64,000 nucleotides of DNA, from the IMG/VR virus record IMGVR_UViG_3300032116_000001, positions 310,001-374,000 of that record; one strand, 5' to 3'. Position 1 is the first letter of the stretch; each line of letters starts with the position of its first letter. This document shows, in pieces, positions 1 through 64,000 of this stretch. The position numbers and the translations under genes were made by a program. The notes beneath the pieces were generated by a model. That model searched no databases, had not been told where the DNA came from, and saw nothing but the letters and a program-made list of their open reading frames with translations. Source of the DNA: a virus.

Positions 1-86
1 CTAACAATAGTCAATACTTATCGGTTGAATTTTTTAATGCCAATACATGTGAAATCCCGACCATAAAATCCTGTAATTCATTAGGT

Positions 87-428
87 ATGCATGTAATTCT
101 GGAGCTTATTGGATGCAACCCCAATAATATGAGCGGGGTTGAGAAAATTCAACAAGCTTTTCATGATGCAGCAAAGCTGGCCAAGTGCAACATCGTCACA
201 GAAGCGTTTCATGAGTTTGAGCCCCATGGCGTTTCAGGAGTTGTTGTAATAAGCGAGAGCCATTTGACCTATCATGGGTGGGATGAACATGGTTATGCCG
301 CGATTGATTTTTTCTATTGCAGCGATGAAGTGCAAATATCTTTGGCCATTGAACACATAATGAAGTTTCTAGAGGCCGAAAGTTATCAAATCACTGCAAT
401 CCCCCGTGGATTTAAAAACAGTGTATAA
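87..428 (+). CDS. speD: SpeD-family pyruvoyl-dependent decarboxylase
   Basis: 113 residues, the usual length of the bacterial class 1B S-adenosylmethionine decarboxylase proenzyme. The core reads GVSGVVVISESHL, then HGW and GYAAIDFFYC. The second Ser of SES-H is the expected self-cleavage site that becomes the pyruvoyl cofactor, and the His after HLTY and the Cys in FFYC match the catalytic His and Cys of the family. The normal product makes decarboxylated AdoMet for spermidine synthesis. Some phage homologues are reported to act on ornithine or arginine instead, so the substrate is open. No spermidine synthase is visible nearby. Bases 1-86 show no gene I recognise. Confidence 0.85.
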   Translation: MHVILELIGCNPNNMSGVEKIQQAFHDAAKLAKCNIVTEAFHEFEPHGVSGVVVISESHLTYHGWDEHGYAAIDFFYCSDEVQISLAIEHIMKFLEAESYQITAIPRGFKNSV

Positions 429-439
429 TATATAATGCT

Positions 440-646
440 ATGTTAAGATTGTTTAAATCATTATTTAAGCGCGAAAAAATCTATCACAAATCTGAGCCCC
501 TAGTTGAAATCAACCCATCTGATGTTCAAGAGCCATGTGTAAGAATCACCGTAGGGAGAAAATCAATACTCTTATCAGGTGGACAGGCCAGAAGACTGTG
601 GGGCAAACTTGGATCGAACTTGGAAAAAATTACTCCTGATAAATGA
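440..646 (+). CDS. hypothetical protein, 68 aa, basic
   Basis: Unrecognised. The N-terminus is amphipathic and basic (LFKSLFKREK), followed by a short polar body. Its TGA overlaps the ATG of the next gene (ATGA), so it is probably translated together with the HNH protein. An AT-rich TATAAT-like stretch lies just before the start. No domain assigned. Confidence 0.6.
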   Translation: MLRLFKSLFKREKIYHKSEPLVEINPSDVQEPCVRITVGRKSILLSGGQARRLWGKLGSNLEKITPDK

Positions 647-1092
647 GCTATCAAGATCGATTGCTTAACATAGAACTTGTTCCAGAATCATCATGGTGCA
701 ATAATGTTCGATCTCATGTCAAGAAATCTTCATGGGACCGAATTAGAAAACAAGTTTACAAAGATTATCAGCATAAATGTGGCATATGCAACTCAAAAGG
801 CGCTCTTGCCGCCCATGAAATATGGAATTATGATGATTCGTCTTCAAAGCAGACACTAATTGGTATGATTGCGCTTTGTGGCTTGTGTCATCATGTTAAG
901 CACATTGGATTCGCTGAAGTTTTAGCCAATCAGGGAAAACTAAACTTTCAGCGTGTTGTTAATCATTACTGCAAAATCAACAAATGCACAAATGACGAAT
1001 TTTGGGCCGACAGAGAAGAGGCATTTTATGAATGGTCGAAAAGGTCTAGAAACACATGGTCGGTTGATATATCGTATATAGAGCGATATTAA
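643..1092 (+). CDS. HNH-endonuclease-like zinc protein
   Basis: 149 residues. Two zinc knuckles, CGIC near residue 46 and CGLC near residue 85, bracket an AHE motif, and HH follows the second knuckle. This is the layout of an HNH fold, C-x2-C...HE...C-x2-CH. The C-terminal part (NHYCKINKCTNDEF, EAFYEWSKRS) resembles a family of small HNH proteins in bacteria and phages whose role is not known. It may nick or cut DNA, or be a non-catalytic zinc protein. Start overlaps the previous stop by four bases. Confidence 0.7.
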   Translation: MSYQDRLLNIELVPESSWCNNVRSHVKKSSWDRIRKQVYKDYQHKCGICNSKGALAAHEIWNYDDSSSKQTLIGMIALCGLCHHVKHIGFAEVLANQGKLNFQRVVNHYCKINKCTNDEFWADREEAFYEWSKRSRNTWSVDISYIERY

Positions 1093-1133
1093 TTTGCGAA
1101 GAATTCTTGCGCTAATTTCAGATGAATTAATAT

Positions 1134-1143
1134 CGTATTAAAG
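1134..1143 (+). promoter_or_regulatory. candidate phage promoter, CGTATTAAAG
   Basis: CGTATTAAAG with the ATG of the following gene only 4 nt after the motif. Same core as sites near 3675, 4981, 13934, 16774 and 28820. The upstream TTTTG half is not obvious here. A start this close suggests a very short or absent leader. Confidence 0.45.
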
Positions 1144-1146
1144 ATA

Positions 1147-1527
1147 ATGCTATTTGATTCTAATCCACAACATGCTGAAAGATACAATGTTGTTTCGATA
1201 ATTTTGAATAACCAGCTTTGGTCTTTTGCCGAAGTTCCAGGTGTTAAAATCATGTCGCCTACTTTTCCGATTAAACACTTTGGCACCGCAACAAATAAAT
1301 CTTGTCCGTCTCCTGTGATTAGATATGCTGTAGATTCAGATTTAAACATCTGGATCGGCAACGATGAAAATGGCATCATGTTTTGCGATGATCAACATCA
1401 TGTTTTGAGCATCCTATTCTTGTACAATCCTTTGGCCTGGGCCTCTGTTTGCGAACAAATTGGAAACAATGCTGTACAAGAAATTATTAATTCATGCGAT
1501 TGGAGCATGACTGACGGTATAGAATGA
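1147..1527 (+). CDS. hypothetical protein, 126 aa
   Basis: Unrecognised soluble protein, no clear motif, moderately hydrophobic middle (VLSILFLYNPLAWASV). It follows a candidate promoter and its stop overlaps the start of the next small gene (ATGA), so the two are probably a translational pair. An ORF on the other strand across 1089-1379 is judged a shadow. Confidence 0.6.
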   Translation: MLFDSNPQHAERYNVVSIILNNQLWSFAEVPGVKIMSPTFPIKHFGTATNKSCPSPVIRYAVDSDLNIWIGNDENGIMFCDDQHHVLSILFLYNPLAWASVCEQIGNNAVQEIINSCDWSMTDGIE

Positions 1528-1691
1528 ACCAAAACTCTGAACAACAAGAAATTTTTAATCGCCTTAATCGGTATCAAGAATGTTGCCCAAAAGATCATGA
1601 TGTTCAATCAGTGCTATTATTGTGCATACTTGAAGAAATGTCGTCTATTCGAAAATTCTTAGAAAAAATAACCAAAGAAAACAAGGACTAA
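1524..1691 (+). CDS. small hypothetical protein, 55 aa
   Basis: Begins in an ATGA overlap with the previous gene and ends two bases before the next ATG. Composition is protein-like: a polar N-terminus, then a helix (SVLLLCILEEMSSIRKFLEKI). The tight packing between neighbours is the main support. Function unknown. Confidence 0.55.
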   Translation: MNQNSEQQEIFNRLNRYQECCPKDHDVQSVLLLCILEEMSSIRKFLEKITKENKD

Positions 1692-1693
1692 AT

Positions 1694-2449
1694 ATGAATG
1701 TTATCACCAATGCAGACATTATGTCTGCTTACAAATATATAAAAAAAGACGGACAGGCTGATGGACTAACAAACTTCCCCGATGTTGTGCATGCATTAAA
1801 GGCCGACGAAGAATGCCAATATGTTTGGGGTTCTGATTCTATCATGAAAGTCCCAAAAGGGAGCTGGATTTTGGCCGAGAATGATAATGATTTTCCCAGG
1901 CTGCTAGACGATGAATTCTTTCATAAGTTATATGCCTTTGACAGGCAACAAATGGATTTGATTTTTGATGATATTATAAAAGATGCATTTGGAGACCAAG
2001 ACGCTCCCGATCCTGATGATTATTGCGCCGAAGAAGTGATAAAGTGCCAATGTGGACAACATATGATTTCTGTTTGGGGCGGAGGAAACAATGACGGGAA
2101 GATCGAAATGGCTTTTTGGAACTTCGGTCACGAAGGAAGCAAAACTAGCTGGACACAAAGATTACGCCAAATTTGGCAAATTATCACTCGCGGTCACCCC
2201 CACGCTGATATGGTTGTTTTAAATTCTGCCGAACAACTCAGGCTTATTCGTTTTATGGACGTGGCGCGATCTCTCACTGCTCAGTACAAAGATGCCAGGA
2301 GAGATTATGAAAGAAAAAATATTCCGAAAGAAAAAACTCATTATACCTTGGAAGAAGTTGTAGACATGGAGGCCAATCATGTAGCTGAACAACACGAGCT
2401 TTTGGCCACAATTGAGACGCTGACCAAAAAGCTCCGATCAAACAACTAA
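1694..2449 (+). CDS. conserved phage protein, 251 aa
   Basis: Preceded by an AAGGA ribosome-binding site. Residues about 115-190 contain CQCGQHMISVW, a beta-rich stretch, then SWTQRLRQIWQIITRGHPHADMV. That middle segment resembles a family of small phage proteins of unknown function (CxC-like knuckle, then W-R-L-R-x-I-W). The C-terminal 50 residues look helical. Last gene before a bidirectional terminator. Function unknown. Confidence 0.7.
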   Translation: MNVITNADIMSAYKYIKKDGQADGLTNFPDVVHALKADEECQYVWGSDSIMKVPKGSWILAENDNDFPRLLDDEFFHKLYAFDRQQMDLIFDDIIKDAFGDQDAPDPDDYCAEEVIKCQCGQHMISVWGGGNNDGKIEMAFWNFGHEGSKTSWTQRLRQIWQIITRGHPHADMVVLNSAEQLRLIRFMDVARSLTAQYKDARRDYERKNIPKEKTHYTLEEVVDMEANHVAEQHELLATIETLTKKLRSNN

Positions 2450-2468
2450 AAATATATAATATTAGATT

Positions 2469-2504
2469 AAAAAACTTAACAAATAAAAAAATGTTGAGTT
2501 TTTT
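2469..2504. terminator. bidirectional hairpin terminator
   Basis: A-run/CTTAAC stem (2469-2480) pairs over 12 bp with GTTGAG/T-run (2493-2504), with two G-T wobbles and a 12-nt loop. A-tract on one side and T-tract on the other suit termination on either strand. Confidence 0.7.
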
Positions 2505-2546
2505 GTTTATTTTTATAGAATGATGCAACAAAATATTGCTCCTGAT

Positions 2547-2554
2547 CGTATAAG
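2547..2554 (+). promoter_or_regulatory. candidate promoter, CGTATAAG
   Basis: Variant of the CGTATTA motif, directly after a terminator and before a stretch with no long gene. It could drive the 33-codon ORF and the tRNA array. Confidence 0.35.
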
Positions 2555-2679
2555 AGATGTAGGAATTATTTTCTGAAAATCAAAAAAATTGAAAATTCAG
2601 CAGGTTATATTCTTACAAAAATAGAAACAAGATCAAGTTCACCCTTTTTAGTGAATGTAATTTAACAAAGAGATAAGTT

Positions 2680-2781
2680 ATGAAGGCTATGCAAGTAAAC
2701 AATATGGAGATTATCGCCGCGGGCGCATTTAATGCTACCGCTGTGGTTTTCGCCATCCCAGCAAGCCCCTGGTATTTTGAA
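2680..2781 (+). CDS. possible 33-aa peptide
   Basis: ATG after AAAGAGATAAGTT (weak SD), ends before a strong terminator at 2832. Sequence is hydrophobic (IIAAGAFNATAVVFAIP), perhaps a single membrane helix. It is the only ORF between promoter-like site 2547 and the terminator. Could equally be non-coding leader. Confidence 0.35.
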
Positions 2782-2831
2782 CCAGGACGAAAGACCGAAA
2801 CTCTAACGTAAAAAGCATTAGCTTAAAAGCG

Positions 2832-2872
2832 AAAAGGCTCGGTCTGAAATCAAAACAGATCGAGCCTTTTTT
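2832..2872 (+). terminator. Rho-independent terminator
   Basis: 15-bp stem, AAAAGGCTCG-GTCTG (2832-2846) with CAGATCGAGCCTTTT (2856-2870), one G-T wobble, 9-nt loop, then T-run. Separates the small ORF from the tRNA array. Confidence 0.85.
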
Positions 2873-2946
2873 GTTGCTTCGGGCAGGAGTTAACTCCGTA
2901 AAGACTACAACCTGCGGCATCTTTAAAGGGTGAACTAAAATCAAAT

Positions 2947-3033
2947 AGGGGTATAGTTTAATGGCAAAACACTGGTCTCCAAAACCAGGGACAGTTAATG
3001 CAAGTGGGGGTTCAAGTCCCCCTGCCTCTGCCA
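2947..3033 (+). tRNA. tRNA-Trp(CCA), long variable region
   Basis: 7-bp acceptor (AGGGGTA with TGCCTCT, two wobbles), D-stem GTTT/AAAC, anticodon arm CTGGT-CTCCAAA-ACCAG giving CCA, T-arm GGGGG/CCCCC, encoded CCA tail. The variable region is about 17 nt instead of the usual 4-5 for Trp, with no clear long stem. First gene of the array. Confidence 0.75.
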
Positions 3034-3115
3034 AATTATCGAAGAGATTCGTATGTATATTGAAAATTAAATAGGTTTAAATGTAATATGAGGGCAAAAG
3101 CCCTCAGTGATTTAC

Positions 3116-3272
3116 GTTGTGCGCAAATGGTATGTATTCAGTTCGATTCTGAAGTTCCCTTGGTGGGTGAGTGGTTCGAGTCCACAACAACATGATTTTC
3201 TGAGCCAACAGGAATGTGTTGAAAGGCAGCAAATAGCGGCGGCGCATGGGGTTCGATTCCCTAACGCACAAC
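3116..3272 (+). ncRNA. tRNA-like RNA with 8-bp acceptor and long insert
   Basis: GTT-GTGCG (3116-3123) pairs perfectly with CGCACAAC (3265-3272), next to a normal T-arm (TGGGG-TTCGATT-CCCTA). The 157-nt span is about twice tRNA length and holds two further hairpins with TTCGA loops plus GCCAACA...TGTTG-AAA-GGC. No CCA. Could be a tRNA gene with insertion or nested tRNA remnants. Anticodon cannot be assigned. Confidence 0.3.
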
Positions 3273-3420
3273 GTATTGGCAATTTGAAGGGGCTAAACGC
3301 CACGGAAGCACAACTTCTTTGCTGAGCAGCCGTTGTTAAATAGCCCCCGATGATATTTTCCGATAAAATCTGATCGGTAATCAGTTCGAAGAGAACTCTA
3401 ATCGGATGCGGAGGGGAAAT

Positions 3421-3480
3421 GTGGGTTCGAGTCCCACGCAGGCACTTGTGTCTGGTCGTTTAATGGTAGGACGCCCCGTG
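3421..3480 (+). other. T-arm and 3' acceptor followed by matching 5' acceptor and D-arm
   Basis: T-arm GTGGG-TTCGAGT-CCCAC, then CAGGCAC, two T, then GTGTCTG, which pairs with CAGGCAC over 7 positions, then D-arm GTTTAATGGTAGGAC. The order 3' half then 5' half is that of a circularly permuted tRNA gene. No other partner for either acceptor strand is seen. The anticodon arm cannot be rebuilt cleanly: the position expected for U33 is G. Confidence 0.3.
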
Positions 3481-3570
3481 GGGTAGAGAAGGATCACGCA
3501 CGTGATCAGAAGTAAAACGCGGCGTCGCAATTCCACGCCGATCTTCGAAACAGTATGAGGAAAGTAAAGT

Positions 3571-3645
3571 GCCGTCGTAGCTCAGTGGTAGAGCACGCCC
3601 CTGATAAGGGCGGGGTCATAGGTTCGAATCCTATCGGTGGCACCA
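3571..3645 (+). tRNA. tRNA-Ile(GAT)
   Basis: Full cloverleaf: acceptor GCCGTCG/CGGTGGC, D-stem GCTC/GAGC, anticodon arm CGCCC-CTGATAA-GGGCG, T-arm ATAGG-TTCGAAT-CCTAT, A73 and encoded CCA. Confidence 0.93.
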
Positions 3646-3658
3646 TGTTTGCAAAATC

Positions 3659-3684
3659 TTTTGTGAATTATGATCGTATTAAAG
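3659..3684 (+). promoter_or_regulatory. candidate phage promoter before thioesterase gene
   Basis: TTTTG, 11 nt, CGTATTAAAG. The ATG at 3695 begins 20 nt after the C of the core. Confidence 0.5.
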
Positions 3685-3694
3685 TTGGAACATT

Positions 3695-4105
3695 ATGAAT
3701 TTAAGAACCAAATACCAAAGTAATTTTATTGTAATGCCTGAACATTGCAATTTTAGGATGCCACAAATTTTTGGCGGAGCTTTTATGGCAAAGCTTGATC
3801 TTTGTGCAGCCGCGGCTTGTAGCGAACTTCTTCAGTTTTCAGAATCGTCCTGTGACAACGCAGTAACATATAAGGTATTGGAAATAACTTTTCACAAAGC
3901 TGCTCAGATGGGAGATCAAATTTTCTTCGAAGCTGAAATTATTGAATTAAGAAACAATTCAATCACAGTTCAAGTAGAGGCGTATCGACAACCAAGAGAT
4001 CAAAAATTCCCTGAACGCATTCACACGGCATCGGCAAAATTTGTGTTTGTGACATTGCAGGGGGACAAGTATACTCCGCATGGATTAAAGCTTACTTCAT
4101 CATAA
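3695..4105 (+). CDS. hotdog-fold acyl-CoA thioesterase-like protein
   Basis: 136 residues, the length of a single hotdog domain. MPEHCNFRMPQIFGGAFMAKLD matches the start of YciA/acyl-CoA hydrolases (P-x-x-x-N-x-x-G-x-I-F-G-G), with the expected Asp ending the central helix start, then ITFHKAAQMGDQIFFEAEI and a beta strand (NNSITVQVEAYRQ). The known reaction of the family is hydrolysis of acyl-CoA thioesters. The usual Gly before IFGG is Pro-Gln here, so activity is not certain. It is a single gene inside the tRNA array with its own promoter-like site. Confidence 0.7.
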   Translation: MNLRTKYQSNFIVMPEHCNFRMPQIFGGAFMAKLDLCAAAACSELLQFSESSCDNAVTYKVLEITFHKAAQMGDQIFFEAEIIELRNNSITVQVEAYRQPRDQKFPERIHTASAKFVFVTLQGDKYTPHGLKLTSS

Positions 4106-4114
4106 AAACGTATT

Positions 4115-4150
4115 TGGTAGAGCATACCCCCGAAAGAGGGCGAGGTTTGT
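4115..4150 (+). pseudogene. tRNA fragment (D-arm half and anticodon arm)
   Basis: TTGGTAGAGCATACCCCC-GAAAGAGGG resembles the 3' half of a D-arm followed by an anticodon arm, with no acceptor or T-arm. Probably a remnant directly upstream of tRNA-Phe. Confidence 0.3.
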
Positions 4151-4159
4151 GTAACAAAT

Positions 4160-4236
4160 GGGGCATTGGTGTAATTTGGTGAGCACAAAGGTCTGAAAAA
4201 CCTTGGGTGAGGGTTCAATTCCCTCTAGCCCCACCA
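4160..4236 (+). tRNA. tRNA-Phe(GAA)
   Basis: Anticodon arm AAGGT-CTGAAAA-ACCTT, T-arm GAGGG-TTCAATT-CCCTC, A73 and CCA. Acceptor GGGGCAT/TAGCCCC pairs at five positions, the inner two (A-A and T-T) do not. Confidence 0.85.
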
Positions 4237-4244
4237 AAATTTTC

Positions 4245-4321
4245 GGCCCCATCGTCTACGATGGCTGTGACACCACCATCTCACGGTGGAAAACGGAGAT
4301 CGACACTCCGTGGGGTCACCA
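4245..4321 (+). tRNA. tRNA-Glu(CTC)
   Basis: Acceptor GGCCCCA/TGGGGTC, anticodon arm CCACC-ATCTCAC-GGTGG, T-arm CGGAG-ATCGACA-CTCCG (the Glu-type T-loop), A73 and CCA. Eight bases after tRNA-Phe. Confidence 0.9.
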
Positions 4322-4374
4322 AATTTTCATTTGTTAGTCTGGTGCTAATCTACTGATATGGAGAACATAATTAG

Positions 4375-4752
4375 ATGAACAGATGGGAATACGCAAACTT
4401 CGAAGTGCTGAAAGGCAAGACTTTGAGAGAGGTCTTTTACTCCAAGAAAGAGGAAAAAATCTCCTTTATAGTAGACGATCAGGAAGCATATCACATGTCA
4501 CACTTTCAGGATTGCTGCGAGGCAGTTTGGGTGGAAGACATATGTGGCGACTTGAACGATTTGGTCGGAACGCCGATTCTTTTCGCAGAAAAGTCTTCTT
4601 CGGAAGACACATCTGTAGAATGGACGTTCTATAGAATCGGTACAATCAAGGGGACGGTGGTGATTCGCTGGTGTGGCGAACTCGACACTTGCTACTCTAT
4701 CGAAGTGAGCTTCTATCGTACTTTTGGCGAAGACACACCGCCCAAGACTTAG
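4375..4752 (+). CDS. DUF7448-like protein, 125 aa
   Basis: Residues about 41-70 contain MSHFQDCCEAVWVEDICGDL, then LVGTPILFAE, and later EWTFYRIGTIKGTVVIRWCG. This set is typical of DUF7448 proteins found in phages and bacteria. Function unknown. The N-terminal FEVLKGKTLREV is also typical of the family. Stands alone between tRNA-Glu genes. Confidence 0.75.
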   Translation: MNRWEYANFEVLKGKTLREVFYSKKEEKISFIVDDQEAYHMSHFQDCCEAVWVEDICGDLNDLVGTPILFAEKSSSEDTSVEWTFYRIGTIKGTVVIRWCGELDTCYSIEVSFYRTFGEDTPPKT

Positions 4753-4857
4753 CAGTGATTAAACACCTACTGCGATGACTGATGGATAGACATCTGACCC
4801 GAGCGGAAAGGCGCTCAAGTCGGGGGAGGCGAGAAGGTGAAGCCTCCCTTATCGAGC
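4753..4857 (+). other. structured GC-rich spacer before tRNA-Glu
   Basis: Hairpins CCCGA...TCGGG enclosing GAGCG...CGCTC (about 4798-4823) and GGGAGGC...GCCTCCC (about 4823-4848). No T-run. Possibly a small RNA or a remnant of another tRNA with a long variable arm. No ORF supported. Confidence 0.35.
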
Positions 4858-4934
4858 GGCCCGCTCGTCTACGTTGGCTAGGACTCCGCGTTTTCAGCGC
4901 GGCAAACAGAGATCGACACTCTGGCGGGTCACCA
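4858..4934 (+). tRNA. tRNA-Glu(TTC)
   Basis: Acceptor GGCCCGC/GCGGGTC, anticodon arm CCGCG-TTTTCAG-CGCGG, T-arm CAGAG-ATCGACA-CTCTG, A73 and CCA. Second Glu isoacceptor. Confidence 0.92.
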
Positions 4935-4965
4935 TTTTTAATCAGATTTCATAAAATCGCTAATT

Positions 4966-4990
4966 TTTTGTGATTCTGATCGTATTATAG
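4966..4990 (+). promoter_or_regulatory. candidate phage promoter before tRNA-Ala
   Basis: TTTTG, 10 nt, CGTATTATAG, 20 bases before tRNA-Ala. Shows the motif also serves RNA genes. Confidence 0.5.
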
Positions 4991-5006
4991 ATAACAGAAC
5001 ATTTTC

Positions 5007-5082
5007 GGGGCCATAGCTCAGTTGGGAGAGCACCTGCTTTGCAAGCAGGGGGTCGAGAGTTCGAGTCTCTCTGGCTCCACCA
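5007..5082 (+). tRNA. tRNA-Ala(TGC)
   Basis: Acceptor GGGGCCA/TGGCTCC, D-stem GCTC/GAGC, anticodon arm CCTGC-TTTGCAA-GCAGG, T-arm GAGAG-TTCGAGT-CTCTC, A73 and CCA. Confidence 0.95.
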
Positions 5083-5110
5083 CGAACGGTTCTAAGGTAG
5101 GACATTAAAT

Positions 5111-5181
5111 ATTGATGCGGGGCGAACGGACAATAAAAAGTCAATGTGCCAACCAAACCATGGAAGTCTGATGGCATCAAT
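5111..5181 (+). other. 8-bp stem closing a tRNA-sized element
   Basis: ATTGATGC (5111-5118) pairs perfectly with GCATCAAT (5174-5181) around 55 nt with only weak inner pairing and no T-arm. Same kind of element as 3289-3348. No gene in it. Confidence 0.35.
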
Positions 5182-5190
5182 GAAAAAAAT

Positions 5191-5267
5191 CGGGGATTAG
5201 CTCAGTTTGGTGGAGCGGGCGCTTTGGGAGCGTCAGGTCGCAGGTTCGAGTCCTGTATCCCCGACCA
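5191..5267 (+). tRNA. tRNA-Pro(TGG)
   Basis: Acceptor CGGGGAT/ATCCCCG, anticodon arm GGCGC-TTTGGGA-GCGTC, T-arm GCAGG-TTCGAGT-CCTGT, A73 and CCA. C1-G72 is normal for tRNA-Pro. Confidence 0.95.
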
Positions 5268-5316
5268 TTTTTCAAAAAATCTTTGTTCATATTATATTTA
5301 TTGTACAAAAAACAAT

Positions 5317-6078
5317 ATGAACAAAAAGACATCTATAATATGGACTGAATCCAAAGAAAATTTTCAACTTCGAGTTAATAATTGCACGAGCATTGCGGGC
5401 ATAATACGCAGCTTTGGCCTTTCTATAAGTGGTGCTCAACATAGCCGAATCAAACAGCGCATTGCTCAGGATTGTATAGATATTTCTCATATTCCTTTGG
5501 GTATCGGAGCAAGTAAAGGCTGCAAGAGATTAAATAAGCGAATTCCTTTGGAAGAATATTTATCAAATAATCGGCCCATTCAATCACACGATTTAAAAAA
5601 ACGATTGTTAAGAGAAAATATTTTTGTTTATGAGTGTAGTGAATGCAAATTAGGATCATTATGGAATGGCAAGCCGATTTCATTACAGCTTGATCATATT
5701 AATGGCAATAATTGTGATAACAGATTGGTTAATCTTCGAATTTTGTGTCCAAATTGTCACTCTCAAACTCCAACATTTAGCGGAAAACACAAAGCGAAGA
5801 AGTGTTTGGATTGTGGTGGTAAAATTAGCAGGCCTACATCTACAAGATGTAAAAAATGCCATATACACAACAATCGATCACAGCCACCAAAGCCTTCTAA
5901 GTACATAAAATTTGGATTAGAAAAAGAAGAACTTGAGATGATAATATGGAAAAAGCCAACTTGTCAAATTGCAAAAGAATTTGGTGTTTCAGACAAAGCT
6001 GTTGAAAAAAGATGTAAAAAGCTAGGAGTTTCTAAGCCTCCAAGAGGTTATTGGAGAAAGCTGGAAACCGCAAAATAA
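5317..6078 (+). CDS. HNH endonuclease with C-terminal helix-turn-helix
   Basis: 253 residues from ATG 5317. The open frame extends upstream through tRNA-Pro, so the later ATG is chosen. CSEC near residue 109, then LQLDHINGNNCDNRLVNLRILCPNCHSQ (split: LDHINGNN, NLRILCPNCH) is a clear HNH core with zinc knuckle. A second zinc knuckle CLDC...CKKC follows. The C-terminus, TCQIAKEFGVSDKAVEKRC ending in PPRGYW, is a DNA-binding HTH common in free-standing phage HNH nucleases. Likely a mobile homing-type nuclease inserted in the array. Confidence 0.88.
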   Translation: MNKKTSIIWTESKENFQLRVNNCTSIAGIIRSFGLSISGAQHSRIKQRIAQDCIDISHIPLGIGASKGCKRLNKRIPLEEYLSNNRPIQSHDLKKRLLRENIFVYECSECKLGSLWNGKPISLQLDHINGNNCDNRLVNLRILCPNCHSQTPTFSGKHKAKKCLDCGGKISRPTSTRCKKCHIHNNRSQPPKPSKYIKFGLEKEELEMIIWKKPTCQIAKEFGVSDKAVEKRCKKLGVSKPPRGYWRKLETAK

Positions 6079-6084
6079 AAATGT

Positions 6085-6159
6085 GGGCGTGTGACGCAAT
6101 GGTAGCGTGGGTGCATTACAGGCATCAAGTTGCAGGTTCGAATCCTGTCATGCCCACCA
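6085..6159 (+). tRNA. tRNA-Val(TAC)
   Basis: Acceptor GGGCGTG/CATGCCC, D-stem ACGC/GCGT, anticodon arm GGTGC-ATTACAG-GCATC, T-arm GCAGG-TTCGAAT-CCTGT, A73 and CCA. Confidence 0.9.
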
Positions 6160-6191
6160 CCGATTAGTATAATTTTAAATAACCGAAAAGG

Positions 6192-6246
6192 TTTAGAACA
6201 GTAGCATCCAGGTAATTTCAGTTCAGGGCTCTGCTGCTGTTCTAAA
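6192..6246 (+). other. 15-bp perfect hairpin with 25-nt loop
   Basis: TTTAGAACAGTAGCA (6192-6206) pairs with TGCTGCTGTTCTAAA (6232-6246), one wobble, then AA-rich sequence. It sits between the two tRNA-Val genes. It may be a processing signal, terminator-like element or small RNA. Confidence 0.5.
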
Positions 6247-6251
6247 AACGC

Positions 6252-6326
6252 GGGCGGTTAGCTCAGTGGTAGAGCACTACATTGACATTGTAGGGGTCAC
6301 AGGTTCGAAACCTGTACCGCCCACCA
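6252..6326 (+). tRNA. tRNA-Val(GAC)
   Basis: Acceptor GGGCGGT/ACCGCCC, D-stem GCTC/GAGC, anticodon arm CTACA-TTGACAT-TGTAG, T-arm ACAGG-TTCGAAA-CCTGT, A73 and CCA. Confidence 0.94.
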
Positions 6327-6343
6327 AAATATTTTGTTTAAAT

Positions 6344-6421
6344 CTGGGCGTAGTTCAGTTTGGTTAGAATGCTACTCTGGGAGAGTAGAGGTCATTGGTT
6401 CAAATCCAATCGCTCAGACCA
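6344..6421 (+). tRNA. tRNA-Pro(GGG)
   Basis: Acceptor CTGGGCG/CGCTCAG, anticodon arm CTACT-CTGGGAG-AGTAG, T-arm ATTGG-TTCAAAT-CCAAT, A73 and CCA. Confidence 0.93.
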
Positions 6422-6455
6422 TTTTTACACATTGAAACAAAATTCAAACGGTATG

Positions 6456-6463
6456 CGTATAAT
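6456..6463 (+). promoter_or_regulatory. candidate promoter, CGTATAATA
   Basis: Variant of the CGTATTA motif between tRNA-Pro and the atypical tRNA at 6487. Confidence 0.3.
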
Positions 6464-6486
6464 AAATATACAAACAATTTGATTGC

Positions 6487-6566
6487 TTGACGGAAGTTTT
6501 GCGGATGAAACGCTGGGCCGATGCATACCCCCAGAGATCGCAGGTTCGAATCCTGCCTGTCTTGCA
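6487..6566 (+). pseudogene. atypical tRNA with 12-nt anticodon loop
   Basis: D-stem GTTT/AAAC, anticodon stem CTGGG/CCCAG and T-arm GCAGG-TTCGAAT-CCTGC are all sound. The anticodon loop is 12 nt instead of 7, the outer two acceptor pairs are T-T, and the 3' end reads GCA not CCA. Anticodon not assignable. Either a decayed tRNA or one with an inserted loop. Confidence 0.4.
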
Positions 6567-6569
6567 ATC

Positions 6570-6626
6570 GGGACCGAAGGTCAGACTTCTGCATCAGTCA
6601 TTGGTTCAACTCCGATAGGTCCCACA
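6570..6626 (+). pseudogene. truncated tRNA lacking one arm
   Basis: Acceptor GGGACCG/AGGTCCC (six pairs) and T-arm ATTGG-TTCAACT-CCGAT are present. Only about 21 nt lie between them and the 5' strand, enough for one small arm (CAGA-CT-TCTG). Ends in ACA. Probably non-functional. Confidence 0.4.
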
Positions 6627-6710
6627 AGTTTCTCGTACATTGCGGTCTGAGATGACCGCCCCGATCATAAAATAAAACAATCAATGGAAAGCGACTATCA
6701 CTATACCATT
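6627..6710 (+). other. spacer with GCGGTC hairpin
   Basis: GCGGTC-TGAGAT-GACCGC hairpin (about 6640-6657), then A-rich spacer. No gene seen. Confidence 0.4.
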
Positions 6711-6802
6711 GGGTGATGACTCCCCTGCATGTCTGTAAAACATGTGCCGCATCAGAACGTGGGGAAATATGGCGAGAGGTGAAATTCCTCCATCACCCAC
6801 CA
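6711..6802 (+). tRNA. atypical tRNA-Tyr-like (GTA)
   Basis: Acceptor GGGTGAT/ATCACCC pairs fully and CCA is encoded. Anticodon arm CATGT-CTGTAAA-ACATG gives GTA. There is no normal D-arm: ten nt separate acceptor and anticodon stem, and its CTCCCC could pair with GGGG lying 3' of the anticodon arm. The T-arm loop is TGAAATT, not TTCGA. Function doubtful, since a normal tRNA-Tyr follows at 6848. Confidence 0.5.
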
Positions 6803-6847
6803 CGACATTCAATGCGAAGGCATTAACGACCATAACAGATAAAGCAA

Positions 6848-6932
6848 GGGAGTATCGCATAGAGGCAATTGCGGGAGACTGTAAATCTCCTCTGGAAACA
6901 GTTCGTAGGTTCGAGTCCTGCTGCTCCCACCA
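6848..6932 (+). tRNA. tRNA-Tyr(GTA)
   Basis: Class II tRNA: acceptor GGGAGTA/TGCTCCC, anticodon arm GGAGA-CTGTAAA-TCTCC, long variable arm with CTG-GAAA-CAG, T-arm GTAGG-TTCGAGT-CCTGC, A73 and CCA. Confidence 0.9.
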
Positions 6933-7019
6933 AAATTATAAACTATTATGAAAAATACAAATATTACGATTCGCATGCTTTAGTAAACTTCCTTAACGGA
7001 AGCTTCAGGAGCTTGCGAA
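6933..7019 (+). other. 7-bp stem element before the TnpB insertion
   Basis: ATTCGCA (about 6970) pairs with TGCGAAT (about 7014-7020) around an inner CTTCC-TTAAC-GGAAG hairpin. Another tRNA-sized stem element without a T-arm. No gene supported. Confidence 0.35.
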
Positions 7020-7145
7020 TTGAAACACAACCGATCATATCGTCGTCACCAATCCGAAAAGATTAAGAAAAAAATTCGTCGTCGCATTCAAGTGTCGATG
7101 AACATGCTTGATATCTTTGAGGATATGGGTTGTAAACTGTTCTGA
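7020..7145 (+). pseudogene. 5' fragment of a gene split by the TnpB element
   Basis: 41 codons from TTG to TGA at the left end of the TnpB element. Very basic (KHNRSYRRHQ, KIKKKIRRRI), then NMLDIFEDMGC. The downstream fragment after the element is also basic with a similar KHNRGRKHENR run and lacks a start. I infer one gene interrupted by the insertion. Confidence 0.45.
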
Positions 7146-8447
7146 AAAATCTACTAATTTCTAAAAAATTCTCAAATCATGCAGGAATACTTAGGGTATG
7201 TCCTTTAATAAACTAATGTGATTGCAGTAGAAAGACATCATATTAAAGCAACGAAAGATTTACTCAGGCTGACAAGCCTGAGTAAAGAACTCTATAATAG
7301 ATGCAATTTCTTAATGAGACAAGCATGGTTTAAGAAAGAAAGACTGCCAGATATTAGCATTCTTATTAAAGAAACTCAACATTTGAATTGTTTCAAGAAT
7401 CTACATAATACAAAAACTGCAAAACAAACAATCCGTCAAGTATTGACGGATTGGAGTAACTATAGAAAGGCACTTACTGCCTACGGCAGAGATAAATCTA
7501 AATTCTTAGGATGTCCTAAGCCTCCTCACTATAAAAAGAAACTATCTCAAGTGATTTTCTATAATGAAACAATTAAAGGAGGACAGAGCGGAAAGCCAAA
7601 GGCTTTCCTTACTCCAACAAATAATTGCTTCAGTATTAAATCAGATAAACAGTACAAACAAGTAGTAGTTACTCCAAAAACTTTTGGTTTTATGATAGAA
7701 GTTCAATATGAACTTCCTAATATCCCAAAGCCGAAAACTAAGAAAAACAATTTTTGTTGCATTGACATAGGATTGAATAATCTAGCAACGATAACTTCAG
7801 ATAAGCATAGTCCAATACTTATCAACGGTCGTATAGTTAAATCATTCAATCAACAATACAACAAGAACGTCAGTAAGAAATCATCTCGAAAGAGATATTT
7901 TAGACTGGAAAATTACTTCCATCATGTCAGTAAAATCATTGTGGAAAATTGTGTTAAACACAATCTAGGAACTATTGTCATTGGCAAAAATGATGGATGG
8001 AAAACAGGGATGAAACTTGGAAAGAAAACAAATCAGAATTTCTGTTCTGTTCCCTTCTGTAATTTATTTCAGAAGATTCAGTACAAGGCTAACGCATTGG
8101 GAATTGATGTTATCTTTACTGAAGAATCCTACACAAGTCAAGCATCATTTCTGGATAGGGATGAAATCCCTGTCTGGAAGAAAGGAAGGCAGAATGAATA
8201 TGAGTTCTCTGGAACTCGTATTAAAAGAGGCTTGTATCGCAGTGCCGAAGGCACTCTGCTTAATGCAGATGCAAATGGCAGTGCAAACATTGGACGAAAA
8301 GTATTCCCAAACGACGCCTTCGGCGTTGAATGGGATAGGAGCGTTGCCGAAACGCCAGTTGTCGTTAATCCATTAAGACAAGTGTGCGCAGCCTAACGGC
8401 TGCGAGCAACACACTTAGCTGATTAAGACATAAACTTGTAGATTTTT
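7145..8447 (+). mobile_element. IS605-like element with TnpB only
   Basis: Bounded by a 10-bp inverted match, AAAAATCTAC (7145-7154) and GTAGATTTTT (8438-8447). Contains tnpB and no tnpA. Just beyond the tnpB coding end is a hairpin, CGCAGCC-TAAC-GGCTGCG, inside a longer AAGTGTG...CACACTT stem, where the 3' guide-RNA scaffold of TnpB elements is usually encoded. Borders are approximate. Confidence 0.6.
7218..8396 (+). CDS. tnpB: TnpB, RNA-guided endonuclease of IS200/IS605 type
   Basis: 392 residues, GTG start (an upstream ATG runs into TGA). RuvC-like catalytic acids are visible: Asp in CIDIGLNNLAT, Glu in FTEESYTSQASFLDRDE, Asp in NADANGSANIGRK. The CxxC zinc ribbon of many TnpB proteins is absent, replaced by the SFLDRDEIP form known from one TnpB branch. 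Family members cut DNA guided by an RNA made from the element's right end. No transposase TnpA is near, so movement would need one in trans. Confidence 0.9.
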   Translation: MIAVERHHIKATKDLLRLTSLSKELYNRCNFLMRQAWFKKERLPDISILIKETQHLNCFKNLHNTKTAKQTIRQVLTDWSNYRKALTAYGRDKSKFLGCPKPPHYKKKLSQVIFYNETIKGGQSGKPKAFLTPTNNCFSIKSDKQYKQVVVTPKTFGFMIEVQYELPNIPKPKTKKNNFCCIDIGLNNLATITSDKHSPILINGRIVKSFNQQYNKNVSKKSSRKRYFRLENYFHHVSKIIVENCVKHNLGTIVIGKNDGWKTGMKLGKKTNQNFCSVPFCNLFQKIQYKANALGIDVIFTEESYTSQASFLDRDEIPVWKKGRQNEYEFSGTRIKRGLYRSAEGTLLNADANGSANIGRKVFPNDAFGVEWDRSVAETPVVVNPLRQVCAA

Positions 8448-8451
8448 GTAG

Positions 8452-8757
8452 ATTTACAGGAACGGTTATACGTGGGTCAACAAGGCCTACAGAGACAAAG
8501 TTGTTAGAAATCATTATAAAAATGAAGGCAAAACAACGATATTAGGCTCTAAATGTCTTTGCGATTATTGCGAGTCAAACAGAACTATTCGCCAACAACA
8601 GGCTTTAGAAAAAGCACTTGATGAATGTGGTGAATATTTTAAAAATGGTGTTTATAATGAGGATCACAATCATGATGCTTACGGGCACCGAAAACACAAT
8701 CGTGGCCGTAAGCATGAAAATCGCTTTTACGGCATGGTGGATGAAAGATTCCACTAA
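8452..8757 (+). pseudogene. 3' fragment of the gene split by the TnpB element
   Basis: 102 in-frame codons to TAA with no usable start. Contains NGYTWVNKAYRDKVVRNHY, a cysteine cluster CLCDYC, and a His/Arg-rich end (HNHDAYGHRKHNRGRKH). Reads as real protein. Probably the remainder of the fragment at 7020-7145. Function unknown. Confidence 0.5.
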
Positions 8758-8776
8758 GGACGAGGTATAGAAAACT

Positions 8777-8989
8777 ATGAAAACATATCTAGTAACATTA
8801 AAACCTGCGCCCAATGATCACAAGATTGGTCGTGCGCAGCTCTCGGCTACTCTTGACAAAATGGGAATATCCCATAACATAAAAGAATTTTGGTACTTTG
8901 GAAGACACAGGGCTGTCATTGAGATGCATCCCTCTTCTGCCAAAAAAGTTGAAAGTAGCGGCTTGGCCGAAAGTGTATGCTTTGCTTAA
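8777..8989 (+). CDS. hypothetical protein, 70 aa
   Basis: Begins MKTYLVTLKP after a GGACGAGG-like ribosome-binding site. A small alpha/beta protein by composition, no motif recognised. Follows the split gene by 19 bases and precedes the structured RNA region. Confidence 0.6.
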   Translation: MKTYLVTLKPAPNDHKIGRAQLSATLDKMGISHNIKEFWYFGRHRAVIEMHPSSAKKVESSGLAESVCFA

Positions 8990-8997
8990 TTGCAACT

Positions 8998-9023
8998 TTT
9001 TGCTTTCGGTTAACGTAATATAA
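8998..9023 (+). promoter_or_regulatory. candidate promoter before structured RNA
   Basis: TTTTTG, 11 nt, CGTAATATAA. Matches the bipartite motif with one inserted base in the core. Lies just before the structured RNA from about 9024. Confidence 0.4.
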
Positions 9024-9303
9024 ATGTTGTCCGATCAGATCGTGGAAACACGATGGATGCTCAGTTGGCTGATTGTAGACTGGGACTTGAAGCGCAACAA
9101 GCAACTAATGGTCAAAAACGGTGTAATAAACCATATTGCGCAATATCCGTGACAGTTCGGAGAGACGAACAACCAGATTTACCAGGGCACACGCTAGGGA
9201 AAGATTTGGGGAATAGAGGCTCTCCGTTAGGGAGGGATGCTCACCGCGCTCCCCGTGCGGACCATGAAGAATGGATAGGCCCAAGCGCCTCATAATTGGT
9301 AAA
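9024..9303 (+). ncRNA. structured RNA region upstream of tRNA-Ile-like gene
   Basis: No convincing protein. Clear hairpins: ATCGTG-GAAA-CACGAT with a GNRA tetraloop (9039-9054), GCGCAA...TTGCGC enclosing ATGGT...ACCAT, GTTCG-GAGAGA-CGAAC (9155-9170), CCGCGC-TCCCC-GTGCGG (9244-9260), CCAT-GAAGA-ATGG and AGGC...GCCT. The density of GC-rich stems suggests a functional RNA, perhaps one transcript with the tRNA-like genes at 9304 and 9392. Not RNase P or tmRNA by any signature I can see. Confidence 0.45.
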
Positions 9304-9386
9304 GCCCCGTTACCTCGAAGACAGCGATGTTGTTGAGGAGCTTACTGATAATACAGCACCTGGAGAATGACCAGGACGGGGCACCA
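9304..9386 (+). tRNA. tRNA-Ile(GAT)-like with unusual D and T loops
   Basis: Acceptor GCCCCGT/ACGGGGC pairs perfectly, followed by A and CCA. Anticodon loop CTGATAA is identical to the canonical tRNA-Ile at 3571, on a 5-bp stem with one bulged C. D-stem CCTC/GAGG closes an 18-nt loop. T-stem CCTGG/CCAGG has loop AGAATGA, without TTC. Variable region about one nt. The elbow contacts of a normal tRNA could not form. Confidence 0.5.
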
Positions 9387-9391
9387 ATTTT

Positions 9392-9460
9392 GCCGTTCGT
9401 AGCTCAGAGGCAGAGCGCCAGTGCACAGGGAGACGTGGTTCGAATCCGCCGACGGCACCA
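9392..9460 (+). pseudogene. tRNA-like gene with shortened anticodon region
   Basis: Acceptor GCCGTT../GACGGC, D-stem GCTC/GAGC, T-arm GTGG-TTCGAAT-CCGC, A73 and CCA. Only 17 nt lie between D-stem and T-stem where about 22 are normal, and no 5-bp anticodon stem forms. A GTGCACA stretch could hold GCA (Cys), but this is weak. Confidence 0.4.
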
Positions 9461-9498
9461 GTTTTAAACATTTAAACCTATTTATTCGAAAAGCCATT

Positions 9499-10158
9499 AT
9501 GAAAAAGTTCAAACAATTTGATGTTTTGGTGTCTGACACTATTGAGAAGGTTCTTGCTCAAATTGGATCACAAACAATCTTGGTGACTTCAGTAAAGGGC
9601 GATGTTGTTTCAGTTAAGGGCAATTCTTTAAGACTTCGAACATTTAAAGAAACGGGAGTGATGTGCCCACTCTGCGAAGCGCAGGCAACACATTGGGTAT
9701 TGACTTACACAAGTGAGGATAAGGCTCATTTAAATTTAATGGGGCCTGACGGGTTGTTATTCACACACGATCACGTAACTCCGCTAAACCAAGGCGGACA
9801 AGACAATCTTGCAAACTCACACACTATGTGCTTTGATTGTAATTACTTTCTTGGGGATAAGTCGCATTTTTATGGCGAGGCGTCCCAGAACATTAAATTA
9901 TTGCTTGAAACAACAAGAGTGGTCTATAATAGTGAAAATCAGGCCTGGCGCGTGAGTGTCAACAAGATGGGGCACACGGCGAGGCGACCCAAGAGGCTAT
10001 ATTCGGATTTTTATAGTTTTGGCGAGGCTTTTAAGTTTGCTAAAGACCTTGTTGATAACCCAAGAATAGATGAATTTATTGGACCTGTAATGTTGCGGCC
10101 AGAGCATACCCTTCGTGTTACTGCGCTTGAAGATTGGCTTAAAAATAATTCAATTTAA
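9499..10158 (+). CDS. HNH-type nuclease-like protein
   Basis: 219 residues from ATG 9499. The frame runs upstream into the tRNA-like gene, so the internal ATG is preferred. CPLC near residue 56, FTHDHVTPLNQGG near residue 90 and CFDCN near residue 111 make an HNH zinc core (C-x2-C...DH...N...C-x2-CN). The remaining C-terminal 100 residues are unrecognised. Likely a homing-type or phage regulatory nuclease. Confidence 0.75.
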   Translation: MKKFKQFDVLVSDTIEKVLAQIGSQTILVTSVKGDVVSVKGNSLRLRTFKETGVMCPLCEAQATHWVLTYTSEDKAHLNLMGPDGLLFTHDHVTPLNQGGQDNLANSHTMCFDCNYFLGDKSHFYGEASQNIKLLLETTRVVYNSENQAWRVSVNKMGHTARRPKRLYSDFYSFGEAFKFAKDLVDNPRIDEFIGPVMLRPEHTLRVTALEDWLKNNSI

Positions 10159-10216
10159 ATATATACGCAATCATTTAGAGGGCGTGGTGCTATCGTAATT
10201 GAATTCAAAAGGTGTC

Positions 10217-12412
10217 ATGGGCGCAAACTACGTACCTTCTCAAATCACAGATATCAATGGGCTCAATGCAGCTTTAAAAGCTGGCTCATGGAGTGTTATT
10301 TCTAATAACCCGATTCGTCCGTCTGCTAGAATTTCCTCATCTTCTTTTTTTACAGAAACAGGAAGAATTGAAGTTGTCCCTCCGTTTGATATAGTCGCTG
10401 TAAGACTTGTGTATGCTAACTGGTATACGGGCGGCACTGGAGAAACCCCGAACACAAACCCAATCTGCATCACCGCTACTGTTCAACCAAGAGTCACCAC
10501 GGTCAATGAAGTCGCTGGCGATCCAACAATTCCTGTTACCTTTGGTGGCAAGAGTTATATTTGGCTGGGCCGTGGCAAAATTGCCATTTCTGACCCCGTT
10601 TATATAGGGGTTCCAGCTGGTCAAAGATTTTATGTTAAATCATCTCCCAACAATGCCCTCCCTGCTGCTCCCCCTGCCCCCACAGTAAACGTTAGTGGCT
10701 CAGGGAGTGCCTTTTCCTCAGGCAATACTTGTCATTTTTCTATAACTTATGTTTATCCTGATGGAATTGAAAGTCTTGCGTCGGCAACAACTTCTGCTTC
10801 CATTGCAAGTTCGGGTCAGAACTTTGTAGTAACCTCGCCAACTGCCGTTGCTGGCGCTATTGGCTATCGTGTTTGGATGAGTTATGTTGGTGCCACAACT
10901 CCTCAATATGATGCAGGGTCAGGTACGGTTCCATTTGGAACAAACTTCACTGTAACTCGCGGCTTGCCGAGTGCCACGGCACAAAACATTGAGCAGGTAG
11001 AGGGTGGTGGTCCATCTTATTACCCAGTCGGAAGTGGTGTTTTAGGCGGCACAGGTGCTGGTAGCGCTAATAATGGAGAAGGATTTACTAATGGTGTAAA
11101 CTGGACCCCCGACGGCAGAGCTGTTACAGCTCAAGGAGCTGGAAATAAATTTGGCCCCACCGCGGTCTTGGCCATTGCTGCAGATGGTGAACTGAAGAAG
11201 AGCGTGGGCCTTATCGGTGATTCAATCATGTCAGCCGCTGGCGATAATGGATTTGGCTGGCAGCGCGGCGGATTTATAGTAAGGGCAATAACAGGACAAT
11301 TAAGCAGAGCTTATGATGCAAATATTGTTCCAAATTTTGGACATGTCATGGTTGCGCAGGGGAGCGAATCCGCATCACAATTTGCAGGACCCGCAGGAAT
11401 GAAGCGCACACAGTTAGCGTCACTTTGTACTACGGTTGTTTCCAATTATGGCACTAATGATCTTTCTAATGGATCGGCGCAGGTTTGCGGTAATATTTGG
11501 ATTATTGGTAAGCGATTTACTGATCAGGGAAAGAAATTCATACAAACCACTTTGGACCCAAGAACTTCTCAGTCTCCTGCTAACGGATGGCAAACCATAT
11601 CGGGGCAAACCGTGACCGCAGTATCTGAAGGCGCAAGAAGAGCTATCAATAATTGGATTATTTCAAACACGGGACAAACCGTGATTACAAATGAGGCCCC
11701 CTTTAGAATTTATGCGGGCAGCCAAGGACCAGGTTATAATTTTTATGGTGGCAGTACAGGAACTATTGTTTCCTTTGCGACATCTCATCCATTTATCCAA
11801 GGCACCGAAAGTGTTACTGTAAATGGTGCCGAACAGGCCTTTACTTCAAACTATACATACTATCAAACCTTTACGGTAAATGGAATAAATTATGCAAGTG
11901 GTATCACCTTTACATCGGCTCCTGCTGATGGATCAGATGTACGAATAACTTTCACTAAAATGGCTGGTTTATGTCATTCTGGCAATGGATTAAGTGGTTT
12001 GGCCGATCACTGGGATACAGCATCTGCTGTTGAGGTTGATGCGAACGGTAATAATCTTTTAAATGGAGGTTGGGTCAAGCCCTTGACGACAATTCATGTT
12101 CCGTCAAGAAACGTCACGGCAGCGACATCAACAGTTATTACAGACTCAACTCAATCTTGGACCCAAGATCAATGGAGAGGATATTGCATGATGATTACGG
12201 CAGACTCTTCCACCCCTGCGGCAGTTGGGCAGGTAAGATGCATTCAGTTTAACTCAGCAACGCAGTTAACAACTAATACATCATTTTCTCCCGCGCCGTC
12301 CGCAAGTGCTCAATATGCAATCATATCAACAAATATGACAGACGGAACACATGTTAGCACAGAGGGGCATATTGCGAAAGCCCAAGTTGTTGATTTGACA
12401 AAAATTATGTAA
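10217..12412 (+). CDS. tail fibre / receptor-binding protein with SGNH esterase domain
   Basis: 731 residues from ATG 10217, preceded by AAAAGGTG; a TTG six codons upstream is the alternative. N-terminal half is Gly/Ser/Thr-rich beta structure, including a fibronectin-like stretch near residue 155 (FSITYVYPDGIESLAS). The SGNH hydrolase blocks are clear: GLIGDSIMS (catalytic Ser) near residue 340, NYGTNDLS (block III) near 420, DGTHVSTEGH (Asp-His) near the C-terminus. Such fibres deacetylate host surface glycans. The adjacent 12419 gene is probably a partner. Virion tail. Confidence 0.8.
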   Translation: MGANYVPSQITDINGLNAALKAGSWSVISNNPIRPSARISSSSFFTETGRIEVVPPFDIVAVRLVYANWYTGGTGETPNTNPICITATVQPRVTTVNEVAGDPTIPVTFGGKSYIWLGRGKIAISDPVYIGVPAGQRFYVKSSPNNALPAAPPAPTVNVSGSGSAFSSGNTCHFSITYVYPDGIESLASATTSASIASSGQNFVVTSPTAVAGAIGYRVWMSYVGATTPQYDAGSGTVPFGTNFTVTRGLPSATAQNIEQVEGGGPSYYPVGSGVLGGTGAGSANNGEGFTNGVNWTPDGRAVTAQGAGNKFGPTAVLAIAADGELKKSVGLIGDSIMSAAGDNGFGWQRGGFIVRAITGQLSRAYDANIVPNFGHVMVAQGSESASQFAGPAGMKRTQLASLCTTVVSNYGTNDLSNGSAQVCGNIWIIGKRFTDQGKKFIQTTLDPRTSQSPANGWQTISGQTVTAVSEGARRAINNWIISNTGQTVITNEAPFRIYAGSQGPGYNFYGGSTGTIVSFATSHPFIQGTESVTVNGAEQAFTSNYTYYQTFTVNGINYASGITFTSAPADGSDVRITFTKMAGLCHSGNGLSGLADHWDTASAVEVDANGNNLLNGGWVKPLTTIHVPSRNVTAATSTVITDSTQSWTQDQWRGYCMMITADSSTPAAVGQVRCIQFNSATQLTTNTSFSPAPSASAQYAIISTNMTDGTHVSTEGHIAKAQVVDLTKIM

Positions 12413-12418
12413 AATATT

Positions 12419-13285
12419 ATGCCTACTTTTAACTACCCAATATCAGCATCTCTGGGATCATCTAAATCAGGCCTAACCCCCAATGTAGGCTTCAGGGTTG
12501 TTTCCGCTGATGATGTCGTTAGAATTTCAAGAACAACATCTGGTGTTGAAGAAATCCTTGACGCATTGGGTAATGCCACAACAGGGATATACAAAGCTGT
12601 AATAACTTTGAATTCTGATTGGGGATTAGTTAGAATTATATGGGATGTTGATGACCTTGATGGCGTTGTCGCTGAAGAAGTAGTCAACACCGCCGCGCCA
12701 TCAAACCTTTCATCCTATAACTATCAACAGCCATTAGTCGTTAGTTTTGGTTCTGCTTTTTCTGGTCTTGAAACTTTTGTTAGCTATCAAGTGATTAGTG
12801 CTGACGGCACGGTCAGAATATCAAGGACGAATTCTGGTGTTATAGAAAGAACCGACTGGGATGGGGCAGAAAGCACGGGTGTGTATGAAGTTACGGCCAC
12901 GTTCAATAGGGCATGGGGTGCTGTGCTGGTGGTTTGGGACATCACGGATGTTGAAAATGTTGCCGCAGTTGAGACCATCCTGGCTTCATCAGTTCGACCA
13001 AAACCAATTGACTCCGCTGCGGCACCTGGGGCTATTTGGGCGAACCCATATACAACAAATGTTCTGGGTAATTTTTACAGTGCGTGGGATCAATTGTGCG
13101 CTGAAGTTGATTTTATGAAAGCTTCCTTAGATGACCCAAGTCTCACGGACAATCAAAAAAATTATTTTGTTCAAATGTATTCGCCCAGGATAGAAAATGT
13201 TAAAAATATGTTTGTGAAAAGTTTTAAAATACTTCAAGATACAAATCCGCAAATACCACTTTCTAAAGATCAAGAATTATCTTAA
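12419..13285 (+). CDS. fibre-associated protein with two tandem repeats
   Basis: 288 residues, starting six bases after the fibre gene. Two repeats of about 75 residues, around 20-95 and 110-185, share VSADxxVRISRTxSGVxE, TGxY and WGxVxVxWD. They are probably beta-sandwich modules. The C-terminal 80 residues are helical (WDQLCAEVDFMKAS, RIENVKNMF). Likely a second fibre, a spacer or a fibre-bound structural protein. Confidence 0.6.
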   Translation: MPTFNYPISASLGSSKSGLTPNVGFRVVSADDVVRISRTTSGVEEILDALGNATTGIYKAVITLNSDWGLVRIIWDVDDLDGVVAEEVVNTAAPSNLSSYNYQQPLVVSFGSAFSGLETFVSYQVISADGTVRISRTNSGVIERTDWDGAESTGVYEVTATFNRAWGAVLVVWDITDVENVAAVETILASSVRPKPIDSAAAPGAIWANPYTTNVLGNFYSAWDQLCAEVDFMKASLDDPSLTDNQKNYFVQMYSPRIENVKNMFVKSFKILQDTNPQIPLSKDQELS

Positions 13286-13299
13286 TTACAAGGAAAACT

Positions 13300-13611
13300 A
13301 TGAATATCAAATCTAAAGATCAATTTACAAACTTAATTGAAAAAGTTTCTTACGAAAAACCAGTGCTGTTTGATTTTTATGCTGAATGGTGTGGTCCTTG
13401 CAAAGCGCTTTCTCCGATCATTGACATAATCGGAGAAGAACTTGGTGATAATGCGGCGATTTTCAAAATTGATGTAGACGAATTTTATGAAATCGCGGAT
13501 AGCCTTGGCATTCGGGGTATGCCCACCATCATTATTTATCGCAATGGTGGAATCCAACATCAAGTAAGCGGCTTAATTTCAAAAGACAAAATATTGGAGA
13601 TGTTAAAATAA
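13300..13611 (+). CDS. trxA: thioredoxin
   Basis: 103 residues, normal thioredoxin length. Active site WCGPC near residue 30, preceding FDFYAE, and cis-Pro in GMPTIIIY near residue 74. It should reduce disulfides in the cytoplasm. Phage thioredoxins may supply ribonucleotide reductase, but none is in this window. AAGGA ribosome-binding site. Overlaps the next start by one base (TAATG). Confidence 0.93.
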   Translation: MNIKSKDQFTNLIEKVSYEKPVLFDFYAEWCGPCKALSPIIDIIGEELGDNAAIFKIDVDEFYEIADSLGIRGMPTIIIYRNGGIQHQVSGLISKDKILEMLK

Positions 13612-13904
13612 TGCATATTTTAGATGATCTTGTTTTGGACACTGGGGTCACTGTATCACACCATGAAGCCAAAGAAGTAAGATTTGAAATGGGCACGGGG
13701 TCAATTAATGTGATCGTTGATAGCTGGCTTAATACCACGACACGGCAAGAAGAAAGACCATCTGTAATTTCAAGAATGTTATCTTTGGATTTCAACCCTC
13801 AAGACGTAGCTGATATGATTTATAATGCTGATGGGAACATAGCCCTGGCAGTCTACAATGCGCTTTTGATTGTGTATTTTGAGAATGGAACTTTGATTTT
13901 GTGA
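13611..13904 (+). CDS. hypothetical protein, 97 aa
   Basis: Overlaps the thioredoxin stop by one base, so probably co-translated. No motif recognised. Mixed alpha/beta composition with a hydrophobic C-terminus (ALLIVYFENGTLIL). Confidence 0.6.
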   Translation: MHILDDLVLDTGVTVSHHEAKEVRFEMGTGSINVIVDSWLNTTTRQEERPSVISRMLSLDFNPQDVADMIYNADGNIALAVYNALLIVYFENGTLIL

Positions 13905-13916
13905 AAATATAAAAAC

Positions 13917-13943
13917 TTTTGCGTCTTCGCATTCGTATTATAA
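13917..13943 (+). promoter_or_regulatory. candidate phage promoter
   Basis: TTTTG, 12 nt, CGTATTATAA. ATG at 13948 is 14 nt from the C of the core. Confidence 0.5.
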
Positions 13944-13947
13944 TAAG

Positions 13948-14274
13948 ATGAAAAACCTGACAACATACAAAGAGGCTGTAGAAGAGGCTAATAAATTAAA
14001 CGCTGAGTCCAAAAAATATTGGGAAGGTATTTCGTTTTGGGATATGCACAAAAAGCGCAAAGAGGACCCATCGGCACCTTTTGAGGTATACCATGTACAG
14101 CAAGGCTTATATACTGCAAATGAAATTTGCGGCGATGTTTATTTGTCGATCCCAGGTGCTCTAGCTGGAGATTCAAGAATCAGAAATGAAGACGGCACGC
14201 TTTATGTTGTGACCGAAGAAGAAAAGAATGAAAAAATTTGGTCTATTATGGGAGATAATTATTCCGATTGGTAA
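13948..14274 (+). CDS. hypothetical protein, 108 aa
   Basis: Unrecognised, acidic and soluble, with SFWDMHKKRKED and YVVTEEEKNEK. Own promoter-like site just upstream. Single-gene unit followed by another with its own site. Confidence 0.6.
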   Translation: MKNLTTYKEAVEEANKLNAESKKYWEGISFWDMHKKRKEDPSAPFEVYHVQQGLYTANEICGDVYLSIPGALAGDSRIRNEDGTLYVVTEEEKNEKIWSIMGDNYSDW

Positions 14275-14290
14275 TCATTGTCTTTTGATT

Positions 14291-14297
14291 GTATAAG
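14291..14297 (+). promoter_or_regulatory. candidate promoter, GTATAAG
   Basis: TTTTGATT-GTATAAG, 18 nt before ATG 14309. Weaker match, with shorter spacing to TTTTG than the other sites. Confidence 0.3.
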
Positions 14298-14308
14298 AAA
14301 AATCAACC

Positions 14309-14605
14309 ATGTCAGACCTTTATTCCATTGCCGTCGTCGGCCCTATGCTTGAATCAGAAATGTTTGATTTTCTTGAAAGTTCGGGTTTTAATAAGCGAGT
14401 TCATCAGTATATTTTGCATTATTGGGAACGTTTCACAAAGGATTTGACGCCTGAACAATTAGACGAAGTTCGGGAATGGTGGGGGCCAGGATGGCCAGCA
14501 CATTATCCCAGGGAAGTTCGAGGCTTGAGACAAGATTTCTATGACACCGCAAGCAAAGAGGCTCGGCAGGCAATCAGTTCTCTTATATCTTATGGATTGG
14601 GCTAA
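14309..14605 (+). CDS. hypothetical protein, 98 aa
   Basis: Unrecognised. Helical C-terminus (EVRGLRQDFYDTASKEARQAI). Aromatic WWGPGWPAHYP segment in the middle. No domain assigned. Confidence 0.6.
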   Translation: MSDLYSIAVVGPMLESEMFDFLESSGFNKRVHQYILHYWERFTKDLTPEQLDEVREWWGPGWPAHYPREVRGLRQDFYDTASKEARQAISSLISYGLG

Positions 14606-14641
14606 AAAAATAAAAATCTGCAACTTTTATAATAAAAAAGG

Positions 14642-14678
14642 CGTATTACATATAAGCCCGAACAAATTAGTGGCTTAT
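14642..14678 (+). promoter_or_regulatory. candidate promoter and hairpin before tRNA-His
   Basis: CGTATTA at 14642, then hairpin ATAAGCC...GGCTTAT (14652-14678). A 23-codon ATG frame downstream overlaps the tRNA and is not called. Confidence 0.35.
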
Positions 14679-14729
14679 AAGAGTTAACGAAATGAGCGAC
14701 GATCACCATCACAGCACAAAACTTCATAT

Positions 14730-14804
14730 GGCGTCCGTAGCTCAATGGCAGAGCACCTGACTGTGGCTCAGGAAGCGCGGGTTCGATCCCCGTCGGACGC
14801 CCCA
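14730..14804 (+). tRNA. tRNA-His(GTG)
   Basis: Extra G at position -1 opposite C73, the His identity pair, is encoded. Acceptor GCGTCCG/CGGACGC, anticodon arm CCTGA-CTGTGGC-TCAGG, T-arm GCGGG-TTCGATC-CCCGT, CCA encoded. Confidence 0.94.
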
Positions 14805-14813
14805 AAAATCAAA

Positions 14814-15613
14814 ATGAGTATTAAAATTTATGATGGCTTTTTAATTAAGGCCAGTTCTTTACAAGAAATTACATCAATGCTAAAAGATTTCAAGTCGGAA
14901 GCTTTAGTATATGCCAAGAAAAAGGCTCAACAATACATAGCGAAAAATGTTTTTCACGGCATTGATGAACATTTATTCATGCAAAAAGATGGCTCGCCTC
15001 CGTCGTATTCAGATTTTGTCTTGCAAACAGTTGAAAAATTAAATTTGCAAGAATCCACAAATTCACGCAACCCAAGCATTGATTATTCATTCCATATTTC
15101 TGTAGCTCCTTTGGATGAATCAAATTGTCTTGCAATCCCATTTTTTGAACATTGTCACGATTACTCTGAATTGCTTGCTTCTATGCCTTGGCACATACCA
15201 TATGGATACTGGAACAATACAGACCCCCCCCCGATGACATTGATCAAGATGAATGGGACACCAGGCTTCAAAATTGGACTAAAATCTTGAGTCCTGAATG
15301 GGTTCCCTCAGAAACTATGTTTTCATTCACGATTGTCCCCGATAATTTCATTTTGTCCGCATGCCGATCCAGTCAAGAGCTTGTGCCTCATGCCCCATCA
15401 GATGAAGAAAGAATCGAGCACTTGTTATTTTTGGCGGTGGTAGACAAAGCAAGGGAACAATATATAAAAGAATATGCAAACTTTTATGAATTTCTCTGCT
15501 TTTTTGTTAAAGAATATTCTCCAGGCGGAACATTTTGGGAAATGAGACAAGGTTTTCATGAAAGCGTCACAAATTATGTGTGCAGCCATCCTGTTGCTGA
15601 ATTGGAAATTTAA
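14814..15613 (+). CDS. hypothetical protein, frame broken at a nine-C tract
   Basis: From ATG 14814 the frame runs to a TGA ending 15290. The overlapping next frame is open to 15613 and reads as the natural continuation: NTDPPP then DDIDQDEWDTRLQNW. The join is at a run of nine C (about 15224-15232). A tenth C would restore one protein of about 266 residues. Either a sequence error, a slippery site or a real mutation. No domain recognised. About 140 residues are lost from the first product. Confidence 0.6.
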
Positions 15614-15651
15614 TATATAACTTTTGTTTCATTAACCAATTTAATAGTATC

Positions 15652-16749
15652 ATGATGCAACTTTTTGATACATCCATAGAACACATCCCGCATAGAATAG
15701 CACTAACTGGAGGCCCTCTCGCGGGCAAATCAACAGTTATGGAATTTCTTAGGCAAAATTATAGCCACAAAGCTGAATTTATGACCGAAGTTGCAAGTAT
15801 GCTGCTTTCCAATGGGTATCCTCAACCAGGAAGAGATATTGATTATTCCGAATCGTGGCTTGATTATATCAATAAAGTTATTTTGCCTACACAATTAAAC
15901 ATGGAAAATGGCCATCTTCACGCGGCGCAAGCAAAAAAGAAACCAGTTATTTTCTTTGATAGAGGGCTGCTTGACCCAGCTGCGTTTATGGACGGGGGCA
16001 AGCGGGTTCTTGTGGAAAAATATGGCCTAAACCTCGAAGCCCTTCATCATAGGTACAGCATGGTAATCCATATTGAGTCACTTGCCTGCATAAATCCTGA
16101 TGCGTATAATCAGCTTCAAGGCACTAATCCGTCTAGATACGATACGGCAGAAACTGCCATTCAAAGAGACAAAGCTCTTATAGAAGCATGGAAAGATCAC
16201 CCAAATTGGCACTTTGTTAGTGCGGAGGGAGGTATTGATGCTGTTCTTCAGCGAGTTATTGACTTACTCGCTCCGATCTTGGACGTAGAAATTGAGCGGA
16301 AATGGATTGTCACTTCCGAGGCAGCCTCATTTATTGCTGAATTACCATCCGAAAAAGTTAAGCAATACTATTTAAGACTGCCTCGCGAACAAACTGAATT
16401 GCGGTTAAGAAAGATTGGTGATAAACATTTTATTACAGCCAAAAGTGGCAAGGGCTTTAAAAGAACTGAATGGGAACAATTAATTCCGTCACATGTTTTT
16501 GACTTTTTGGTTGTCCCTAGCATGCCGCACATTTCAAAAACTCGTCATTACATGTGGCATGATGACCACAAATTAGAAATTGATGTTTATGATCGGCCAG
16601 AGGGATTAATTACGATTGAATGTGAATTTAACAGTGAACATGATGCTAATAAATTTAAACTACCAGATGTTTTCCATGGTTGTTCAAAAGATGTAACAGA
16701 TGTCCTCGAATACAAAAACTATTATCTGGCGATGGCTAATAGCCCCTAG
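15652..16749 (+). CDS. AAA-type kinase-like ATPase fused to CYTH triphosphatase domain
   Basis: 365 residues. N-terminal P-loop TGGPLAGKST (residues about 16-25), later FFDRGLLDPA, as in the AAA_28/NadR-like kinase fold. From residue about 212 a CYTH domain begins with the signature EIERKW, followed by charged strands (LRLPREQTELRLRK, DHKLEIDVYD, LITIECEF). CYTH enzymes bind triphosphates in a tunnel and hydrolyse inorganic or nucleoside triphosphates. The fusion resembles Ttd14-type proteins. Cellular role unknown. Start may be ATG 15652 or 15655. Confidence 0.85.
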   Translation: MMQLFDTSIEHIPHRIALTGGPLAGKSTVMEFLRQNYSHKAEFMTEVASMLLSNGYPQPGRDIDYSESWLDYINKVILPTQLNMENGHLHAAQAKKKPVIFFDRGLLDPAAFMDGGKRVLVEKYGLNLEALHHRYSMVIHIESLACINPDAYNQLQGTNPSRYDTAETAIQRDKALIEAWKDHPNWHFVSAEGGIDAVLQRVIDLLAPILDVEIERKWIVTSEAASFIAELPSEKVKQYYLRLPREQTELRLRKIGDKHFITAKSGKGFKRTEWEQLIPSHVFDFLVVPSMPHISKTRHYMWHDDHKLEIDVYDRPEGLITIECEFNSEHDANKFKLPDVFHGCSKDVTDVLEYKNYYLAMANSP

Positions 16750-16761
16750 TAGCAACTTTAC

Positions 16762-16783
16762 TTTGATTCAAACCGTATTAAAG
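16762..16783 (+). promoter_or_regulatory. candidate phage promoter
   Basis: TTTG, 8 nt, CGTATTAAAG. ATG at 16791 is 17 nt from the C of the core. Confidence 0.5.
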
Positions 16784-16790
16784 TAAAGTT

Positions 16791-17180
16791 ATGTTATTTG
16801 TAGCGTTGATACCAATTGTTATTTCTGCAGTGTTATTTATTGTTGCCCTGTTTAAGATTTACCACCCGATTTATAAGAATATTGATCATGCCATTGGTTG
16901 CATTGTTTTTGGCGCGGCAATTGGATTTATGTCCATTTTGTTTCCCGCCCGTAGTCAATGGACAGAAGTCAAAAATTTCAATGTTGTTCGTGGGGAAAAA
17001 TTTGTAGTTGTTGAAATTGAAAATGAAAGAAAAATTTACACAAATTTAATGGTTGTGAATGGAATAGATGACGTTAAAACAATCTATGTTTTAAGAACGG
17101 TAAATATATGGAATTCAATGGCAGTAGAAAATTGGTATTTTGAAAAAGATGTCAATGCTTTGATCGAGGAGGCAGAATGA
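16791..17180 (+). CDS. small membrane protein, 129 aa
   Basis: Two N-terminal hydrophobic helices, residues about 2-22 and 33-52, then a soluble 75-residue tail. Overlaps the RlmN-like gene by four bases (ATGA), preceded by its own promoter-like site, so the two form a unit. No family recognised. Confidence 0.65.
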   Translation: MLFVALIPIVISAVLFIVALFKIYHPIYKNIDHAIGCIVFGAAIGFMSILFPARSQWTEVKNFNVVRGEKFVVVEIENERKIYTNLMVVNGIDDVKTIYVLRTVNIWNSMAVENWYFEKDVNALIEEAE

Positions 17181-18064
17181 AGCTTATTTCTAACGTTGAC
17201 CGCTCTGTTAATTTTGTTGAAGAGTCTTTACAGGGCTTTCTAGAAAGCCGATATGTTCGCAAGACAAGAGATTATTTCATTTGTTATCTATCATCGGCTT
17301 CTGCGTGCAACCTTGGTTGCCGTATGTGTCACCTCACGGCGACCAAGCAAACGAAAACAACATATACCCTTCCTGTAGATTATTTAAATCAGGCAAGCAA
17401 GGTTCTTAAACACTATCAGCAAGATGGAGAAAAAGCCGATTATATACACTATAATTTCATGGCTCGGGGAGAGGCCATGGCGAATCCTTACATGCTCAGT
17501 GAGGCTGATTCAATTTTGTATGATCTTGGCAAATTGGCAACATCATTTCAGCCCGATCTTGGAGTTAAATTTAACATATCCACGATCATGCCCAAATCAC
17601 TTGATCGTCCGTTAAAACAAGTTTTCCGCGTGGTGCATCCCACGATTTATTATTCACTTTATTCTGTTCGAGAAGATTTTCGCAAGAAATGGTTACCGCA
17701 AGCGATGCCAATCGACAAGGCTTTATCCATGTTGAAAGAATATCAAGACTTCTCTAAGAAAAAAATAAAAATTCATCATTGCTTCATTGCTGGTGAGAAT
17801 GATAGCGAGGCTGATGTAGAAAGTATGCTATACGCACTAGAGAGACATAATCTAGACGTTGAGTTTAATCTCGTGCGTTATAATCCATATTCTGAGGTTC
17901 AAGGAGCAGAATCGTCAGATGAAGTGATCACAAGAAATATACAGATGATTGATTCAGCTTTGCGAGGAAAAGTTCAAATAATTCCAAGAGTTGGCCCTGA
18001 TGTTCATGCGTCTTGTGGCACTTTTTATGAATCAGAAAAGAATGAAACTTTCCGTTCAGTATAA
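17177..18064 (+). CDS. RlmN/Cfr-like radical SAM RNA methyltransferase
   Basis: 295 residues, GAGGAGGC ribosome-binding site. The 4Fe-4S motif is CNLGCRMC. A Cys seven residues upstream (ICYLSS) sits where RlmN has its catalytic Cys118. The C-terminus has FNLVRYNPY and GPDVHASCGTFY, whose Cys matches the methyl-carrying Cys355. All five cysteines of the mechanism are therefore present. RlmN methylates A2503 of 23S rRNA and A37 of some tRNAs. Shorter than cellular RlmN (about 380), missing part of the N-terminal domain. Target here is unknown, though many phage tRNAs lie nearby. Confidence 0.82.
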   Translation: MKLISNVDRSVNFVEESLQGFLESRYVRKTRDYFICYLSSASACNLGCRMCHLTATKQTKTTYTLPVDYLNQASKVLKHYQQDGEKADYIHYNFMARGEAMANPYMLSEADSILYDLGKLATSFQPDLGVKFNISTIMPKSLDRPLKQVFRVVHPTIYYSLYSVREDFRKKWLPQAMPIDKALSMLKEYQDFSKKKIKIHHCFIAGENDSEADVESMLYALERHNLDVEFNLVRYNPYSEVQGAESSDEVITRNIQMIDSALRGKVQIIPRVGPDVHASCGTFYESEKNETFRSV

Positions 18065-18079
18065 AATTCTTTGAAATAC

Positions 18080-19186
18080 TTAAACAGGAGTTAATTCATC
18101 CCATAATTTCCAATAAGGTCCAAATGGGATATATGGCTTAAAATCAAACATAAACTGGCGAAGTTCTCTCCAAAGCATCCAGAATTCATTGGCTTTTTCC
18201 GCAGACCATTTATTTTCGTAATCTAAGATATCATTAAGGGCCTGATTATATTCCTTGTTGAGTGGGTGCTTTGTGTCAAAAATATATTTATTTCCGTGTG
18301 CTTCGGCCTTCGCCTGCCACATTTGATTGAAATCATTACTTCTTGTCATTTGCATGATTGCTGATTCGCGTAAATCTTCCATCGCTGCATCTATTTCTGA
18401 TATTTTTTGTGCAAATGGCTCCACAGATGAACTTCCGCCAAGATAATCATCTCGTATCACTTTGAAAGTAGGTATGATTCTTTGCAAAAAGTAGCGTTGC
18501 ATTTCTTCAGCGGCAAATGCAATACCCTGAGAATGATCCAGCTGGTGACCGTGAAATTCTCTGAAATTTTCTCTCTTCTCATGAGGATTGATAACGGGGT
18601 CTTCTTGGGGAGGCGGTGGGTCCCAGGTTTTGACTTTGATTGCATGAATTCCATAAGGAGTCAGGTCTAATTCTTCCCCATTGGCAAAGGCTTTGCCCAT
18701 CGCCTCTAAGGCCTGATCTAATCTAACGTCTCTGTTAAGTTCATTCAAATCGTAATCATCTTGCTCCGAAGAAGATGCTTTCCGTTTACCAAAATTATTG
18801 TTTAAAACACTTAGGTCAACAATTTCCATAGTTGAGCCATCGGGGTCAGTTGTAATAATACCATCATAGCCATCTGCGATCAGAGCATTTGAAAGCTCTA
18901 AGCCAGTTTTATTATATCGGTCACGAAGTACTTGCTTCCAATTGTCTTTATCACTATACCCGCCTTGGCCCCAAGGAATGATTAAGGGATTGGTAAATTC
19001 AATTTCTCCGTGCTCCCAGCCCTCAACAGGAGAAGTGCCTTCCTCGATCTTTGTTACATATTTCCCATGTGGCTCAATATCTTGGCCATATGTATCTTTA
19101 AAATCAGGTGCGCTAATAGGATTCCGCTGGTACCTAATTTTGTAAGTATCTTTCTTTTGCTCTGACTGTGCCTTTTTATACCACAT
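18080..19186 (-). CDS. MWYK-tagged protein with ART/polyvalent-like region
   Basis: 368 residues beginning MWYKKAQ, the leader shared with genes at 31832, 32716, 33629, 34522 and 40054. Residues about 40-75 (GKYVTKIEEG, WEHGEIEFTNPLIIPWG) and 95-125 (LSNALIADGYDGIITTD, STMEIVDL) resemble the end of ADP-ribosyltransferase-like domains of phage polyvalent proteins. The rest is helical and unrecognised. Catalytic residues cannot be assigned, so ART activity is tentative. Four bases after the upstream gene; probably in one operon with 19190-23867. Confidence 0.6.
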   Translation of the reverse strand: MWYKKAQSEQKKDTYKIRYQRNPISAPDFKDTYGQDIEPHGKYVTKIEEGTSPVEGWEHGEIEFTNPLIIPWGQGGYSDKDNWKQVLRDRYNKTGLELSNALIADGYDGIITTDPDGSTMEIVDLSVLNNNFGKRKASSSEQDDYDLNELNRDVRLDQALEAMGKAFANGEELDLTPYGIHAIKVKTWDPPPPQEDPVINPHEKRENFREFHGHQLDHSQGIAFAAEEMQRYFLQRIIPTFKVIRDDYLGGSSSVEPFAQKISEIDAAMEDLRESAIMQMTRSNDFNQMWQAKAEAHGNKYIFDTKHPLNKEYNQALNDILDYENKWSAEKANEFWMLWRELRQFMFDFKPYIPFGPYWKLWDELTPV

Positions 19187-19189
19187 GTG

Positions 19190-21757
19190 TTATCCTCCTT
19201 CGTATTTGTAATATGGATTTGCAGGTCTCCGACGAACACTGACTTCTTCAGAAGAATCTGGCCCTATGCTTTCTCTAAGCACCTTGCCAGTTTCTATGTC
19301 ATCAATAGAAACTGGCCCAATGTATTTTCGGGGATTGTGAGACTCAATGTAAAACTGCATTCTCTCAGCATCATCACCATAGGCATCATACAATCCTCTT
19401 GCTATTTCTTGAAGTGATGCTTTGTTCAGGTTATATGTTTCGACATGCTTGCCCTGCACCCGATGCCAACCAAAATTTTTAAGGGCGTATGTTCTGGGAT
19501 CGCGAAAACCATCCCAGTCTTTATCCATTTGTTCACGCGCTTCTTTGGGGTCTAATTTAGGGTTTTGTTTGAGTTTTTTCCAAAGCAAGTATTCATACAG
19601 GTCTGCATCTTCATGGGCGTTTTCAATCGCATCTCCATTTCCATTGTGAATACTTGTTAAATGCTGATTATAATCATCTAAGTCCCTAATATTATTTCTG
19701 AAAATATCATACGCATGCTCCCTTGTTATTGGCCACTCAGAATGATTTTCTATGTCAAAGCCAAGTCTATTGAGCATTTCCTCTTCGGCCAACATTTCAT
19801 GATTAATATCGCCAACATCACCGTCTGCATAAACAGCCTCGCCGTCTTTTAGCCACCATTCGTTAGCTGTGCGTTGCATTGACGTCACTCTTGTCATCAA
19901 CTGATCTGCCATGCGATACATACCCTTCTTATCACATGCGCTTGATAAAATCAACATTGATTGAATCTGATTGTAAAGGCTCCTCGGGATTTTATTTGCT
20001 TGGCGCAATTGTTTTCTTTTCGAATATTTCCATGTGCCATCGAATTTTTGATCAAACTTTGGATCATTCATATCCTGATCGCTTAAATCGTCAACGTGCG
20101 TAAATAATTTGGGGTAATCAGCAGAATTGATTTTCTTTATTTCAAGCAGTATTGGCAGTTGTTGGTATCCAGTTAATTCTTCAAACAAAGACATATATTC
20201 GTCATCTATAGACTCGCCCAACTGTGATTGGATTTCCATATCCAAGCCGTATGGAAGTGTACTGGTGATATATTGTTGATGTTCGGGGTTTGAATAAAGC
20301 TCAGCGGTGTTAATTCGATATTCTTTTTTATATTCATCAATACTTTTAATCGAATTATCATAAAGTGTTTTTACATTTGAAGTGTTCATCCACCAATATA
20401 TCCCACGTTCTTTATTGCTCTTGCTTTCCCAATCAGCAAAGTTTAATGCAAAGGGTTTGTGAATTTCATCTGGGTTTGCTATCATAGCAGACATATTTGC
20501 AATGTCAGATTTCATAGCAACTTCGATCATGGTTTTTGCAACGACATCCATGTTATTTGTGTACTTTATGTTTGTTGGCACTTGCTTTCGGGTTGTGGGG
20601 TCCCATTGCACATCAGTCAAGGCCTCGGAAACATTTTCGTATATTGTCTCAATGTCATTGTGTCTTATGTCTTTTTCAACTTGTTTATAAGGGATTCCAT
20701 AATCATCATCTACAACATCCTCGTCGTAATGAGCCCCGTAAGCGCTATCATATATTCCTGCCACAATAGATTCAATTTCCTTGCTACTACCCCAATCAAT
20801 TTCTTCTTCAAAGGGGCTTTGGCTCGACCATTCTGCGTCACCTAGATCACCGAACCACTCAGAAATTCGCTCCCGATCTTTTGAATCAGGGGTTTTATTA
20901 CCAAATCCCTTAATCTGTAGGATTGTATTGGTTTTTCCGTCCATTTCTATTGTTACGTGCGGCTTGTTGTCTGGGCTTCTGAGTGAAAATATTCTAATAT
21001 CTCCTCTTTCTACTTGATAACAATAAGAACCAACGCAGTGAGACATTTGATTGCCCTCTACAGCTAGGTCATTCTTATTTGTCACCATGGTCATAAACCA
21101 TCCGTCTTCCCATTGATACACTACACGCTCGTCAATAATTTCTCCATTTTCGTCTCTTTTTAATGGCGTGTAAATTTTACCTTCACCTTTACCAGCTATC
21201 ATCTGATGCCAATCGTTTGATTTCTCAAGTGCTTGAGAGAGGTTATAGCTCGTGATGTCTAGCCGTGGTGTTTCAATTTTTTGATTACGATACCAGTCGT
21301 ATATTTCCCCAAAAAGATTGTTGAAATTTTCATACACACCTTGACTATTCAAATTAGTAAACAATCTGTAAACGTATCCGCCATTTTCATCGGGCTCTAA
21401 TCTTAACTTTCTTAATTGAGTTAAGGCCCATTTTTGAAACAAATCATCGTATCTAGCCACGAGTTGTAATTCCATCGGAGTCCACGATGTTGCTTTGGAC
21501 TGGGGTACAAAAACAGATTGTTCAAGTGTATTCCAATCGAGGCTTGGGTCTTGGTTCAATCTGTTGACATAAATGGGCAGCTTGTCTTGTGGTAAATGCT
21601 TTAAATTTTCAATCACATCTGCTTTTGTTCCGCGAGCTTGCAAGTTGTCAATTAATTCTTGCAGACCAGCCACAATAACACGACCAAGCCTCATAGGCTT
21701 TGCGTCAGATGTTTTGTTTGCGCCAAGGACGCGAGAAAATTTAAAACTATGCTTCAT
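19190..21757 (-). CDS. PcfJ-like domain protein, 855 aa
   Basis: Around residues 220-290: LAVEGNQMSHCVGSYCYQVERG, then IFSLRSPDNKPHVTIEM and ILQIKGFGN. This is the PcfJ-like signature (GxxMxHCVGxY...G...SLR...TIE...Q..G..N), a family of unknown biochemistry found on mobile elements and phages. Followed by about 550 mostly helical, acidic residues. A paralogue with the same core is at 40054. Overlaps the upstream gene by four bases. Its start carries no MWYK leader (begins MKHSFKFSRVLGA). Confidence 0.75.
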   Translation of the reverse strand: MKHSFKFSRVLGANKTSDAKPMRLGRVIVAGLQELIDNLQARGTKADVIENLKHLPQDKLPIYVNRLNQDPSLDWNTLEQSVFVPQSKATSWTPMELQLVARYDDLFQKWALTQLRKLRLEPDENGGYVYRLFTNLNSQGVYENFNNLFGEIYDWYRNQKIETPRLDITSYNLSQALEKSNDWHQMIAGKGEGKIYTPLKRDENGEIIDERVVYQWEDGWFMTMVTNKNDLAVEGNQMSHCVGSYCYQVERGDIRIFSLRSPDNKPHVTIEMDGKTNTILQIKGFGNKTPDSKDRERISEWFGDLGDAEWSSQSPFEEEIDWGSSKEIESIVAGIYDSAYGAHYDEDVVDDDYGIPYKQVEKDIRHNDIETIYENVSEALTDVQWDPTTRKQVPTNIKYTNNMDVVAKTMIEVAMKSDIANMSAMIANPDEIHKPFALNFADWESKSNKERGIYWWMNTSNVKTLYDNSIKSIDEYKKEYRINTAELYSNPEHQQYITSTLPYGLDMEIQSQLGESIDDEYMSLFEELTGYQQLPILLEIKKINSADYPKLFTHVDDLSDQDMNDPKFDQKFDGTWKYSKRKQLRQANKIPRSLYNQIQSMLILSSACDKKGMYRMADQLMTRVTSMQRTANEWWLKDGEAVYADGDVGDINHEMLAEEEMLNRLGFDIENHSEWPITREHAYDIFRNNIRDLDDYNQHLTSIHNGNGDAIENAHEDADLYEYLLWKKLKQNPKLDPKEAREQMDKDWDGFRDPRTYALKNFGWHRVQGKHVETYNLNKASLQEIARGLYDAYGDDAERMQFYIESHNPRKYIGPVSIDDIETGKVLRESIGPDSSEEVSVRRRPANPYYKYEGG

Positions 21758-22731
21758 GAGATATTCGATTTGCCCCCAGCTTTATCTGTGTATGTTGTGG
21801 TTTTTGGCTTCTTTCCATCGCCAGGCTCACGTTCCTTTCGCGATTTTTGCTTCATGCGCTCTTTGCGCTCCTTGTCAGACAGGCTTTTGGCTTTATTAGC
21901 GGGTGTGCAAACGGGCTTTTTGCCTTTGCTACTATCACTTCTGCCGCATTCTTCGTAGCCACCATCTTTTTTTGGTCGCCGTACATCCACCCACTTTTCG
22001 TTCTTAAACCAATCGTCTAAACCACCGTGGTTTTTGGCATATTTGTTGGTTATTAAATCTATAGCATCCGCAAGGTGGTGTTTGCCATAGCAATCGGCTG
22101 CCTGCGCAGTTTTTGCTAATTCATCTGACACGAAAGTGACATCATCGTTGTCGTCGTCATCGCCGTACCATTCCGTGCGTCGTTTTGCAGCCTTGTCAAA
22201 AGCGCCAAGACAATCACTTAAATATTCAGCTAATATAAAATCAGGCGTATCACTGTTGTTTTCTAGAGAAAATGAATTAATTAGGCTTTCAAGTTCTTTT
22301 CGGAAGGATTTATGATCGTTAGCTTCTTTAATGTCGTCGTCTGATTCCTGATCCCACTCTGATTGTGGTACTAAATTGATAATTTGAAATCCGACATCTG
22401 GCAATTCAAATGCAATGTGATTAGCGTCAATAGCTGCAGGAGCGTTCATTGCTTCATCAGGCATAGAATCAATAAATTCACCGATAGTGATCCATTCTTT
22501 TGAATCCCAATTTCCTTTCGGGTCTACGCGATAAAGATTTGAGTCATAATTGTTTAAAGCGTCTTCCAAGGTCATTTCGGACTCTATGACATCTTTGTGT
22601 TCCAAAAGTGATTTATTTTCTTTGGCAACACGAATAAACACATCATGAAGAGATGATGCTTCATGATGTAAACCAAGCCCTTCAATCAAAGACGCAGTTT
22701 GATGAATTTTTGCAAGCAAATTTTGATTCAT
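21754..22731 (-). CDS. tagged protein with basic Cys-containing C-terminal motif
   Basis: 325 residues. Residues 1-40 are the recurring helical module (IEGLGLHHEASSLHDVFIRVAKE). An acidic middle follows, then the C-terminus WFKNEKWVDVRR, CGRSDSSKGKKPVC, SLSDKERKERMKQK. That terminal region resembles DUF5872-like domains of large phages and giant viruses. The basic tail suggests nucleic-acid contact. Probably a virion-internal protein. Same module and layout as the two upstream genes. Confidence 0.65.
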   Translation of the reverse strand: MNQNLLAKIHQTASLIEGLGLHHEASSLHDVFIRVAKENKSLLEHKDVIESEMTLEDALNNYDSNLYRVDPKGNWDSKEWITIGEFIDSMPDEAMNAPAAIDANHIAFELPDVGFQIINLVPQSEWDQESDDDIKEANDHKSFRKELESLINSFSLENNSDTPDFILAEYLSDCLGAFDKAAKRRTEWYGDDDDNDDVTFVSDELAKTAQAADCYGKHHLADAIDLITNKYAKNHGGLDDWFKNEKWVDVRRPKKDGGYEECGRSDSSKGKKPVCTPANKAKSLSDKERKERMKQKSRKEREPGDGKKPKTTTYTDKAGGKSNIS

Positions 22732-22732
22732 T

Positions 22733-23299
22733 TTATTTACCCGTCATGTCCCCGACTGTTTTGCCTGCTTCCCACATTCGGCAAGACCAATATCTTGCCT
22801 TTGTCTTTGGGCCAGGATTATCACAATTATGTCGGGCGCGGAAGTTCTTTCGGCGCTCAGGATTGTCTCTTTTAATATCAGTCGTTGGATCGCCGAAATT
22901 AACTTTTTTAACCTTATCACCATCTTTGACATAGACAGAGAATTTTTTAGGCCCATCTGGGGTGCGAAAAGGCTTGTTTAGTGGTTTGTTGGACTTTGCC
23001 TGAGCTTCTCTTTGTGGAGATTTTTCCAATTTGATAATTTTATCAAAATAACCAATGTCAATAAGCCGAGGGTCATCAATGTATTTTTCCACCGCATCAT
23101 TAAACTCGGCTCTTGCTTCATAGTGTAGTGTTTCCACGTTTTCTTCAAAATCAAGCTCTTCTAACTCTTTTGAAGATGACCTTTGATTAGTTGTGTTGAC
23201 ATTTGCTATCCGACTCAAAACATCAGTAAGGATATCAGCTTCTTCGTGCAGGCCTAGTTTGTCCAATTCGTGTGCCACTTGAGCAATCTTTTTCAGCAT
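22733..23299 (-). CDS. tagged protein with ARHNC-type C-terminal domain
   Basis: 188 residues from ATG 23299, two bases after the stop of the upstream gene; the longer open frame is rejected because it overlaps that gene. Residues 1-35 are the helical module (LDKLGLHEEADILTDVLSRIAN). The C-terminal 65 residues (KKFSVYVKDGDKVKKVNFGD, RRKNFRARHNCDNPGPK, RYWSCRMWE) match a conserved domain of large phages and algal-virus relatives, with Cys/His that may bind metal. Function unknown. Confidence 0.68.
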   Translation of the reverse strand: MLKKIAQVAHELDKLGLHEEADILTDVLSRIANVNTTNQRSSSKELEELDFEENVETLHYEARAEFNDAVEKYIDDPRLIDIGYFDKIIKLEKSPQREAQAKSNKPLNKPFRTPDGPKKFSVYVKDGDKVKKVNFGDPTTDIKRDNPERRKNFRARHNCDNPGPKTKARYWSCRMWEAGKTVGDMTGK

Positions 23300-23300
23300 A

Positions 23301-23867
23301 TTAGTCCTCTTTTTTCCACTTACCGCCCTTAGCCTTGTATCGCTTACTTGCAGCCCCGAGTGCATAAGCTGATGGCCAGACGTCGTATTTGTCCTTGGCC
23401 CAATTTTTGCAGCTTTCCCAAAGCTCAGGATTAGTGGGGATATTTTCTTTTTCTTTAGTCTTGGCAACTCGAATAAAAACTTCATGCATTTGTGATGCTT
23501 CAGCTGTCATACCCCGATCCTCAAGCTCTTCAGTGATTTGAGAAATCTTTGTAAGGACGCTGGCCACAGCACTAGTTGTAATGTTTTCTTCATCTTCTTC
23601 GTCGTCGCTCTGCAGGTTGTCTTCAAGTTCAAAATAACGTCTTAAAATTAACAATTCTTTTCTTAACTGATCTATTTCTTCGGGATCGTAGATTCCGCGA
23701 TCAAGCCCCTGTAAACACTGATCGACTTCCATCATTCCTTCCCAGGGATAATGTGCCACACCTGTTGACGCAAAAGAGTACAATGCAGAACCTTGACCGC
23801 CATGCCAATCACTTGCAATGCGGCGAAGTTCCCCGATGCTATATCCACTAATATCAATTTCACCCAT
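23301..23867 (-). CDS. tagged protein with PSAYA-type C-terminal domain
   Basis: 188 residues. N-terminal LRRIASDWHGGQGSALYSFASTG is a module also in the genes at 36115 and 36872. Residues about 110-140 are the helical module (LEDRGMTAEASQMHEVFIRVAK). The end, WAKDKYDVWPSAYALGAASK then KAKGGKW, matches a short basic domain widespread in large phages and giant viruses. First gene of a minus-strand operon running to 18080. Function unknown. Confidence 0.68.
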   Translation of the reverse strand: MGEIDISGYSIGELRRIASDWHGGQGSALYSFASTGVAHYPWEGMMEVDQCLQGLDRGIYDPEEIDQLRKELLILRRYFELEDNLQSDDEEDEENITTSAVASVLTKISQITEELEDRGMTAEASQMHEVFIRVAKTKEKENIPTNPELWESCKNWAKDKYDVWPSAYALGAASKRYKAKGGKWKKED

Positions 23868-24072
23868 GATAATTCTTTTTTACACTCTTTGAATCTCTTT
23901 CCCTGTTTTGTCGATGCTCATTGTAGGTTCAATTTCATTTAAAAAAAACTTTTTTTGAAAAAAGACAAAAAAGCTGCAACATTTTCTTTGGCCAATCGTT
24001 ATAAGTAGTGTAAGACGAATTGAAAAGAGCCAAAACGATCTGAAAAGCAAATTGAAAATTTTATAGAGGTTT
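23868..24072. other. spacer with A/T runs and promoter-like site
   Basis: A-run, T-run and A-run (about 23941-23965) could terminate transcripts. TCGTTATAAG near 23997 resembles the promoter core and points into the structured RNA region. No gene. Confidence 0.35.
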
Positions 24073-25018
24073 GAGAAAAGCTGCGACGGCACGGAAAGAC
24101 GTGCGAGAGCAGATGGTAGAAATGAGCTAGGTTTGCATCTCCCCGATAGAGGAAACTCATTTCATCTGGTAACCAATCCAGATCGTAGCTTTTCTCGGCG
24201 GCATGGCGTCGATAGATATCGCACTGCAAAGTGCAGAAAGAGATCAGGCCACTTCACGGTCTCTCGCCTTTCTTAAGAAAGGTCAACCATGCAAGCCCAG
24301 CACCTGTGAGCTTCAGGCCCAAAACCTGGAGATATGGTGGAAGATGGAGGGAGAAGAGTCAGCGTTATCGAGGCAACCGTGTAGATAACAGTTTGATCGC
24401 CGTTGCAAGCGGCAATGCCCACGCAAGCCATCGACATCTAAGGAGCGAAGGGTAGTTATATTTGTCCGAGGTTTAAGCAGCCAAGGGCTATATAGCACGA
24501 TGAAAGGCGAGGCGGAGAAGATGGACTTCAATGCCGTATTAGTCTTGAAATCGCGTTGAGTAACCTAGCAGGGTGAAAGACATGAGGCGTGTCATATTTT
24601 GTATTGTAAAGCAATATGAAGTGGCTGGACGCGCACGTCTCGCGTGAAGTTGCAAACATAGCTGAATGGTACAGCACTGTTATCTGAACAGTAGATTATT
24701 GGTTCAAGTCCAATTGTTTATTAAAAATGCAAAAGTCGCGTCCTGTGTTAATTGAAAGCAGCGTATTTCCTGAGTGTGGGACAGTCAGGAGCATCGAAGA
24801 TGGCAAGTCTAAGATGTATCGTAGGATTCAAGACGTAGTATCTTAGCGGATATTCACGGCAGTAAAATGTCGGCGGCAAGAAGATCACGTAGAAGATTAA
24901 CATTAAACTGGAAAAGCCACCAGTATAAAAAGGCCGCTGTGTGAAGGTACTGCTGGCAACAGTAGTGGACAATTAGGCAAAGCACATCGCAAGTGTGCTG
25001 TACTCCTAAAAAGCCGTC
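24073..25018 (+). ncRNA. candidate large structured RNA (about 0.95 kb)
   Basis: No convincing protein on either strand. Long-range stem GAGAAAAGCT (24073-24082) with AGCTTTTCTC (24187-24196), 10 bp, encloses GCACG/CGTGC and a two-part stem AGATG+AAATGAG with CTCATTT+CATCT. Further: palindrome CCTTTCTTAAGAAAGG (24267-24282), GTTATC/GATAAC (24364/24384), GCCG/CGGC, ACGCG/CGCGT, TCCTGA/TCAGGA (24768/24785), CTAAGAT/ATCTTAG (24809/24840), TACTG-CTGGCAA-CAGTA (24948-24964), GCACA/TGTGC (24982-24998). A tRNA-like gene lies inside. Resembles the setting of phage GOLLD and ROOL RNAs, but membership is untested. Confidence 0.5.
24652..24721 (+). pseudogene. tRNA-like gene inside the structured RNA
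   Basis: D-arm GCTG-AATGGTA-CAGC, anticodon stem ACTGT/ACAGT with loop TATCTGA (no T33), T-arm ATTGG-TTCAAGT-CCAAT. Acceptor GCAAACA/TGTTTAT pairs at six positions counting one wobble. No CCA. Anticodon uncertain (TCT by position). Confidence 0.45.
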
Positions 25019-25070
25019 ACAAATCAGTTTTTAGTCTACAAATTGAAACTCCCACATTAAATTTTAATGA

Positions 25071-25295
25071 CTAACATTTTGTTAGTTGAATCCTAAATGA
25101 GTCCCAATCCAACAGGGGTTCTTGGTCAGATTTAAGTTCTGCTGGGAGACTCATACGATGTAATCCTCGGAACCGATGCTCTGGGACATTGAATGAAAGT
25201 TCAATAGTCATATGATCGCCGAGGCGAGAAGAAAAGAAGTTTTGGCTTTCTTCTTTAAAAAAGCCAATTAGATTTGCGCTCGAATCAACCAAGGA
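25071..25295 (-). pseudogene. gene remnant beside the TnpB element
   Basis: Open frame without ATG at its upstream end, abutting the end of tnpB. Text reads as real protein (HMTIELSFNVPEHRFRGLHR, LLDWDSFRIQLTK). Possibly a gene truncated by the insertion, or a shorter gene from the internal ATG of MTIEL. An AGGAGG site with ATG on the far side of the element (about 26505) may be its old start. Function unknown. Confidence 0.4.
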
Positions 25296-25310
25296 CGCTT
25301 GGGAATATCG

Positions 25311-26432
25311 TCAACTACCACACGCACAAGGCGTGTGGCTTGCTACAAGCTCAGCCTTCGGCTGAGCGAACAATAGGGAGGTTGACTGCTCCCCTAAAGA
25401 ACCTATATTCTTACTGGCATTAAAGTCTGCATTCTCCGTGTGTCCGCAGGACATGCAGAGAAACACAGTTTGACTTTTTCTATTGGCTTTTTCACAATAT
25501 CCGCACTCACTACACGTCGCAGACGTGTAGTGAGCAGGAACAATAGCTAAAGGAACTCCATAGAGTTCAGCTTTGTAAGTAATGTAGCTTCTGAGTTGGG
25601 CGAATGCCCAACTCATTCTTTGACTTCTATTCACTCGCCTGACCGTTACTCTTTTGTTGATATGCGTTAGCTCTTCGAGAGCCAACGCATATCCGAGTGC
25701 CTTTGCTTTTGTTACTAAAAGTTTTGAAATGACGTGATTTGTGTCTTTTCTAAATCTGGATTCTTTTTGTCCACATTTCTTGATTCTTCTTTTTGCAGAG
25801 CGTGTTCCACGCTTCTGCAATCTTTGTCGATGAGAGTGATATTGTTTTCTTTTCTTCTCGATGTGTTCTCCCGAGAACACATCTCCTAAAGAACTTACAG
25901 CGATTTGTTTCACTCCTAAGTCTATTCCTATAACGTCTTTGGCGTTATAGGCTGATTCTGTTGGAATTTCTAAAGTACAAAGAAGATAGAACTTGCCATT
26001 TTGATAAACTAAATCAACTTGCCCCTTTCTATATTTGAAGCGTTCTTTGTCGTATATTTGGATTGGGATATTGATTCTTCCATCATTAGTCCAGATATTA
26101 ACTAAATCAGTTCCTTTAAAAGTGATTACTCTGTCGTCGTAGACGACAGCAGAAGTCTTTTTGAAGTAATTTGGATTTTTGCTTCTTTTCTTTTTATATG
26201 TAGCGGTAACCACATCAATAGCCCTTATTATTAATTGAGAAGAGAAGCTTGGATGCGTTTCACGCATCCCATGATATGCATTTCTTTGCAATTGAACTTT
26301 ATTATAAGTTTCTGTTGAATGAGCTATTGTTGAAAGCTCATTACAAACATCATTGAAAGTATTCATAGTGCGCAGAAGCGCACTATGATGAATCTCATTT
26401 GTATTGAGTTTCACTTTCAGAGTGATATTCAC
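25311..26432 (-). CDS. tnpB: TnpB, RNA-guided endonuclease with zinc ribbon
   Basis: 373 residues, GTG start. RuvC acids: Asp in GIDLGVKQIAVSS, Glu in LALEELTH, Asp in NADFNASKNIG. Zinc ribbon CSECGYCEKANRK...CMSCGH lies between them. Different branch from the TnpB at 7218, which lacks the ribbon. The last codons form a CCACACGC-ACAA-GGCGTGTGG hairpin, where the guide scaffold is usually encoded. No tnpA adjacent. Confidence 0.92.
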   Translation of the reverse strand: MNITLKVKLNTNEIHHSALLRTMNTFNDVCNELSTIAHSTETYNKVQLQRNAYHGMRETHPSFSSQLIIRAIDVVTATYKKKRSKNPNYFKKTSAVVYDDRVITFKGTDLVNIWTNDGRINIPIQIYDKERFKYRKGQVDLVYQNGKFYLLCTLEIPTESAYNAKDVIGIDLGVKQIAVSSLGDVFSGEHIEKKRKQYHSHRQRLQKRGTRSAKRRIKKCGQKESRFRKDTNHVISKLLVTKAKALGYALALEELTHINKRVTVRRVNRSQRMSWAFAQLRSYITYKAELYGVPLAIVPAHYTSATCSECGYCEKANRKSQTVFLCMSCGHTENADFNASKNIGSLGEQSTSLLFAQPKAELVASHTPCACGS

Positions 26433-26531
26433 ATTATGTGTTTATGTGTAATGCGTTCTAACACCTTCGTGATTTTCAATTATTTTTACATATTATCGTA
26501 AATTCGATTCCTCCTATAAAATTGTCGTCTT

Positions 26532-26556
26532 GGCGCAGACGTTAAACGCGCCTTTT
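26532..26556 (+). terminator. hairpin before metAP gene
   Basis: GGCGC-AGACGTTAAAC-GCGCC followed by TTTT. Lies 31 bases before the methionine aminopeptidase start, so it may attenuate or insulate. Confidence 0.55.
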
Positions 26557-26586
26557 CTGTTTTAAAAATTGTACAAGGAAAGTGTA

Positions 26587-27372
26587 ATGAGATTAAAAAC
26601 GAAACAAGAAATTTCAAAGATGTTTATCACTGGGGCCATTTTAGCCGATGCCCTTAAAATCATGAAAGAGTCAGTGGTGCCAGGTATCACAACCTTGGAA
26701 ATTGATTCTATAGGAGAATCGTATGTTAAGAGTTGTGGTGCAGTGGCCGCATTAAAGGGATTTAAGCCCCGATTTTCCGATCATGTTTACCAGCATGCAA
26801 CTTGTATTTCAGTTAATAATCAAATTATTCACGCCCCGCCCTCCGACTATACGATAAAAAAGGGGGATATTGTAACCTTGGACATGGCTATATCTAAAGC
26901 TTATTGGTATGCCGATGCGGCTATCACTATCGTAGTAGAAGACAATGACAGTGATGAATACAAAGAGTCAAAAATACTATCTGAATATACACACTTGGCA
27001 CTTTTGTCAACGATTGAAAAAATTATGTCAGGAGACATAAAAAAAACAAGCGACATTGGAAAGCATATTCAGAAAATGGCCGATAAAAAAAACTTCGGCG
27101 TGGTATCTGCGGCTTGCGGTCACTCGATAGGTCAAGAATTACATGAGCTAGGAATACAGATTCTTAATTCTTATGAAGAAGGAGATTCGGGGGTAAATAT
27201 TGTGCCAGGAATGACATTCTGTATAGAACCTATTTTTACAATGGGATCGGGTGATATTACGAAAGACAAGCTTGATCCTTGGACGATATATACTTCTGAT
27301 GGCTCTCATTCGGCTCACTGGGAACACACCGTGGCAATTACAGAAAATGGCCCCTTAATATTGACATTATGA
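26587..27372 (+). CDS. map: type I methionine aminopeptidase
   Basis: 261 residues from ATG 26587 (AAGGA 8 nt upstream; TTG 26569 is the alternative). All five metal ligands are in place: Asp in TLDMA, Asp in YADAA, His in CGHSIG, Glu in CIEPIF, Glu in HWEHTVA. It removes N-terminal Met from nascent proteins. In a phage with many proteins, several sharing MW-leaders, it may act on its own products, though Trp at position 2 normally blocks MetAP. ATGA overlap with a small downstream ORF. Confidence 0.92.
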   Translation: MRLKTKQEISKMFITGAILADALKIMKESVVPGITTLEIDSIGESYVKSCGAVAALKGFKPRFSDHVYQHATCISVNNQIIHAPPSDYTIKKGDIVTLDMAISKAYWYADAAITIVVEDNDSDEYKESKILSEYTHLALLSTIEKIMSGDIKKTSDIGKHIQKMADKKNFGVVSAACGHSIGQELHELGIQILNSYEEGDSGVNIVPGMTFCIEPIFTMGSGDITKDKLDPWTIYTSDGSHSAHWEHTVAITENGPLILTL

Positions 27373-27533
27373 AACCAAAGATTAGACAATCCGTAATTTG
27401 CGCTCATGTATGCTTCGATTTTGCGATAGATAGCGGGAAAGCCCACGGCTTCAAATTTCTCCTTAAAAAATCCCCCATTTTTGAGATTCCATTAGCATAT
27501 AAAAGTTATGCTAAAACAAAAACAAACTTATAG
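27369..27533 (+). CDS. possible 54-aa peptide coupled to map
   Basis: ATG in an ATGA overlap with the map stop, 54 codons to TAG. Basic, mildly hydrophobic (HGFKFLLKKSPIFEIPLAY). Overlaps the next gene's start by 26 bases. Coupling supports it, but no homology is recognised. Confidence 0.4.
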   Translation: MKPKIRQSVICAHVCFDFAIDSGKAHGFKFLLKKSPIFEIPLAYKSYAKTKTNL

Positions 27534-28311
27534 CAGCAAGTCTGTCGTCCACGTTGAATCCGAACTAGAGATTGTGCCTTTGGGACATCTTGATTTGCAT
27601 GCATACCGACTGGTTCAAAATTCAATCATTGATTCACAGGGCGATTATATTATTAGAGTTGACATACCCAAGTCTTCAACTACCGAAGGCATTGCTCATC
27701 TGTCGGATATTGAAAAATTTATCAACTCAGGAGAAGGTTATTCGACTAAATCAAATATTGATGGAAGAATTGATTCAAGTTATTGGGCCTTTTTGCCTAT
27801 GTCTGAAAGAAAAAGTGTGTTTAACTATGATAACTTTAGGCAGGCTGTGGTTGATAATCCATTTACTGCTTTTACGGGTGGCAAAGTAAGTAAAGATGAT
27901 CTAGTAACGTATAGTGGTGGGTATTTTTTTGATATTAACCTGAAACCGTTGCCACAACCAATTGTTTTGGATGCAAGCGGTATGTATACTGAACGTTTTT
28001 ACGACTTAGAAAAACTTATCAACATCCTTGGAAAAAGAAAAGATATTAAGTTTTATGATATAATGGGCAGAGAAATTGCGCATGCCGATGAAGATGCTAT
28101 CTTTTACTCTGACGGAGAAGATACTATTTTTGCGCACTGGCACCCATCGGCCAGTGACATGGAGTTGATTTGGGAAGAGTGTTGCCTGATCTTGCCGCCT
28201 AAGGAAGGCAAGAAACAAATTGACACCACTCCGTATTTCAGAATGCATGAAGCGATTTTGAATCGTGATTTGCTAGGCCTTCGGCGCAAAGGCGCTCGTT
28301 GGAGCCTGTAA
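27508..28311 (+). CDS. hypothetical protein, 267 aa
   Basis: Unrecognised soluble protein. TATAAAAG lies five bases before the ATG. Contains IFAHWHPSASDMELIWEECC near the C-terminus and an Arg-rich end (LGLRRKGARW). No domain assigned. Confidence 0.65.
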   Translation: MLKQKQTYSSKSVVHVESELEIVPLGHLDLHAYRLVQNSIIDSQGDYIIRVDIPKSSTTEGIAHLSDIEKFINSGEGYSTKSNIDGRIDSSYWAFLPMSERKSVFNYDNFRQAVVDNPFTAFTGGKVSKDDLVTYSGGYFFDINLKPLPQPIVLDASGMYTERFYDLEKLINILGKRKDIKFYDIMGREIAHADEDAIFYSDGEDTIFAHWHPSASDMELIWEECCLILPPKEGKKQIDTTPYFRMHEAILNRDLLGLRRKGARWSL

Positions 28312-28320
28312 TTAAAAAGA

Positions 28321-28360
28321 TAGCATTTGTACGACAAAATTAAAAGTTATACAAATGCTA
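28321..28360. terminator. 11-bp inverted repeat
   Basis: TAGCATTTGTA (28321-28331) with TACAAATGCTA (28350-28360), 18-nt A-rich loop. AT-rich, no T-run, so it may be a weak terminator or protein site between two genes. Confidence 0.4.
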
Positions 28361-28378
28361 TCGCAGTATAATAACTCT

Positions 28379-28792
28379 ATGCGATCATTTTTATTCACTC
28401 TAGTCATTGGTCTTTCAAGTTTGTCTTTTTCACAAAATTCGTTTTTACCAAAAGACAAACTTGAAATGAATTATTCTTTCCAGTCCAGAGAGGGGCTTTC
28501 TATCACATGGAACAGTGTGCATCCTCTTGGCGCAGATATATGGGAGGCACCAAGCCAATACAGATTTAGATCGGATTATGGCTTTGGCTTCGGTGGCGGA
28601 AGACTGTCAATGTTCTTTGAGGATTCTGGCTCCAATTACTCCTGGAATGATCGTCAAAACTTTGGGTTTACTTATGGTTTTGGGTCGGTTAATACCAAGT
28701 TGGAAATCCAATTTTTTCGCAGAGAGCGCTCGGGAGCCTTTTCACGCGAAAATGGCACGGACATAAAAATTAATTTTTCAACAAAATTCTAA
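28379..28792 (+). CDS. exported beta-rich protein, possible outer-membrane protein
   Basis: 137 residues from ATG 28379, with TATAATA eleven bases upstream. Signal peptide MRSFLFTLVIGLSSLSFSQ, cleavage after SFS or SQN. The mature part alternates polar and aromatic residues (YRFRSDYGFGFGG, FGFTYGFGS, LEIQFFRRE) and ends in Phe (FSTKF), the C-terminal mark of proteins inserted by BAM. Possible role in surface change or superinfection exclusion. Eight-strand barrels are about this size. Family not recognised. Confidence 0.6.
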   Translation: MRSFLFTLVIGLSSLSFSQNSFLPKDKLEMNYSFQSREGLSITWNSVHPLGADIWEAPSQYRFRSDYGFGFGGGRLSMFFEDSGSNYSWNDRQNFGFTYGFGSVNTKLEIQFFRRERSGAFSRENGTDIKINFSTKF

Positions 28793-28803
28793 AACAAGAA
28801 ACT

Positions 28804-28829
28804 TTTTGAGATTTTCATTCGTATTAAAG
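28804..28829 (+). promoter_or_regulatory. candidate phage promoter for TerD-like gene
   Basis: TTTTTG, 11 nt, CGTATTAAAG. Unlike other sites it lies about 170 bases before the ATG, giving a long leader. Confidence 0.5.
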
Positions 28830-28994
28830 ATACGGCTACGATCATCCTTCCTTCTAAAAATTATCGGCTTGCCGCCAGGCGAGCTACTCCATAGAAAACT
28901 AGGGTGATTAATTTCCGTAAAATATATTGGCTATGGTGGAGCTTCCTTCTAAAAATTCATTGGTAGATAATCAGCTCCACCGCTTTCCAAAATC
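28830..28994 (+). promoter_or_regulatory. structured leader with CTTCCTTCTAAAAATT repeat
   Basis: The 15-16 base string CTTCCTTCTAAAAATT occurs at about 28848 and 28940. GGTGGAGCT (about 28934) pairs with AGCTCCACC (about 28973-28981) just before the start codon. CCATAG/CTATGG is a second stem that overlaps the same segment. This could regulate translation of the next gene. Confidence 0.45.
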
Positions 28995-31088
28995 ATGAAT
29001 AACTCAATTTATATCCGAAGACGGAACAAGATTTGTGTTCCGTATGTTGCTCAAAGTGATTCTGTCACCAACGTTGCACATGTTGCATCTATTGTCAAAA
29101 ATGTAGAGACCCTTGGTTATACATTCTCGAAGAATCTTTTTGAGGCTCTTCAGGGATTGTCCCTAAAGCAGCTGTCTGATTTCTATGACAACTTTATGCC
29201 GATCTTTCGATATGCTCGTGGAGCACATCGTGATTACAATCCGATGTATCCCAATTTCCCCGATCAAGTAATGGAAGCGAGCGAAGCAGAGCTTTTTATC
29301 AATGCAATGATACATTATTGGTCTTCAGGGACCATCATGCCCGAATACAGAAAGAAAGAGCGGCTTCCCATTGCCGAAGACTCAAATCTTACGGTAATTG
29401 ATTTGGGAAACGAAGAAGAATTCAAGTCATTGTTTGCTCAAATTTTAGGTTCCAATACGTCACTGTCGGCTCAGGATAAGGAAGACATTGATTGGTATCT
29501 TAGATATTACGGACTGGATATTGACATGATGCCTTCTGAAATTCCTCAGAAGGAAAATCGCGCTTACGTTGCAAACTTGATCATGTTTTTGGTCGAATCT
29601 CCTGATGTTGCCACAGAATATTTGTTTAGATATTTTAGTACTCCCACGGATGTATTAAGATTGGCAGTAGCAATGTCCAATGGTGATGTTTCTTTGGCTA
29701 AGGCTTGCAAATTTAGAAATTTCAAGCGATCAGAGAGGGCTCTTTTATTGTCATTGCTTTCAAGGACAGTACATCCCGTTGAGGACATGCTAAAGTGGAA
29801 GAATCGTTGGATTCGCCTTGGCGAAAAACTTCACGTTGGCGAATATGCAGACAGATTCCCCAAGGCCTATGAAGCTTTTAGAATTCTTCGCAACAATGAA
29901 AAAGTAGAAACATTTAATAGTGTGGTTGAAAAGTCATTGCTTGATCGGGACATTAGCACAGCCGTAAGAAAGTTGGTTAAGCGACCTGGAGAACTTGCCC
30001 GCCGATTAGACCACTTGGTGAGAATTTCAACATTTGATCAGCGTGTGGAAATCGTGTCTGCGTTTTCTAGTGTTGTTGAGCAAATATCAACTCCCGTTCT
30101 TTTGCAAGTGCGACAGCACTTTGCTTCAAGAAACAATGAATCTAAGCTTCGTGTTTTCTTCCCTAAGGGAAATGTAGCAAAAGCAAAGATGATTGACAAT
30201 GATCTCCCTGTCATTTCTGAAGCGATTTGTTTTGCATTTGTAAGAACTTGCGAAGAAGCTCTGTCACAAAGATTTTCCGCAATGCCGTCGCTCGGAAATG
30301 TTTATGTGGATGAAGGCTTAAAGAATTATTTGCTTCCGTTTTCTCAACGATCAGCATCGAAGGCTTTAAAAACTCTTGTTCGCGGTAGCAAAGTTGATTT
30401 GGAAAGCAACAAGGACACATTGAGATTCTTTGTTTGGTGGATAAACGGCAATGGCCGCACGGACATTGACTTATCGGCTTCGACATTCGACAAGGATTTT
30501 AACTACATTGATGTTTTGTCTTACTACAATTTGCGAGGATTGGGTGGTTGTCATAGCGGGGATATCGTTGACGCTCCCGATGGAGCCAGTGAGTTTATAG
30601 ACATTTCTTTGTCTAAGATTGCTGAGTCTGGTGCGCGATATATTGTTATGACTCTCAATGTGTATAGGGGCGAAAATTTCGTCGAACTTCCTGAGTGCTT
30701 TGCTGGCTGGATGCTGCGCGAAAGTCCTCAGTCGGGGGAAATTTTTGAACCCAAGACTGTTCAGAACAGGTTTGATATCACCGCTGACATGCGCATTGCT
30801 GTGCCGCTGATCATCGACGTGGTTGAAAGACAAGTTATTTGGTGCGATTTGTCATTAAAGCATAATAACTTCTCGGCCAATCATGTTGAGGGCAATAAGA
30901 GGGGCATTAATGCAACATTGCAGTCAATGACTAGCCTAAACAAGCCCAATATGTATGATCTGCTTAGAATTCATGCGTCTGCTAGAGGCGTGATCGTTGA
31001 CTCGCCTGAAGAGGCCGATGTCGTTTTCTCTGTGGAAAATGACACCCCTCAAATGCTTGAAACTATCGCATCGGAGTACATGGCATGA
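28995..31088 (+). CDS. TerD-family (tellurium-resistance associated) protein
   Basis: 697 residues. The N-terminal 430 residues are helical, with LRLAVAMSNGDVSLA and RSERALLLSLLSR, as in the long partner of bacterial ter stress operons. The C-terminal part has FVWWINGNGRTDIDLSASTF, YYNLRGLGGCHSGDIVDAPDGA (split here), FIDISLSKI, and GARYIVMTLNVY, all typical of TerD-like Ca-binding folds. Ter proteins link to tellurite, colicin and phage resistance. A phage copy could counter host defence or exclude rivals. ATGA overlap with the next gene. Confidence 0.72.
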   Translation: MNNSIYIRRRNKICVPYVAQSDSVTNVAHVASIVKNVETLGYTFSKNLFEALQGLSLKQLSDFYDNFMPIFRYARGAHRDYNPMYPNFPDQVMEASEAELFINAMIHYWSSGTIMPEYRKKERLPIAEDSNLTVIDLGNEEEFKSLFAQILGSNTSLSAQDKEDIDWYLRYYGLDIDMMPSEIPQKENRAYVANLIMFLVESPDVATEYLFRYFSTPTDVLRLAVAMSNGDVSLAKACKFRNFKRSERALLLSLLSRTVHPVEDMLKWKNRWIRLGEKLHVGEYADRFPKAYEAFRILRNNEKVETFNSVVEKSLLDRDISTAVRKLVKRPGELARRLDHLVRISTFDQRVEIVSAFSSVVEQISTPVLLQVRQHFASRNNESKLRVFFPKGNVAKAKMIDNDLPVISEAICFAFVRTCEEALSQRFSAMPSLGNVYVDEGLKNYLLPFSQRSASKALKTLVRGSKVDLESNKDTLRFFVWWINGNGRTDIDLSASTFDKDFNYIDVLSYYNLRGLGGCHSGDIVDAPDGASEFIDISLSKIAESGARYIVMTLNVYRGENFVELPECFAGWMLRESPQSGEIFEPKTVQNRFDITADMRIAVPLIIDVVERQVIWCDLSLKHNNFSANHVEGNKRGINATLQSMTSLNKPNMYDLLRIHASARGVIVDSPEEADVVFSVENDTPQMLETIASEYMA

Positions 31089-31456
31089 AGTCCAAATACT
31101 CTATTGGTGATAGAGTAAAGACAAGATACGATGCCCAGGTGACAAAGGAAATTATGATTCCTGCGGGGACCATGGGCAAAGTAATTAGGGTTGATAATGT
31201 CGATCACAAATGGGGCAAAGTGTATCCCTGCACTAGACGGGGATACACCGCCTCTTGGGTTGAATTTGATAGCATTCCAATGTATTTTCTTATGTATAAT
31301 AGTCAGTTGGAGTGGCTTTCGAGTTCCCCGACTGACGACAGCTACACCACAGAAGTTATCGATGGCCATACTGTATTAAAGTTTCCTGACGGGACAGAAC
31401 TTTGGCACAAAGGCGAAACTCTTTATAACGGACTTGAAGCATTACCCCCCAATTGA
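31085..31456 (+). CDS. hypothetical protein, 123 aa
   Basis: Start overlaps the TerD-like stop. N-terminus YSIGDRVKTRYDAQVTKE, IPAGTMGKVIRV resembles a small SH3/KOW-like barrel. No specific family. Probably co-expressed with the TerD-like gene. Confidence 0.6.
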   Translation: MKSKYSIGDRVKTRYDAQVTKEIMIPAGTMGKVIRVDNVDHKWGKVYPCTRRGYTASWVEFDSIPMYFLMYNSQLEWLSSSPTDDSYTTEVIDGHTVLKFPDGTELWHKGETLYNGLEALPPN

Positions 31457-31474
31457 ATTTAAATTGAAGTAAAA

Positions 31475-31795
31475 ATGGCACACGGCAGAGAAGCGTATAT
31501 TGAGCGGTTAAGGTCTGGCGAAAACGTCAGCTTTAGAGAAAGCGGAAATTCTATGACCCCGAAAATCAAACATAGACAAAAATGCACGTATTCACCTGTG
31601 CTTAGTCACGATGACATTCAAGTCGGGGATGCAGTGTTTTGCAAAGTTGGCTCATACTATTACACGCATTTAATTAAGGCCAAAAAGCAAGAAGGCGATG
31701 ATTATATTTATCAGATTGGCAACAATCATGGAAAAATTAATGGCTGGACCACTTTAAACAAGATTTACGGTAAGGTTATCAAAGTTCAAGACTGA
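31475..31795 (+). CDS. S24/S26-like peptidase-fold protein, 106 aa
   Basis: FRESGNSMTPKIKHRQ carries the G-x-S-M-x-P motif with the nucleophile Ser of LexA/signal peptidase folds, then IQVGDAVFCKVGSYYYTHLIKA with a Lys at about the place of the catalytic base. No DNA-binding domain and no membrane anchor. Might be a stand-alone protease or a non-catalytic relative. Confidence 0.55.
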   Translation: MAHGREAYIERLRSGENVSFRESGNSMTPKIKHRQKCTYSPVLSHDDIQVGDAVFCKVGSYYYTHLIKAKKQEGDDYIYQIGNNHGKINGWTTLNKIYGKVIKVQD

Positions 31796-31831
31796 AAGGG
31801 CTGTTTTGCCACCACGCCGAATTCATTTAAT

Positions 31832-32719
31832 GTGTGGTATAGGTCAGCATCTGAGTCATTGAACAAATCGCGTTACAATCGCGATTTGTCTTCGATTATG
31901 CAAGACACTTTTTTCCACGGCACGGCTGAAAACTTTGAAGGTCCGCTTAAAGGCGGCGCATATGATAACATTATATGGACAGCAAATAATCCAGCTGTAG
32001 CACAAAATTACATTCCAGCTTCAGGAGCGCAATCGGGTTTTTCTCTTGACAAATGGGCTGAGGATCACGAGCCATATTCTCACTTTCGATATCATCGGGG
32101 CACGGACGTTGCACTTTTGAAACAAATGGGATATGGCTATCCTACTGATGAAGAATTATATCCGAATGGTGAGCTTAAAAACTATCGTATAAAAGATCGC
32201 CATGCAACACATGGAGAGATGCGGGAATATTTAAGATCGCTGGGATACGACCCAGAAGAAGATTTTTGGATTAACACAGAATATGTTGATGGTGACGAGA
32301 TTGTCCGCCCCAAGAATTACAAAATGCCAGGCAGGCTTTTTATTGGGCATCCTCAAAAGCCTTTGAATATTTTTGATACTACTGAGTATTTAGAAGGCGA
32401 TGAATCTAACCCAGCTTATCACATGCATGATGTTTTTAATCTTATTAAAGGCAAGGGATATCACGGCGTTAAAATACCAGATTTTGCTCAGTCAAAAAAC
32501 TGGGGAAATGTGCATCACGAAAGTGTTGGAATTTTCCCCGAATATGTTGATCATTTAAACTGGGATGTTATACCAGCGGTAAATTTTGACTGGGGAGATA
32601 ATCTTTTAGGTGTTTATTCGACGCCTGACTGGGATATTCATCATAAGCAACAGATACTTTCTGCTCATCAAAGTGGCGAAAAAGTTGATCCTCGATTATT
32701 AGACTGGGCTCAAAATTAA
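31832..32719 (+). CDS. MWYR-tagged ADP-ribosyltransferase-like protein
   Basis: 295 residues, GTG start chosen because it gives the shared leader MWYRSAS. TFFHGTAENFEGPLKGG and IIWTANNPAVAQNYI fit the first two blocks of ART folds (H-G-T, then W/F-x-x-x-x-x-x-A-x-x-Y). Later YLEGDESNPAYHMHDV and GKGYHGVKIPDF. ARTs move ADP-ribose from NAD to a target. The catalytic Glu cannot be fixed by eye. Likely injected with DNA. Ends head to head with the next gene, overlapping by four bases. Confidence 0.65.
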   Translation: MWYRSASESLNKSRYNRDLSSIMQDTFFHGTAENFEGPLKGGAYDNIIWTANNPAVAQNYIPASGAQSGFSLDKWAEDHEPYSHFRYHRGTDVALLKQMGYGYPTDEELYPNGELKNYRIKDRHATHGEMREYLRSLGYDPEEDFWINTEYVDGDEIVRPKNYKMPGRLFIGHPQKPLNIFDTTEYLEGDESNPAYHMHDVFNLIKGKGYHGVKIPDFAQSKNWGNVHHESVGIFPEYVDHLNWDVIPAVNFDWGDNLLGVYSTPDWDIHHKQQILSAHQSGEKVDPRLLDWAQN

Positions 32720-33519
32720 ACGATTGACTGTCTTTCTGTTTTCTTTTCCCTTGTTGATTTTAACATTCTCCAGTTCTCTTTAATAAATTGAACAGCTTCT
32801 GAATATGTTTTTCCAGCTACTAATTCTCTTCCTGTATAATCCTCAACCATCCAGTTACCATAAACTTCTTTTTTCATCGGGAAAATCATTCCCTTGTTTA
32901 CGCTTGGCCCCCAAACAATAACTTGGGATTGCTGATCACCATGATGATCGAAAAGAATTCCTCCGCTATAAAACACAACTGCTTCGTTTCCATACTGCCC
33001 TGTAAAAGCAGTGTGCTCAGCGTCATTTGAATCCACTTGAAATGCAAAATTATAACCTGGGTCTTCCATGCGGTCTTCCTTCCAGGTTGATAGATGAACT
33101 CCCTCAATGTCAGGATGACCATATTTAAATCCTTCATTTTCGATATCTCTTGCATTTTCCGTGAAATGCACAAGCCAGTCGGGCCTGAGCGCTCTCTGAT
33201 ATTCTAATGAATTATATGCAGGACTTTCGTATGCATTTGAATTATCATATTGGTATCTTTCGCGAGAGTCATTTAAAAAACTAACAAATGCTTTGCGATA
33301 ATCATCAGGCGCATTGTTCAACCATGTATAGCCTCGTTCATCTGGGTAATCTTCCACGTCCTCCATGATGCTTGGGTCTAATCGGTATTCTTCGTGAGAA
33401 TCCAAAAAATTATCCACAAGAAAGGCATAATCATAAGGATTGGTTCCCTCTCGTACATAATCTCTCAAATAAGCAAGCTCTGTGCTATATCCCGCTTTTT
33501 TGATGCTTCTGTACCACAT
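32716..33519 (-). CDS. MWYR-tagged ART-like protein, second type
   Basis: 267 residues starting MWYRSIKKAG. RPDWLVHFTENARDIENEGF then GVHLSTW, GYNFAFQ, YGNEAVVFYSGGI and QSQVIVWGP match a family in large phages and some bacteria with an ART-like opening (L-x-H-F-T...I...G-F). First 85 residues acidic and helical. Enzyme activity unproven. Divergent from 33629, convergent with 31832. Confidence 0.55.
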   Translation of the reverse strand: MWYRSIKKAGYSTELAYLRDYVREGTNPYDYAFLVDNFLDSHEEYRLDPSIMEDVEDYPDERGYTWLNNAPDDYRKAFVSFLNDSRERYQYDNSNAYESPAYNSLEYQRALRPDWLVHFTENARDIENEGFKYGHPDIEGVHLSTWKEDRMEDPGYNFAFQVDSNDAEHTAFTGQYGNEAVVFYSGGILFDHHGDQQSQVIVWGPSVNKGMIFPMKKEVYGNWMVEDYTGRELVAGKTYSEAVQFIKENWRMLKSTREKKTERQSIV

Positions 33520-33628
33520 AATGTTTTTTTCTAAGAATGTTTATTTTTAGCCTATAATTATCTAGGCTGATTCAATTTTTTAATTGAATTTAACATGTTA
33601 TAAGCTGTTATATCAGCTTGGGTTAATT
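33520..33628. promoter_or_regulatory. divergent intergenic region with three hairpins
   Basis: AGCCT...AGGCT (about 33549-33568), TTCAATT-TTTT-AATTGAA (about 33571-33588) and AAGCTG-TTATAT-CAGCTT (about 33603-33620). The last lies just before ATG 33629 and may limit its translation. No clear CGTATTA core. Confidence 0.4.
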
Positions 33629-34519
33629 ATGTGGTACAAACTTGCTCAGTTGGCATCTGTTGACGCTCCAGTTCTTGGAAACCAATCTGGCCCCGCTCAT
33701 TTAGGAAGCGGCCAGGAAATGCTTATTGAAGCAGGCGGAGATAGTGTTCAAGAAGTTGTTAGTAATTTTATGAATAGCAGCCAGCCTGTATTCTTTAGAG
33801 ATTCAAATGGCCAGCAATATCTGATTATTCATGGCTCGCCCGCACAAGACGGAGCTATGTATTTTGATGGTGGGGCAGCGGGGTCAATTAGGCATGATGA
33901 ATTAGGCGATTGGATGCGCACTCAAGGATATGATCCAGGTGCCACGAAAGTGATAGCATGTCATGGTGGCCAAATTATGACGCTAAACTCACCTGGCATT
34001 ACCCCTGCCTTCGATTACACTGGTCAACTTGAGATTGCCGCGCCAAATGATGGCAGCGGAGATTTCCTTTCAATTAGAGGAGCCTCTGCAAGATACGCGC
34101 TTTCCAAGGAGGGACGAGGCAAAGTTGACATAGATGGTATCAAGGTTTGGATAGAATATCCCAAAGGCTCAACTCGATCAGGCAAGGGCAAGGACGGCAA
34201 AGAATGGAGCCGAAAGATGGAGTGTGATTATGGCCGAATCATGGGAACAGTAGGGGCTGATGGCGATGCTATTGATATGTTCCTTGGGGGAAATCTTGAC
34301 GCCGATAAAGTTTTTATCGTAGATCAACTGAATTCTGATGGCGACTTTGATGAGCATAAATGTGTTATGGGGTGCGACACCTTAAAGCAAGCAAAAGAAT
34401 TATATCTCTCCAATTATCCAAAAGACTGGAAATGCGGGAAAGTTACAGAAATGAACATTTCTGAATTTAAGAAGTGGCTTAAAAAAGGAGACAAAAAAGT
34501 CCCAGCATCATCGGAGTAA
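33629..34519 (+). CDS. MWYK-tagged protein with polyvalent inorganic-pyrophosphatase-like domain
   Basis: 296 residues from ATG 33629 giving MWYKLAQLAS; an earlier in-frame start would hide the leader. The C-terminal half has GRIMGTVGADGDAIDMFLG, KVFIVDQLNSDGDFDEHKCV, YPKDWKCGKV and FKKWLKK. That is the InPase-like domain described in phage polyvalent proteins. Its substrate there is unknown. N-terminal half beta-rich, unassigned. Two bases before the next gene. Confidence 0.72.
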   Translation: MWYKLAQLASVDAPVLGNQSGPAHLGSGQEMLIEAGGDSVQEVVSNFMNSSQPVFFRDSNGQQYLIIHGSPAQDGAMYFDGGAAGSIRHDELGDWMRTQGYDPGATKVIACHGGQIMTLNSPGITPAFDYTGQLEIAAPNDGSGDFLSIRGASARYALSKEGRGKVDIDGIKVWIEYPKGSTRSGKGKDGKEWSRKMECDYGRIMGTVGADGDAIDMFLGGNLDADKVFIVDQLNSDGDFDEHKCVMGCDTLKQAKELYLSNYPKDWKCGKVTEMNISEFKKWLKKGDKKVPASSE

Positions 34520-34521
34520 TT

Positions 34522-36084
34522 ATGTGGTACAAGCAGGCTCAAAACACCGTTGAAGAAAATAAAAAGTCCAAGTCTTTTTATTCTCATATGCTTCGCGTCG
34601 TTGAAGAAAAAATGGGCTCAAAAATGCCTGCTCAAGACCTTAAAAGACTGCTTCAAAAATCTGGCGTCAGTGCCGAAGAAATGAGTTGGGTACACCTTGA
34701 CGAGTATTTGGAAAACAACCCTATTGTTTTTAAATCAGATTTGATAAATAGAATACAGTCAAAGCTGCACAATATTGTAGTTCACGAAATGGATTATGAA
34801 CAAGAACATGAAGACAATCGTGATACCACATGGGGAACGCAATTTGATGATGAAGATTACTTCAAGGGCTATGAAGACTATACTCTGCCCTACGGGGATG
34901 ATTATAAGGAGTTTTTAATTACAATCGGCGCGAAACCAGAAGATGAGTTTATTGATTATTTGATGAAGATAAATACTGGTTACGAGCGAATGGGTCGCGA
35001 AGCACTAAAGAAAAGCATTGAAGAGCATCCTGGTTCGTGGCGCAATCATTGGGGACATTGGAAGCGTTCTTTGGGGGAGGACTTCCCCGATTATGAATCT
35101 AGGCACTTCGAGGGTCATAAAAACCCCATAGCTCACATGAGAACGACTTCAAGAACGTCTAAGGACGGAAAGAAGTCTTTACATATTGAGGAAATACAAA
35201 GCGACTGGCACCAGGATGGGCGCAAACATGGATATGATCGGCCAGGACGTGCCAAAGATATAATCACAGTGTCGAAGCTGTGGGAGAAGGTTGCTGTTTT
35301 TAAATCGGCCACGGAAGAAGAAAAGAAAGAATATGAAGCTGCAAAAACAAGGTTAGAAAGAGATCAGTGGCGACCCGACACTGTCCCCCCTGGCCCATAT
35401 GCGAAAAACTGGCACGAATTGGCGATGAAGCATGCTATTGATATGGCAGTACGCGGCGGTTATGATCGCGTAACATGGAACACGGGTGATATTAGCCGAA
35501 ACATATTTGGGCTATCTAATGTTTTAGATAAATTAGAATTAACAAAAGATCAAAACGGAAGAATTTATATTCGTGGCTGGATGTCAGATAAAATAAAAGT
35601 TAACCAACAAGCTGTCGAGTCAAAAGAGCTTGCAAATTATATAGGCAAAGACCTGGCAGAGAAATTTTTATCATCGGGGCAAGAATCAATGGTTATTCAG
35701 GGTAAAGACTTGGAATATGGCGGCTACGGATTGCAAGCATTTTATGATCACATTCTGCCAAGCTTTACTAAAAAATACATTAAAAAATGGAACGGGGACG
35801 TTGGCGAGCATGAGGTGAATCAGGGTCAATACATGCACTACATTCAGGAAAGGCCAGCGCCTGATGGTTCGTGGATTGTCCGTCAATTTAGTCCATCAGG
35901 ATTAAATGAATCAACTGAATCTTTTCCGTCTTTAGAAGAGGCGAAAAAGTTTAAGGAAGAGAACAGAGTCAAATCTTGGGCGAAAGTTCACGGATTTGAT
36001 ATTACCCCCGAAATGCGAGAAGATATACAGAATAATGGACAGAGACTTGCCACATCCATTGTGGCCAGAAGAGTGAAAGGATAA
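34522..36084 (+). CDS. MWYK-tagged large polyvalent-protein-associated domain protein
   Basis: 520 residues starting MWYKQAQ. Core motif LHIEEIQSDWHQDGRKHGY near residue 220, then KNWHELAMKHAIDMAVRGGY, DRVTWNTGD and a late GLQAFYDHILPSF. These are hallmarks of an LPD domain otherwise found inside giant polyvalent proteins of phages and conjugative elements. Function unknown, expected to travel with the DNA. N-terminal 150 residues helical and acidic. Confidence 0.75.
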   Translation: MWYKQAQNTVEENKKSKSFYSHMLRVVEEKMGSKMPAQDLKRLLQKSGVSAEEMSWVHLDEYLENNPIVFKSDLINRIQSKLHNIVVHEMDYEQEHEDNRDTTWGTQFDDEDYFKGYEDYTLPYGDDYKEFLITIGAKPEDEFIDYLMKINTGYERMGREALKKSIEEHPGSWRNHWGHWKRSLGEDFPDYESRHFEGHKNPIAHMRTTSRTSKDGKKSLHIEEIQSDWHQDGRKHGYDRPGRAKDIITVSKLWEKVAVFKSATEEEKKEYEAAKTRLERDQWRPDTVPPGPYAKNWHELAMKHAIDMAVRGGYDRVTWNTGDISRNIFGLSNVLDKLELTKDQNGRIYIRGWMSDKIKVNQQAVESKELANYIGKDLAEKFLSSGQESMVIQGKDLEYGGYGLQAFYDHILPSFTKKYIKKWNGDVGEHEVNQGQYMHYIQERPAPDGSWIVRQFSPSGLNESTESFPSLEEAKKFKEENRVKSWAKVHGFDITPEMREDIQNNGQRLATSIVARRVKG

Positions 36085-36114
36085 TTGTAATTTTAAACAG
36101 AAAAAGAGACTATC

Positions 36115-36861
36115 ATGAATCGTATCGCTGTCATAAAGTCATTAATTGCGATTGCTAACTCCTTGGAAGATCAGGAATTATCCTCTGAGGCCTCGCGATT
36201 AGATGCAGTAATTAGAAAAATCGCCAGCATTGATGATGAAGGGGGCCTTCAAGGTGATTTTAATATATCCCCTTCCATTATTAATTCTTTAGGCGGCGAT
36301 AGTGCAATGAATGAGCAAAATTCATCTGCCATGCAGCAAGCCGAGCGAATGATTAACGAGGCTGCAGGAGTCCCGTCTATGCGAGAGTTAGCTGTACGAT
36401 GGAGTGTTTCGCCAGGGTCAGCCCTTTGGATTTATGCTCAAACTGGCGAAGTAAATGATCTTGTACATCGCAAGGCGCTTTTAAAGGAAATTTCAGAAGC
36501 CATTGATAAAAATCATGACCCTCAAGAGGCTATTTTGCTCAATCAATTTTATAGCTTGATTTTGAAAACACTGCCAGTTGCAATAGGTCAAAACAAAGTT
36601 AATGTAAAGTCGGTAAATCATAGTCGCAAACCAAGTGATATTGGGGGAGAAGATATATTCTTAACTTTCACCACTGAAGATGATCATGTTGGCGGCATAC
36701 AAATGCATAAATCAGACAAGGGTCAAATTCAATTTGTTGGATCGGGTTATTTTAAAGATGGCAAATTTATGTCATGGGGATATAATGCACAAGACAGCAG
36801 CCTGCTTGCCAACGCACTTAACTCTTTTCTTATGGAGCAAGAAAGACAATCATATAGGTAA
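36115..36861 (+). CDS. tagged helical-module protein, 248 aa
   Basis: Residues 1-39 are the helical module (SLIAIANSLED, LSSEASRLDAVIRKIAS). Residues about 85-110 hold LAVRWSVSPGSALWIYAQTG, the second module shared with 23301 and 36872. C-terminal domain beta-rich, unrecognised. Paralogue of the next gene, probably by tandem duplication. Confidence 0.7.
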   Translation: MNRIAVIKSLIAIANSLEDQELSSEASRLDAVIRKIASIDDEGGLQGDFNISPSIINSLGGDSAMNEQNSSAMQQAERMINEAAGVPSMRELAVRWSVSPGSALWIYAQTGEVNDLVHRKALLKEISEAIDKNHDPQEAILLNQFYSLILKTLPVAIGQNKVNVKSVNHSRKPSDIGGEDIFLTFTTEDDHVGGIQMHKSDKGQIQFVGSGYFKDGKFMSWGYNAQDSSLLANALNSFLMEQERQSYR

Positions 36862-36871
36862 AAAAACAAAC

Positions 36872-37663
36872 ATGGATCGCATAGCTACAATCAAATCTTT
36901 AATTAAAATCACAAACGCACTGGAAAAAGGTGGGTTTTATAAAGAGGCCCAAACTCTTGACTATGTGATTCGTCGTATTGCCAGTATTGAGAACGAAGGA
37001 GGGCTTAATGGAGAATATGATATTTCTCGGGCCATTCTTAATGACATAGAAAACCCTAAGCTTTCCGACGATTTACCAAATTTTGATACTGCAGAAAACA
37101 TGATCGAAGAATTGCCAGATAGATTCTTGCAGGACAACATATTTGACGAAGAGGATGAAGAAATTGACCCAGAAGAAAAAGAATTAAGACTTCTGGCAAG
37201 TCGATGGAGCACAGGAAAGGAATCCGCTTTACACGGGTTTGCTGTTTCTGGCATGATCGTAGATTTAGATGATCATGCTAGGGCTCTTGAAGAGATTGAT
37301 CGAGCGCTGGATTTAAACACTGATCCAGAAGAATATATCAGATTAAGAGACCTTGAGGCACATTTAATAATGTCTATTCCTCTCATAATCCCATTTATTG
37401 GCTATGATAGCATCAAAGACATCAAAATACAACCTCGGAGCACGGAAAAAGGTCTTGACGTGATGTTTTTCTTTAGAACTGATCGAGGTTTTCGTGGTGT
37501 GCTTAATTGCAGCGTTGACCATCAAGAAAATATTATCCCGCGTTTTACGGGGCTTGAAGATAACGGTGAATACAAATCAATGCATTATTCCAACGATCAA
37601 ATTAAACAATTGGCTGAAGCTTTTTTTAGAAGATTACACATTGAAACAGGGGGAGATATATAA
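36872..37663 (+). CDS. tagged helical-module protein, 263 aa
   Basis: Starts at ATG 36872 (MDRIATIKSLI); the open frame continues upstream into the previous gene and is ignored there. Helical module ends KEAQTLDYVIRRIAS. LASRWSTGKESALHGFAVSG near residue 110, then LEEIDRALDLNTDPEEY. C-terminal domain like that of 36115 (DVMFFFRTDRGFRGV versus IFLTFTTEDDHVGGI). Structural or injected role inferred. Confidence 0.7.
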   Translation: MDRIATIKSLIKITNALEKGGFYKEAQTLDYVIRRIASIENEGGLNGEYDISRAILNDIENPKLSDDLPNFDTAENMIEELPDRFLQDNIFDEEDEEIDPEEKELRLLASRWSTGKESALHGFAVSGMIVDLDDHARALEEIDRALDLNTDPEEYIRLRDLEAHLIMSIPLIIPFIGYDSIKDIKIQPRSTEKGLDVMFFFRTDRGFRGVLNCSVDHQENIIPRFTGLEDNGEYKSMHYSNDQIKQLAEAFFRRLHIETGGDI

Positions 37664-37665
37664 TC

Positions 37666-38031
37666 ATGCAGCTTATTAGCAAAATGCTCACCATGCAATC
37701 TCAACTTCGCATTTTTCATTGGCAATCAAAGACTTTTGCACAGCATGAAGCCTTTGGCAAGGCCTATGAGTCACTTGATGAATTGGTGGATGATTTCATA
37801 GAAGTATTTCAAGGGACTAGAGGTGTTGTAAAAACAAAAGGTAAATTCAATTTGCAACTTTGTAATCTTACCGATTGTGATCCCGTAGAATTGATTAATG
37901 AGCACATTGAATTTTTATCCAATGATTTGACAAATTTATTAAATGACAAAAAAGACACCGATTTGTTAAATTTAAAAGACGAAATGATCGCAGTTTTAAA
38001 CAAAACCAAGTATTTACTCAGATTAACCTAA
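37666..38031 (+). CDS. DUF5856-like small helical protein
   Basis: 121 residues. MLTMQSQLRIFHWQSKTFAQHEAFGKAYE, here cited in parts, has the QLRIFHWQT-type motif and AFGxxYExLDELVDDF of DUF5856. The HWQ...H..F pattern recalls Dps/ferritin-like helices, but no ferroxidase set is evident. Two bases after the previous stop. Confidence 0.7.
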   Translation: MQLISKMLTMQSQLRIFHWQSKTFAQHEAFGKAYESLDELVDDFIEVFQGTRGVVKTKGKFNLQLCNLTDCDPVELINEHIEFLSNDLTNLLNDKKDTDLLNLKDEMIAVLNKTKYLLRLT

Positions 38032-38032
38032 G

Positions 38033-40057
38033 ATGAAATCATTAGCTATTTCGCGTGTGCAAACGATGCTAAGAAGTGCATCGAGTTTAGATAAAATTGG
38101 CAAGTATGCAAGTGCTGATATTTTATCTAATGCTGCGCATCATATGTTAAAAAAGATTTCTCAAACAAACATGTCAACAAGAATTCCTGCTGATTCATAC
38201 ATGGAAAAATATATGGATCAATACAAGGATTATTTTGGAGAGCCAACTATTGATAAAGATGGTTCTCCAAAATATTATACGGATCAATATGATGATATAG
38301 ACCATTCTTATGTCTTTGCGCTGAAAAATAACCCAACCGCGATAGATAATCTTAGACCAAGTGAATTAAAATACTGGCATAAAAGACAGACGCAGATGCA
38401 TGATTACGAGCCAGATCATCAAACGTGGGATCATTTAAAGCATTCTTTTGAAAGAGGAACTCCCGAATATGATCATTATCTTAGGCTTTTGTCTCGCGAT
38501 CCTGTTTACGAAAATATCAATCCCGATGATTTGATTAATTATGTGAAATCACAGCAAGATCAATATAGCCGTGGAGACTGGAGCAATCCAACGGACTGGA
38601 ATGTTGCTCATTCTCTTCTTCGAGCTGCTAATCACTATTTAATACATGATAATTTTGATTATAAAAATTATGTTTCTGACATCGAAAGTCCTTACAATCT
38701 TACAAGCCCCTTAAATCAGCAGCAAGTTGATGATCGCCGAGCCCTTAATTTAGTAATGGAACGAGATAAACCCATGGTCAAACTGCCTCCTACAGAGGCA
38801 TACAGACTGGGCGACGGATCATTGATCCATTTTAACATGGGTCGCAGAGACACTATATTAAGACATTTTACAAAAGATGATGTCGATAAGCCTTACGACG
38901 AACTAATTGCGCGAAGCCTGTTAAGCAATGATAAAGACATAGCAAGCGAAAAGCTCAACAGCATTAAAGAAAAAATGAAAAATATTTATCGGATGACCCC
39001 CGAAAACACAGAAAATTATTATCATTATCTGAAAGTTTTCGCTATGTATCCTAATTTAATCGGAACATCATTAAAAAACATTGATGAAATCGTATCTAAT
39101 CTAAATGAAGGGCAAGACGGGTCAAATGACATGGGAAGACTCATGGTTGTCTTTAATAAAAATTGGCGACAATGGGTGGCTAAATTTAATAATGATGTTC
39201 ACGAAGCTGCGCAAATCTTGCCAATGGGCAGTACACAGGACTTGCGCGGACTAGGCGATTTGCTAATGCAGTGGTATGGCAAGGTCAAAACTACAGATTT
39301 GTACACAATAGCCTCATATTGGCCAAATCTTACCGCAGAAGATAAATCACTTCCTATTGATCAACTAGCTGATCGAGTTCGATATTACAAAGTCAGGCAG
39401 CTTTTTAAAGCAGAAAGCATTAATCATCCTTCTTTTGCAATCGAGGCAGCCAAATGGTGGCAATCTGCCGAGGGCGACGAGGATGATGCATGGCTTAACA
39501 TTGATGAAGATGATGACACAGAGCCGTTCGATTATGAAAACATTGAAAAATTGTTTATCGACTCTCAAAATGTACCCCTCCCTGTTTGGGCTTCATACAC
39601 AGCAAGTATTGGTGGGTTGACTGGAAGATTTTTGCCTCGTTCAGACGTCCGCGGGTTGTTCCTGGGTCAATACAGCAATTCCTGTCAACATCCCTGGGGA
39701 GTTGGAGCAAGTTGCGCAATTCACGGCCAAACCTCGCCGCATGGAGCATTTTTTGTTGTTGAAGACCAGAAAGGCAACATCATCGCCCAAAGTTGGGTGT
39801 GGGAAGATTATGACGGAGATGTTGTTTTTGATAATGTCGAGGCGCTTGGCATTGGCGACAGAAGAATGCCAATAGTTCAGTCAATTTATAAAACTGTAGC
39901 GGAACAAATGGAAGGCCGTATAGTTCACATAGGAACGGGCGGAAGCGACTTGGATTTGGAACCATTTAAAGACACAGACTTTCGACTCGCGCCAAATGAT
40001 TATTATGGGTATCGAGACTCCACAAGACAAAAAATACTCGCAGACAACACTTATTAA
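38033..40057 (+). CDS. tagged large protein, 674 aa, with conserved C-terminal domain
   Basis: N-terminus LRSASSLDKIGKYASADILS, HHMLKKISQT is a variant of the helical module. Middle is helical and unassigned. The last 160 residues carry GRFLPRSDVRGLFLGQYSNS, CQHPWGVGASCAIHG and AQSWVWEDYDGDVVFDNVE, a domain seen in large-phage proteins, acetyltransferase-like by feel only. Overlaps the convergent gene by four bases. Confidence 0.65.
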   Translation: MKSLAISRVQTMLRSASSLDKIGKYASADILSNAAHHMLKKISQTNMSTRIPADSYMEKYMDQYKDYFGEPTIDKDGSPKYYTDQYDDIDHSYVFALKNNPTAIDNLRPSELKYWHKRQTQMHDYEPDHQTWDHLKHSFERGTPEYDHYLRLLSRDPVYENINPDDLINYVKSQQDQYSRGDWSNPTDWNVAHSLLRAANHYLIHDNFDYKNYVSDIESPYNLTSPLNQQQVDDRRALNLVMERDKPMVKLPPTEAYRLGDGSLIHFNMGRRDTILRHFTKDDVDKPYDELIARSLLSNDKDIASEKLNSIKEKMKNIYRMTPENTENYYHYLKVFAMYPNLIGTSLKNIDEIVSNLNEGQDGSNDMGRLMVVFNKNWRQWVAKFNNDVHEAAQILPMGSTQDLRGLGDLLMQWYGKVKTTDLYTIASYWPNLTAEDKSLPIDQLADRVRYYKVRQLFKAESINHPSFAIEAAKWWQSAEGDEDDAWLNIDEDDDTEPFDYENIEKLFIDSQNVPLPVWASYTASIGGLTGRFLPRSDVRGLFLGQYSNSCQHPWGVGASCAIHGQTSPHGAFFVVEDQKGNIIAQSWVWEDYDGDVVFDNVEALGIGDRRMPIVQSIYKTVAEQMEGRIVHIGTGGSDLDLEPFKDTDFRLAPNDYYGYRDSTRQKILADNTY

Positions 40058-41523
40058 TTATTCGATGATGTTAGCTGCTTTCTGGCGTCATATAATTCTC
40101 TAAATTTTCTAATTTTTTCTCTGACTTGTTGATTATTTATTTTTAATCCGTTAATCAAAATTGTCAGGAATCTTGCGCGTAAATCGTCACGTTCCCATGA
40201 TGACATTTTGCGGTCGAGAAGTGAGTCAAACTGGCTTTGCCATTTTTCCATTTCCTCTTCATACTCATCTTCGTCTTCAAAATTATTCTCTGGCTCCTCT
40301 GGCATTAAATAATATATTTCGTCTTTCAATTCTTTTTCTGCCTTGTTTTTATAATCTTCAAAAAAACTGTCAACCTCATCGTATGAAGTTGTGTAATTCC
40401 AATAATATTTATCGAACTTACGCTTTTCGGCTAACTGTTCATCTCTTTTTGCTAAAATCTTTAGTAAACTATAAGCAGCATCATCAGCATAACGATCTTC
40501 TAACTGTCCCCACGTATTTTCAAATTTGTCCAGAGTGTTTTCCACTGCATATAATACATCTAATTTAGTGAAATCAGTGTCTTGAGCCAGTCCATATTGA
40601 TCTATTTCTGCCCCGTATTGATCGATATGATCGGCAACAGATTTCATGTCAACTCCGTCTAAATTAAATTCTTTTGTAATCAGCGATTCTTCCCATTTTT
40701 GCACTGGCAGATTTTCAACCCACTCTTTAATATATGATTGGTAATCTTCGCTTAGCACACGATTGGAGTGCCCCTTAATTTCAGAAATCTCCCCATATTC
40801 GTTCATCCTTATGGTCGCTACTGGATGATTTGTTTCGTCTCTTAGGGAAAATATTTGGTATTTCCCTTCTTTTACATCATCGCAGTATGTTCCAACGCAG
40901 TGATTCATTTTATTTCCCTCCGCTCTAAGATCATTCTCAGATGTGACTAACTGCATCGTGTACCCATCATCGTAATCGTAAACTACATTTGCGGGACTAA
41001 TTGGCTCATACATTAATCCAGAACCCTTGCCAGCCATCATTGTGTGCCATTCTTCGGACATTTTGACAGCCGAGGCCCAATCATAAGAAGAGAGCTGGAA
41101 TCTCGATTGTCCTTGGTCATCGAGGGGGTGACGTGCGATTTCGTAATTATACCAATCTTTAATCGCATCTGCCTGATTAATAATTTCCAGATTGTCAATG
41201 GCATATTTTCTACCATTGGGGTCCAACCTCATTTTCTTTACTTGAATCAAAAGCCATTTTGCAAATTGTGGAATATTTTGATAGCGCATGTAAAGATTAG
41301 ATTCAAAATTGCTTTGCTGATTTTGTTCAGTTTTGATATTAGCAAGATTTTGAATTTCTTCTATCGTGGCGTTTGGTTTGTTTCTGACAATATTCACATA
41401 AATTTTTTGGTGATCGGGGTTCTGATCACCAATCCACGCAATAACATGATCGGGAACACCAAGTGACTTTAAATATTCCTCTTGGGTCCCCGATATGCAA
41501 ACTTTTGCGTATTTATACCACAC
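40054..41523 (-). CDS. MWYK-tagged PcfJ-like domain protein
   Basis: 489 residues starting MWYKYAK. Core LRAEGNKMNHCVGTYCDDVKEG, IFSLRDETNHPVATIRM, ISEIKGHSN parallels the gene at 19190, which is longer and lacks this leader. LSSYDWASAVKMSEEWHTMMAGKG also has its counterpart there. Paralogues differing in N-terminus suggest tag swapping. Biochemical role of PcfJ-like domains unknown. Confidence 0.75.
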   Translation of the reverse strand: MWYKYAKVCISGTQEEYLKSLGVPDHVIAWIGDQNPDHQKIYVNIVRNKPNATIEEIQNLANIKTEQNQQSNFESNLYMRYQNIPQFAKWLLIQVKKMRLDPNGRKYAIDNLEIINQADAIKDWYNYEIARHPLDDQGQSRFQLSSYDWASAVKMSEEWHTMMAGKGSGLMYEPISPANVVYDYDDGYTMQLVTSENDLRAEGNKMNHCVGTYCDDVKEGKYQIFSLRDETNHPVATIRMNEYGEISEIKGHSNRVLSEDYQSYIKEWVENLPVQKWEESLITKEFNLDGVDMKSVADHIDQYGAEIDQYGLAQDTDFTKLDVLYAVENTLDKFENTWGQLEDRYADDAAYSLLKILAKRDEQLAEKRKFDKYYWNYTTSYDEVDSFFEDYKNKAEKELKDEIYYLMPEEPENNFEDEDEYEEEMEKWQSQFDSLLDRKMSSWERDDLRARFLTILINGLKINNQQVREKIRKFRELYDARKQLTSSNN

Positions 41524-41557
41524 GTAGTTTATATTAGAAGATCAGACTGTGTTATTC

Positions 41558-42823
41558 CTATCTTGAATTCAATAACACTCTTATTTCTTGCTGTGCCGCT
41601 AAAGTATCTTCAATTTCATACATGCGCGAATTCAACTCACCTGACACAACCTCACAATACAATCTGACCTCATCAAGCGCCTGCGTATTTTCTTCCAGCA
41701 GGGTGTTTGTGCTATCAATATGATCGTGGCCTCTCTTAATGAGAGCCATTGTATTAGACGCTTCATCAAATTTTTGAAGCAAATCAATTTTGCATTCTAG
41801 TATTTTTATATATTTAATAGCTTCTTCTTTCTGTTGCTTTAGTTTTTCATGTTGTTCCCAAAGTTGCGCAACGGTATTCTCAATTTCTTCTATCTTTGAC
41901 TGAGCCAGAATTATACTACCAGATGTATTCGCTTCTTGAAGCAAATCCATCTTAGATTTTAAAAACTCAACAAAAACTTGTATTCTTTTTGTTTGTCGGT
42001 CTTGGGTATTTTGTTGGTCTTGGGTATTTTTATTCTTACGATAATAAAAATGACCAAGTTGTAAAATGTCATGAGCCTTTTCTTTTTCTTCTTCACTGGC
42101 TCCTTCGAACACAACCTGAAAGCCTTTTTTATTCCAGTTATTCAAGGCTTTGTTGATTGCATCAAGATCATAATCACGGTCATAATCGTTAATATGAGGC
42201 CTGTAGCTTCTGGTCGCTGGGTAGTACCTATAATCCACATGGACACTCCTGGGGTGATTTATCAAAAACTCACATAATATGGTTTGATATAATTCGGATA
42301 TTAATTTATATTGATTATAGCTAAAACCCTCTGGCAATGATGATTGCTCTATGTTATTGGGCAAATCGTCGCCGAAAAATGAACACCGCTGGCGATTTTC
42401 TAAATTTACACGATTTAAATGATATCGCCAGCATGTAATTTTCTCTTGATTATTCAGTCTTGTAGCCAATGTTTTCGCTGTTTCCACAATATTGTCTTCA
42501 AATTCCCTTCCCTCTAATTCCCCTAGAAAAATATCTAAGATAATTTGATAATTTTGCGGGATTGTTTCCACAAGTTTATTCTTTGCTTTACCAAGACTAG
42601 AAATCAGTGAGACTGTTTGCGAACAGGCTTCTTTGGCTTTTGCCTCAATATTTTGGGACAACTTAATGATTGCGTTAATGTCAGACATTGCCTGCTCTGT
42701 GGGTGACTTTTTGAACATGTCAAAAAATGATTCAGGTTGATCCGATGACTGGATAGTAACTCCTGACGACTTGCGTCGAATGCGTGTAAATAATCGGTGA
42801 AAGAACAAAATAATTCTTCTCAT
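41558..42823 (-). CDS. coiled-coil protein, 421 aa
   Basis: Basic N-terminus (MRRIILFFHRLFTRIRRKS), then helical body. Long heptad-like coiled coil from about residue 285 (SKIEEIENTVAQLWEQHEKL and on). No enzyme motif. Could be structural or membrane-associated. Not recognised. Confidence 0.65.
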   Translation of the reverse strand: MRRIILFFHRLFTRIRRKSSGVTIQSSDQPESFFDMFKKSPTEQAMSDINAIIKLSQNIEAKAKEACSQTVSLISSLGKAKNKLVETIPQNYQIILDIFLGELEGREFEDNIVETAKTLATRLNNQEKITCWRYHLNRVNLENRQRCSFFGDDLPNNIEQSSLPEGFSYNQYKLISELYQTILCEFLINHPRSVHVDYRYYPATRSYRPHINDYDRDYDLDAINKALNNWNKKGFQVVFEGASEEEKEKAHDILQLGHFYYRKNKNTQDQQNTQDRQTKRIQVFVEFLKSKMDLLQEANTSGSIILAQSKIEEIENTVAQLWEQHEKLKQQKEEAIKYIKILECKIDLLQKFDEASNTMALIKRGHDHIDSTNTLLEENTQALDEVRLYCEVVSGELNSRMYEIEDTLAAQQEIRVLLNSR

Positions 42824-42851
42824 GTCTATATCTACGATGAATACACGCAGA

Positions 42852-43454
42852 TTATCGCCTAAACTTAGTCGTCTTTAGTTCTTTATCCGATCTGGCAAAT
42901 TTAATTCCATCATTCAGTGCTTGAGATAACCTTTTATTCAGCGATGGCCTTTCTGATTCTATACGAATGCCTTTCTTTTTTGCTTCTCCAACACACATAT
43001 CAAATCGCGCCTTTGTTTCACGAGCGTCAACAATGGCGTTGTGTTCATTATCGCTCATTGATGGGAATTCTTCAATCCCTACAAGTTCTTTGAGTTGCTG
43101 AATGTCTCTGCAAAACATTGGCCAAGTATCAGGAAGGTGAATCATCTTTCCGTAAAGCTGGCAAAGAGCCACCCAGTCATATCCTGAGAAATCAGCCCAG
43201 AACTCTGGATGATCGCCAACGAAAGCAATAATATCTTTTGCTATCTGTGATTTAGTTTTCCATTCAGGTGAGCTTTTCGGGGGTAGTTGATTGATTACGT
43301 GCTGCTTTAACCAAGCATCTTTATTGATTTTTTCCCAATTGGCGTCTTTGACACAGGCATAATATTCACTCCCGTCTTCCCCGATTATAGCAATCGAAAT
43401 CAAATCAATAGAACTACCATCTTCCAAAAACTCTGTGTCAAAGAAAAACTTCAT
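42852..43454 (-). CDS. RNase AS-like 3'-5' exoribonuclease
   Basis: 200 residues. FFFDTEFLEDGSSIDLISIA gives the first DEDD acidic pair (DTE), WADFSGYDWVALCQLYG the second Asp, and HNAIVDAR the final His and Asp, a DEDDh arrangement. Matches the RNase AS / Rv2179c type. RNase AS trims 3' poly(A)-like RNA tails. It may act in RNA turnover or tRNA 3' processing during infection. Confidence 0.82.
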   Translation of the reverse strand: MKFFFDTEFLEDGSSIDLISIAIIGEDGSEYYACVKDANWEKINKDAWLKQHVINQLPPKSSPEWKTKSQIAKDIIAFVGDHPEFWADFSGYDWVALCQLYGKMIHLPDTWPMFCRDIQQLKELVGIEEFPSMSDNEHNAIVDARETKARFDMCVGEAKKKGIRIESERPSLNKRLSQALNDGIKFARSDKELKTTKFRR

Positions 43455-43466
43455 TGAAAATATCCC

Positions 43467-44318
43467 TTAGGTTAAAACAATCTTCTTTTGATCCACTGTG
43501 ATTTTCAGGCCCTTGGCCACAGCTACATCGCGCACAAACACCCATCCCGCGCCCTTCTCGTCGATTTCAGCGATTTGAATTTGAGGTTTAATGTTTCCAG
43601 TGCCCCATGTGAGCACGCGACCACGAACCACCAAGGTGCCATTGGGATCGATAGCCATAAGAAAATCTCTAGCCCGAACCATCAAGCGACCATCTTTCAA
43701 TCGCGTGTTCTCAAAAGTCTTCCCATCAGGCAACACGATCACGAAATCATTGTCTTCCGTCGTGTCTTCAGGCACAGAAGTATTCATCAGTGCAGCTACA
43801 CGACTCACAACATCAGCCTTCGTCACTTTGAGGCCAGGACAGGTTTTCGTTGTCTTAGGATCGTCACGATGGAATTTGATCGTGTCTGCTTCGACACCAA
43901 GTGCTTCACACATGATCGCTAACGCAGCCATAGAATTATCTCGTACTTTTGCCCCACGACCAGTGTCGAAACTTTCCCTATCGTAGTATCCCAACATCTC
44001 AACACCCCAGCTGTTACGATTGAAACTCACTGCGTGAACACCACGACGATCCATGCGCTGGAACAGGATGATGCCGTCTCCCTGATCGTCCACAAACACG
44101 TGTGGCGCACCATTCCAATCCATTGTGTTTTCGTAATAATGCTTCAAATTCAGTAAGTGTTGATTGCTGAGGCCATTTGGACGATTGGCCAAATTAGGCT
44201 GACCAGTGTGGTGGAGTGTGACAAATCGGGGCTTAAAAGAACCAAAAGTCAGTGATTTCAAATATGATCTGAACTCTTCGCGAGTCATTCGTTTGCCGAT
44301 ATAAGGAATTGTGCCCAT
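43467..44318 (-). CDS. N-acetylmuramoyl-L-alanine amidase (endolysin)
   Basis: 283 residues. Amidase_2/PGRP fold: zinc ligands His in TLHHTGQ (about residue 36), His in IKFHRDDP, and Cys in KTCPGLKV. Also HVFVDDQG, GVHAVSFNRNSWGVEM. It cuts the amide between MurNAc and L-Ala. The C-terminal 95 residues (VLPDGKTFENTRLKDGRLMV and on) resemble a stalk or copper-amine-oxidase N-like wall-binding domain. No signal peptide, so release would need a holin, none identified. Confidence 0.88.
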   Translation of the reverse strand: MGTIPYIGKRMTREEFRSYLKSLTFGSFKPRFVTLHHTGQPNLANRPNGLSNQHLLNLKHYYENTMDWNGAPHVFVDDQGDGIILFQRMDRRGVHAVSFNRNSWGVEMLGYYDRESFDTGRGAKVRDNSMAALAIMCEALGVEADTIKFHRDDPKTTKTCPGLKVTKADVVSRVAALMNTSVPEDTTEDNDFVIVLPDGKTFENTRLKDGRLMVRARDFLMAIDPNGTLVVRGRVLTWGTGNIKPQIQIAEIDEKGAGWVFVRDVAVAKGLKITVDQKKIVLT

Positions 44319-44368
44319 ATTTTAGATTTATTTTTTTATGGACACAATTCCTGCTTTGCGATTTTCAA

Positions 44369-45154
44369 CTATCGAAGCGGATTGTGTTTATTTTCTTTGT
44401 TATGCCTCATTAAAATGCTTGGCCAAAACGTTTCAGGCGGATATGATAGAATTTTTTTCTCAATTTTCTTTTTTAGAAAAATCTTGTGAAAATATGCAGT
44501 TAAAAACCTCCAGCCATCGGCTCTTATCACCACCAAGCATCTTCGCATAGGATCAAAATCCACAATCATAAAACGCTTTTTGTTTGACATTTTGGTTCCA
44601 GCCATGACGAAATTATACTTTTCGGGGCTCCATGTGTGAGACAGACAAGTATAATTAATTGGCAAAAGGTAAAAACCAGTTTTTGACTTAGGAATGCTAA
44701 TTTTGTAAGGTGGGTTCATTTTCATTTCAGTCTTAAAATATAAATATTTTGATTCCATTATGATCTTATCATACGTGTTTGCAAAGGTTTGAATGCCTCT
44801 GTGAAAAAGCCAACTGAGGCAGAATATACCGTCTGTTCGGGCTGTTAAGTATTGGAGTTTCTTGGGATCATTTCGGACAATTCTTATTTTCATATCAGTC
44901 CCGACTACCTTTGAGCCTTCTATTTTAAGAAACGCAGACGACATGTCCTGATATTTGAGTTCTGCCATTGCCCAAGGTTTTGTGGGCCAAAATAAATCAT
45001 ATGTCACTTTAACATGCGCTGGTTTAATAGCTAAATTGGGATCGAGTCCGATCACTTCAGGAGATACTTGATATTTTTTGGGGTCTATCAAAACATTTTC
45101 ATGTTTAGTGGGCACGAGAGTTATTGTTTTCATTTCCATATTATTAAATTCCAA
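44369..45154 (-). CDS. hypothetical protein, 261 aa
   Basis: Basic, beta-rich, with many Lys and aromatic residues ([31 protein letters not shown]). No motif recognised. Its start overlaps the end of the COG0523 gene by 11 bases, so they are likely co-transcribed. Confidence 0.6.
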
Positions 45155-46232
45155 GCATTTGTTTGAAGGGATCGTTTTCTTCGGAATAATTATTTTCTTC
45201 CCATTTTAACAACTCGCTATCTGTCAAAATACAATTATTCCAGAGTGACTCTATTTGTTTTTTGTCTATTCCTATGCCAATGAAAACGATTTGTGACATA
45301 GGAGTTTCATTTCCCCATGGCATGCAATACTCGACAACACGCTGGTTACCAGCTTGAGCAATGATATATTTGTAATTGGGATTTGAGCTTGTATAAAACC
45401 ATCCCTTAACGCGCAATGCGCCTTTCCATTCTTTTTTCATGGCTTCTGCCACTCTTTCAGATTTTAGGGGCATGTTCGTAGAAAAGACAAAACTACTAAA
45501 GCCGTATTCATCAATCTCAGATTCATGACCGTTATGAAGTTCTTCCCACCAGCCTGGATGTTGTGTTGCTTGATGCATGTTAAACAATTCAGTGTCCAGA
45601 ATTTCATCAATATTAACTTCTCCATTGGTGGCAGTAATTATCTTTGATTTCGGATTCATCTTTTTCACAAAAGACAAAACTTCTTGTTTCTTGTCTTCGC
45701 TTACAAGATCGCATTTATTCACAACAATGATGTCTGCAAATTCAATTTGATCGACAAGCAATTGGCTTAGGGGCTTTTCGGCTCCATCCGCTGCATGATT
45801 TTGTTTAAGATTTTCCACGATTGATGAAGCATCAACAACTGTCACCATAGCGTCTAGCCGCGCAATATCTCCAAGCACTCTATTGTCGTCAATTGGCATT
45901 GCAAATGTATTCGCCACGGGCATAGGTTCGGATATACCCGTGGATTCTACGATCAAATAATCATACTTTTCCTCAAGTGCCAATCGGGAAATTTCTTTTA
46001 GCAAATCTTGCCTTAAAGTACAACAAATACAACCATTTGTCAACTCAACAACATCTTCATCGGCTCTGACAATCTTGCCTTTAATAGACTCAGCATCGAT
46101 GTTAATTTCAGACATGTCATTAATAATCAAGGCAACTTTATATTTATTTTGATTACTAAGAATATGATTCAATAAAGTAGTTTTGCCCGCGCCTAAAAAG
46201 CCCGACAAAACTGAAACTGGCAATTTATTCAT
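45144..46232 (-). CDS. COG0523/CobW-like G3E GTPase, metal chaperone
   Basis: 362 residues. Walker [16 protein letters not shown] at residues 9-23, zinc motif CICC in [12 protein letters not shown], Walker B/Mg region VESTGISEP, guanine motif NKCDL. C-terminal CobW domain ends [22 protein letters not shown]0523 proteins move Zn, Co or other metals to client enzymes. One cellular client of the ZNG1 branch is methionine aminopeptidase, and this phage has one at 26587. Metal identity unknown. Confidence 0.9.
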
Positions 46233-46237
46233 ATTTT

Positions 46238-47188
46238 TTACTCCATAATTAGTCCAAAATCTTGTGGTTTTTGCTTTTTCTTCGGCTTTGGACCATCGGT
46301 GATTACAATCGATGTTGCGTGCAATACAGGCCGAACGTATACCATGCCTCCGACATCAGCCATCACGGCAAAATCAGTTGTGTCTGGCTCACCTTCTGCA
46401 GAATCAGTAACTACTTGAACTTTATAGCCATGCTGCACCAAAAGCTTTTGTGCAGCATACAAAAAGGCCGCATGACTGTTCTCAAATGTAAAAAACTTCC
46501 TCAATGCTTCTCTGAAATTTTCCAATTCGTCATTGTTGTTATTATCCTTAATGCTCCAGTTTTCTGGGTGCAACAACGCTAAATCAAACCGATATGGCGA
46601 ATCTTTTGCAAGTTGACTAGTTCCACTATTGGGTTCAGTGATTAATGCATTCGGCACGCTCTTAACGTAATCTATGATCTGCTTGAGTTCGGGGTCAATT
46701 TTATTTCTGTATTCATTCACCATTTTTTCAAGCTTTGAATTAATATCGTCCCATGATCGTGCTTCAGCTGACTCATCAAGACTGTACAAATCATCGAGTG
46801 TTGCAGCCAAGGCCTCGATGAATTCATTGGCCTCCTCTTCGCTGCGAAGAGTGTTTTCGGGCCACATAGATATTTTAGGAGCAACAATCTGCATTTCGTT
46901 TAACGATTTGATATTTAATCTAAAGTATCCCCATGCGGCATGGTCGATATTTAAGAAAATGTCATGGTACAAAGTGTCTCTTTCAGAAAACATATCCTGG
47001 GGAACAATCTGAAATGGATGATGCAGTCCAGAATCGCAAAGGCCCAGTGATAACGTCTTTTGAGATAAATTTTGCGCTAGTTTAACGAGGTCTTGATTGT
47101 CTTCCACCCAAACAGCAATTGATGCCATAAGCGCATATTGCTCATTGCGCTTTACTTTCTTATGAATTATTTTACCGATGTCGCTCAT
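46238..47188 (-). CDS. hypothetical protein, 316 aa
   Basis: Start set at ATG 47188 ([11 protein letters not shown]); the longer frame has Cys-rich unlikely text. Contains [20 protein letters not shown] and a C-terminal [20 protein letters not shown]. Helical middle. No domain recognised. Five bases before the COG0523 gene, same operon. Confidence 0.62.
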
Positions 47189-47300
47189 AGTGAATCTGTT
47201 TAATATATTGGCAAAAACCAAATGGATTATACAGAAATAACAATGCGTGCAAGAAGGACATTGAGTTCGATCCGAATAATATTTGATTTGAGAGTGTCTA

Positions 47301-47837
47301 ATGATCAAACTGTCAGAAATCATTCAGCAATATGAAACAATTGGCGATCATAAAACCGCGGACATTCTTGATAATTTTCTATTTAGGCATGCGCGTGCCG
47401 TTGCTAATCGTCGCATGGCCCAATATGATCAAAGCGAAGAAATTGATTGGACCCAGCCCGATGCCTGGAAGCAAACCTTAAAAAATAAACAAACTGAAGC
47501 CTCTCCGATTAAAAACGAAGTTCAGCTTGAGTCATTGCCAAAAGACACAAGAAGAATGATTGAATTAATGAGATCAGGAAAAGTTCCAGGAGAATTATCG
47601 CGAAAAGAGTTTGAAAAAATAGTCAGATCACTGGGATTCGACGTTGCAGATACAACTAAGCACTTTGCTATATCGCACCCCGATCTGGTCGGGCATCCTA
47701 TTTTTGAAACAGGCGTGATCGCCTCTCTTAATGATCACGCTCATGGACAAAAGGGAAGAATGCATTTTAAAGCAATGGAAGACTTAAAAGATGCAATTAG
47801 ATATATGCATCCGCATTTTTTCAATAAAAATAAATAA
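47301..47837 (+). CDS. tagged protein with HicA-like C-terminal region
   Basis: 178 residues. N-terminus IIQQYETIGDHKTADILDNF, LFRHAR is a divergent helical module. C-terminal 70 residues (SRKEFEKIVRSLGFDVADTT, KHFAISHP, SLNDHAHGQKGR) have the feel of a HicA/dsRBD-like fold (K-x-x-x-x-L-x-x-x-G-F...H), without the exact G-S-H. Toxin activity is only a possibility. Confidence 0.6.
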   Translation: MIKLSEIIQQYETIGDHKTADILDNFLFRHARAVANRRMAQYDQSEEIDWTQPDAWKQTLKNKQTEASPIKNEVQLESLPKDTRRMIELMRSGKVPGELSRKEFEKIVRSLGFDVADTTKHFAISHPDLVGHPIFETGVIASLNDHAHGQKGRMHFKAMEDLKDAIRYMHPHFFNKNK

Positions 47838-47862
47838 AGTAAATTGTATAATTGTGATCAGA

Positions 47863-48096
47863 ATGGATAAATTCAATCATTTAGTCGGCAAAAAACTTGT
47901 AAACGCAAGTGAAGTTACATCACTTGAGGGAAGTCATATTGCACAGCAAACAGTAGAGCAACTGGCCATTAAAAATGGCCTAAAGTCTGTTAGAATCTGT
48001 GTTGACAATGGATTCACTGATATGGAATTTCGCGAAGATAGACTCAAAGTGACGACCGATGATCGGGGCATTATTAAGCGCGTGGGCGTAGGTTAA
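47863..48096 (+). CDS. I78-like peptidase inhibitor, 77 aa
   Basis: ATG 47863 chosen; the frame extends upstream through the previous gene end. VGKKLVNASEV, then VRICVDNGFTDMEFREDRLK and RGIIKRVGVG. This is the pattern of potato-inhibitor-like I78 proteins (G-x...R-x-x...T-x-x-x-R-x-D-R-x-x-V...I-x-x-V). No signal peptide. May guard phage proteins from host or phage proteases. Confidence 0.65.
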   Translation: MDKFNHLVGKKLVNASEVTSLEGSHIAQQTVEQLAIKNGLKSVRICVDNGFTDMEFREDRLKVTTDDRGIIKRVGVG

Positions 48097-48353
48097 CTAA
48101 GAGCCTTTCTTAAACGATCAGAAATGCTTTCCAAAGCATCATTCCAGCCCTTATGGTATTCGCTTGAGTTTTCTGATCGCTCTTCCTCGATTATCGCAAG
48201 CATTTCTTTAATTGCTTGCGATAATTTTTGATTTTCCTTGTGGATTGTTTCTGATCGTTTTCCTATAAGAAACATTTCATTCAGCAGTTCTCTTTTTTCT
48301 GCTTCGTGATTTTTGATCATTTGTTCTAAATGATTATTTTGCGGTAAGCTCAT
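48093..48353 (-). CDS. coiled-coil protein, 86 aa
   Basis: Helical throughout with heptads (LEQMIKNHEAEKRELLNEM, LSQAIKEMLAIIEEE). No known family. Converges on the inhibitor gene with a four-base overlap. A 29-codon frame overlaps its start (48334-48423) and is not called. Confidence 0.55.
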   Translation of the reverse strand: MSLPQNNHLEQMIKNHEAEKRELLNEMFLIGKRSETIHKENQKLSQAIKEMLAIIEEERSENSSEYHKGWNDALESISDRLRKALS

Positions 48354-48427
48354 CGTTGAACTCCTTCGGGACTAATTTAGCCCTTTGGTATTTTTCTTCA
48401 AGTTTAATTGTGTTTTCCTGCATTATT

Positions 48428-49225
48428 TTACTTATCGTGGTTGCCAATCCAGTCAGGACATCCTTTCCATCCCTTGTTTTTGTATGTAAGGTGTGGACAT
48501 GACGGAATGTTATATGGTCTTTCTTCAGATGCAGAAAACTTATTCCAATCCTGCGAACTTTGGAGTCCCAGTGATCGAACATAATCCCGAGCAGATTCAA
48601 AATCAAGAAACTTTCCTCCTCTTCGCCTAGTTTTTGTACCAAGCCAATCACCATAGCCTTCCCATCCTTGGTTCTCATATTTTTTACAAGGCAACCACGG
48701 TATGTTATTGGGCTTTTGACCTGATTTGCAATAGGAAAACCATTCTTTCGCGTTTTTCAATCCCAGTGATCGAGCATAATCGCGAGCAGACTCAAAATCA
48801 AGATATTGGCGGTATCGATATGATACTGATTTAGTACCAAGCCAATCACCAAGAGAAACCCATCCTTTATCTTTGTAGATAGACCTTGGTGCTGAAGGTA
48901 TATTACTGGGCCTTTGACCAGATTTAATATAAGCTTCCCATTCTTTTGCATTTTTCAAATTCAATGACCGAACATAATCGCGAGCAGACTCAAAATCAAG
49001 GTATTGACGATTTCTTGGTGATAATCTATTATTTCCTAACCAATCCCCCCATCCTTTCCATCCTTGATCTTTGTAAACTGTGGTCGGTGAGCTAGGAATA
49101 TTACAGGGCTTCAGGCCCGATCTGCAATAAGATAGCCAATCTGTGAAACTTTTTAAATTCAATGACTGAACATAATCGCGAGCAGACTCAAAATCAAGAT
49201 ACTTGCTTGTTTTAGTAATTGACAT
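48428..49225 (-). CDS. integrase-repeat protein, four repeats
   Basis: 265 residues that are nearly all four tandem ~66-residue units: LDFESARDYVRSLxL...W..Y..SG..P.NIP..P...YK..GW.G..DWLG. This is the phage-integrase repeat unit (INT_rpt type). The unit is thought to bind DNA but is poorly studied. Shares its first dozen residues and about 45 bases of upstream DNA with the giant gene at 51122. Confidence 0.78.
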   Translation of the reverse strand: MSITKTSKYLDFESARDYVQSLNLKSFTDWLSYCRSGLKPCNIPSSPTTVYKDQGWKGWGDWLGNNRLSPRNRQYLDFESARDYVRSLNLKNAKEWEAYIKSGQRPSNIPSAPRSIYKDKGWVSLGDWLGTKSVSYRYRQYLDFESARDYARSLGLKNAKEWFSYCKSGQKPNNIPWLPCKKYENQGWEGYGDWLGTKTRRRGGKFLDFESARDYVRSLGLQSSQDWNKFSASEERPYNIPSCPHLTYKNKGWKGCPDWIGNHDK

Positions 49226-49379
49226 AATTATTATATGATTGTGAAATAAATAAAAAGGGGATTTTTAAACTACAATCATATCCAAGAAAGCACTTTGTGA
49301 CAATAATCAATGCGCGAAAAAATTCCCCATTGTTTTAACATACGGAACATGGTACTAGAACAATGGGGAATTTTGAAGA
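49226..49379. terminator. 16-bp perfect hairpin and shared upstream sequence
   Basis: AAAATTCCCCATTGTT (49319-49334) pairs with AACAATGGGGAATTTT (49359-49374). On the minus strand it is followed by T-run, terminating 49380. The part next to 49225 carries TATAATA six bases before ATG, as at 55352. Confidence 0.7.
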
Positions 49380-50147
49380 TCAATCATCAATCGTTTCATA
49401 AGATGATCGAGCGCGAGGTTGATCTTGTGCTTGGGCCTTTTTTACCTCTTGCCCTCTTTTTGAATCATGCTCTAAGTTACGACGCTTCATGTTAAATTTA
49501 AACTTAATTACTTGCAGTCGCGCCCATTCAGTAAGACTTCCAAGAACTTTAACATCTTGATCAATCATGATATCAATTTTCTTCACCATGAGTGTTTTTG
49601 GCATCGCGCCATCAAGGGCTATGAAAACATTTTCGCTGAATTTTTTCATATTGGCAAGGCCAACGACGGGATGGTTAAATTTAAGATACGGATCACATTT
49701 TACAGTGTAAATTGCTTTAATCCTGCGGTAGCGGGTGCTGCCGAAAAGCCTTGCGTACCAGGGAACAATCATTTTGTCATAATCAAGGCGAGTGCTGAAA
49801 TGTATGTTTATAAGTTGATTTTCCCATGCCCCTCTCTTCATGGCGTCCATACTCTTGAACGTCACGGCCACTGACTGAATATGTCTATGACTTCGGGGAA
49901 CTGGTTCAGACGCTGCTGCACCCCACATACCTTGTGTCGCCGTTCTGATGGCAACTTCCATGTCTTTAAACGGCTGGTCTTCACTAAGCTCAACTCCAAT
50001 TTCTGCCCAGTTTTTGCGAATTTCTTTCCAGTGGTCCTCATTGATTGACGCAGCGGTCGCATCATGTTGTGAGTTGTTTTGAACGGGAGAAAATTTTATA
50101 TCTTTCTCCACAGTCTTTTTTGTCCTTTTGTTTTTATTTTTTGACAT
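49380..50147 (-). CDS. hypothetical protein, 255 aa, paralogue A
   Basis: N-terminus is Lys-rich and disordered (MSKNKNKRTKKTVEKD). Core has W-x-x-x-R-K-x-W-x-E-x-G-V-E-L-S-E-D and an aromatic strand (YDKMIVPWYARLF). C-terminus RARSSYETIDD is identical in type to its neighbour at 50266. About half the residues agree. Function unknown. Confidence 0.65.
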   Translation of the reverse strand: MSKNKNKRTKKTVEKDIKFSPVQNNSQHDATAASINEDHWKEIRKNWAEIGVELSEDQPFKDMEVAIRTATQGMWGAAASEPVPRSHRHIQSVAVTFKSMDAMKRGAWENQLINIHFSTRLDYDKMIVPWYARLFGSTRYRRIKAIYTVKCDPYLKFNHPVVGLANMKKFSENVFIALDGAMPKTLMVKKIDIMIDQDVKVLGSLTEWARLQVIKFKFNMKRRNLEHDSKRGQEVKKAQAQDQPRARSSYETIDD

Positions 50148-50224
50148 GTTTTTACATACCTTTGTTTTTTATGGGCTCGTCAATGCCATTGTTCCACAAT
50201 AAAATCCATAAGCAATTGTAATTC

Positions 50225-50250
50225 GAAAGCCCCGTATTACAGGGGCTTTC
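50225..50250. terminator. bidirectional terminator
   Basis: GAAAGCCCC (50225-50233) with GGGGCTTTC (50242-50250), loop GTATTACA. Near copy at 51110. Confidence 0.75.
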
Positions 50251-50265
50251 AGGGATTTCTGAAGA

Positions 50266-51033
50266 TCAATCATCAATCGTTTCATAAGATGATCGAGCAT
50301 GGAGCTGGTCTGGCGCTCGACCTCTTTTCACATCATGCTCTGCTTTGCGACGCTTATTGTTAAATTTAAACTTAATTACTTGCATTTTCATCCATTTGGT
50401 AAGATTGCCCAAGCCTGTAACATCTTGATCAATTTTGACATTAATCTTCTTTATAATGAATGTTTTAGGAATCGTGGCACTGATGGCTTTATAAGCATTT
50501 TCGTGAATAGTTTTTGCATCAGAATTAATAGTTATAGGATGAAGCAAATCAAGATATGGTTCAAATCCCACAGTGTAGACTGCCTTAACACTGCGAAAAC
50601 GCTTAAAGTTGAAAATCCTTACATGCCACGGCATAATCATTTTATCATATTTAAGCCCAGTGTTAAAGTGTATGTTCATGATTTGTGTCTCCCATTCACC
50701 TTTTTTTAAGCCCTTTGGGCTTGTGATTTTGACGTTCACCAATTTTCTACCCTGATGGGCTGTTGAGTTGTTTATCATCTGAGTTTGTCTTGTCACGTCC
50801 CACAATGGTTCCGCCGCACCGCTAATGGCATTTTTCATGTCTTCAATAGGCTTGTCCTCGCTAAGTTCAACTCCGTGTTCTGACCAAGACTTACGAAGTG
50901 ATGACCAGTGTTCCTCATTATGACTTAGCAACATGGGAGTCGCACCGTGGCGCGAATAGGCTTTAGAAACAGGAATTGTTACCTTATTTTCGACAGATTT
51001 TTTTGTCGCTTCGTTATTTTTATTTTTTGACAT
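50266..51033 (-). CDS. hypothetical protein, 255 aa, paralogue B
   Basis: ATG 51033 gives MSKNKNNEATKK and the same length as paralogue A; the upstream in-frame start is less likely. Same order of motifs (HGVELSEDKP, YDKMIMPWHVRIF, KKINVKIDQDV, SSYETIDD). The upstream DNA of both genes is also alike over about 120 bases, so the whole unit was duplicated. Confidence 0.65.
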   Translation of the reverse strand: MSKNKNNEATKKSVENKVTIPVSKAYSRHGATPMLLSHNEEHWSSLRKSWSEHGVELSEDKPIEDMKNAISGAAEPLWDVTRQTQMINNSTAHQGRKLVNVKITSPKGLKKGEWETQIMNIHFNTGLKYDKMIMPWHVRIFNFKRFRSVKAVYTVGFEPYLDLLHPITINSDAKTIHENAYKAISATIPKTFIIKKINVKIDQDVTGLGNLTKWMKMQVIKFKFNNKRRKAEHDVKRGRAPDQLHARSSYETIDD

Positions 51034-51109
51034 GTTTTTACATCCCTTTGTTTTTATAGGCTTGCCAATACCATTATTCCACAATAAAATATATAAACGA
51101 TTGTGATTC

Positions 51110-51135
51110 GAAAGCCCCGCATTACAGGGGCTTTC
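51110..51135. terminator. terminator overlapping the end of the helicase gene
   Basis: GAAAGCCCC (51110-51118) with GGGGCTTTC (51127-51135), loop GCATTACA. Its arm encodes the last codons of the gene at 51122. Confidence 0.75.
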
Positions 51136-54100
51136 TTGCTGTTACATAAAGGAATTGGTATCTAATTTCCTGTTCTTCGATCACAAATCCAGCTGATTCA
51201 ATTTCCTGAATCAATTCTGACACACAATCGGACCAGCGATCCTTTGGCTCTGCGATCATAAGTGTCCCGCCGTTCGCAAGGCAACGATGAGCTTCTGTTA
51301 GATACTCTCCAAGATTGCATCCCATGAGCGAAAGCGAGAATACAGCAACGTCAATATCGCCGTTCATCAAAGGAATTTTAGATATATCACAAGATACAAC
51401 GTCTTCATTGATCGCGATATGATCGAAGCTGTGAACTCGATGATTTGGCAATGCCTTGGCAAGCAAGGCCTCTCCACACCCGAGATCAGCCACTACTAAT
51501 CGCTGTGACATTTGATTGATTTTCTCAGCAATCTTTTCGTAAGGAATCTCTTCCCAGTTCTTTCGTTTGTCCCCATAGAGCGTGTGATACAGATACCATT
51601 CCGATGGGTCATCTTGAAGCCGCTTGTGTGTTTTTTGTGAATTCGTGATGTTCCATCGACGATTCATTTCACTAAAATCACCATGGCGACGTTTTGCTTC
51701 TATTTCTACTTCGGGCGGAAGCGGAATGATCAGCATGGAGCGATCAATTAGCATAATCTCGTCGTTTTCCAGTCGCTCAACCCACTTATCAAGAGCTTCT
51801 TGCGACTTCTTAAGCATCTTAGAAGGATCAGCAAGCTCACCCTTCGCAACAGTGCCATCTACGGCACAATCCGCAAGTGTTCGTTTATAGTGGATACGAC
51901 CAAGGCGAGACTCGTCATAGGACCAGCGCAAAGGCTTAATGCCTCCTTCCACGAAGCCTTCCACGTAAACCACGGGGATCACAATGTCTACACCTTCATC
52001 AGTAAACTTACTGCCCTGGCGATGGATGCGACCAATTAGCTGATGGTATTCTGCCGCAGTCCAGGGCAACGATGAAATCACCATTCGGTTGGAGACATGT
52101 TGCAATCCATCCACACCCGTAGACACAGGCTTGCTACCAACGAGAACATCTACCTTGCCATCGCGGAACAAGTCCACGCCCGTATTGTCTTCACCCGTGA
52201 AAATACCAACCTTTAACTTAAGTTTAGCGCGAATCTCGTCAGCAATCATTTGTGTGAGTTCTCCCCCACCGACGTAATGCGAATAAACAATCGTACCTTT
52301 TTTAATATTGGCCAATAGTGTAGGCATTTTGATTTTGAGCAATGCTCGTTCCATCGCCACAACATCGCCCTTGGGTACTTTAAGCAAATTATCGATATGA
52401 TCGGAAGCATCAATTTCAGGATGATGTTCGCGAGGCTGATCCATATACGAAGGGCGGTAACGAATGCCATTAATCACCAAGTGGTAATGCAGCCTTAAGG
52501 CGTTGTTCACGTTCGACTTGTGCATCAAATCTTTGTATTCATGGCCAGTTACAAATTCTAGAAGCTTTTTGCCCTCCATCAAATTATTGATCACAGGCGT
52601 CGCACTCATGCCTAATACCTTGAGTTCTGGATTATTTTCCTGGGCTTGAACCCGAAGGGCGCGAAGAATCTGCAATCGCTTCGATTCGTCTTCTGATCGT
52701 TGCTTAATGTTATGAATTTCATCGATCACAAGGAAGTCAATACTCGCGCTTTCCAATAGTTTTCGCACATAATTACTTGAATTTGGCTGTTGGAAAGATT
52801 CAAAGTTCAGAATAACATAGTTGTGCTTGTCTCTATCAAAATCTACTGTATCAAGGTCTTTCGTAAACACAACGCTATCGGGGAATGTGTTCTTGATAAC
52901 AGATTCCCAGCCGCTTAAAGTAGCGTTCATGGCTACGATCACCGTGACACGAGCATCGATCACGCGACTAGTGAAAACCGCGCTGAGAGTTTTGCCAGCC
53001 CCTGTGCCGCTCATATTCAAAACGTAGCTTTGATTTTGCACCAAAACCGTCGTCAGGCGTTGCATCATATTAGGAAGTGTGATTTCCGTTTGCCCCTTGA
53101 GTCTGAATTTATATCCGTCAGGAATGGGAATGTTTTTCGCCTGTTCTAGCTGTGTCAAAAACTTGTTAACGATGACTTGATAATATTCACCCTTATCGGA
53201 ATAACTCAGCACTTCCTGAATATCAGGAGCGTTGATGTCTTCCCCGTTATTCAGAAAAGCGTTCCACAATCGCTGAGTGCGATTGGCAATCATGAAGCCA
53301 ATCGCTTCACCGTCGGCCATCGCAGGAATATTTCCCACAAGGTTATCGGGCGTGGAAAAGTCGCGGCTCTTAAGCGGCTTGATAGGATGATTCGCTGTCA
53401 GAGCAGCAATGCCCGTGGCACGAGGGCCATTTGCTTCATCATCGGCTACTGTATCAACCACTTGATAATCATCAAAGTCATCAAAATCATCTAATTCTTC
53501 ATCCGTGATTTCGCCGTTCTCGATGGCATCTTCAGTATCCTTAATAATTTCATCTAATATAGCTTGCTTCTCTTCATCTGACTTATTGGAGTCGATGATT
53601 TCCTCTAGTCTTTTAATAAGTTTAGAGGCTTTAGATGTGCCTAAAGATGCCGCCTTGGCGAGCCCGCTTTGCATTTGTATCAAGTAAAGCTCGCTGGCGT
53701 CCAAATACGGAGCAAGAGACTGAATGGATTTCAAGAATCCCAAATATGATCGGGAGTTCCAATGGCCCTGATAGCCAAGGAAATCTGACCAAGAAGTCCA
53801 TCCCCGATCTTTATAGGACTTAGAGGGATCACCAGGAATATCATCGGGCTTTTGTCCTGATTTACAATAGGGTGACCATTCACCTTGTGACTTCAATCGC
53901 AATGATCTAGCATAATCACGAGCATCTTCAAATGGCCTAAAAACACGATCTTGAGGGGCGACAGTTCCAGTTCCCAACCAATCACCCATCCCAATCCATC
54001 CCTGATCTTTATATGACTGATGAGGAGCGACAGGAATATCATCAGGTTTTTGCCCTGATTTACAATAGGATTTCCATTCCTCAAGATTCTTTAATCCCAG

Positions 54101-55351
54101 TGATCTAGCATAATCACGAGCATCTTCAAACGGCTTGTAAACACGATCTTGAGAGGCGATAGTTCCCGTTCCTAACCAATCACCATATCCATTCCATCCC
54201 TGATCTTTATATGATCTATCGGGATTAGCAGGAATATCATCAGGTTTTTGTCCCGATTTGTAATAGGATTTCCATTCCTCACGATTCTTCAGCCCCAATG
54301 ATCTGGCATGATCGCGAGCATCTTCGAATGGCCTAAAAACACGATCTTGAGGGGCGACAGTTCCAGTTCCTAACCAATCGCCATATCCATTCCATCCCTG
54401 ATCTTTATAAACGTGATCGGGAGCGGCAGGAATATCATCAGGTTTTTGCCCTGATTTACAATAGGATTTCCATTCCTCAAGATTCTTTAATCCCAATGAT
54501 CTGGCATGATCGCGAGCATCTTCAAACGGCCTAAAAACACGATCTTGAAGGGCGATAGTTCCAGTTCCTAACCAATCGCCATATCCATTCCATCCCTGAT
54601 CTTTATAAACGTGATCGGGATGGGCAGGAATATCATCAGGTTTTTGTCCCGATTTACAATAAGAATACCATTCATCACGATTCTTCAATCCCAATGATCT
54701 AGTATAATCGCGAGCATTTTCAAACGGCTTGTAAACACGATTAAAACTGGCGATAGTTCCAGTTCCCAACCAATCACCCATCCCAATCCATCCCTGATCT
54801 TTATATGACTGATAGGGAGCGGCAGGAATATCATCAGGTTTTTGTCCCGATTTACAGTAGGATTCCCATTCACGTAGTGATTTTAATCCCAATGATCTAA
54901 CCTGATCGCGAGCATTTTCAAACGGCTTGTAAACACGATTAAAACTGGCGATAGTTCCAGTTCCCAACCAATCACCCCATCCTTTCCATTCCTGATCCTT
55001 GTAGGACCTATCGGGATTATAAGGAATATCATCAGGTTTTTGTCCCGATTTGCAATATGATTTCCATTCACGTAGTGATTTTAATCCCAATGACCTAGCA
55101 TGATCGCGAGCATCTTCAAACGGCTTGTAAACACGATCTTTAGGAGCGATAGTTCCAGTTCCTAACCAATCACCCCATCCTTTCCATCCCTTATCCTTGT
55201 AAGACCTATCGGGAGTAGTAGGAATATCATCAGGTCTTTGTCCCGATTTGCAATAAGATGACCATTCCTCACGATTCTTCAATCCCAATGATCTAGCGTA
55301 ATCCCGAGCAGATTTGAAGTCTAAAAATTTTCTTGTTTTAGTAATTGACAT
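51122..55351 (-). CDS. integrase-repeat / SF2 helicase / Rrp8-like methyltransferase fusion
   Basis: 1409 residues. Residues 1-530: eight ~66-residue INT_rpt units (SGQKPDDIP, YKDQGW, GDWLGTGT). Then an acidic linker. Residues about 775-1110: SF2/SNF2-type helicase with SGTGAGKT, DEIH, SATP and QLIGRIHRQGS. Residues about 1255-1409: methyltransferase with VADLGCGEALLAKAL, VHSFDHIAINEDVVSCDISK, VAVFSLSLMGCNLGEYLTEA, GGTLMIAEPKDRW (each cited in parts). This closely follows Rrp8, a eukaryotic rRNA m1A enzyme. The plan is comparable to phage antirestriction helicase-methylases such as DarB. Role unknown. Confidence 0.85.
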   Translation of the reverse strand: MSITKTRKFLDFKSARDYARSLGLKNREEWSSYCKSGQRPDDIPTTPDRSYKDKGWKGWGDWLGTGTIAPKDRVYKPFEDARDHARSLGLKSLREWKSYCKSGQKPDDIPYNPDRSYKDQEWKGWGDWLGTGTIASFNRVYKPFENARDQVRSLGLKSLREWESYCKSGQKPDDIPAAPYQSYKDQGWIGMGDWLGTGTIASFNRVYKPFENARDYTRSLGLKNRDEWYSYCKSGQKPDDIPAHPDHVYKDQGWNGYGDWLGTGTIALQDRVFRPFEDARDHARSLGLKNLEEWKSYCKSGQKPDDIPAAPDHVYKDQGWNGYGDWLGTGTVAPQDRVFRPFEDARDHARSLGLKNREEWKSYYKSGQKPDDIPANPDRSYKDQGWNGYGDWLGTGTIASQDRVYKPFEDARDYARSLGLKNLEEWKSYCKSGQKPDDIPVAPHQSYKDQGWIGMGDWLGTGTVAPQDRVFRPFEDARDYARSLRLKSQGEWSPYCKSGQKPDDIPGDPSKSYKDRGWTSWSDFLGYQGHWNSRSYLGFLKSIQSLAPYLDASELYLIQMQSGLAKAASLGTSKASKLIKRLEEIIDSNKSDEEKQAILDEIIKDTEDAIENGEITDEELDDFDDFDDYQVVDTVADDEANGPRATGIAALTANHPIKPLKSRDFSTPDNLVGNIPAMADGEAIGFMIANRTQRLWNAFLNNGEDINAPDIQEVLSYSDKGEYYQVIVNKFLTQLEQAKNIPIPDGYKFRLKGQTEITLPNMMQRLTTVLVQNQSYVLNMSGTGAGKTLSAVFTSRVIDARVTVIVAMNATLSGWESVIKNTFPDSVVFTKDLDTVDFDRDKHNYVILNFESFQQPNSSNYVRKLLESASIDFLVIDEIHNIKQRSEDESKRLQILRALRVQAQENNPELKVLGMSATPVINNLMEGKKLLEFVTGHEYKDLMHKSNVNNALRLHYHLVINGIRYRPSYMDQPREHHPEIDASDHIDNLLKVPKGDVVAMERALLKIKMPTLLANIKKGTIVYSHYVGGGELTQMIADEIRAKLKLKVGIFTGEDNTGVDLFRDGKVDVLVGSKPVSTGVDGLQHVSNRMVISSLPWTAAEYHQLIGRIHRQGSKFTDEGVDIVIPVVYVEGFVEGGIKPLRWSYDESRLGRIHYKRTLADCAVDGTVAKGELADPSKMLKKSQEALDKWVERLENDEIMLIDRSMLIIPLPPEVEIEAKRRHGDFSEMNRRWNITNSQKTHKRLQDDPSEWYLYHTLYGDKRKNWEEIPYEKIAEKINQMSQRLVVADLGCGEALLAKALPNHRVHSFDHIAINEDVVSCDISKIPLMNGDIDVAVFSLSLMGCNLGEYLTEAHRCLANGGTLMIAEPKDRWSDCVSELIQEIESAGFVIEEQEIRYQFLYVTARKPL

Positions 55352-55599
55352 AATTATTATATGATTTTGAAATAAATAAAAAGGGTATTTTTTAATTTTC
55401 TAGCAACAGGGCCTCGCCAACGATCCCCGAACAGAATATGAAATTGTTCAGCGATTATATGGCCTTTCGTTTATATAATGTACATCGTGTTAATATAGAT
55501 CATTCCCATCAAGGCGGATGATCGCGAGCAAATTATTAATGTGATGTTTTAAGCCGCGGTAAGATTTTTCATTCTTAATGACTTTATAAAACTGTTTTA
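55352..55599. other. intergenic, no gene seen
   Basis: Next to 55351 the minus strand reads CATATAATAATT-ATG, the short-leader promoter form seen at 49226. The remainder has no ORF, repeat or strong hairpin that I can support. Confidence 0.4.
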
Positions 55600-55869
55600 C
55601 TAAGGCCTTCCGCAATCTTCATATCCCGCCGCAATAAACGATATAAAATCGGCATTAAACATTACAATTGGTGATCGCCCAAACTCATTAATCCCAAAAT
55701 GCGTATCAATGTAATGGCCATAAACGCCAGTGAAGAACACGTCTCCGTGTTCGTTCCAAATTCTGTTGACCAACACGGGAATATCCGACATATACATTGC
55801 CTTCTGTCTAATATCTCGATAACTACTGAATTCATAAACACCATAGTGATTAAAGACTTCTGTGTAAAT
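55600..55869 (-). CDS. open frame downstream of an in-frame TAA
   Basis: Ninety codons in the same frame directly after the TAA of 55870-56196. Text is protein-like from the first codons (EVFNHYGVYEFSSYRDIRQ), well before the first ATG (55797). Either a separate gene starting at that ATG (65 aa) or the second half of one gene cut by a nonsense codon or read through. Function unknown. Confidence 0.45.
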   Translation of the reverse strand: MYTEVFNHYGVYEFSSYRDIRQKAMYMSDIPVLVNRIWNEHGDVFFTGVYGHYIDTHFGINEFGRSPIVMFNADFISFIAAGYEDCGRP

Positions 55870-56196
55870 TTAAGTATATTTCCAAGCATAAGGATGGGCC
55901 TGTATAGTTGACAGCAAGTCTTTTGCAGATTCAGGAGCAGATTCAACTACACGCAAGTATCTTTGAGCCTGCACATTGGCCATGTTGTAAACTTCGTCCA
56001 ATTTAAGTTCCTTATGAACTCGCGGGCAAGAAGTAAAACCCGCTCGCCAGACTGAGTAATTACCTGATGCCCGAGCCAAACGAACAATCATATCGATTGT
56101 TTCGCCCGTGGGGTCTTCTGTGTATTTTTTATACATTTCTTGGACCATATATCCAAGAGTTTGTTCTCTGGTATTAAATTTGTAAAAATCTTTCAT
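55870..56196 (-). CDS. hypothetical protein, 108 aa
   Basis: MKDFYKFNTREQTLGYMVQE, helical, ending HPYAWKYT then TAA. Unrecognised. The frame stays open for 90 more codons after the stop, so the natural protein may be about 198 residues. Confidence 0.58.
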   Translation of the reverse strand: MKDFYKFNTREQTLGYMVQEMYKKYTEDPTGETIDMIVRLARASGNYSVWRAGFTSCPRVHKELKLDEVYNMANVQAQRYLRVVESAPESAKDLLSTIQAHPYAWKYT

Positions 56197-56217
56197 ATCT
56201 TATATATCCGATCATTC

Positions 56218-56616
56218 TTAAGAAAACAAATCATCCTCTTCAATAAGATCAACAGAACTCGACATCTTATCAGCATCTTCAAAAGACGGCAGTGATCCAT
56301 TTTCAGCAAAGTATTGTAACACGGGAAGCAATTGGCGCACTTGGTTTTGAGTTAAATGCATGCTTGTGCTAATTAGAACTTCTTTCGGGATTGGATATGT
56401 AACCCATCCGCTTTCGCCCTTGGTATCAATTCCAAGCTTTTTCGCGTCAGAAGACATGATTTTAGGATCGGGACACGTGATTCCAAGCCAAATTGCATCA
56501 AAGCATGCCGCACTGGACTTTTGGATTCTACATTCGCATCCGCACTGATCGTGGAACTTCAATCCACCAAAACCACGAACATCATAGGGGGTTTTAAAAA
56601 AACTTGATTCATTCAT
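56218..56616 (-). CDS. conserved small protein, 132 aa
   Basis: ATG 56616. FHDQCGCECRIQKSSAACFD, AIWLGI, then MHLTQNQVRQLLPVLQYFAE. This order (CxxQxSS, IWLG, MHLTxxQVxxLLPxLxxF) is a small conserved family in phages and bacteria without known function. Confidence 0.68.
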   Translation of the reverse strand: MNESSFFKTPYDVRGFGGLKFHDQCGCECRIQKSSAACFDAIWLGITCPDPKIMSSDAKKLGIDTKGESGWVTYPIPKEVLISTSMHLTQNQVRQLLPVLQYFAENGSLPSFEDADKMSSSVDLIEEDDLFS

Positions 56617-56699
56617 AATCAATTGTTTCTACGATAGTGCGAATGCTTTTGACAGCACTATCGTAGGCCTAAGTGCCTTGATGATTTTTAAGAAACAGC

Positions 56700-57654
56700 C
56701 TAATCGGGAAAGTATTCTTCACCGTTTAGATAATAGCGTTTGGTGCCATCAGAGTAAAGCACCGCGGGAAGATTATTATCTCGATGTATTCTTCCTTTAC
56801 GCATCCAAAATCTGGTGCCGCTGCCCATAATAATAGCAGGCTTATCTTCATCGCGATGGATTTGTCCATTCTGATACCACTTTTGATTTCCGTTGGAATC
56901 TATGATCGCGGGCAAATCATTGTCTCGATGAATAACGCCGCTTCTGTACCACACTTGTCTTCCGTCCGCGTACAATTCAGCGGGCAAGCTTTCGTCAACT
57001 CGGCCTGTTTTTCCATGTTGACACCACTTTTGATAACCATCTAAACATACAATGGCGGGCAAATCATTACCTCGATGAAACTTTCCATGTATGAGCCAAA
57101 ATTGACTAAAATCTGCCGAAATTACTGCGGGCAAATCATTACCTCGATGCCTCACGCCGTCTTTATACCACGCTTGATACCCACTAGCCATTGTTATAGC
57201 TGGTTTATCTCCGTCGCGATGAAGCTTTCCGTTTTGAAGCCACTTTTGGCATCCATTACTGTAAATTATTGCTGGGAGGTCATTGTCTCTGTGTATAAAT
57301 CCATCTTTAAAATAAATTTGATTCCCGTCGTATTCAATTTTATCCACGGGAGGCATCAATCTCATTTTTTTCACGCAAATAAAATGCTCATCATCCTCAA
57401 GTTGAGAATATCCGTTGTCCCAGTCAATTTCCACAGGAAAAATCCTATCCACATCTAAAATCCATGGAGTGGGATGATCCGTAACATAAAACCCTTCTTC
57501 CCCCCCAATCTTCATCCCCTGCAACATACTCGCTCCATTTTGCGGGCTTATTATTTTCGGGTATATAAAGTTTTTTTCCTTCTTCCTCACTTAGCGTATG
57601 GTTTTGGAACATGACGTAAAATTGTTTGTTTCTAAGTTCGTTCATAATATTCAC
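56700..57654 (-). CDS. HRDxDLPA-repeat protein, frame broken at a seven-G tract
   Basis: From residue about 120 there are eight ~24-residue repeats with G-x-x-H-R-D-x-D-L-P-A-I and Q-x-W-Y-x-x-G, a MORN/YwqK-like pattern. The N-terminal part lies in another frame: the frame from GTG 57654 (MNIMNELRNKQFYVMF, EYVAGDEDWG) runs to 57445, while the repeat frame opens near 57590. Both meet at seven G (forward C run, about 57500-57506). Six G would join DWG to EEGFYVTDH in one protein. GTGA overlap with the upstream gene supports 57654 as start. Confidence 0.65.
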
Positions 57655-58139
57655 TGTTTTGTTTGTTTTACAGATTCCTTCATATAGTTTTGTTTAGAAT
57701 AATATCGGCCTTGATGTATCCAAATTTCACCACTTTTGATCATGTAAAGTATCCACAAGGATAACATATCTTTGTTAACTGTGGGAAAATTGGCGCTCAC
57801 CGTGTCGTGACAAATCCCCCTGGGCGCGGGCTTCAGCATGTCAAGCAAAGTCTTTCGAAATTCTTCTTTGGTGAATTCTTGTTCTTTAGAGTCTTGTTTT
57901 TCTAATTCTGGCAGAATTTTAAGTTTAACAATATCACCATTTAAAGACAATCTTTCCATGTATTTTTTCGCCATAACACGACTAGAAAATCCAAGGATTT
58001 CCCCCTCACCATCATTGTCATTGTTTAGTAAAAATTCGCCATCAACCTTGATGAAATAAATTTCACTCATATCTTTGCATATGTCTTCGCCAATGCTAAG
58101 ATTCCGTCCATCCCAAGTGATTAAAATTGGTTTTGTCAT
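57651..58139 (-). CDS. hypothetical protein, 162 aa
   Basis: N-terminal beta part (KPILITWDGRNLSIG), then helices. C-terminal TVNKDMLSLWILYMIKSGEI, WIHQGRYY looks like a small winged-helix. Overlaps neighbours on both sides by four bases. Confidence 0.62.
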   Translation of the reverse strand: MTKPILITWDGRNLSIGEDICKDMSEIYFIKVDGEFLLNNDNDGEGEILGFSSRVMAKKYMERLSLNGDIVKLKILPELEKQDSKEQEFTKEEFRKTLLDMLKPAPRGICHDTVSANFPTVNKDMLSLWILYMIKSGEIWIHQGRYYSKQNYMKESVKQTKQ

Positions 58140-58363
58140 TTTTGCTCCATAAAATATTCTTCCACATCCCTGCTTGCGCCATTTGTGTTAATTAATTCGT
58201 CAATTTCTTCTTTCCAGTAATTTATCATGTCATTAATAGCGCCACTGTCCTCGCCACCAGCGACGGCCCAGCCGTCAACATCACGAGACACAGTGTAATA
58301 TATTAGTTTTTTTGCAAAGCTTTCAACAGTTATGGTGAACCCTCGATGATAATACACAGTCAT
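58136..58363 (-). CDS. hypothetical protein, 75 aa
   Basis: Beta hairpin-rich start (VYYHRGFTITVESF), acidic helix at the end. Four-base overlap with the next gene. Unrecognised. Confidence 0.58.
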   Translation of the reverse strand: MTVYYHRGFTITVESFAKKLIYYTVSRDVDGWAVAGGEDSGAINDMINYWKEEIDELINTNGASRDVEEYFMEQK

Positions 58364-58364
58364 T

Positions 58365-58730
58365 TTATGATTTTCTCCGCAATAGATTTTTAGCCGTGCC
58401 GCTATTTTCTTTTCCTGGTCTTACCCAGGCAATATCTTCGTCAGAGGCCAATGTCATAGCTTCGTCCCGATCAGTATCCGATTCATATCCCCCTTTGGTT
58501 GGAAAACCAGGGTTGTATCTCGGGGAATCAAACATATGAAATATGGTGACTTTTAATCCTGATGCTGATCGAAGAGACCAAAGATAATCAATCGCCATGC
58601 GATCAGTTCCTGGGGCATCGCCGATCACAAAATGATCGCCATTTACCACAGAACTAAAAATTTTCCCAACATAATGTTTTTCAAATTCTTTCGGAGTAAT
58701 ATCCAAATGACCGCTAATGAATTTGATCAT
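58365..58730 (-). CDS. SLOG-family Rossmann-like protein, 121 aa
   Basis: ATG 58730 (MIKFISGHLD), overlapping the HD gene's stop by four bases. FVIGDAPGTDRMAIDYL is the nucleotide loop, GGYESDTDRDEAM and IAWVRPGKENSGTAKN complete the SLOG pattern (G-D-A-x-G-x-D...G-G-Y...R-D-x-x-M...S-G-T-x-x-N). SLOG domains bind or process nucleotide-derived ligands and often occur in conflict systems. Confidence 0.7.
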   Translation of the reverse strand: MIKFISGHLDITPKEFEKHYVGKIFSSVVNGDHFVIGDAPGTDRMAIDYLWSLRSASGLKVTIFHMFDSPRYNPGFPTKGGYESDTDRDEAMTLASDEDIAWVRPGKENSGTAKNLLRRKS

Positions 58731-59683
58731 AAAAACACCCCCTTTTCCAGCGCGGAAAGTTCCCATTCCACATTTGCCCTGGCCGTGCTTTCCATCGTAG
58801 GAGTTGCAGCACGACTAGTATAAATCTTTGGACGATCAAGCATGCCCTCAAGGAAGTTTATTCGTCCCTTTCTATAATCGGGGTCTGATATGTGGCCGTA
58901 CTCTTTTCTTATAGCGCGAGCATATCTCATATACTTATTTGTTGATGTTGAAAATACTTCCATATCCGCATCTAAAAGCATGGCAACAACTGGGCTTTCC
59001 GTTTTATGATGCTTTGTTGCCATGATGCCACGTTCATGATTTCTTCCAGGCCAGAGATCAAGAATACTTGGTAATTCGTTTTTATTTAACCCCGCGCCCA
59101 TTGAATTCACTTGGCGAAAATAATTAATATCATTCATATTTGATAACATGAATTCAGCTGAATTTTGCTCATTATTCATATCTCCGATTTGATAACAAAT
59201 ATCGTGATACAAGGCGTCAATCAAAAGCCAAGGATAGTTTATCCCCGAGTGCTTAAGTAAAAACAAAACAACTTCTCGCATGTGCTTTTCATTGTGCCAA
59301 AACCTATGAGGTTCTGAATAACAAGCGCTGATGTTTCTGGCAATTGCTTCAATGTTTTCTTTGCATACGTATCTATCAAAAACCATATTAAAAACATCGG
59401 ACGCATTTGGTAAAAGCCAATCAACTTTAGGGTCATTGACGCAAAATGCTTCAACCTGGCGATATATAGTGTGTCTGAGGCTGAAATTTGCGGGGGATAC
59501 TTCAGAATAATTCAACCATCTGGATTTAGAAGCTCCAAAACAACTGCACCGAACCTTGACCTTTTCTCTCGATTTTCGATTATCGACAATTTCTCCGATA
59601 TTTAGCGCATATCTATGCCTACTATCGGGATCAGTAAACACGAACGGGGTGTTTACCGATACTATTTTCTTTACATCCAGCAT
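58727..59683 (-). CDS. HD-domain phosphohydrolase, 318 aa
   Basis: Residues about 120-270: YSEPHRFWHNEKHM, LIDALYHDICY (His-Asp pair), NEQNSAEFM, MATKHH, AMLLDADMEVF, IRKEYGHISDPDYRKGR. This fits small metal-dependent HD proteins of the COG4339 kind. Substrate unknown, probably a nucleotide. N-terminal 110 residues unassigned. AAGGA ribosome-binding site. Grouped with SLOG and phosphatase-Nudix genes. Confidence 0.78.
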   Translation of the reverse strand: MLDVKKIVSVNTPFVFTDPDSRHRYALNIGEIVDNRKSREKVKVRCSCFGASKSRWLNYSEVSPANFSLRHTIYRQVEAFCVNDPKVDWLLPNASDVFNMVFDRYVCKENIEAIARNISACYSEPHRFWHNEKHMREVVLFLLKHSGINYPWLLIDALYHDICYQIGDMNNEQNSAEFMLSNMNDINYFRQVNSMGAGLNKNELPSILDLWPGRNHERGIMATKHHKTESPVVAMLLDADMEVFSTSTNKYMRYARAIRKEYGHISDPDYRKGRINFLEGMLDRPKIYTSRAATPTMESTARANVEWELSALEKGVFL

Positions 59684-59691
59684 ATTATTCC

Positions 59692-60552
59692 TTAATTGTT
59701 ATTTTTAAAATCATCAGGCAAAGATTCCATAAGCGGATACGGAAGATTTTCTACATCCACCCATTCCCATCGATCACACTTGTCTGGCTCTTTGTTTTCC
59801 AGAACTCCTCCCGCTAACTTACAAGCAACGTAAAGGGTGATATAATGCTTTTTAAGATCATGGTATATTGTTTTTGTGTATCCATATCTTCGAGAATTAT
59901 TATCGGGAATTACTACAAGCCCAGTTTCTTCTAATGTTTCTCTTATAGCCGTTTCTTCTGGTGTTTCTCCCCACTCCATATGTCCTCCAGGGAACGCCCA
60001 GCACCCATCGCCAAGCTTGGATTTTCTCAATCCCATAAGGACTTGTTTGCGACTATCGTCTTTGAAAATAATTGCACCTACTCCTACAAGCGGGCCTTCG
60101 GGGACAATAGTTTTTCCTCCGAAGGCCTCGGAGTCCATAAAGGCATTTAACAACAAGGAATACACTCGCGAATTGGGTCTTCGCCGCTCGTAAAATTCAC
60201 GATCATTGCCATTATAGAACTTGGAAATTGCGGCCCCGATCCCAGCCGACCTTGAAATGCCAGCCTCACAATGAACTACGATGGTTGTCAATTCAGGCCA
60301 TAACTTCACGAAATTTACAATTTGACTTGCGTCACTTTCCGTAAACAAAACCCCGCCCCTATCTGAAGAATAATCCAAGTCATGGAATTGAAGGCTCAAA
60401 ACATCAAGTCTATTTGGGCATGATCTCAAAGAAACACGCTTGCTACCAGGATCGGAAACTGAAATAACAATATAGGGATCATTCAACTGAAAATGACTCA
60501 TGTCATGTCTTGATAAGACGTGAATGTGACGGATGCTTCCGCGAAACAACAT
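59692..60552 (-). CDS. dual-specificity-like phosphatase fused to Nudix hydrolase
   Basis: 286 residues. Residues 1-150: phosphatase with signature HCEAGISRS (C-x5-R, about residue 95) and upstream Asp-rich DLDYSSDRG. Residues 155-286: Nudix domain, GCWAFPGGHMEWGETPEETA, IRETLEETGLVV, a complete Nudix box (G-x5-E-x7-R-E-x2-E-E-x-G). Nudix enzymes cleave nucleoside diphosphate-X compounds. The fusion could dephosphorylate linked products such as ADP-ribose phosphate, which is speculative. Confidence 0.85.
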   Translation of the reverse strand: MLFRGSIRHIHVLSRHDMSHFQLNDPYIVISVSDPGSKRVSLRSCPNRLDVLSLQFHDLDYSSDRGGVLFTESDASQIVNFVKLWPELTTIVVHCEAGISRSAGIGAAISKFYNGNDREFYERRRPNSRVYSLLLNAFMDSEAFGGKTIVPEGPLVGVGAIIFKDDSRKQVLMGLRKSKLGDGCWAFPGGHMEWGETPEETAIRETLEETGLVVIPDNNSRRYGYTKTIYHDLKKHYITLYVACKLAGGVLENKEPDKCDRWEWVDVENLPYPLMESLPDDFKNNN

Positions 60553-60587
60553 ATCTGTTCTACGAAAGAAATCAACTATTGTTTCTT

Positions 60588-60836
60588 TTAATATTCCCAG
60601 TCCCAGGAAATTTTACTACTCAGCCCGCCAAGATGCAGAACTACAGATTTTAAACTAATGATATCGCCGACTTCTAAACACCACGATTTGGGCAAATTAA
60701 CTCTGATTCTACGCCCCTCATTAATATAGTATCTTCTAGGGCCGAAAAAATGTTCGACAGTGCATTCTTGATATTTTGCGGCTTCTAACACAACACTGTC
60801 CCACAAAACTCTGTTATGAATTTGTTTTACAACCAT
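60588..60836 (-). CDS. hypothetical protein, 82 aa
   Basis: Small beta-rich protein (YYINEGRRIRVNLPKSW, LEVGDIISLKS), perhaps an OB or SH3-like barrel. CGTATTATACGT directly abuts its ATG. Unrecognised. Confidence 0.6.
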   Translation of the reverse strand: MVVKQIHNRVLWDSVVLEAAKYQECTVEHFFGPRRYYINEGRRIRVNLPKSWCLEVGDIISLKSVVLHLGGLSSKISWDWEY

Positions 60837-60840
60837 ACGT

Positions 60841-60848
60841 ATAATACG
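60841..60848 (-). promoter_or_regulatory. candidate phage promoter, minus strand
   Basis: CGTATTAT ends five bases before ATG 60836 on the minus strand. Overlaps the foot of the adjacent hairpin by three bases. Confidence 0.45.
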
Positions 60849-60894
60849 TTAAAATAGGACGATAGTTAACAAAACTGTCGTCCTATTTTAACGT
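60846..60894. terminator. 22-bp hairpin
   Basis: ACGTTAAAATAGGACGA (60846-60862) with TCGTCCTATTTTAACGT (60878-60894), 17 perfect pairs plus five inner pairs and a 5-nt loop. Follows the stop of 60904 on the minus strand. Confidence 0.7.
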
Positions 60895-60903
60895 AAGCAA
60901 TGT

Positions 60904-61782
60904 TTATTCTTTCAGCGCATCAATTTCGGCCTGAACCTTGGCTTTCTTTAATGCAAGAAGCTCAAGTTCAAGGCGAATTAGTTCTTCGCGCTCAGACTGA
61001 ACACGTGGATCAACATCTGTTGATTCTGATACTTCTAAAATCGGCGCACTGCGCTTGTCGCCATGCACTATTCTAGCCGCTGTTCTTACAGAAGGCTTGT
61101 GCGAGGGCTTTTGCACCACCAATGTTAAGCTGATCGTCGTATATGCGCTTTCAATTTCCATGGGAATCTCAGAAAACTTTTGATCAGAATGTTCGCCTTC
61201 AACGGTGCAGCCAACTTCATACTTTTCAGAAGTAAATTGTTGCGACTTAGAAGTAGAAGCGCTATAGTAAGAAGCGCATTGAACGCCCCTAAGACTATTG
61301 CCAGGATCGTGGCCCCAAGTCATATAGGGCTTGATTCCAATCGGTTCACGATAGGGAGGATACCACGGCTCGTGAACAGGCTTGCGCAGATAATCTTGAA
61401 GTTTTTTAATTGCTTCATCGATATTGAGTGACCGTTGATAATGCCATCTCACTTCAATTTTGCCCATACTTTTGTCTGAGCTATTGTTTTTCCCAAATTC
61501 AATAGCCTCAGGTGAATCAGTGGAAACAAATTTAAATTTAACAGCCTTGTCAAGAGGTCTTTCAAGGTCAACATATTTGTTTTTATCTACAACAATTCCG
61601 TTCGGAGTAACAAGTTCTCCGTCAATGTAAACAAATGCGACAGCATTGCGCTCTTTGTTTTTGTTGCGAAGATGGATCGAATATTCTGACCCATCGGGGA
61701 TGATTACTGAGCCGTTAGAAAGCTCTCTTTGTGCGACATTGCCTACTTTAATGGCAACAACGAAGTTATTACAGTACACCAT
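60904..61782 (-). CDS. conserved virion-type protein with coiled-coil tail
   Basis: 292 residues, AAGGAG ribosome-binding site. Residues 1-110 (MVYCNNFVVAIKVG, VIIPDGSEYSIHLRN, AVAFVYIDGELV, VDLERPLDKAVKFKF) match a beta domain common in large phages and some eukaryotic viruses. Middle low complexity. C-terminal 45 residues form a charged coiled coil (EREELIRLELELLALKKA). Probably structural. Confidence 0.65.
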   Translation of the reverse strand: MVYCNNFVVAIKVGNVAQRELSNGSVIIPDGSEYSIHLRNKNKERNAVAFVYIDGELVTPNGIVVDKNKYVDLERPLDKAVKFKFVSTDSPEAIEFGKNNSSDKSMGKIEVRWHYQRSLNIDEAIKKLQDYLRKPVHEPWYPPYREPIGIKPYMTWGHDPGNSLRGVQCASYYSASTSKSQQFTSEKYEVGCTVEGEHSDQKFSEIPMEIESAYTTISLTLVVQKPSHKPSVRTAARIVHGDKRSAPILEVSESTDVDPRVQSEREELIRLELELLALKKAKVQAEIDALKE

Positions 61783-62014
61783 TTTTCTCCTTTTTCGTCT
61801 TTACCCTCATTCAGACCGTTTGACGCTTCAATGGTTTTTAGCATCGAGGGAAGTGTATTTACGAAATTAAATTCCGCAATTGTATTTATACAACATAATT
61901 GTTATTAATCCTTCGCAAATACAATTTTAATACGGCAGTGGAATCATTATTGTTCCCGAGTGTTACAAAAAATCCACCCGTTTTTCGGGTGATGTCACCC
62001 GCTTTTCGGGTGGA
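61783..62014. terminator. intergenic region with tandem CACCCG hairpins
   Basis: CACCCG-TTTTT-CGGGTG (61975-61991) and CACCCG-CTTTT-CGGGTG (61996-62012) in tandem, with ATCC/GGAT flanks. Likely terminator for 62015 on the minus strand. The rest (61783-61973) shows no gene. Confidence 0.6.
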
Positions 62015-62275
62015 TTAAAGTTCTTTTCGCCACTTAACCCAGGCATATTTTGGGCCACAGTCTTTTGCATTTCCGTTGGAACCAACGATCATTGTCCTTT
62101 CTTTTCTAAGGCTCGCAACTTTTCTTTTTAGTCTAGAAAGACTTAGAAAAGGCCCCGAATTGAGCACACGTTGTTCAACTGAAAATGCCTTCGCAAAAGA
62201 CCTTGATGTTTTCATCGACAAATAATATCGGGGCTCATTATTTTTGTAAGCCTGATAATACCGCTGTTTAGTCAT
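62015..62275 (-). CDS. hypothetical basic protein, 86 aa
   Basis: Start at ATG 62275 (MTKQRYYQAY), overlapping the previous stop by eight bases; 62308 is the alternative. Lys/Arg-rich (LSRLKRKVASLRKERTMIVG), end WVKWRKEL. Might bind nucleic acid. Unrecognised. Confidence 0.55.
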   Translation of the reverse strand: MTKQRYYQAYKNNEPRYYLSMKTSRSFAKAFSVEQRVLNSGPFLSLSRLKRKVASLRKERTMIVGSNGNAKDCGPKYAWVKWRKEL

Positions 62276-62456
62276 CCTCTTCTTTTTGATTGTTTGATTC
62301 CCAAACATCTACAAAAACTTGGGCTCGACGAAAAGATTCCTTTGCCAAGGACTTAAGATCGTCATCAGAAAGCGAAGAAGGCTTGTTGCTCATCATCGAA
62401 ATATAAATCTCAGACGCAATGGCTGCGCAAGAATCTTGTTGCAAACTATTATTCAT
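62268..62456 (-). CDS. hypothetical protein, 62 aa
   Basis: ATG 62456 (MNNSLQQDSCAAI). The open frame upstream runs through tRNA-Met and is not used. Helical, acidic C-terminus. Unrecognised. Confidence 0.52.
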   Translation of the reverse strand: MNNSLQQDSCAAIASEIYISMMSNKPSSLSDDDLKSLAKESFRRAQVFVDVWESNNQKEEDD

Positions 62457-62469
62457 ATGCTTTTCAAAA

Positions 62470-62544
62470 TGGTGCGGGGGAGGGATTCGAACCCATCGAG
62501 ACTCCAGGGTATGAACCTGGCATGATACCTCTTCACCACCCCGC
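62470..62544 (-). tRNA. tRNA-Met(CAT)
   Basis: Minus strand. Anticodon arm CCAGG-TTCATAC-CCTGG, T-loop TTCGAAT, A73 and CCA. G1-C72 pair and no GGG run in the anticodon stem argue against an initiator. Could be elongator Met or, if modified at C34, Ile(CAT). Only tRNA gene on this strand in the window. Confidence 0.88.
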
Positions 62545-62586
62545 ATTTGTTATACGCTTTGTGTTACACAAAAATTAGCATATGAT

Positions 62587-64000
62587 TTACTTTTTCCATT
62601 TTTTAAAATTAAAACTCATCCTTGCTTGATAAAATGGTTCAGTTTCATCTCTAAAAATAGCATCATATCCTGGTCTTTTTGTCGGAAAATCTAATTCCAT
62701 GTTTTTAGGCTCTTCTAGAGTTCTTCCGCCTTGTGGCCCTTGCGACCAATTAAAATCGGCATTTGAAATGTGCTGTAGCTCTTGATAATTTAATGGCTCT
62801 GCGGTTGGCGCATAAACCTGTGGTATCTCTTCGCCATCTTTTGTGGTTAATGTTGCGGGCGGTTTCCAGTTGTGATCAGCCACAACATAAGACATATTTT
62901 TAAGTTCTCTCGTGATAAAATTCATAATGACCGACTGAATAGAACTGTCTATTTCAAAGTCATACCCACCGTTAAGTGCTTTAAATTTCATTGCCTTAAG
63001 TTTCTTTAACTCATCTTGATGGTTTTCTTTACTGTTGTCCCCGTCTTCTGAATCAATTTGCTCTACAATTCTTAATTGCTCTTCGTAATACTTGATTTTT
63101 TTAATGATGTCAAGAAGAACTTCTCTTCGGCGTTGACGAGCTGATTCCATAAGGTGAGACATTACTTTCTGCTTAGCTCGCTCCACCCTTTTATTCGCGG
63201 CTTCGATGGGATTTTCAGCATAATTATATGGATATTGTCCGTCATTGAGTTTTTTGTATTCATTAATTGGATGAATACCGCCCATCGCGGCGTAAGATTC
63301 ATGCATCATAAACTGTTCTGTTATTTCCTCTAAAACAGCCTCTTTAACAATTTCAGTGTCGCGCAGTCGCTCAATTTGTTGCGTAAGAACACTTCGCCAT
63401 TTTGGCATTTCACCATAGACACGCGCCAAAATTTCAGTGTAAGATGTTAAATATTGCCTTGATCTGTTCTTACTTTGGTACTCAGGGTTTTCTCGAACAA
63501 ATTCTCCGCCTGTGGCAAGATAATTTAGCGCATGAGCTATCTCGTGCGAAACAATTGCGTCCATAACTTCATCACTAGATATGTTAAGTATTTTTAGTAT
63601 GGGCATGTCTTTGTACTGAGAATTAATTCGATCCTGGCGAACAAAAATGGCAGGTATGCGCTTGTTTACGTTTTCATCTTTATTAAAAGATGGAATAAAA
63701 ACACCAAGAAAATTCAAATCATTAAGATTATCGTACTTCAAGGATTTTGTTTCTTGAAGTTCATTTTCAAAATCAGAATTAGTGACCGTATACACTTGGA
63801 TAAAGTTAGCCCAACGCCGCACAATATCGGGGTCTAATCTTAGTGACTCTCCAATTTTCAGAGCCATGTCTAAATATTTCCCGTTCGCGGCCTCTGATAG
63901 GGGCTCATGCACAATCGACCCCTTATTGATGTGCCTCTGCATCAATGATGCATTGGCTTCTTCTTTTGCTTTTTTCTCTCTCTCATTTAATGCTCGGCTG
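62587..64000 (-). CDS. zinc metallopeptidase-like protein, 5' end outside window
   Basis: At least 471 codons; the frame is open to the window edge, so the start lies beyond 64000 and the ATG at 63942 is probably internal. HEIAH (in IVSHEIAHALNYLA) is an HExxH zinc site, with TSYTEILARVYGE downstream as a possible third ligand. Long helical part (ANKRVERAKQKVMSHLMESA), then an acidic end. Function unknown, perhaps a virion or processing protease. Confidence 0.65.
   Translation of the reverse strand, partial: SRALNEREKKAKEEANASLMQRHINKGSIVHEPLSEAANGKYLDMALKIGESLRLDPDIVRRWANFIQVYTVTNSDFENELQETKSLKYDNLNDLNFLGVFIPSFNKDENVNKRIPAIFVRQDRINSQYKDMPILKILNISSDEVMDAIVSHEIAHALNYLATGGEFVRENPEYQSKNRSRQYLTSYTEILARVYGEMPKWRSVLTQQIERLRDTEIVKEAVLEEITEQFMMHESYAAMGGIHPINEYKKLNDGQYPYNYAENPIEAANKRVERAKQKVMSHLMESARQRRREVLLDIIKKIKYYEEQLRIVEQIDSEDGDNSKENHQDELKKLKAMKFKALNGGYDFEIDSSIQSVIMNFITRELKNMSYVVADHNWKPPATLTTKDGEEIPQVYAPTAEPLNYQELQHISNADFNWSQGPQGGRTLEEPKNMELDFPTKRPGYDAIFRDETEPFYQARMSFNFKKWKK

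Follow-up and report, generated by a model that had tools for sequence, protein, structure and literature searches.

We have found that a short peptide beginning MWY[KR] is conserved at the N-terminus of many proteins with unrelated bodies, and of the protein encoded next to the portal gene, in one clade of giant phages; the label itself is real. We infer that the destination of the labelled proteins is the virus head, and we favour, with some confidence, the reading that the leader would act as a short linear address peptide that loads proteins into the head for delivery. Head packaging is favoured because of the type of cargo, the tagged portal neighbour and the precedents of bacteriophages T4 and P1. 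The initial annotation of this DNA had proposed a sorting, packaging or cleavage tag. That the peptide is a tag is borne out by its enrichment, its conservation as a peptide, its restriction to one clade, the unrelatedness of the bodies behind it, the occurrence of homologues of one domain with and without it, and its place on the portal neighbour; of the options named, packaging is the one that our analysis favours, whereas cleavage is without support, nothing being conserved beyond about residue 9.

A conserved peptide on unrelated proteins

The window analysed here, 64,000 nucleotides long, comprises positions 310001-374000 of a 378,848-base phage, the source phage. All six open reading frames that had been annotated with a shared start lie where they had been placed and begin MWY[KR] (Table 1), with GTG as the start codon of two of them (31832 and 41523) rather than of one, as had been stated. 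Their bodies fall into six different BLAST families, in keeping with the earlier view that they are unrelated; the InPase and PcfJ assignments also held, the ART likeness came without a domain match, and the protein at 34522 gave a match to a polyvalent-type PHROG. The leader at 33519(-) agrees with the motif only in MWYR. The gene at 33629 has an in-frame TTG (33584) 15 codons upstream of its ATG; we do not prefer this TTG and, because the leader is conserved, place the start at the ATG. For the proteins at 31832 and 18080, a search of viral contigs found no relatives. The window also encodes, as judged by eye only, two TnpB-like transposon proteins (7218-8396(+) and 25311-26432(-)).

Table 1. 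Positions of leaders, tagged genes, second-module genes and structural genes, in the window or in the whole source genome.
Feature	Frame	Position	Strand	Details
Leader MWYKKAQ	window	19166..19186	-	of the 368-aa gene 18080-19186; leader of its G017 BLAST relative, MWYRVIK
Tagged protein	window	18080..19186	-	368 aa; BLAST family 10; no Pfam match; ART-like by eye only
Leader MWYRSAS	window	31832..31852	+	GTG start
Tagged protein	window	31832..32719	+	295 aa; FFHGT... motif, ART-like by eye; no Pfam/PHROG match
Leader MWYRSIK	window	33499..33519	-	ORF start
Tagged protein	window	32716..33519	-	267 aa; LVHFT... motif, ART-like by eye; no Pfam/PHROG match
Leader MWYKLAQ	window	33629..33649	+	ATG start; kept in family 2 members of other phages
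Tagged InPase-domain protein	window	33629..34519	+	296 aa; PF18823, E=9.5e-45
Leader MWYKQAQ	window	34522..34542	+	ORF start
Tagged protein	window	34522..36084	+	520 aa; phrog_7348 (polyvalent-type PHROG), E=1.8e-8
Leader MWYKYAK	window	41503..41523	-	GTG start
Tagged PcfJ-like protein	window	40054..41523	-	489 aa; PF14284, E=1.7e-14; tagged orthologues in G003
Untagged PcfJ-like protein	window	19190..21757	-	PF14284; homologous to the tagged 40054 gene, BLAST E=8.5e-36
Second-module neighbour	window	21754..22731	-	HMM match residues 4-40, E=2e-12
Second-module neighbour	window	22733..23485	-	HMM match residues 62-96, E=5e-15; true start probably inside the ORF
Second-module neighbour	window	36680..37663	+	HMM match residues 71-103, E=5e-11
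Second module	window	23301-23867	-	by eye
Second module	window	36115-36861	+	by eye
Second module	window	38033-40057	+	by eye
Terminase	genome	114897		
Tagged gene before portal	genome	129977		146 aa; directly upstream of portal
Portal	genome	130479-132941		L014:979-3441
Head maturation protease domain	genome	in 133087 gene		phrog_18299
Major head protein	genome	139986		phrog_2522, E=6.7e-66
Tagged gene, looser match	genome	146293	-	
Conserved gene, apparently tail module	genome	164602-165297	-	
Tagged CCA-adding/polyA polymerase with HD	genome	183320		722 aa
Further tagged gene	genome	246543		
Further tagged gene	genome	248370	-	
Tagged gene, looser match	genome	375334	-	

The shared starts are not due to chance. 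The window has 8 copies of the DNA pattern DTGTGGTAYMR where 0.35 are expected, none of 100 shuffles reaching 8, and the source genome has 7 called MWY[KR] starts against 0.027 expected, genes being called by a simple longest-ORF method; at least 10 tagged starts are present once alternative starts are allowed. A search of the genome and its relatives, which had been suggested as a check, showed the same enrichment in the source phage and six relatives: these seven clade phages, five of them covered in full or nearly so, have 2-13 called MWY[KR] starts each where 0.005-0.04 are expected, and phage G and mycobacteriophage Tonenili have none. Exact matches to RTGTGGTAYMRNNNNSCNMAR number 34, in 16 of 24 related records, with 0 for the reversed control. 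When the residue pairs at positions 2-3 were counted blind, W-Y was the most enriched pair in four of five large genomes (G000, G003, G006 and G015; log10 p -9.6 to -22.7) and ranked second in the fifth, G019; the top pair in phage G is K-R. A collection-wide scan with two stricter patterns gave 89 matches, 67 of which open a frame of at least 80 aa, most of them on contigs resembling the source-phage clade. Cellular genomes gave 84 matches to the first of these two patterns; 5 of the 80 inspected open an ORF of at least 50 aa with a stop no more than 20 codons upstream, and by eye none of the 80 resembles a tagged protein, so that occurrence of the leader in cellular genomes is rejected. The WY leader is restricted to one phage clade. 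Our literature search found no report of MWYK together with phage, which does not prove that none exists.

It is the peptide that is under selection, because conservation is confined to codons 1-7, synonymous codons and Lys and Arg codons are mixed, and the upstream DNA is not conserved. In a codon and residue profile of 97 tagged genes both Tyr codons (TAT and TAC) are used, position 4 is encoded by AAA, AAG, AGA, AGG, CGA, CGC, CGG or CGT, Ala fills position 6 in 71 genes and Ser in 11, and at position 7 there are 38 Gln and 14 Lys; strong conservation ends at about residue 7, the information reaches background beyond about codon 9, and nothing but a weak bump resembling a ribosome site is seen upstream. 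Codon diversity and unconserved flanks rule out a DNA- or codon-level explanation and, together with the 52 body families described below, recent duplication of a single 5' end. The Met-Trp start is itself dispensable and the core is WY[KR]xA, since in some variants Met is followed by one or two additional residues (MSWYRLAQ, MPWYKIAQ, MAWYRKAN, MGWYKQAS and MSTWYRKAQ) and a sister lineage has MSWYRLAK. Written out, the leader is Met, at most two optional residues and W-Y-[K/R]-x-A-[Q/K/S]. Met is normally removed before Ser, Pro, Ala or Gly as the second residue. The existence of MSWYR, MPWYK, MAWYR and MGWYK in relatives, where Met would normally be lost, therefore leaves little weight to the earlier argument that MetAP spares Met before Trp and that the tag persists for this reason. 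The phage itself encodes a MetAP-like protein (26569-27372(+), genome 336569-337372), with homologues in three other clade phages.

By single linkage, the 97 tagged proteins form 52 BLAST families. The domains on them are PcfJ, InPase, ART-PolyVal, NUDIX with HAD_SAK_2, DnaJ, GNAT, AAA_33 kinase, 2H phosphoesterase and polyA-polymerase/HD (CCA-adding), and one member has a sub-threshold LPD26 match; most of the proteins have one recognised domain, the exceptions being NUDIX+HAD and polyA-polymerase+HD. The kinase, NUDIX and CCA-adding enzymes bear the tag in some phages but not in others, and G015 has a DnaJ domain on one tagged and one separate untagged protein; because such untagged homologues exist, the tag has the appearance of an add-on module. 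In the source genome, the genes for DNA replication lack the tag. Some tagged genes are not obvious cargo, for example those of family 13: this conserved gene, apparently of the tail module (Table 1), starts with WYxxA or WYxxS variants, has relatives in G003, G006, G015, G018, G019 and G025, and in several genomes reads MSPWYKTAKE, MFNRWYSTARE or MRRSWYQTSKQ.

The source phage and its portal neighbour

The major head protein of the source phage is 46.5% identical over 100% to gp27 of Bacillus phage G, and IMG/VR contains 39 close relatives of it; on account of this homology we regard the source as a phage-G-like giant phage. Its clade is known here from metagenomes only, and the relatives are metagenomic contigs without hosts. 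The portal protein carries a DUF559/MTES_1575-type nuclease domain at its C-terminal end.

The gene directly before the portal begins MWY[KR] in 23 of 25 distinct versions and MSWYRLAK in the other two, both from the sister lineage; in the relative L077 no MW ORF is found within the 606 bases available upstream of its portal. The protein is 93-211 aa long, with a middle that varies in length and sequence and, in most members, a conserved C-terminus (PSNQTW-like). In the sister genome G020 the motif stands on the portal-adjacent protein only and no tagged cargo was found, so that the cargo tag is not universal. A possible third leader in the sister lineage, M[SP][IV]FKKASV, was rejected, since no more than one or two genes per genome carry it.

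Other leaders and a second N-terminal module

Phage G, which belongs to the same capsid family, has a leader of its own, MKRLIKK[AS], on PARP-, GNAT- and NDT-like proteins (its loci include L292, L299, L303, L331 and L333) as well as on gp13, whose gene precedes the portal and which starts MKRLISK. In phage G, [KR]RL[IVKLF]K stands close to the N-terminus in fourteen genes where 0.14 are expected, and a scan of ten of the leader proteins gave three weak PARP matches, one nucleoside deoxyribosyltransferase and one GNAT. The cargo classes of the two leaders overlap, whereas the peptides differ, phage G having no MWY starts. Near the capsid gene of Tonenili, three proteins have a common N-terminus, MR.I.TAREQxEML.PW (L260:13171-13548, 15488-17086 and 17079-18380). 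Tunturi_5, a more distant jumbo phage of the same head-protein family, has no leader beyond one gene, and the leader strategy is therefore not universal.

A second module of about 35 residues, helical-hairpin-like and with a consensus like I..L..IAN.LD..GLY.EAN.LT.VM.RIA, occurs in the clade on 97 proteins of 66 body families and is N-terminal in 79 of them. This set does not overlap with the WY-leader set, and their equal size is coincidental. Four proteins of 900-1000 aa carry the module at the extreme C-terminus (G003 34141, 37124 and 39846; G006 77485). Three body families bear the WY leader in one phage but, in a different phage, the second module (weak matches, 21-34% identity); this swapping suggests, as a lead from sequence comparison, that leader and module may have related roles. 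Co-clustering of the two along genomes was not significant (15 against 10.6 by chance).

Destination of the tagged proteins

The first 10 residues of T4 IPIII suffice to target foreign proteins to the head, and IPI and IPII have an identical or nearly identical leader before mature parts that differ (PMC9026906). The WY leader resembles this capsid targeting sequence (CTS) in that a short N-terminus (about 10 residues in T4) is common to proteins with unrelated bodies and that the accessory cargo varies between phages; T4 also packages an ADP-ribosyltransferase, Alt. It differs in sequence (MKTYQEFIAEA and MKTFKEFTS in T4, the unrelated MWYKxAQ here), in cleavage (after L/I-X-E in T4, with no conserved Glu or later site here, where another specificity is possible) and in scale (T4 has three such internal proteins, this clade at least 52 tagged body families). 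Because sequence and cleavage site do not correspond, we place the WY leader, CTS-like in its presumed working, outside the T4 CTS family. In P1, the first 30 residues of DarB direct foreign proteins into the head, and here too an N-terminal signal puts a host-defence-evading protein into the head, but the Dar N-termini have no consensus (PMC9024508), whereas one consensus stands on dozens of proteins in our set. Packaging and injection have been predicted for polyvalent proteins with ART-PolyVal, InPase, PcfJ and LPD domains (PMC5512222); their domain repertoire matches that of the tagged proteins, among which RNA-repair-type enzymes also occur, although the polyvalent proteins fuse 2-15 domains where we see mostly separate proteins that share a leader. 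SPN3US and phiKZ are giant phages too, and their heads contain numerous internal proteins that pass into the host, but their propeptides are mostly longer than 100 residues and protease-processed, and no common 6-residue leader was found in the parts of the accounts cited here (PMC5694885, PMC10052503).

We propose that during prohead assembly the leader would bind a head component near the portal (the portal, the core or scaffold, or the head protease) and that the tagged proteins would thereby be enclosed in the head. After adsorption they would be ejected with the DNA and act early in infection, possibly through ADP-ribosylation, pyrophosphate removal, RNA repair and protein acetylation. 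The portal-adjacent protein, in which the tag and the C-terminal motif are conserved and the middle is variable, may be the ligand in its original form, which the cargo copies.

A short common N-terminus on enzymes would suit any localisation signal, and the tag might instead recruit proteins to a replication compartment, membrane or scaffold inside the cell, with no packaging involved. The CCA-adding enzyme, DnaJ and NUDIX could then serve replication; we nevertheless consider such sorting unlikely, the DNA replication genes themselves being untagged. We searched all clade and relative proteins examined with phiKZ gp54, gp55 and gp71 (phmmer) and obtained no match at E<=10; with no homologue of the phiKZ nuclear shell (ChmA) or of the phiKZ-type RNA polymerase beta subunit, there is no sign of a phiKZ-type nucleus, and sorting to one is rejected. 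It is distinctly unlikely that the tag binds the neck, the outside of the portal or the tail, so that the proteins sit on the surface or in the tail of the virion. The WYxxA and WYxxS variants of the conserved tail-module gene in several genomes would fit docking of this kind, and the portal-adjacent protein might belong to the neck, but the cargo consists mostly of soluble nucleotide, RNA and protein enzymes that are sensible only in, or delivered to, the cytoplasm.

In bacteria, Trp and Tyr act as primary destabilising residues once they are exposed, and with a MetAP-like protein encoded by the phage the leader could be read as a degradation signal (an N-terminal Trp/Tyr N-degron); alternatively, its early codons could be a translation-start element. 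Both ideas seem to us hardly credible, since Trp would stay covered in MSWYR, MPWYK, MAWYR and MGWYK, Lys and Arg replace each other through unrelated codons, the upstream DNA is not conserved, and neither idea needs the Ala at position 6. Removal of the leader by the head maturation protease, with xAQ within the cleavage site and in the manner of the T4 and SPN3US propeptides, is very improbable: the protease domain is encoded (phrog_18299) and the A and Q/K positions are conserved, but nothing is conserved beyond about position 9 and the motif lacks the Glu of T4-type sites, which need L/I-X-E (PMC9026906). Such cleavage is in any case compatible with packaging and not exclusive of it.

Returning to loading into the head, it is possible, and we put this forward tentatively, that phage-G-like giants use one docking site to recruit an open-ended range of effectors, unrelated to one another, by way of an exchangeable N-terminal tag of lineage-specific sequence (WY[KR]xAQ here, MKRLIKK[AS] in phage G), and that the same genomes employ at least one further interchangeable tag, the hairpin-like module of about 35 residues. 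If head loading is true, every gene in these phages that starts with MWY[KR]xA would encode a protein injected at the onset of infection, and unannotated giant-phage genes would become candidate host-takeover or anti-defence effectors by sequence alone. The short signal could also be tried as a means of loading cargo into very large capsids, and tag-based loading, known from T4 and P1, would have come about in further phage lineages through unrelated sequences.
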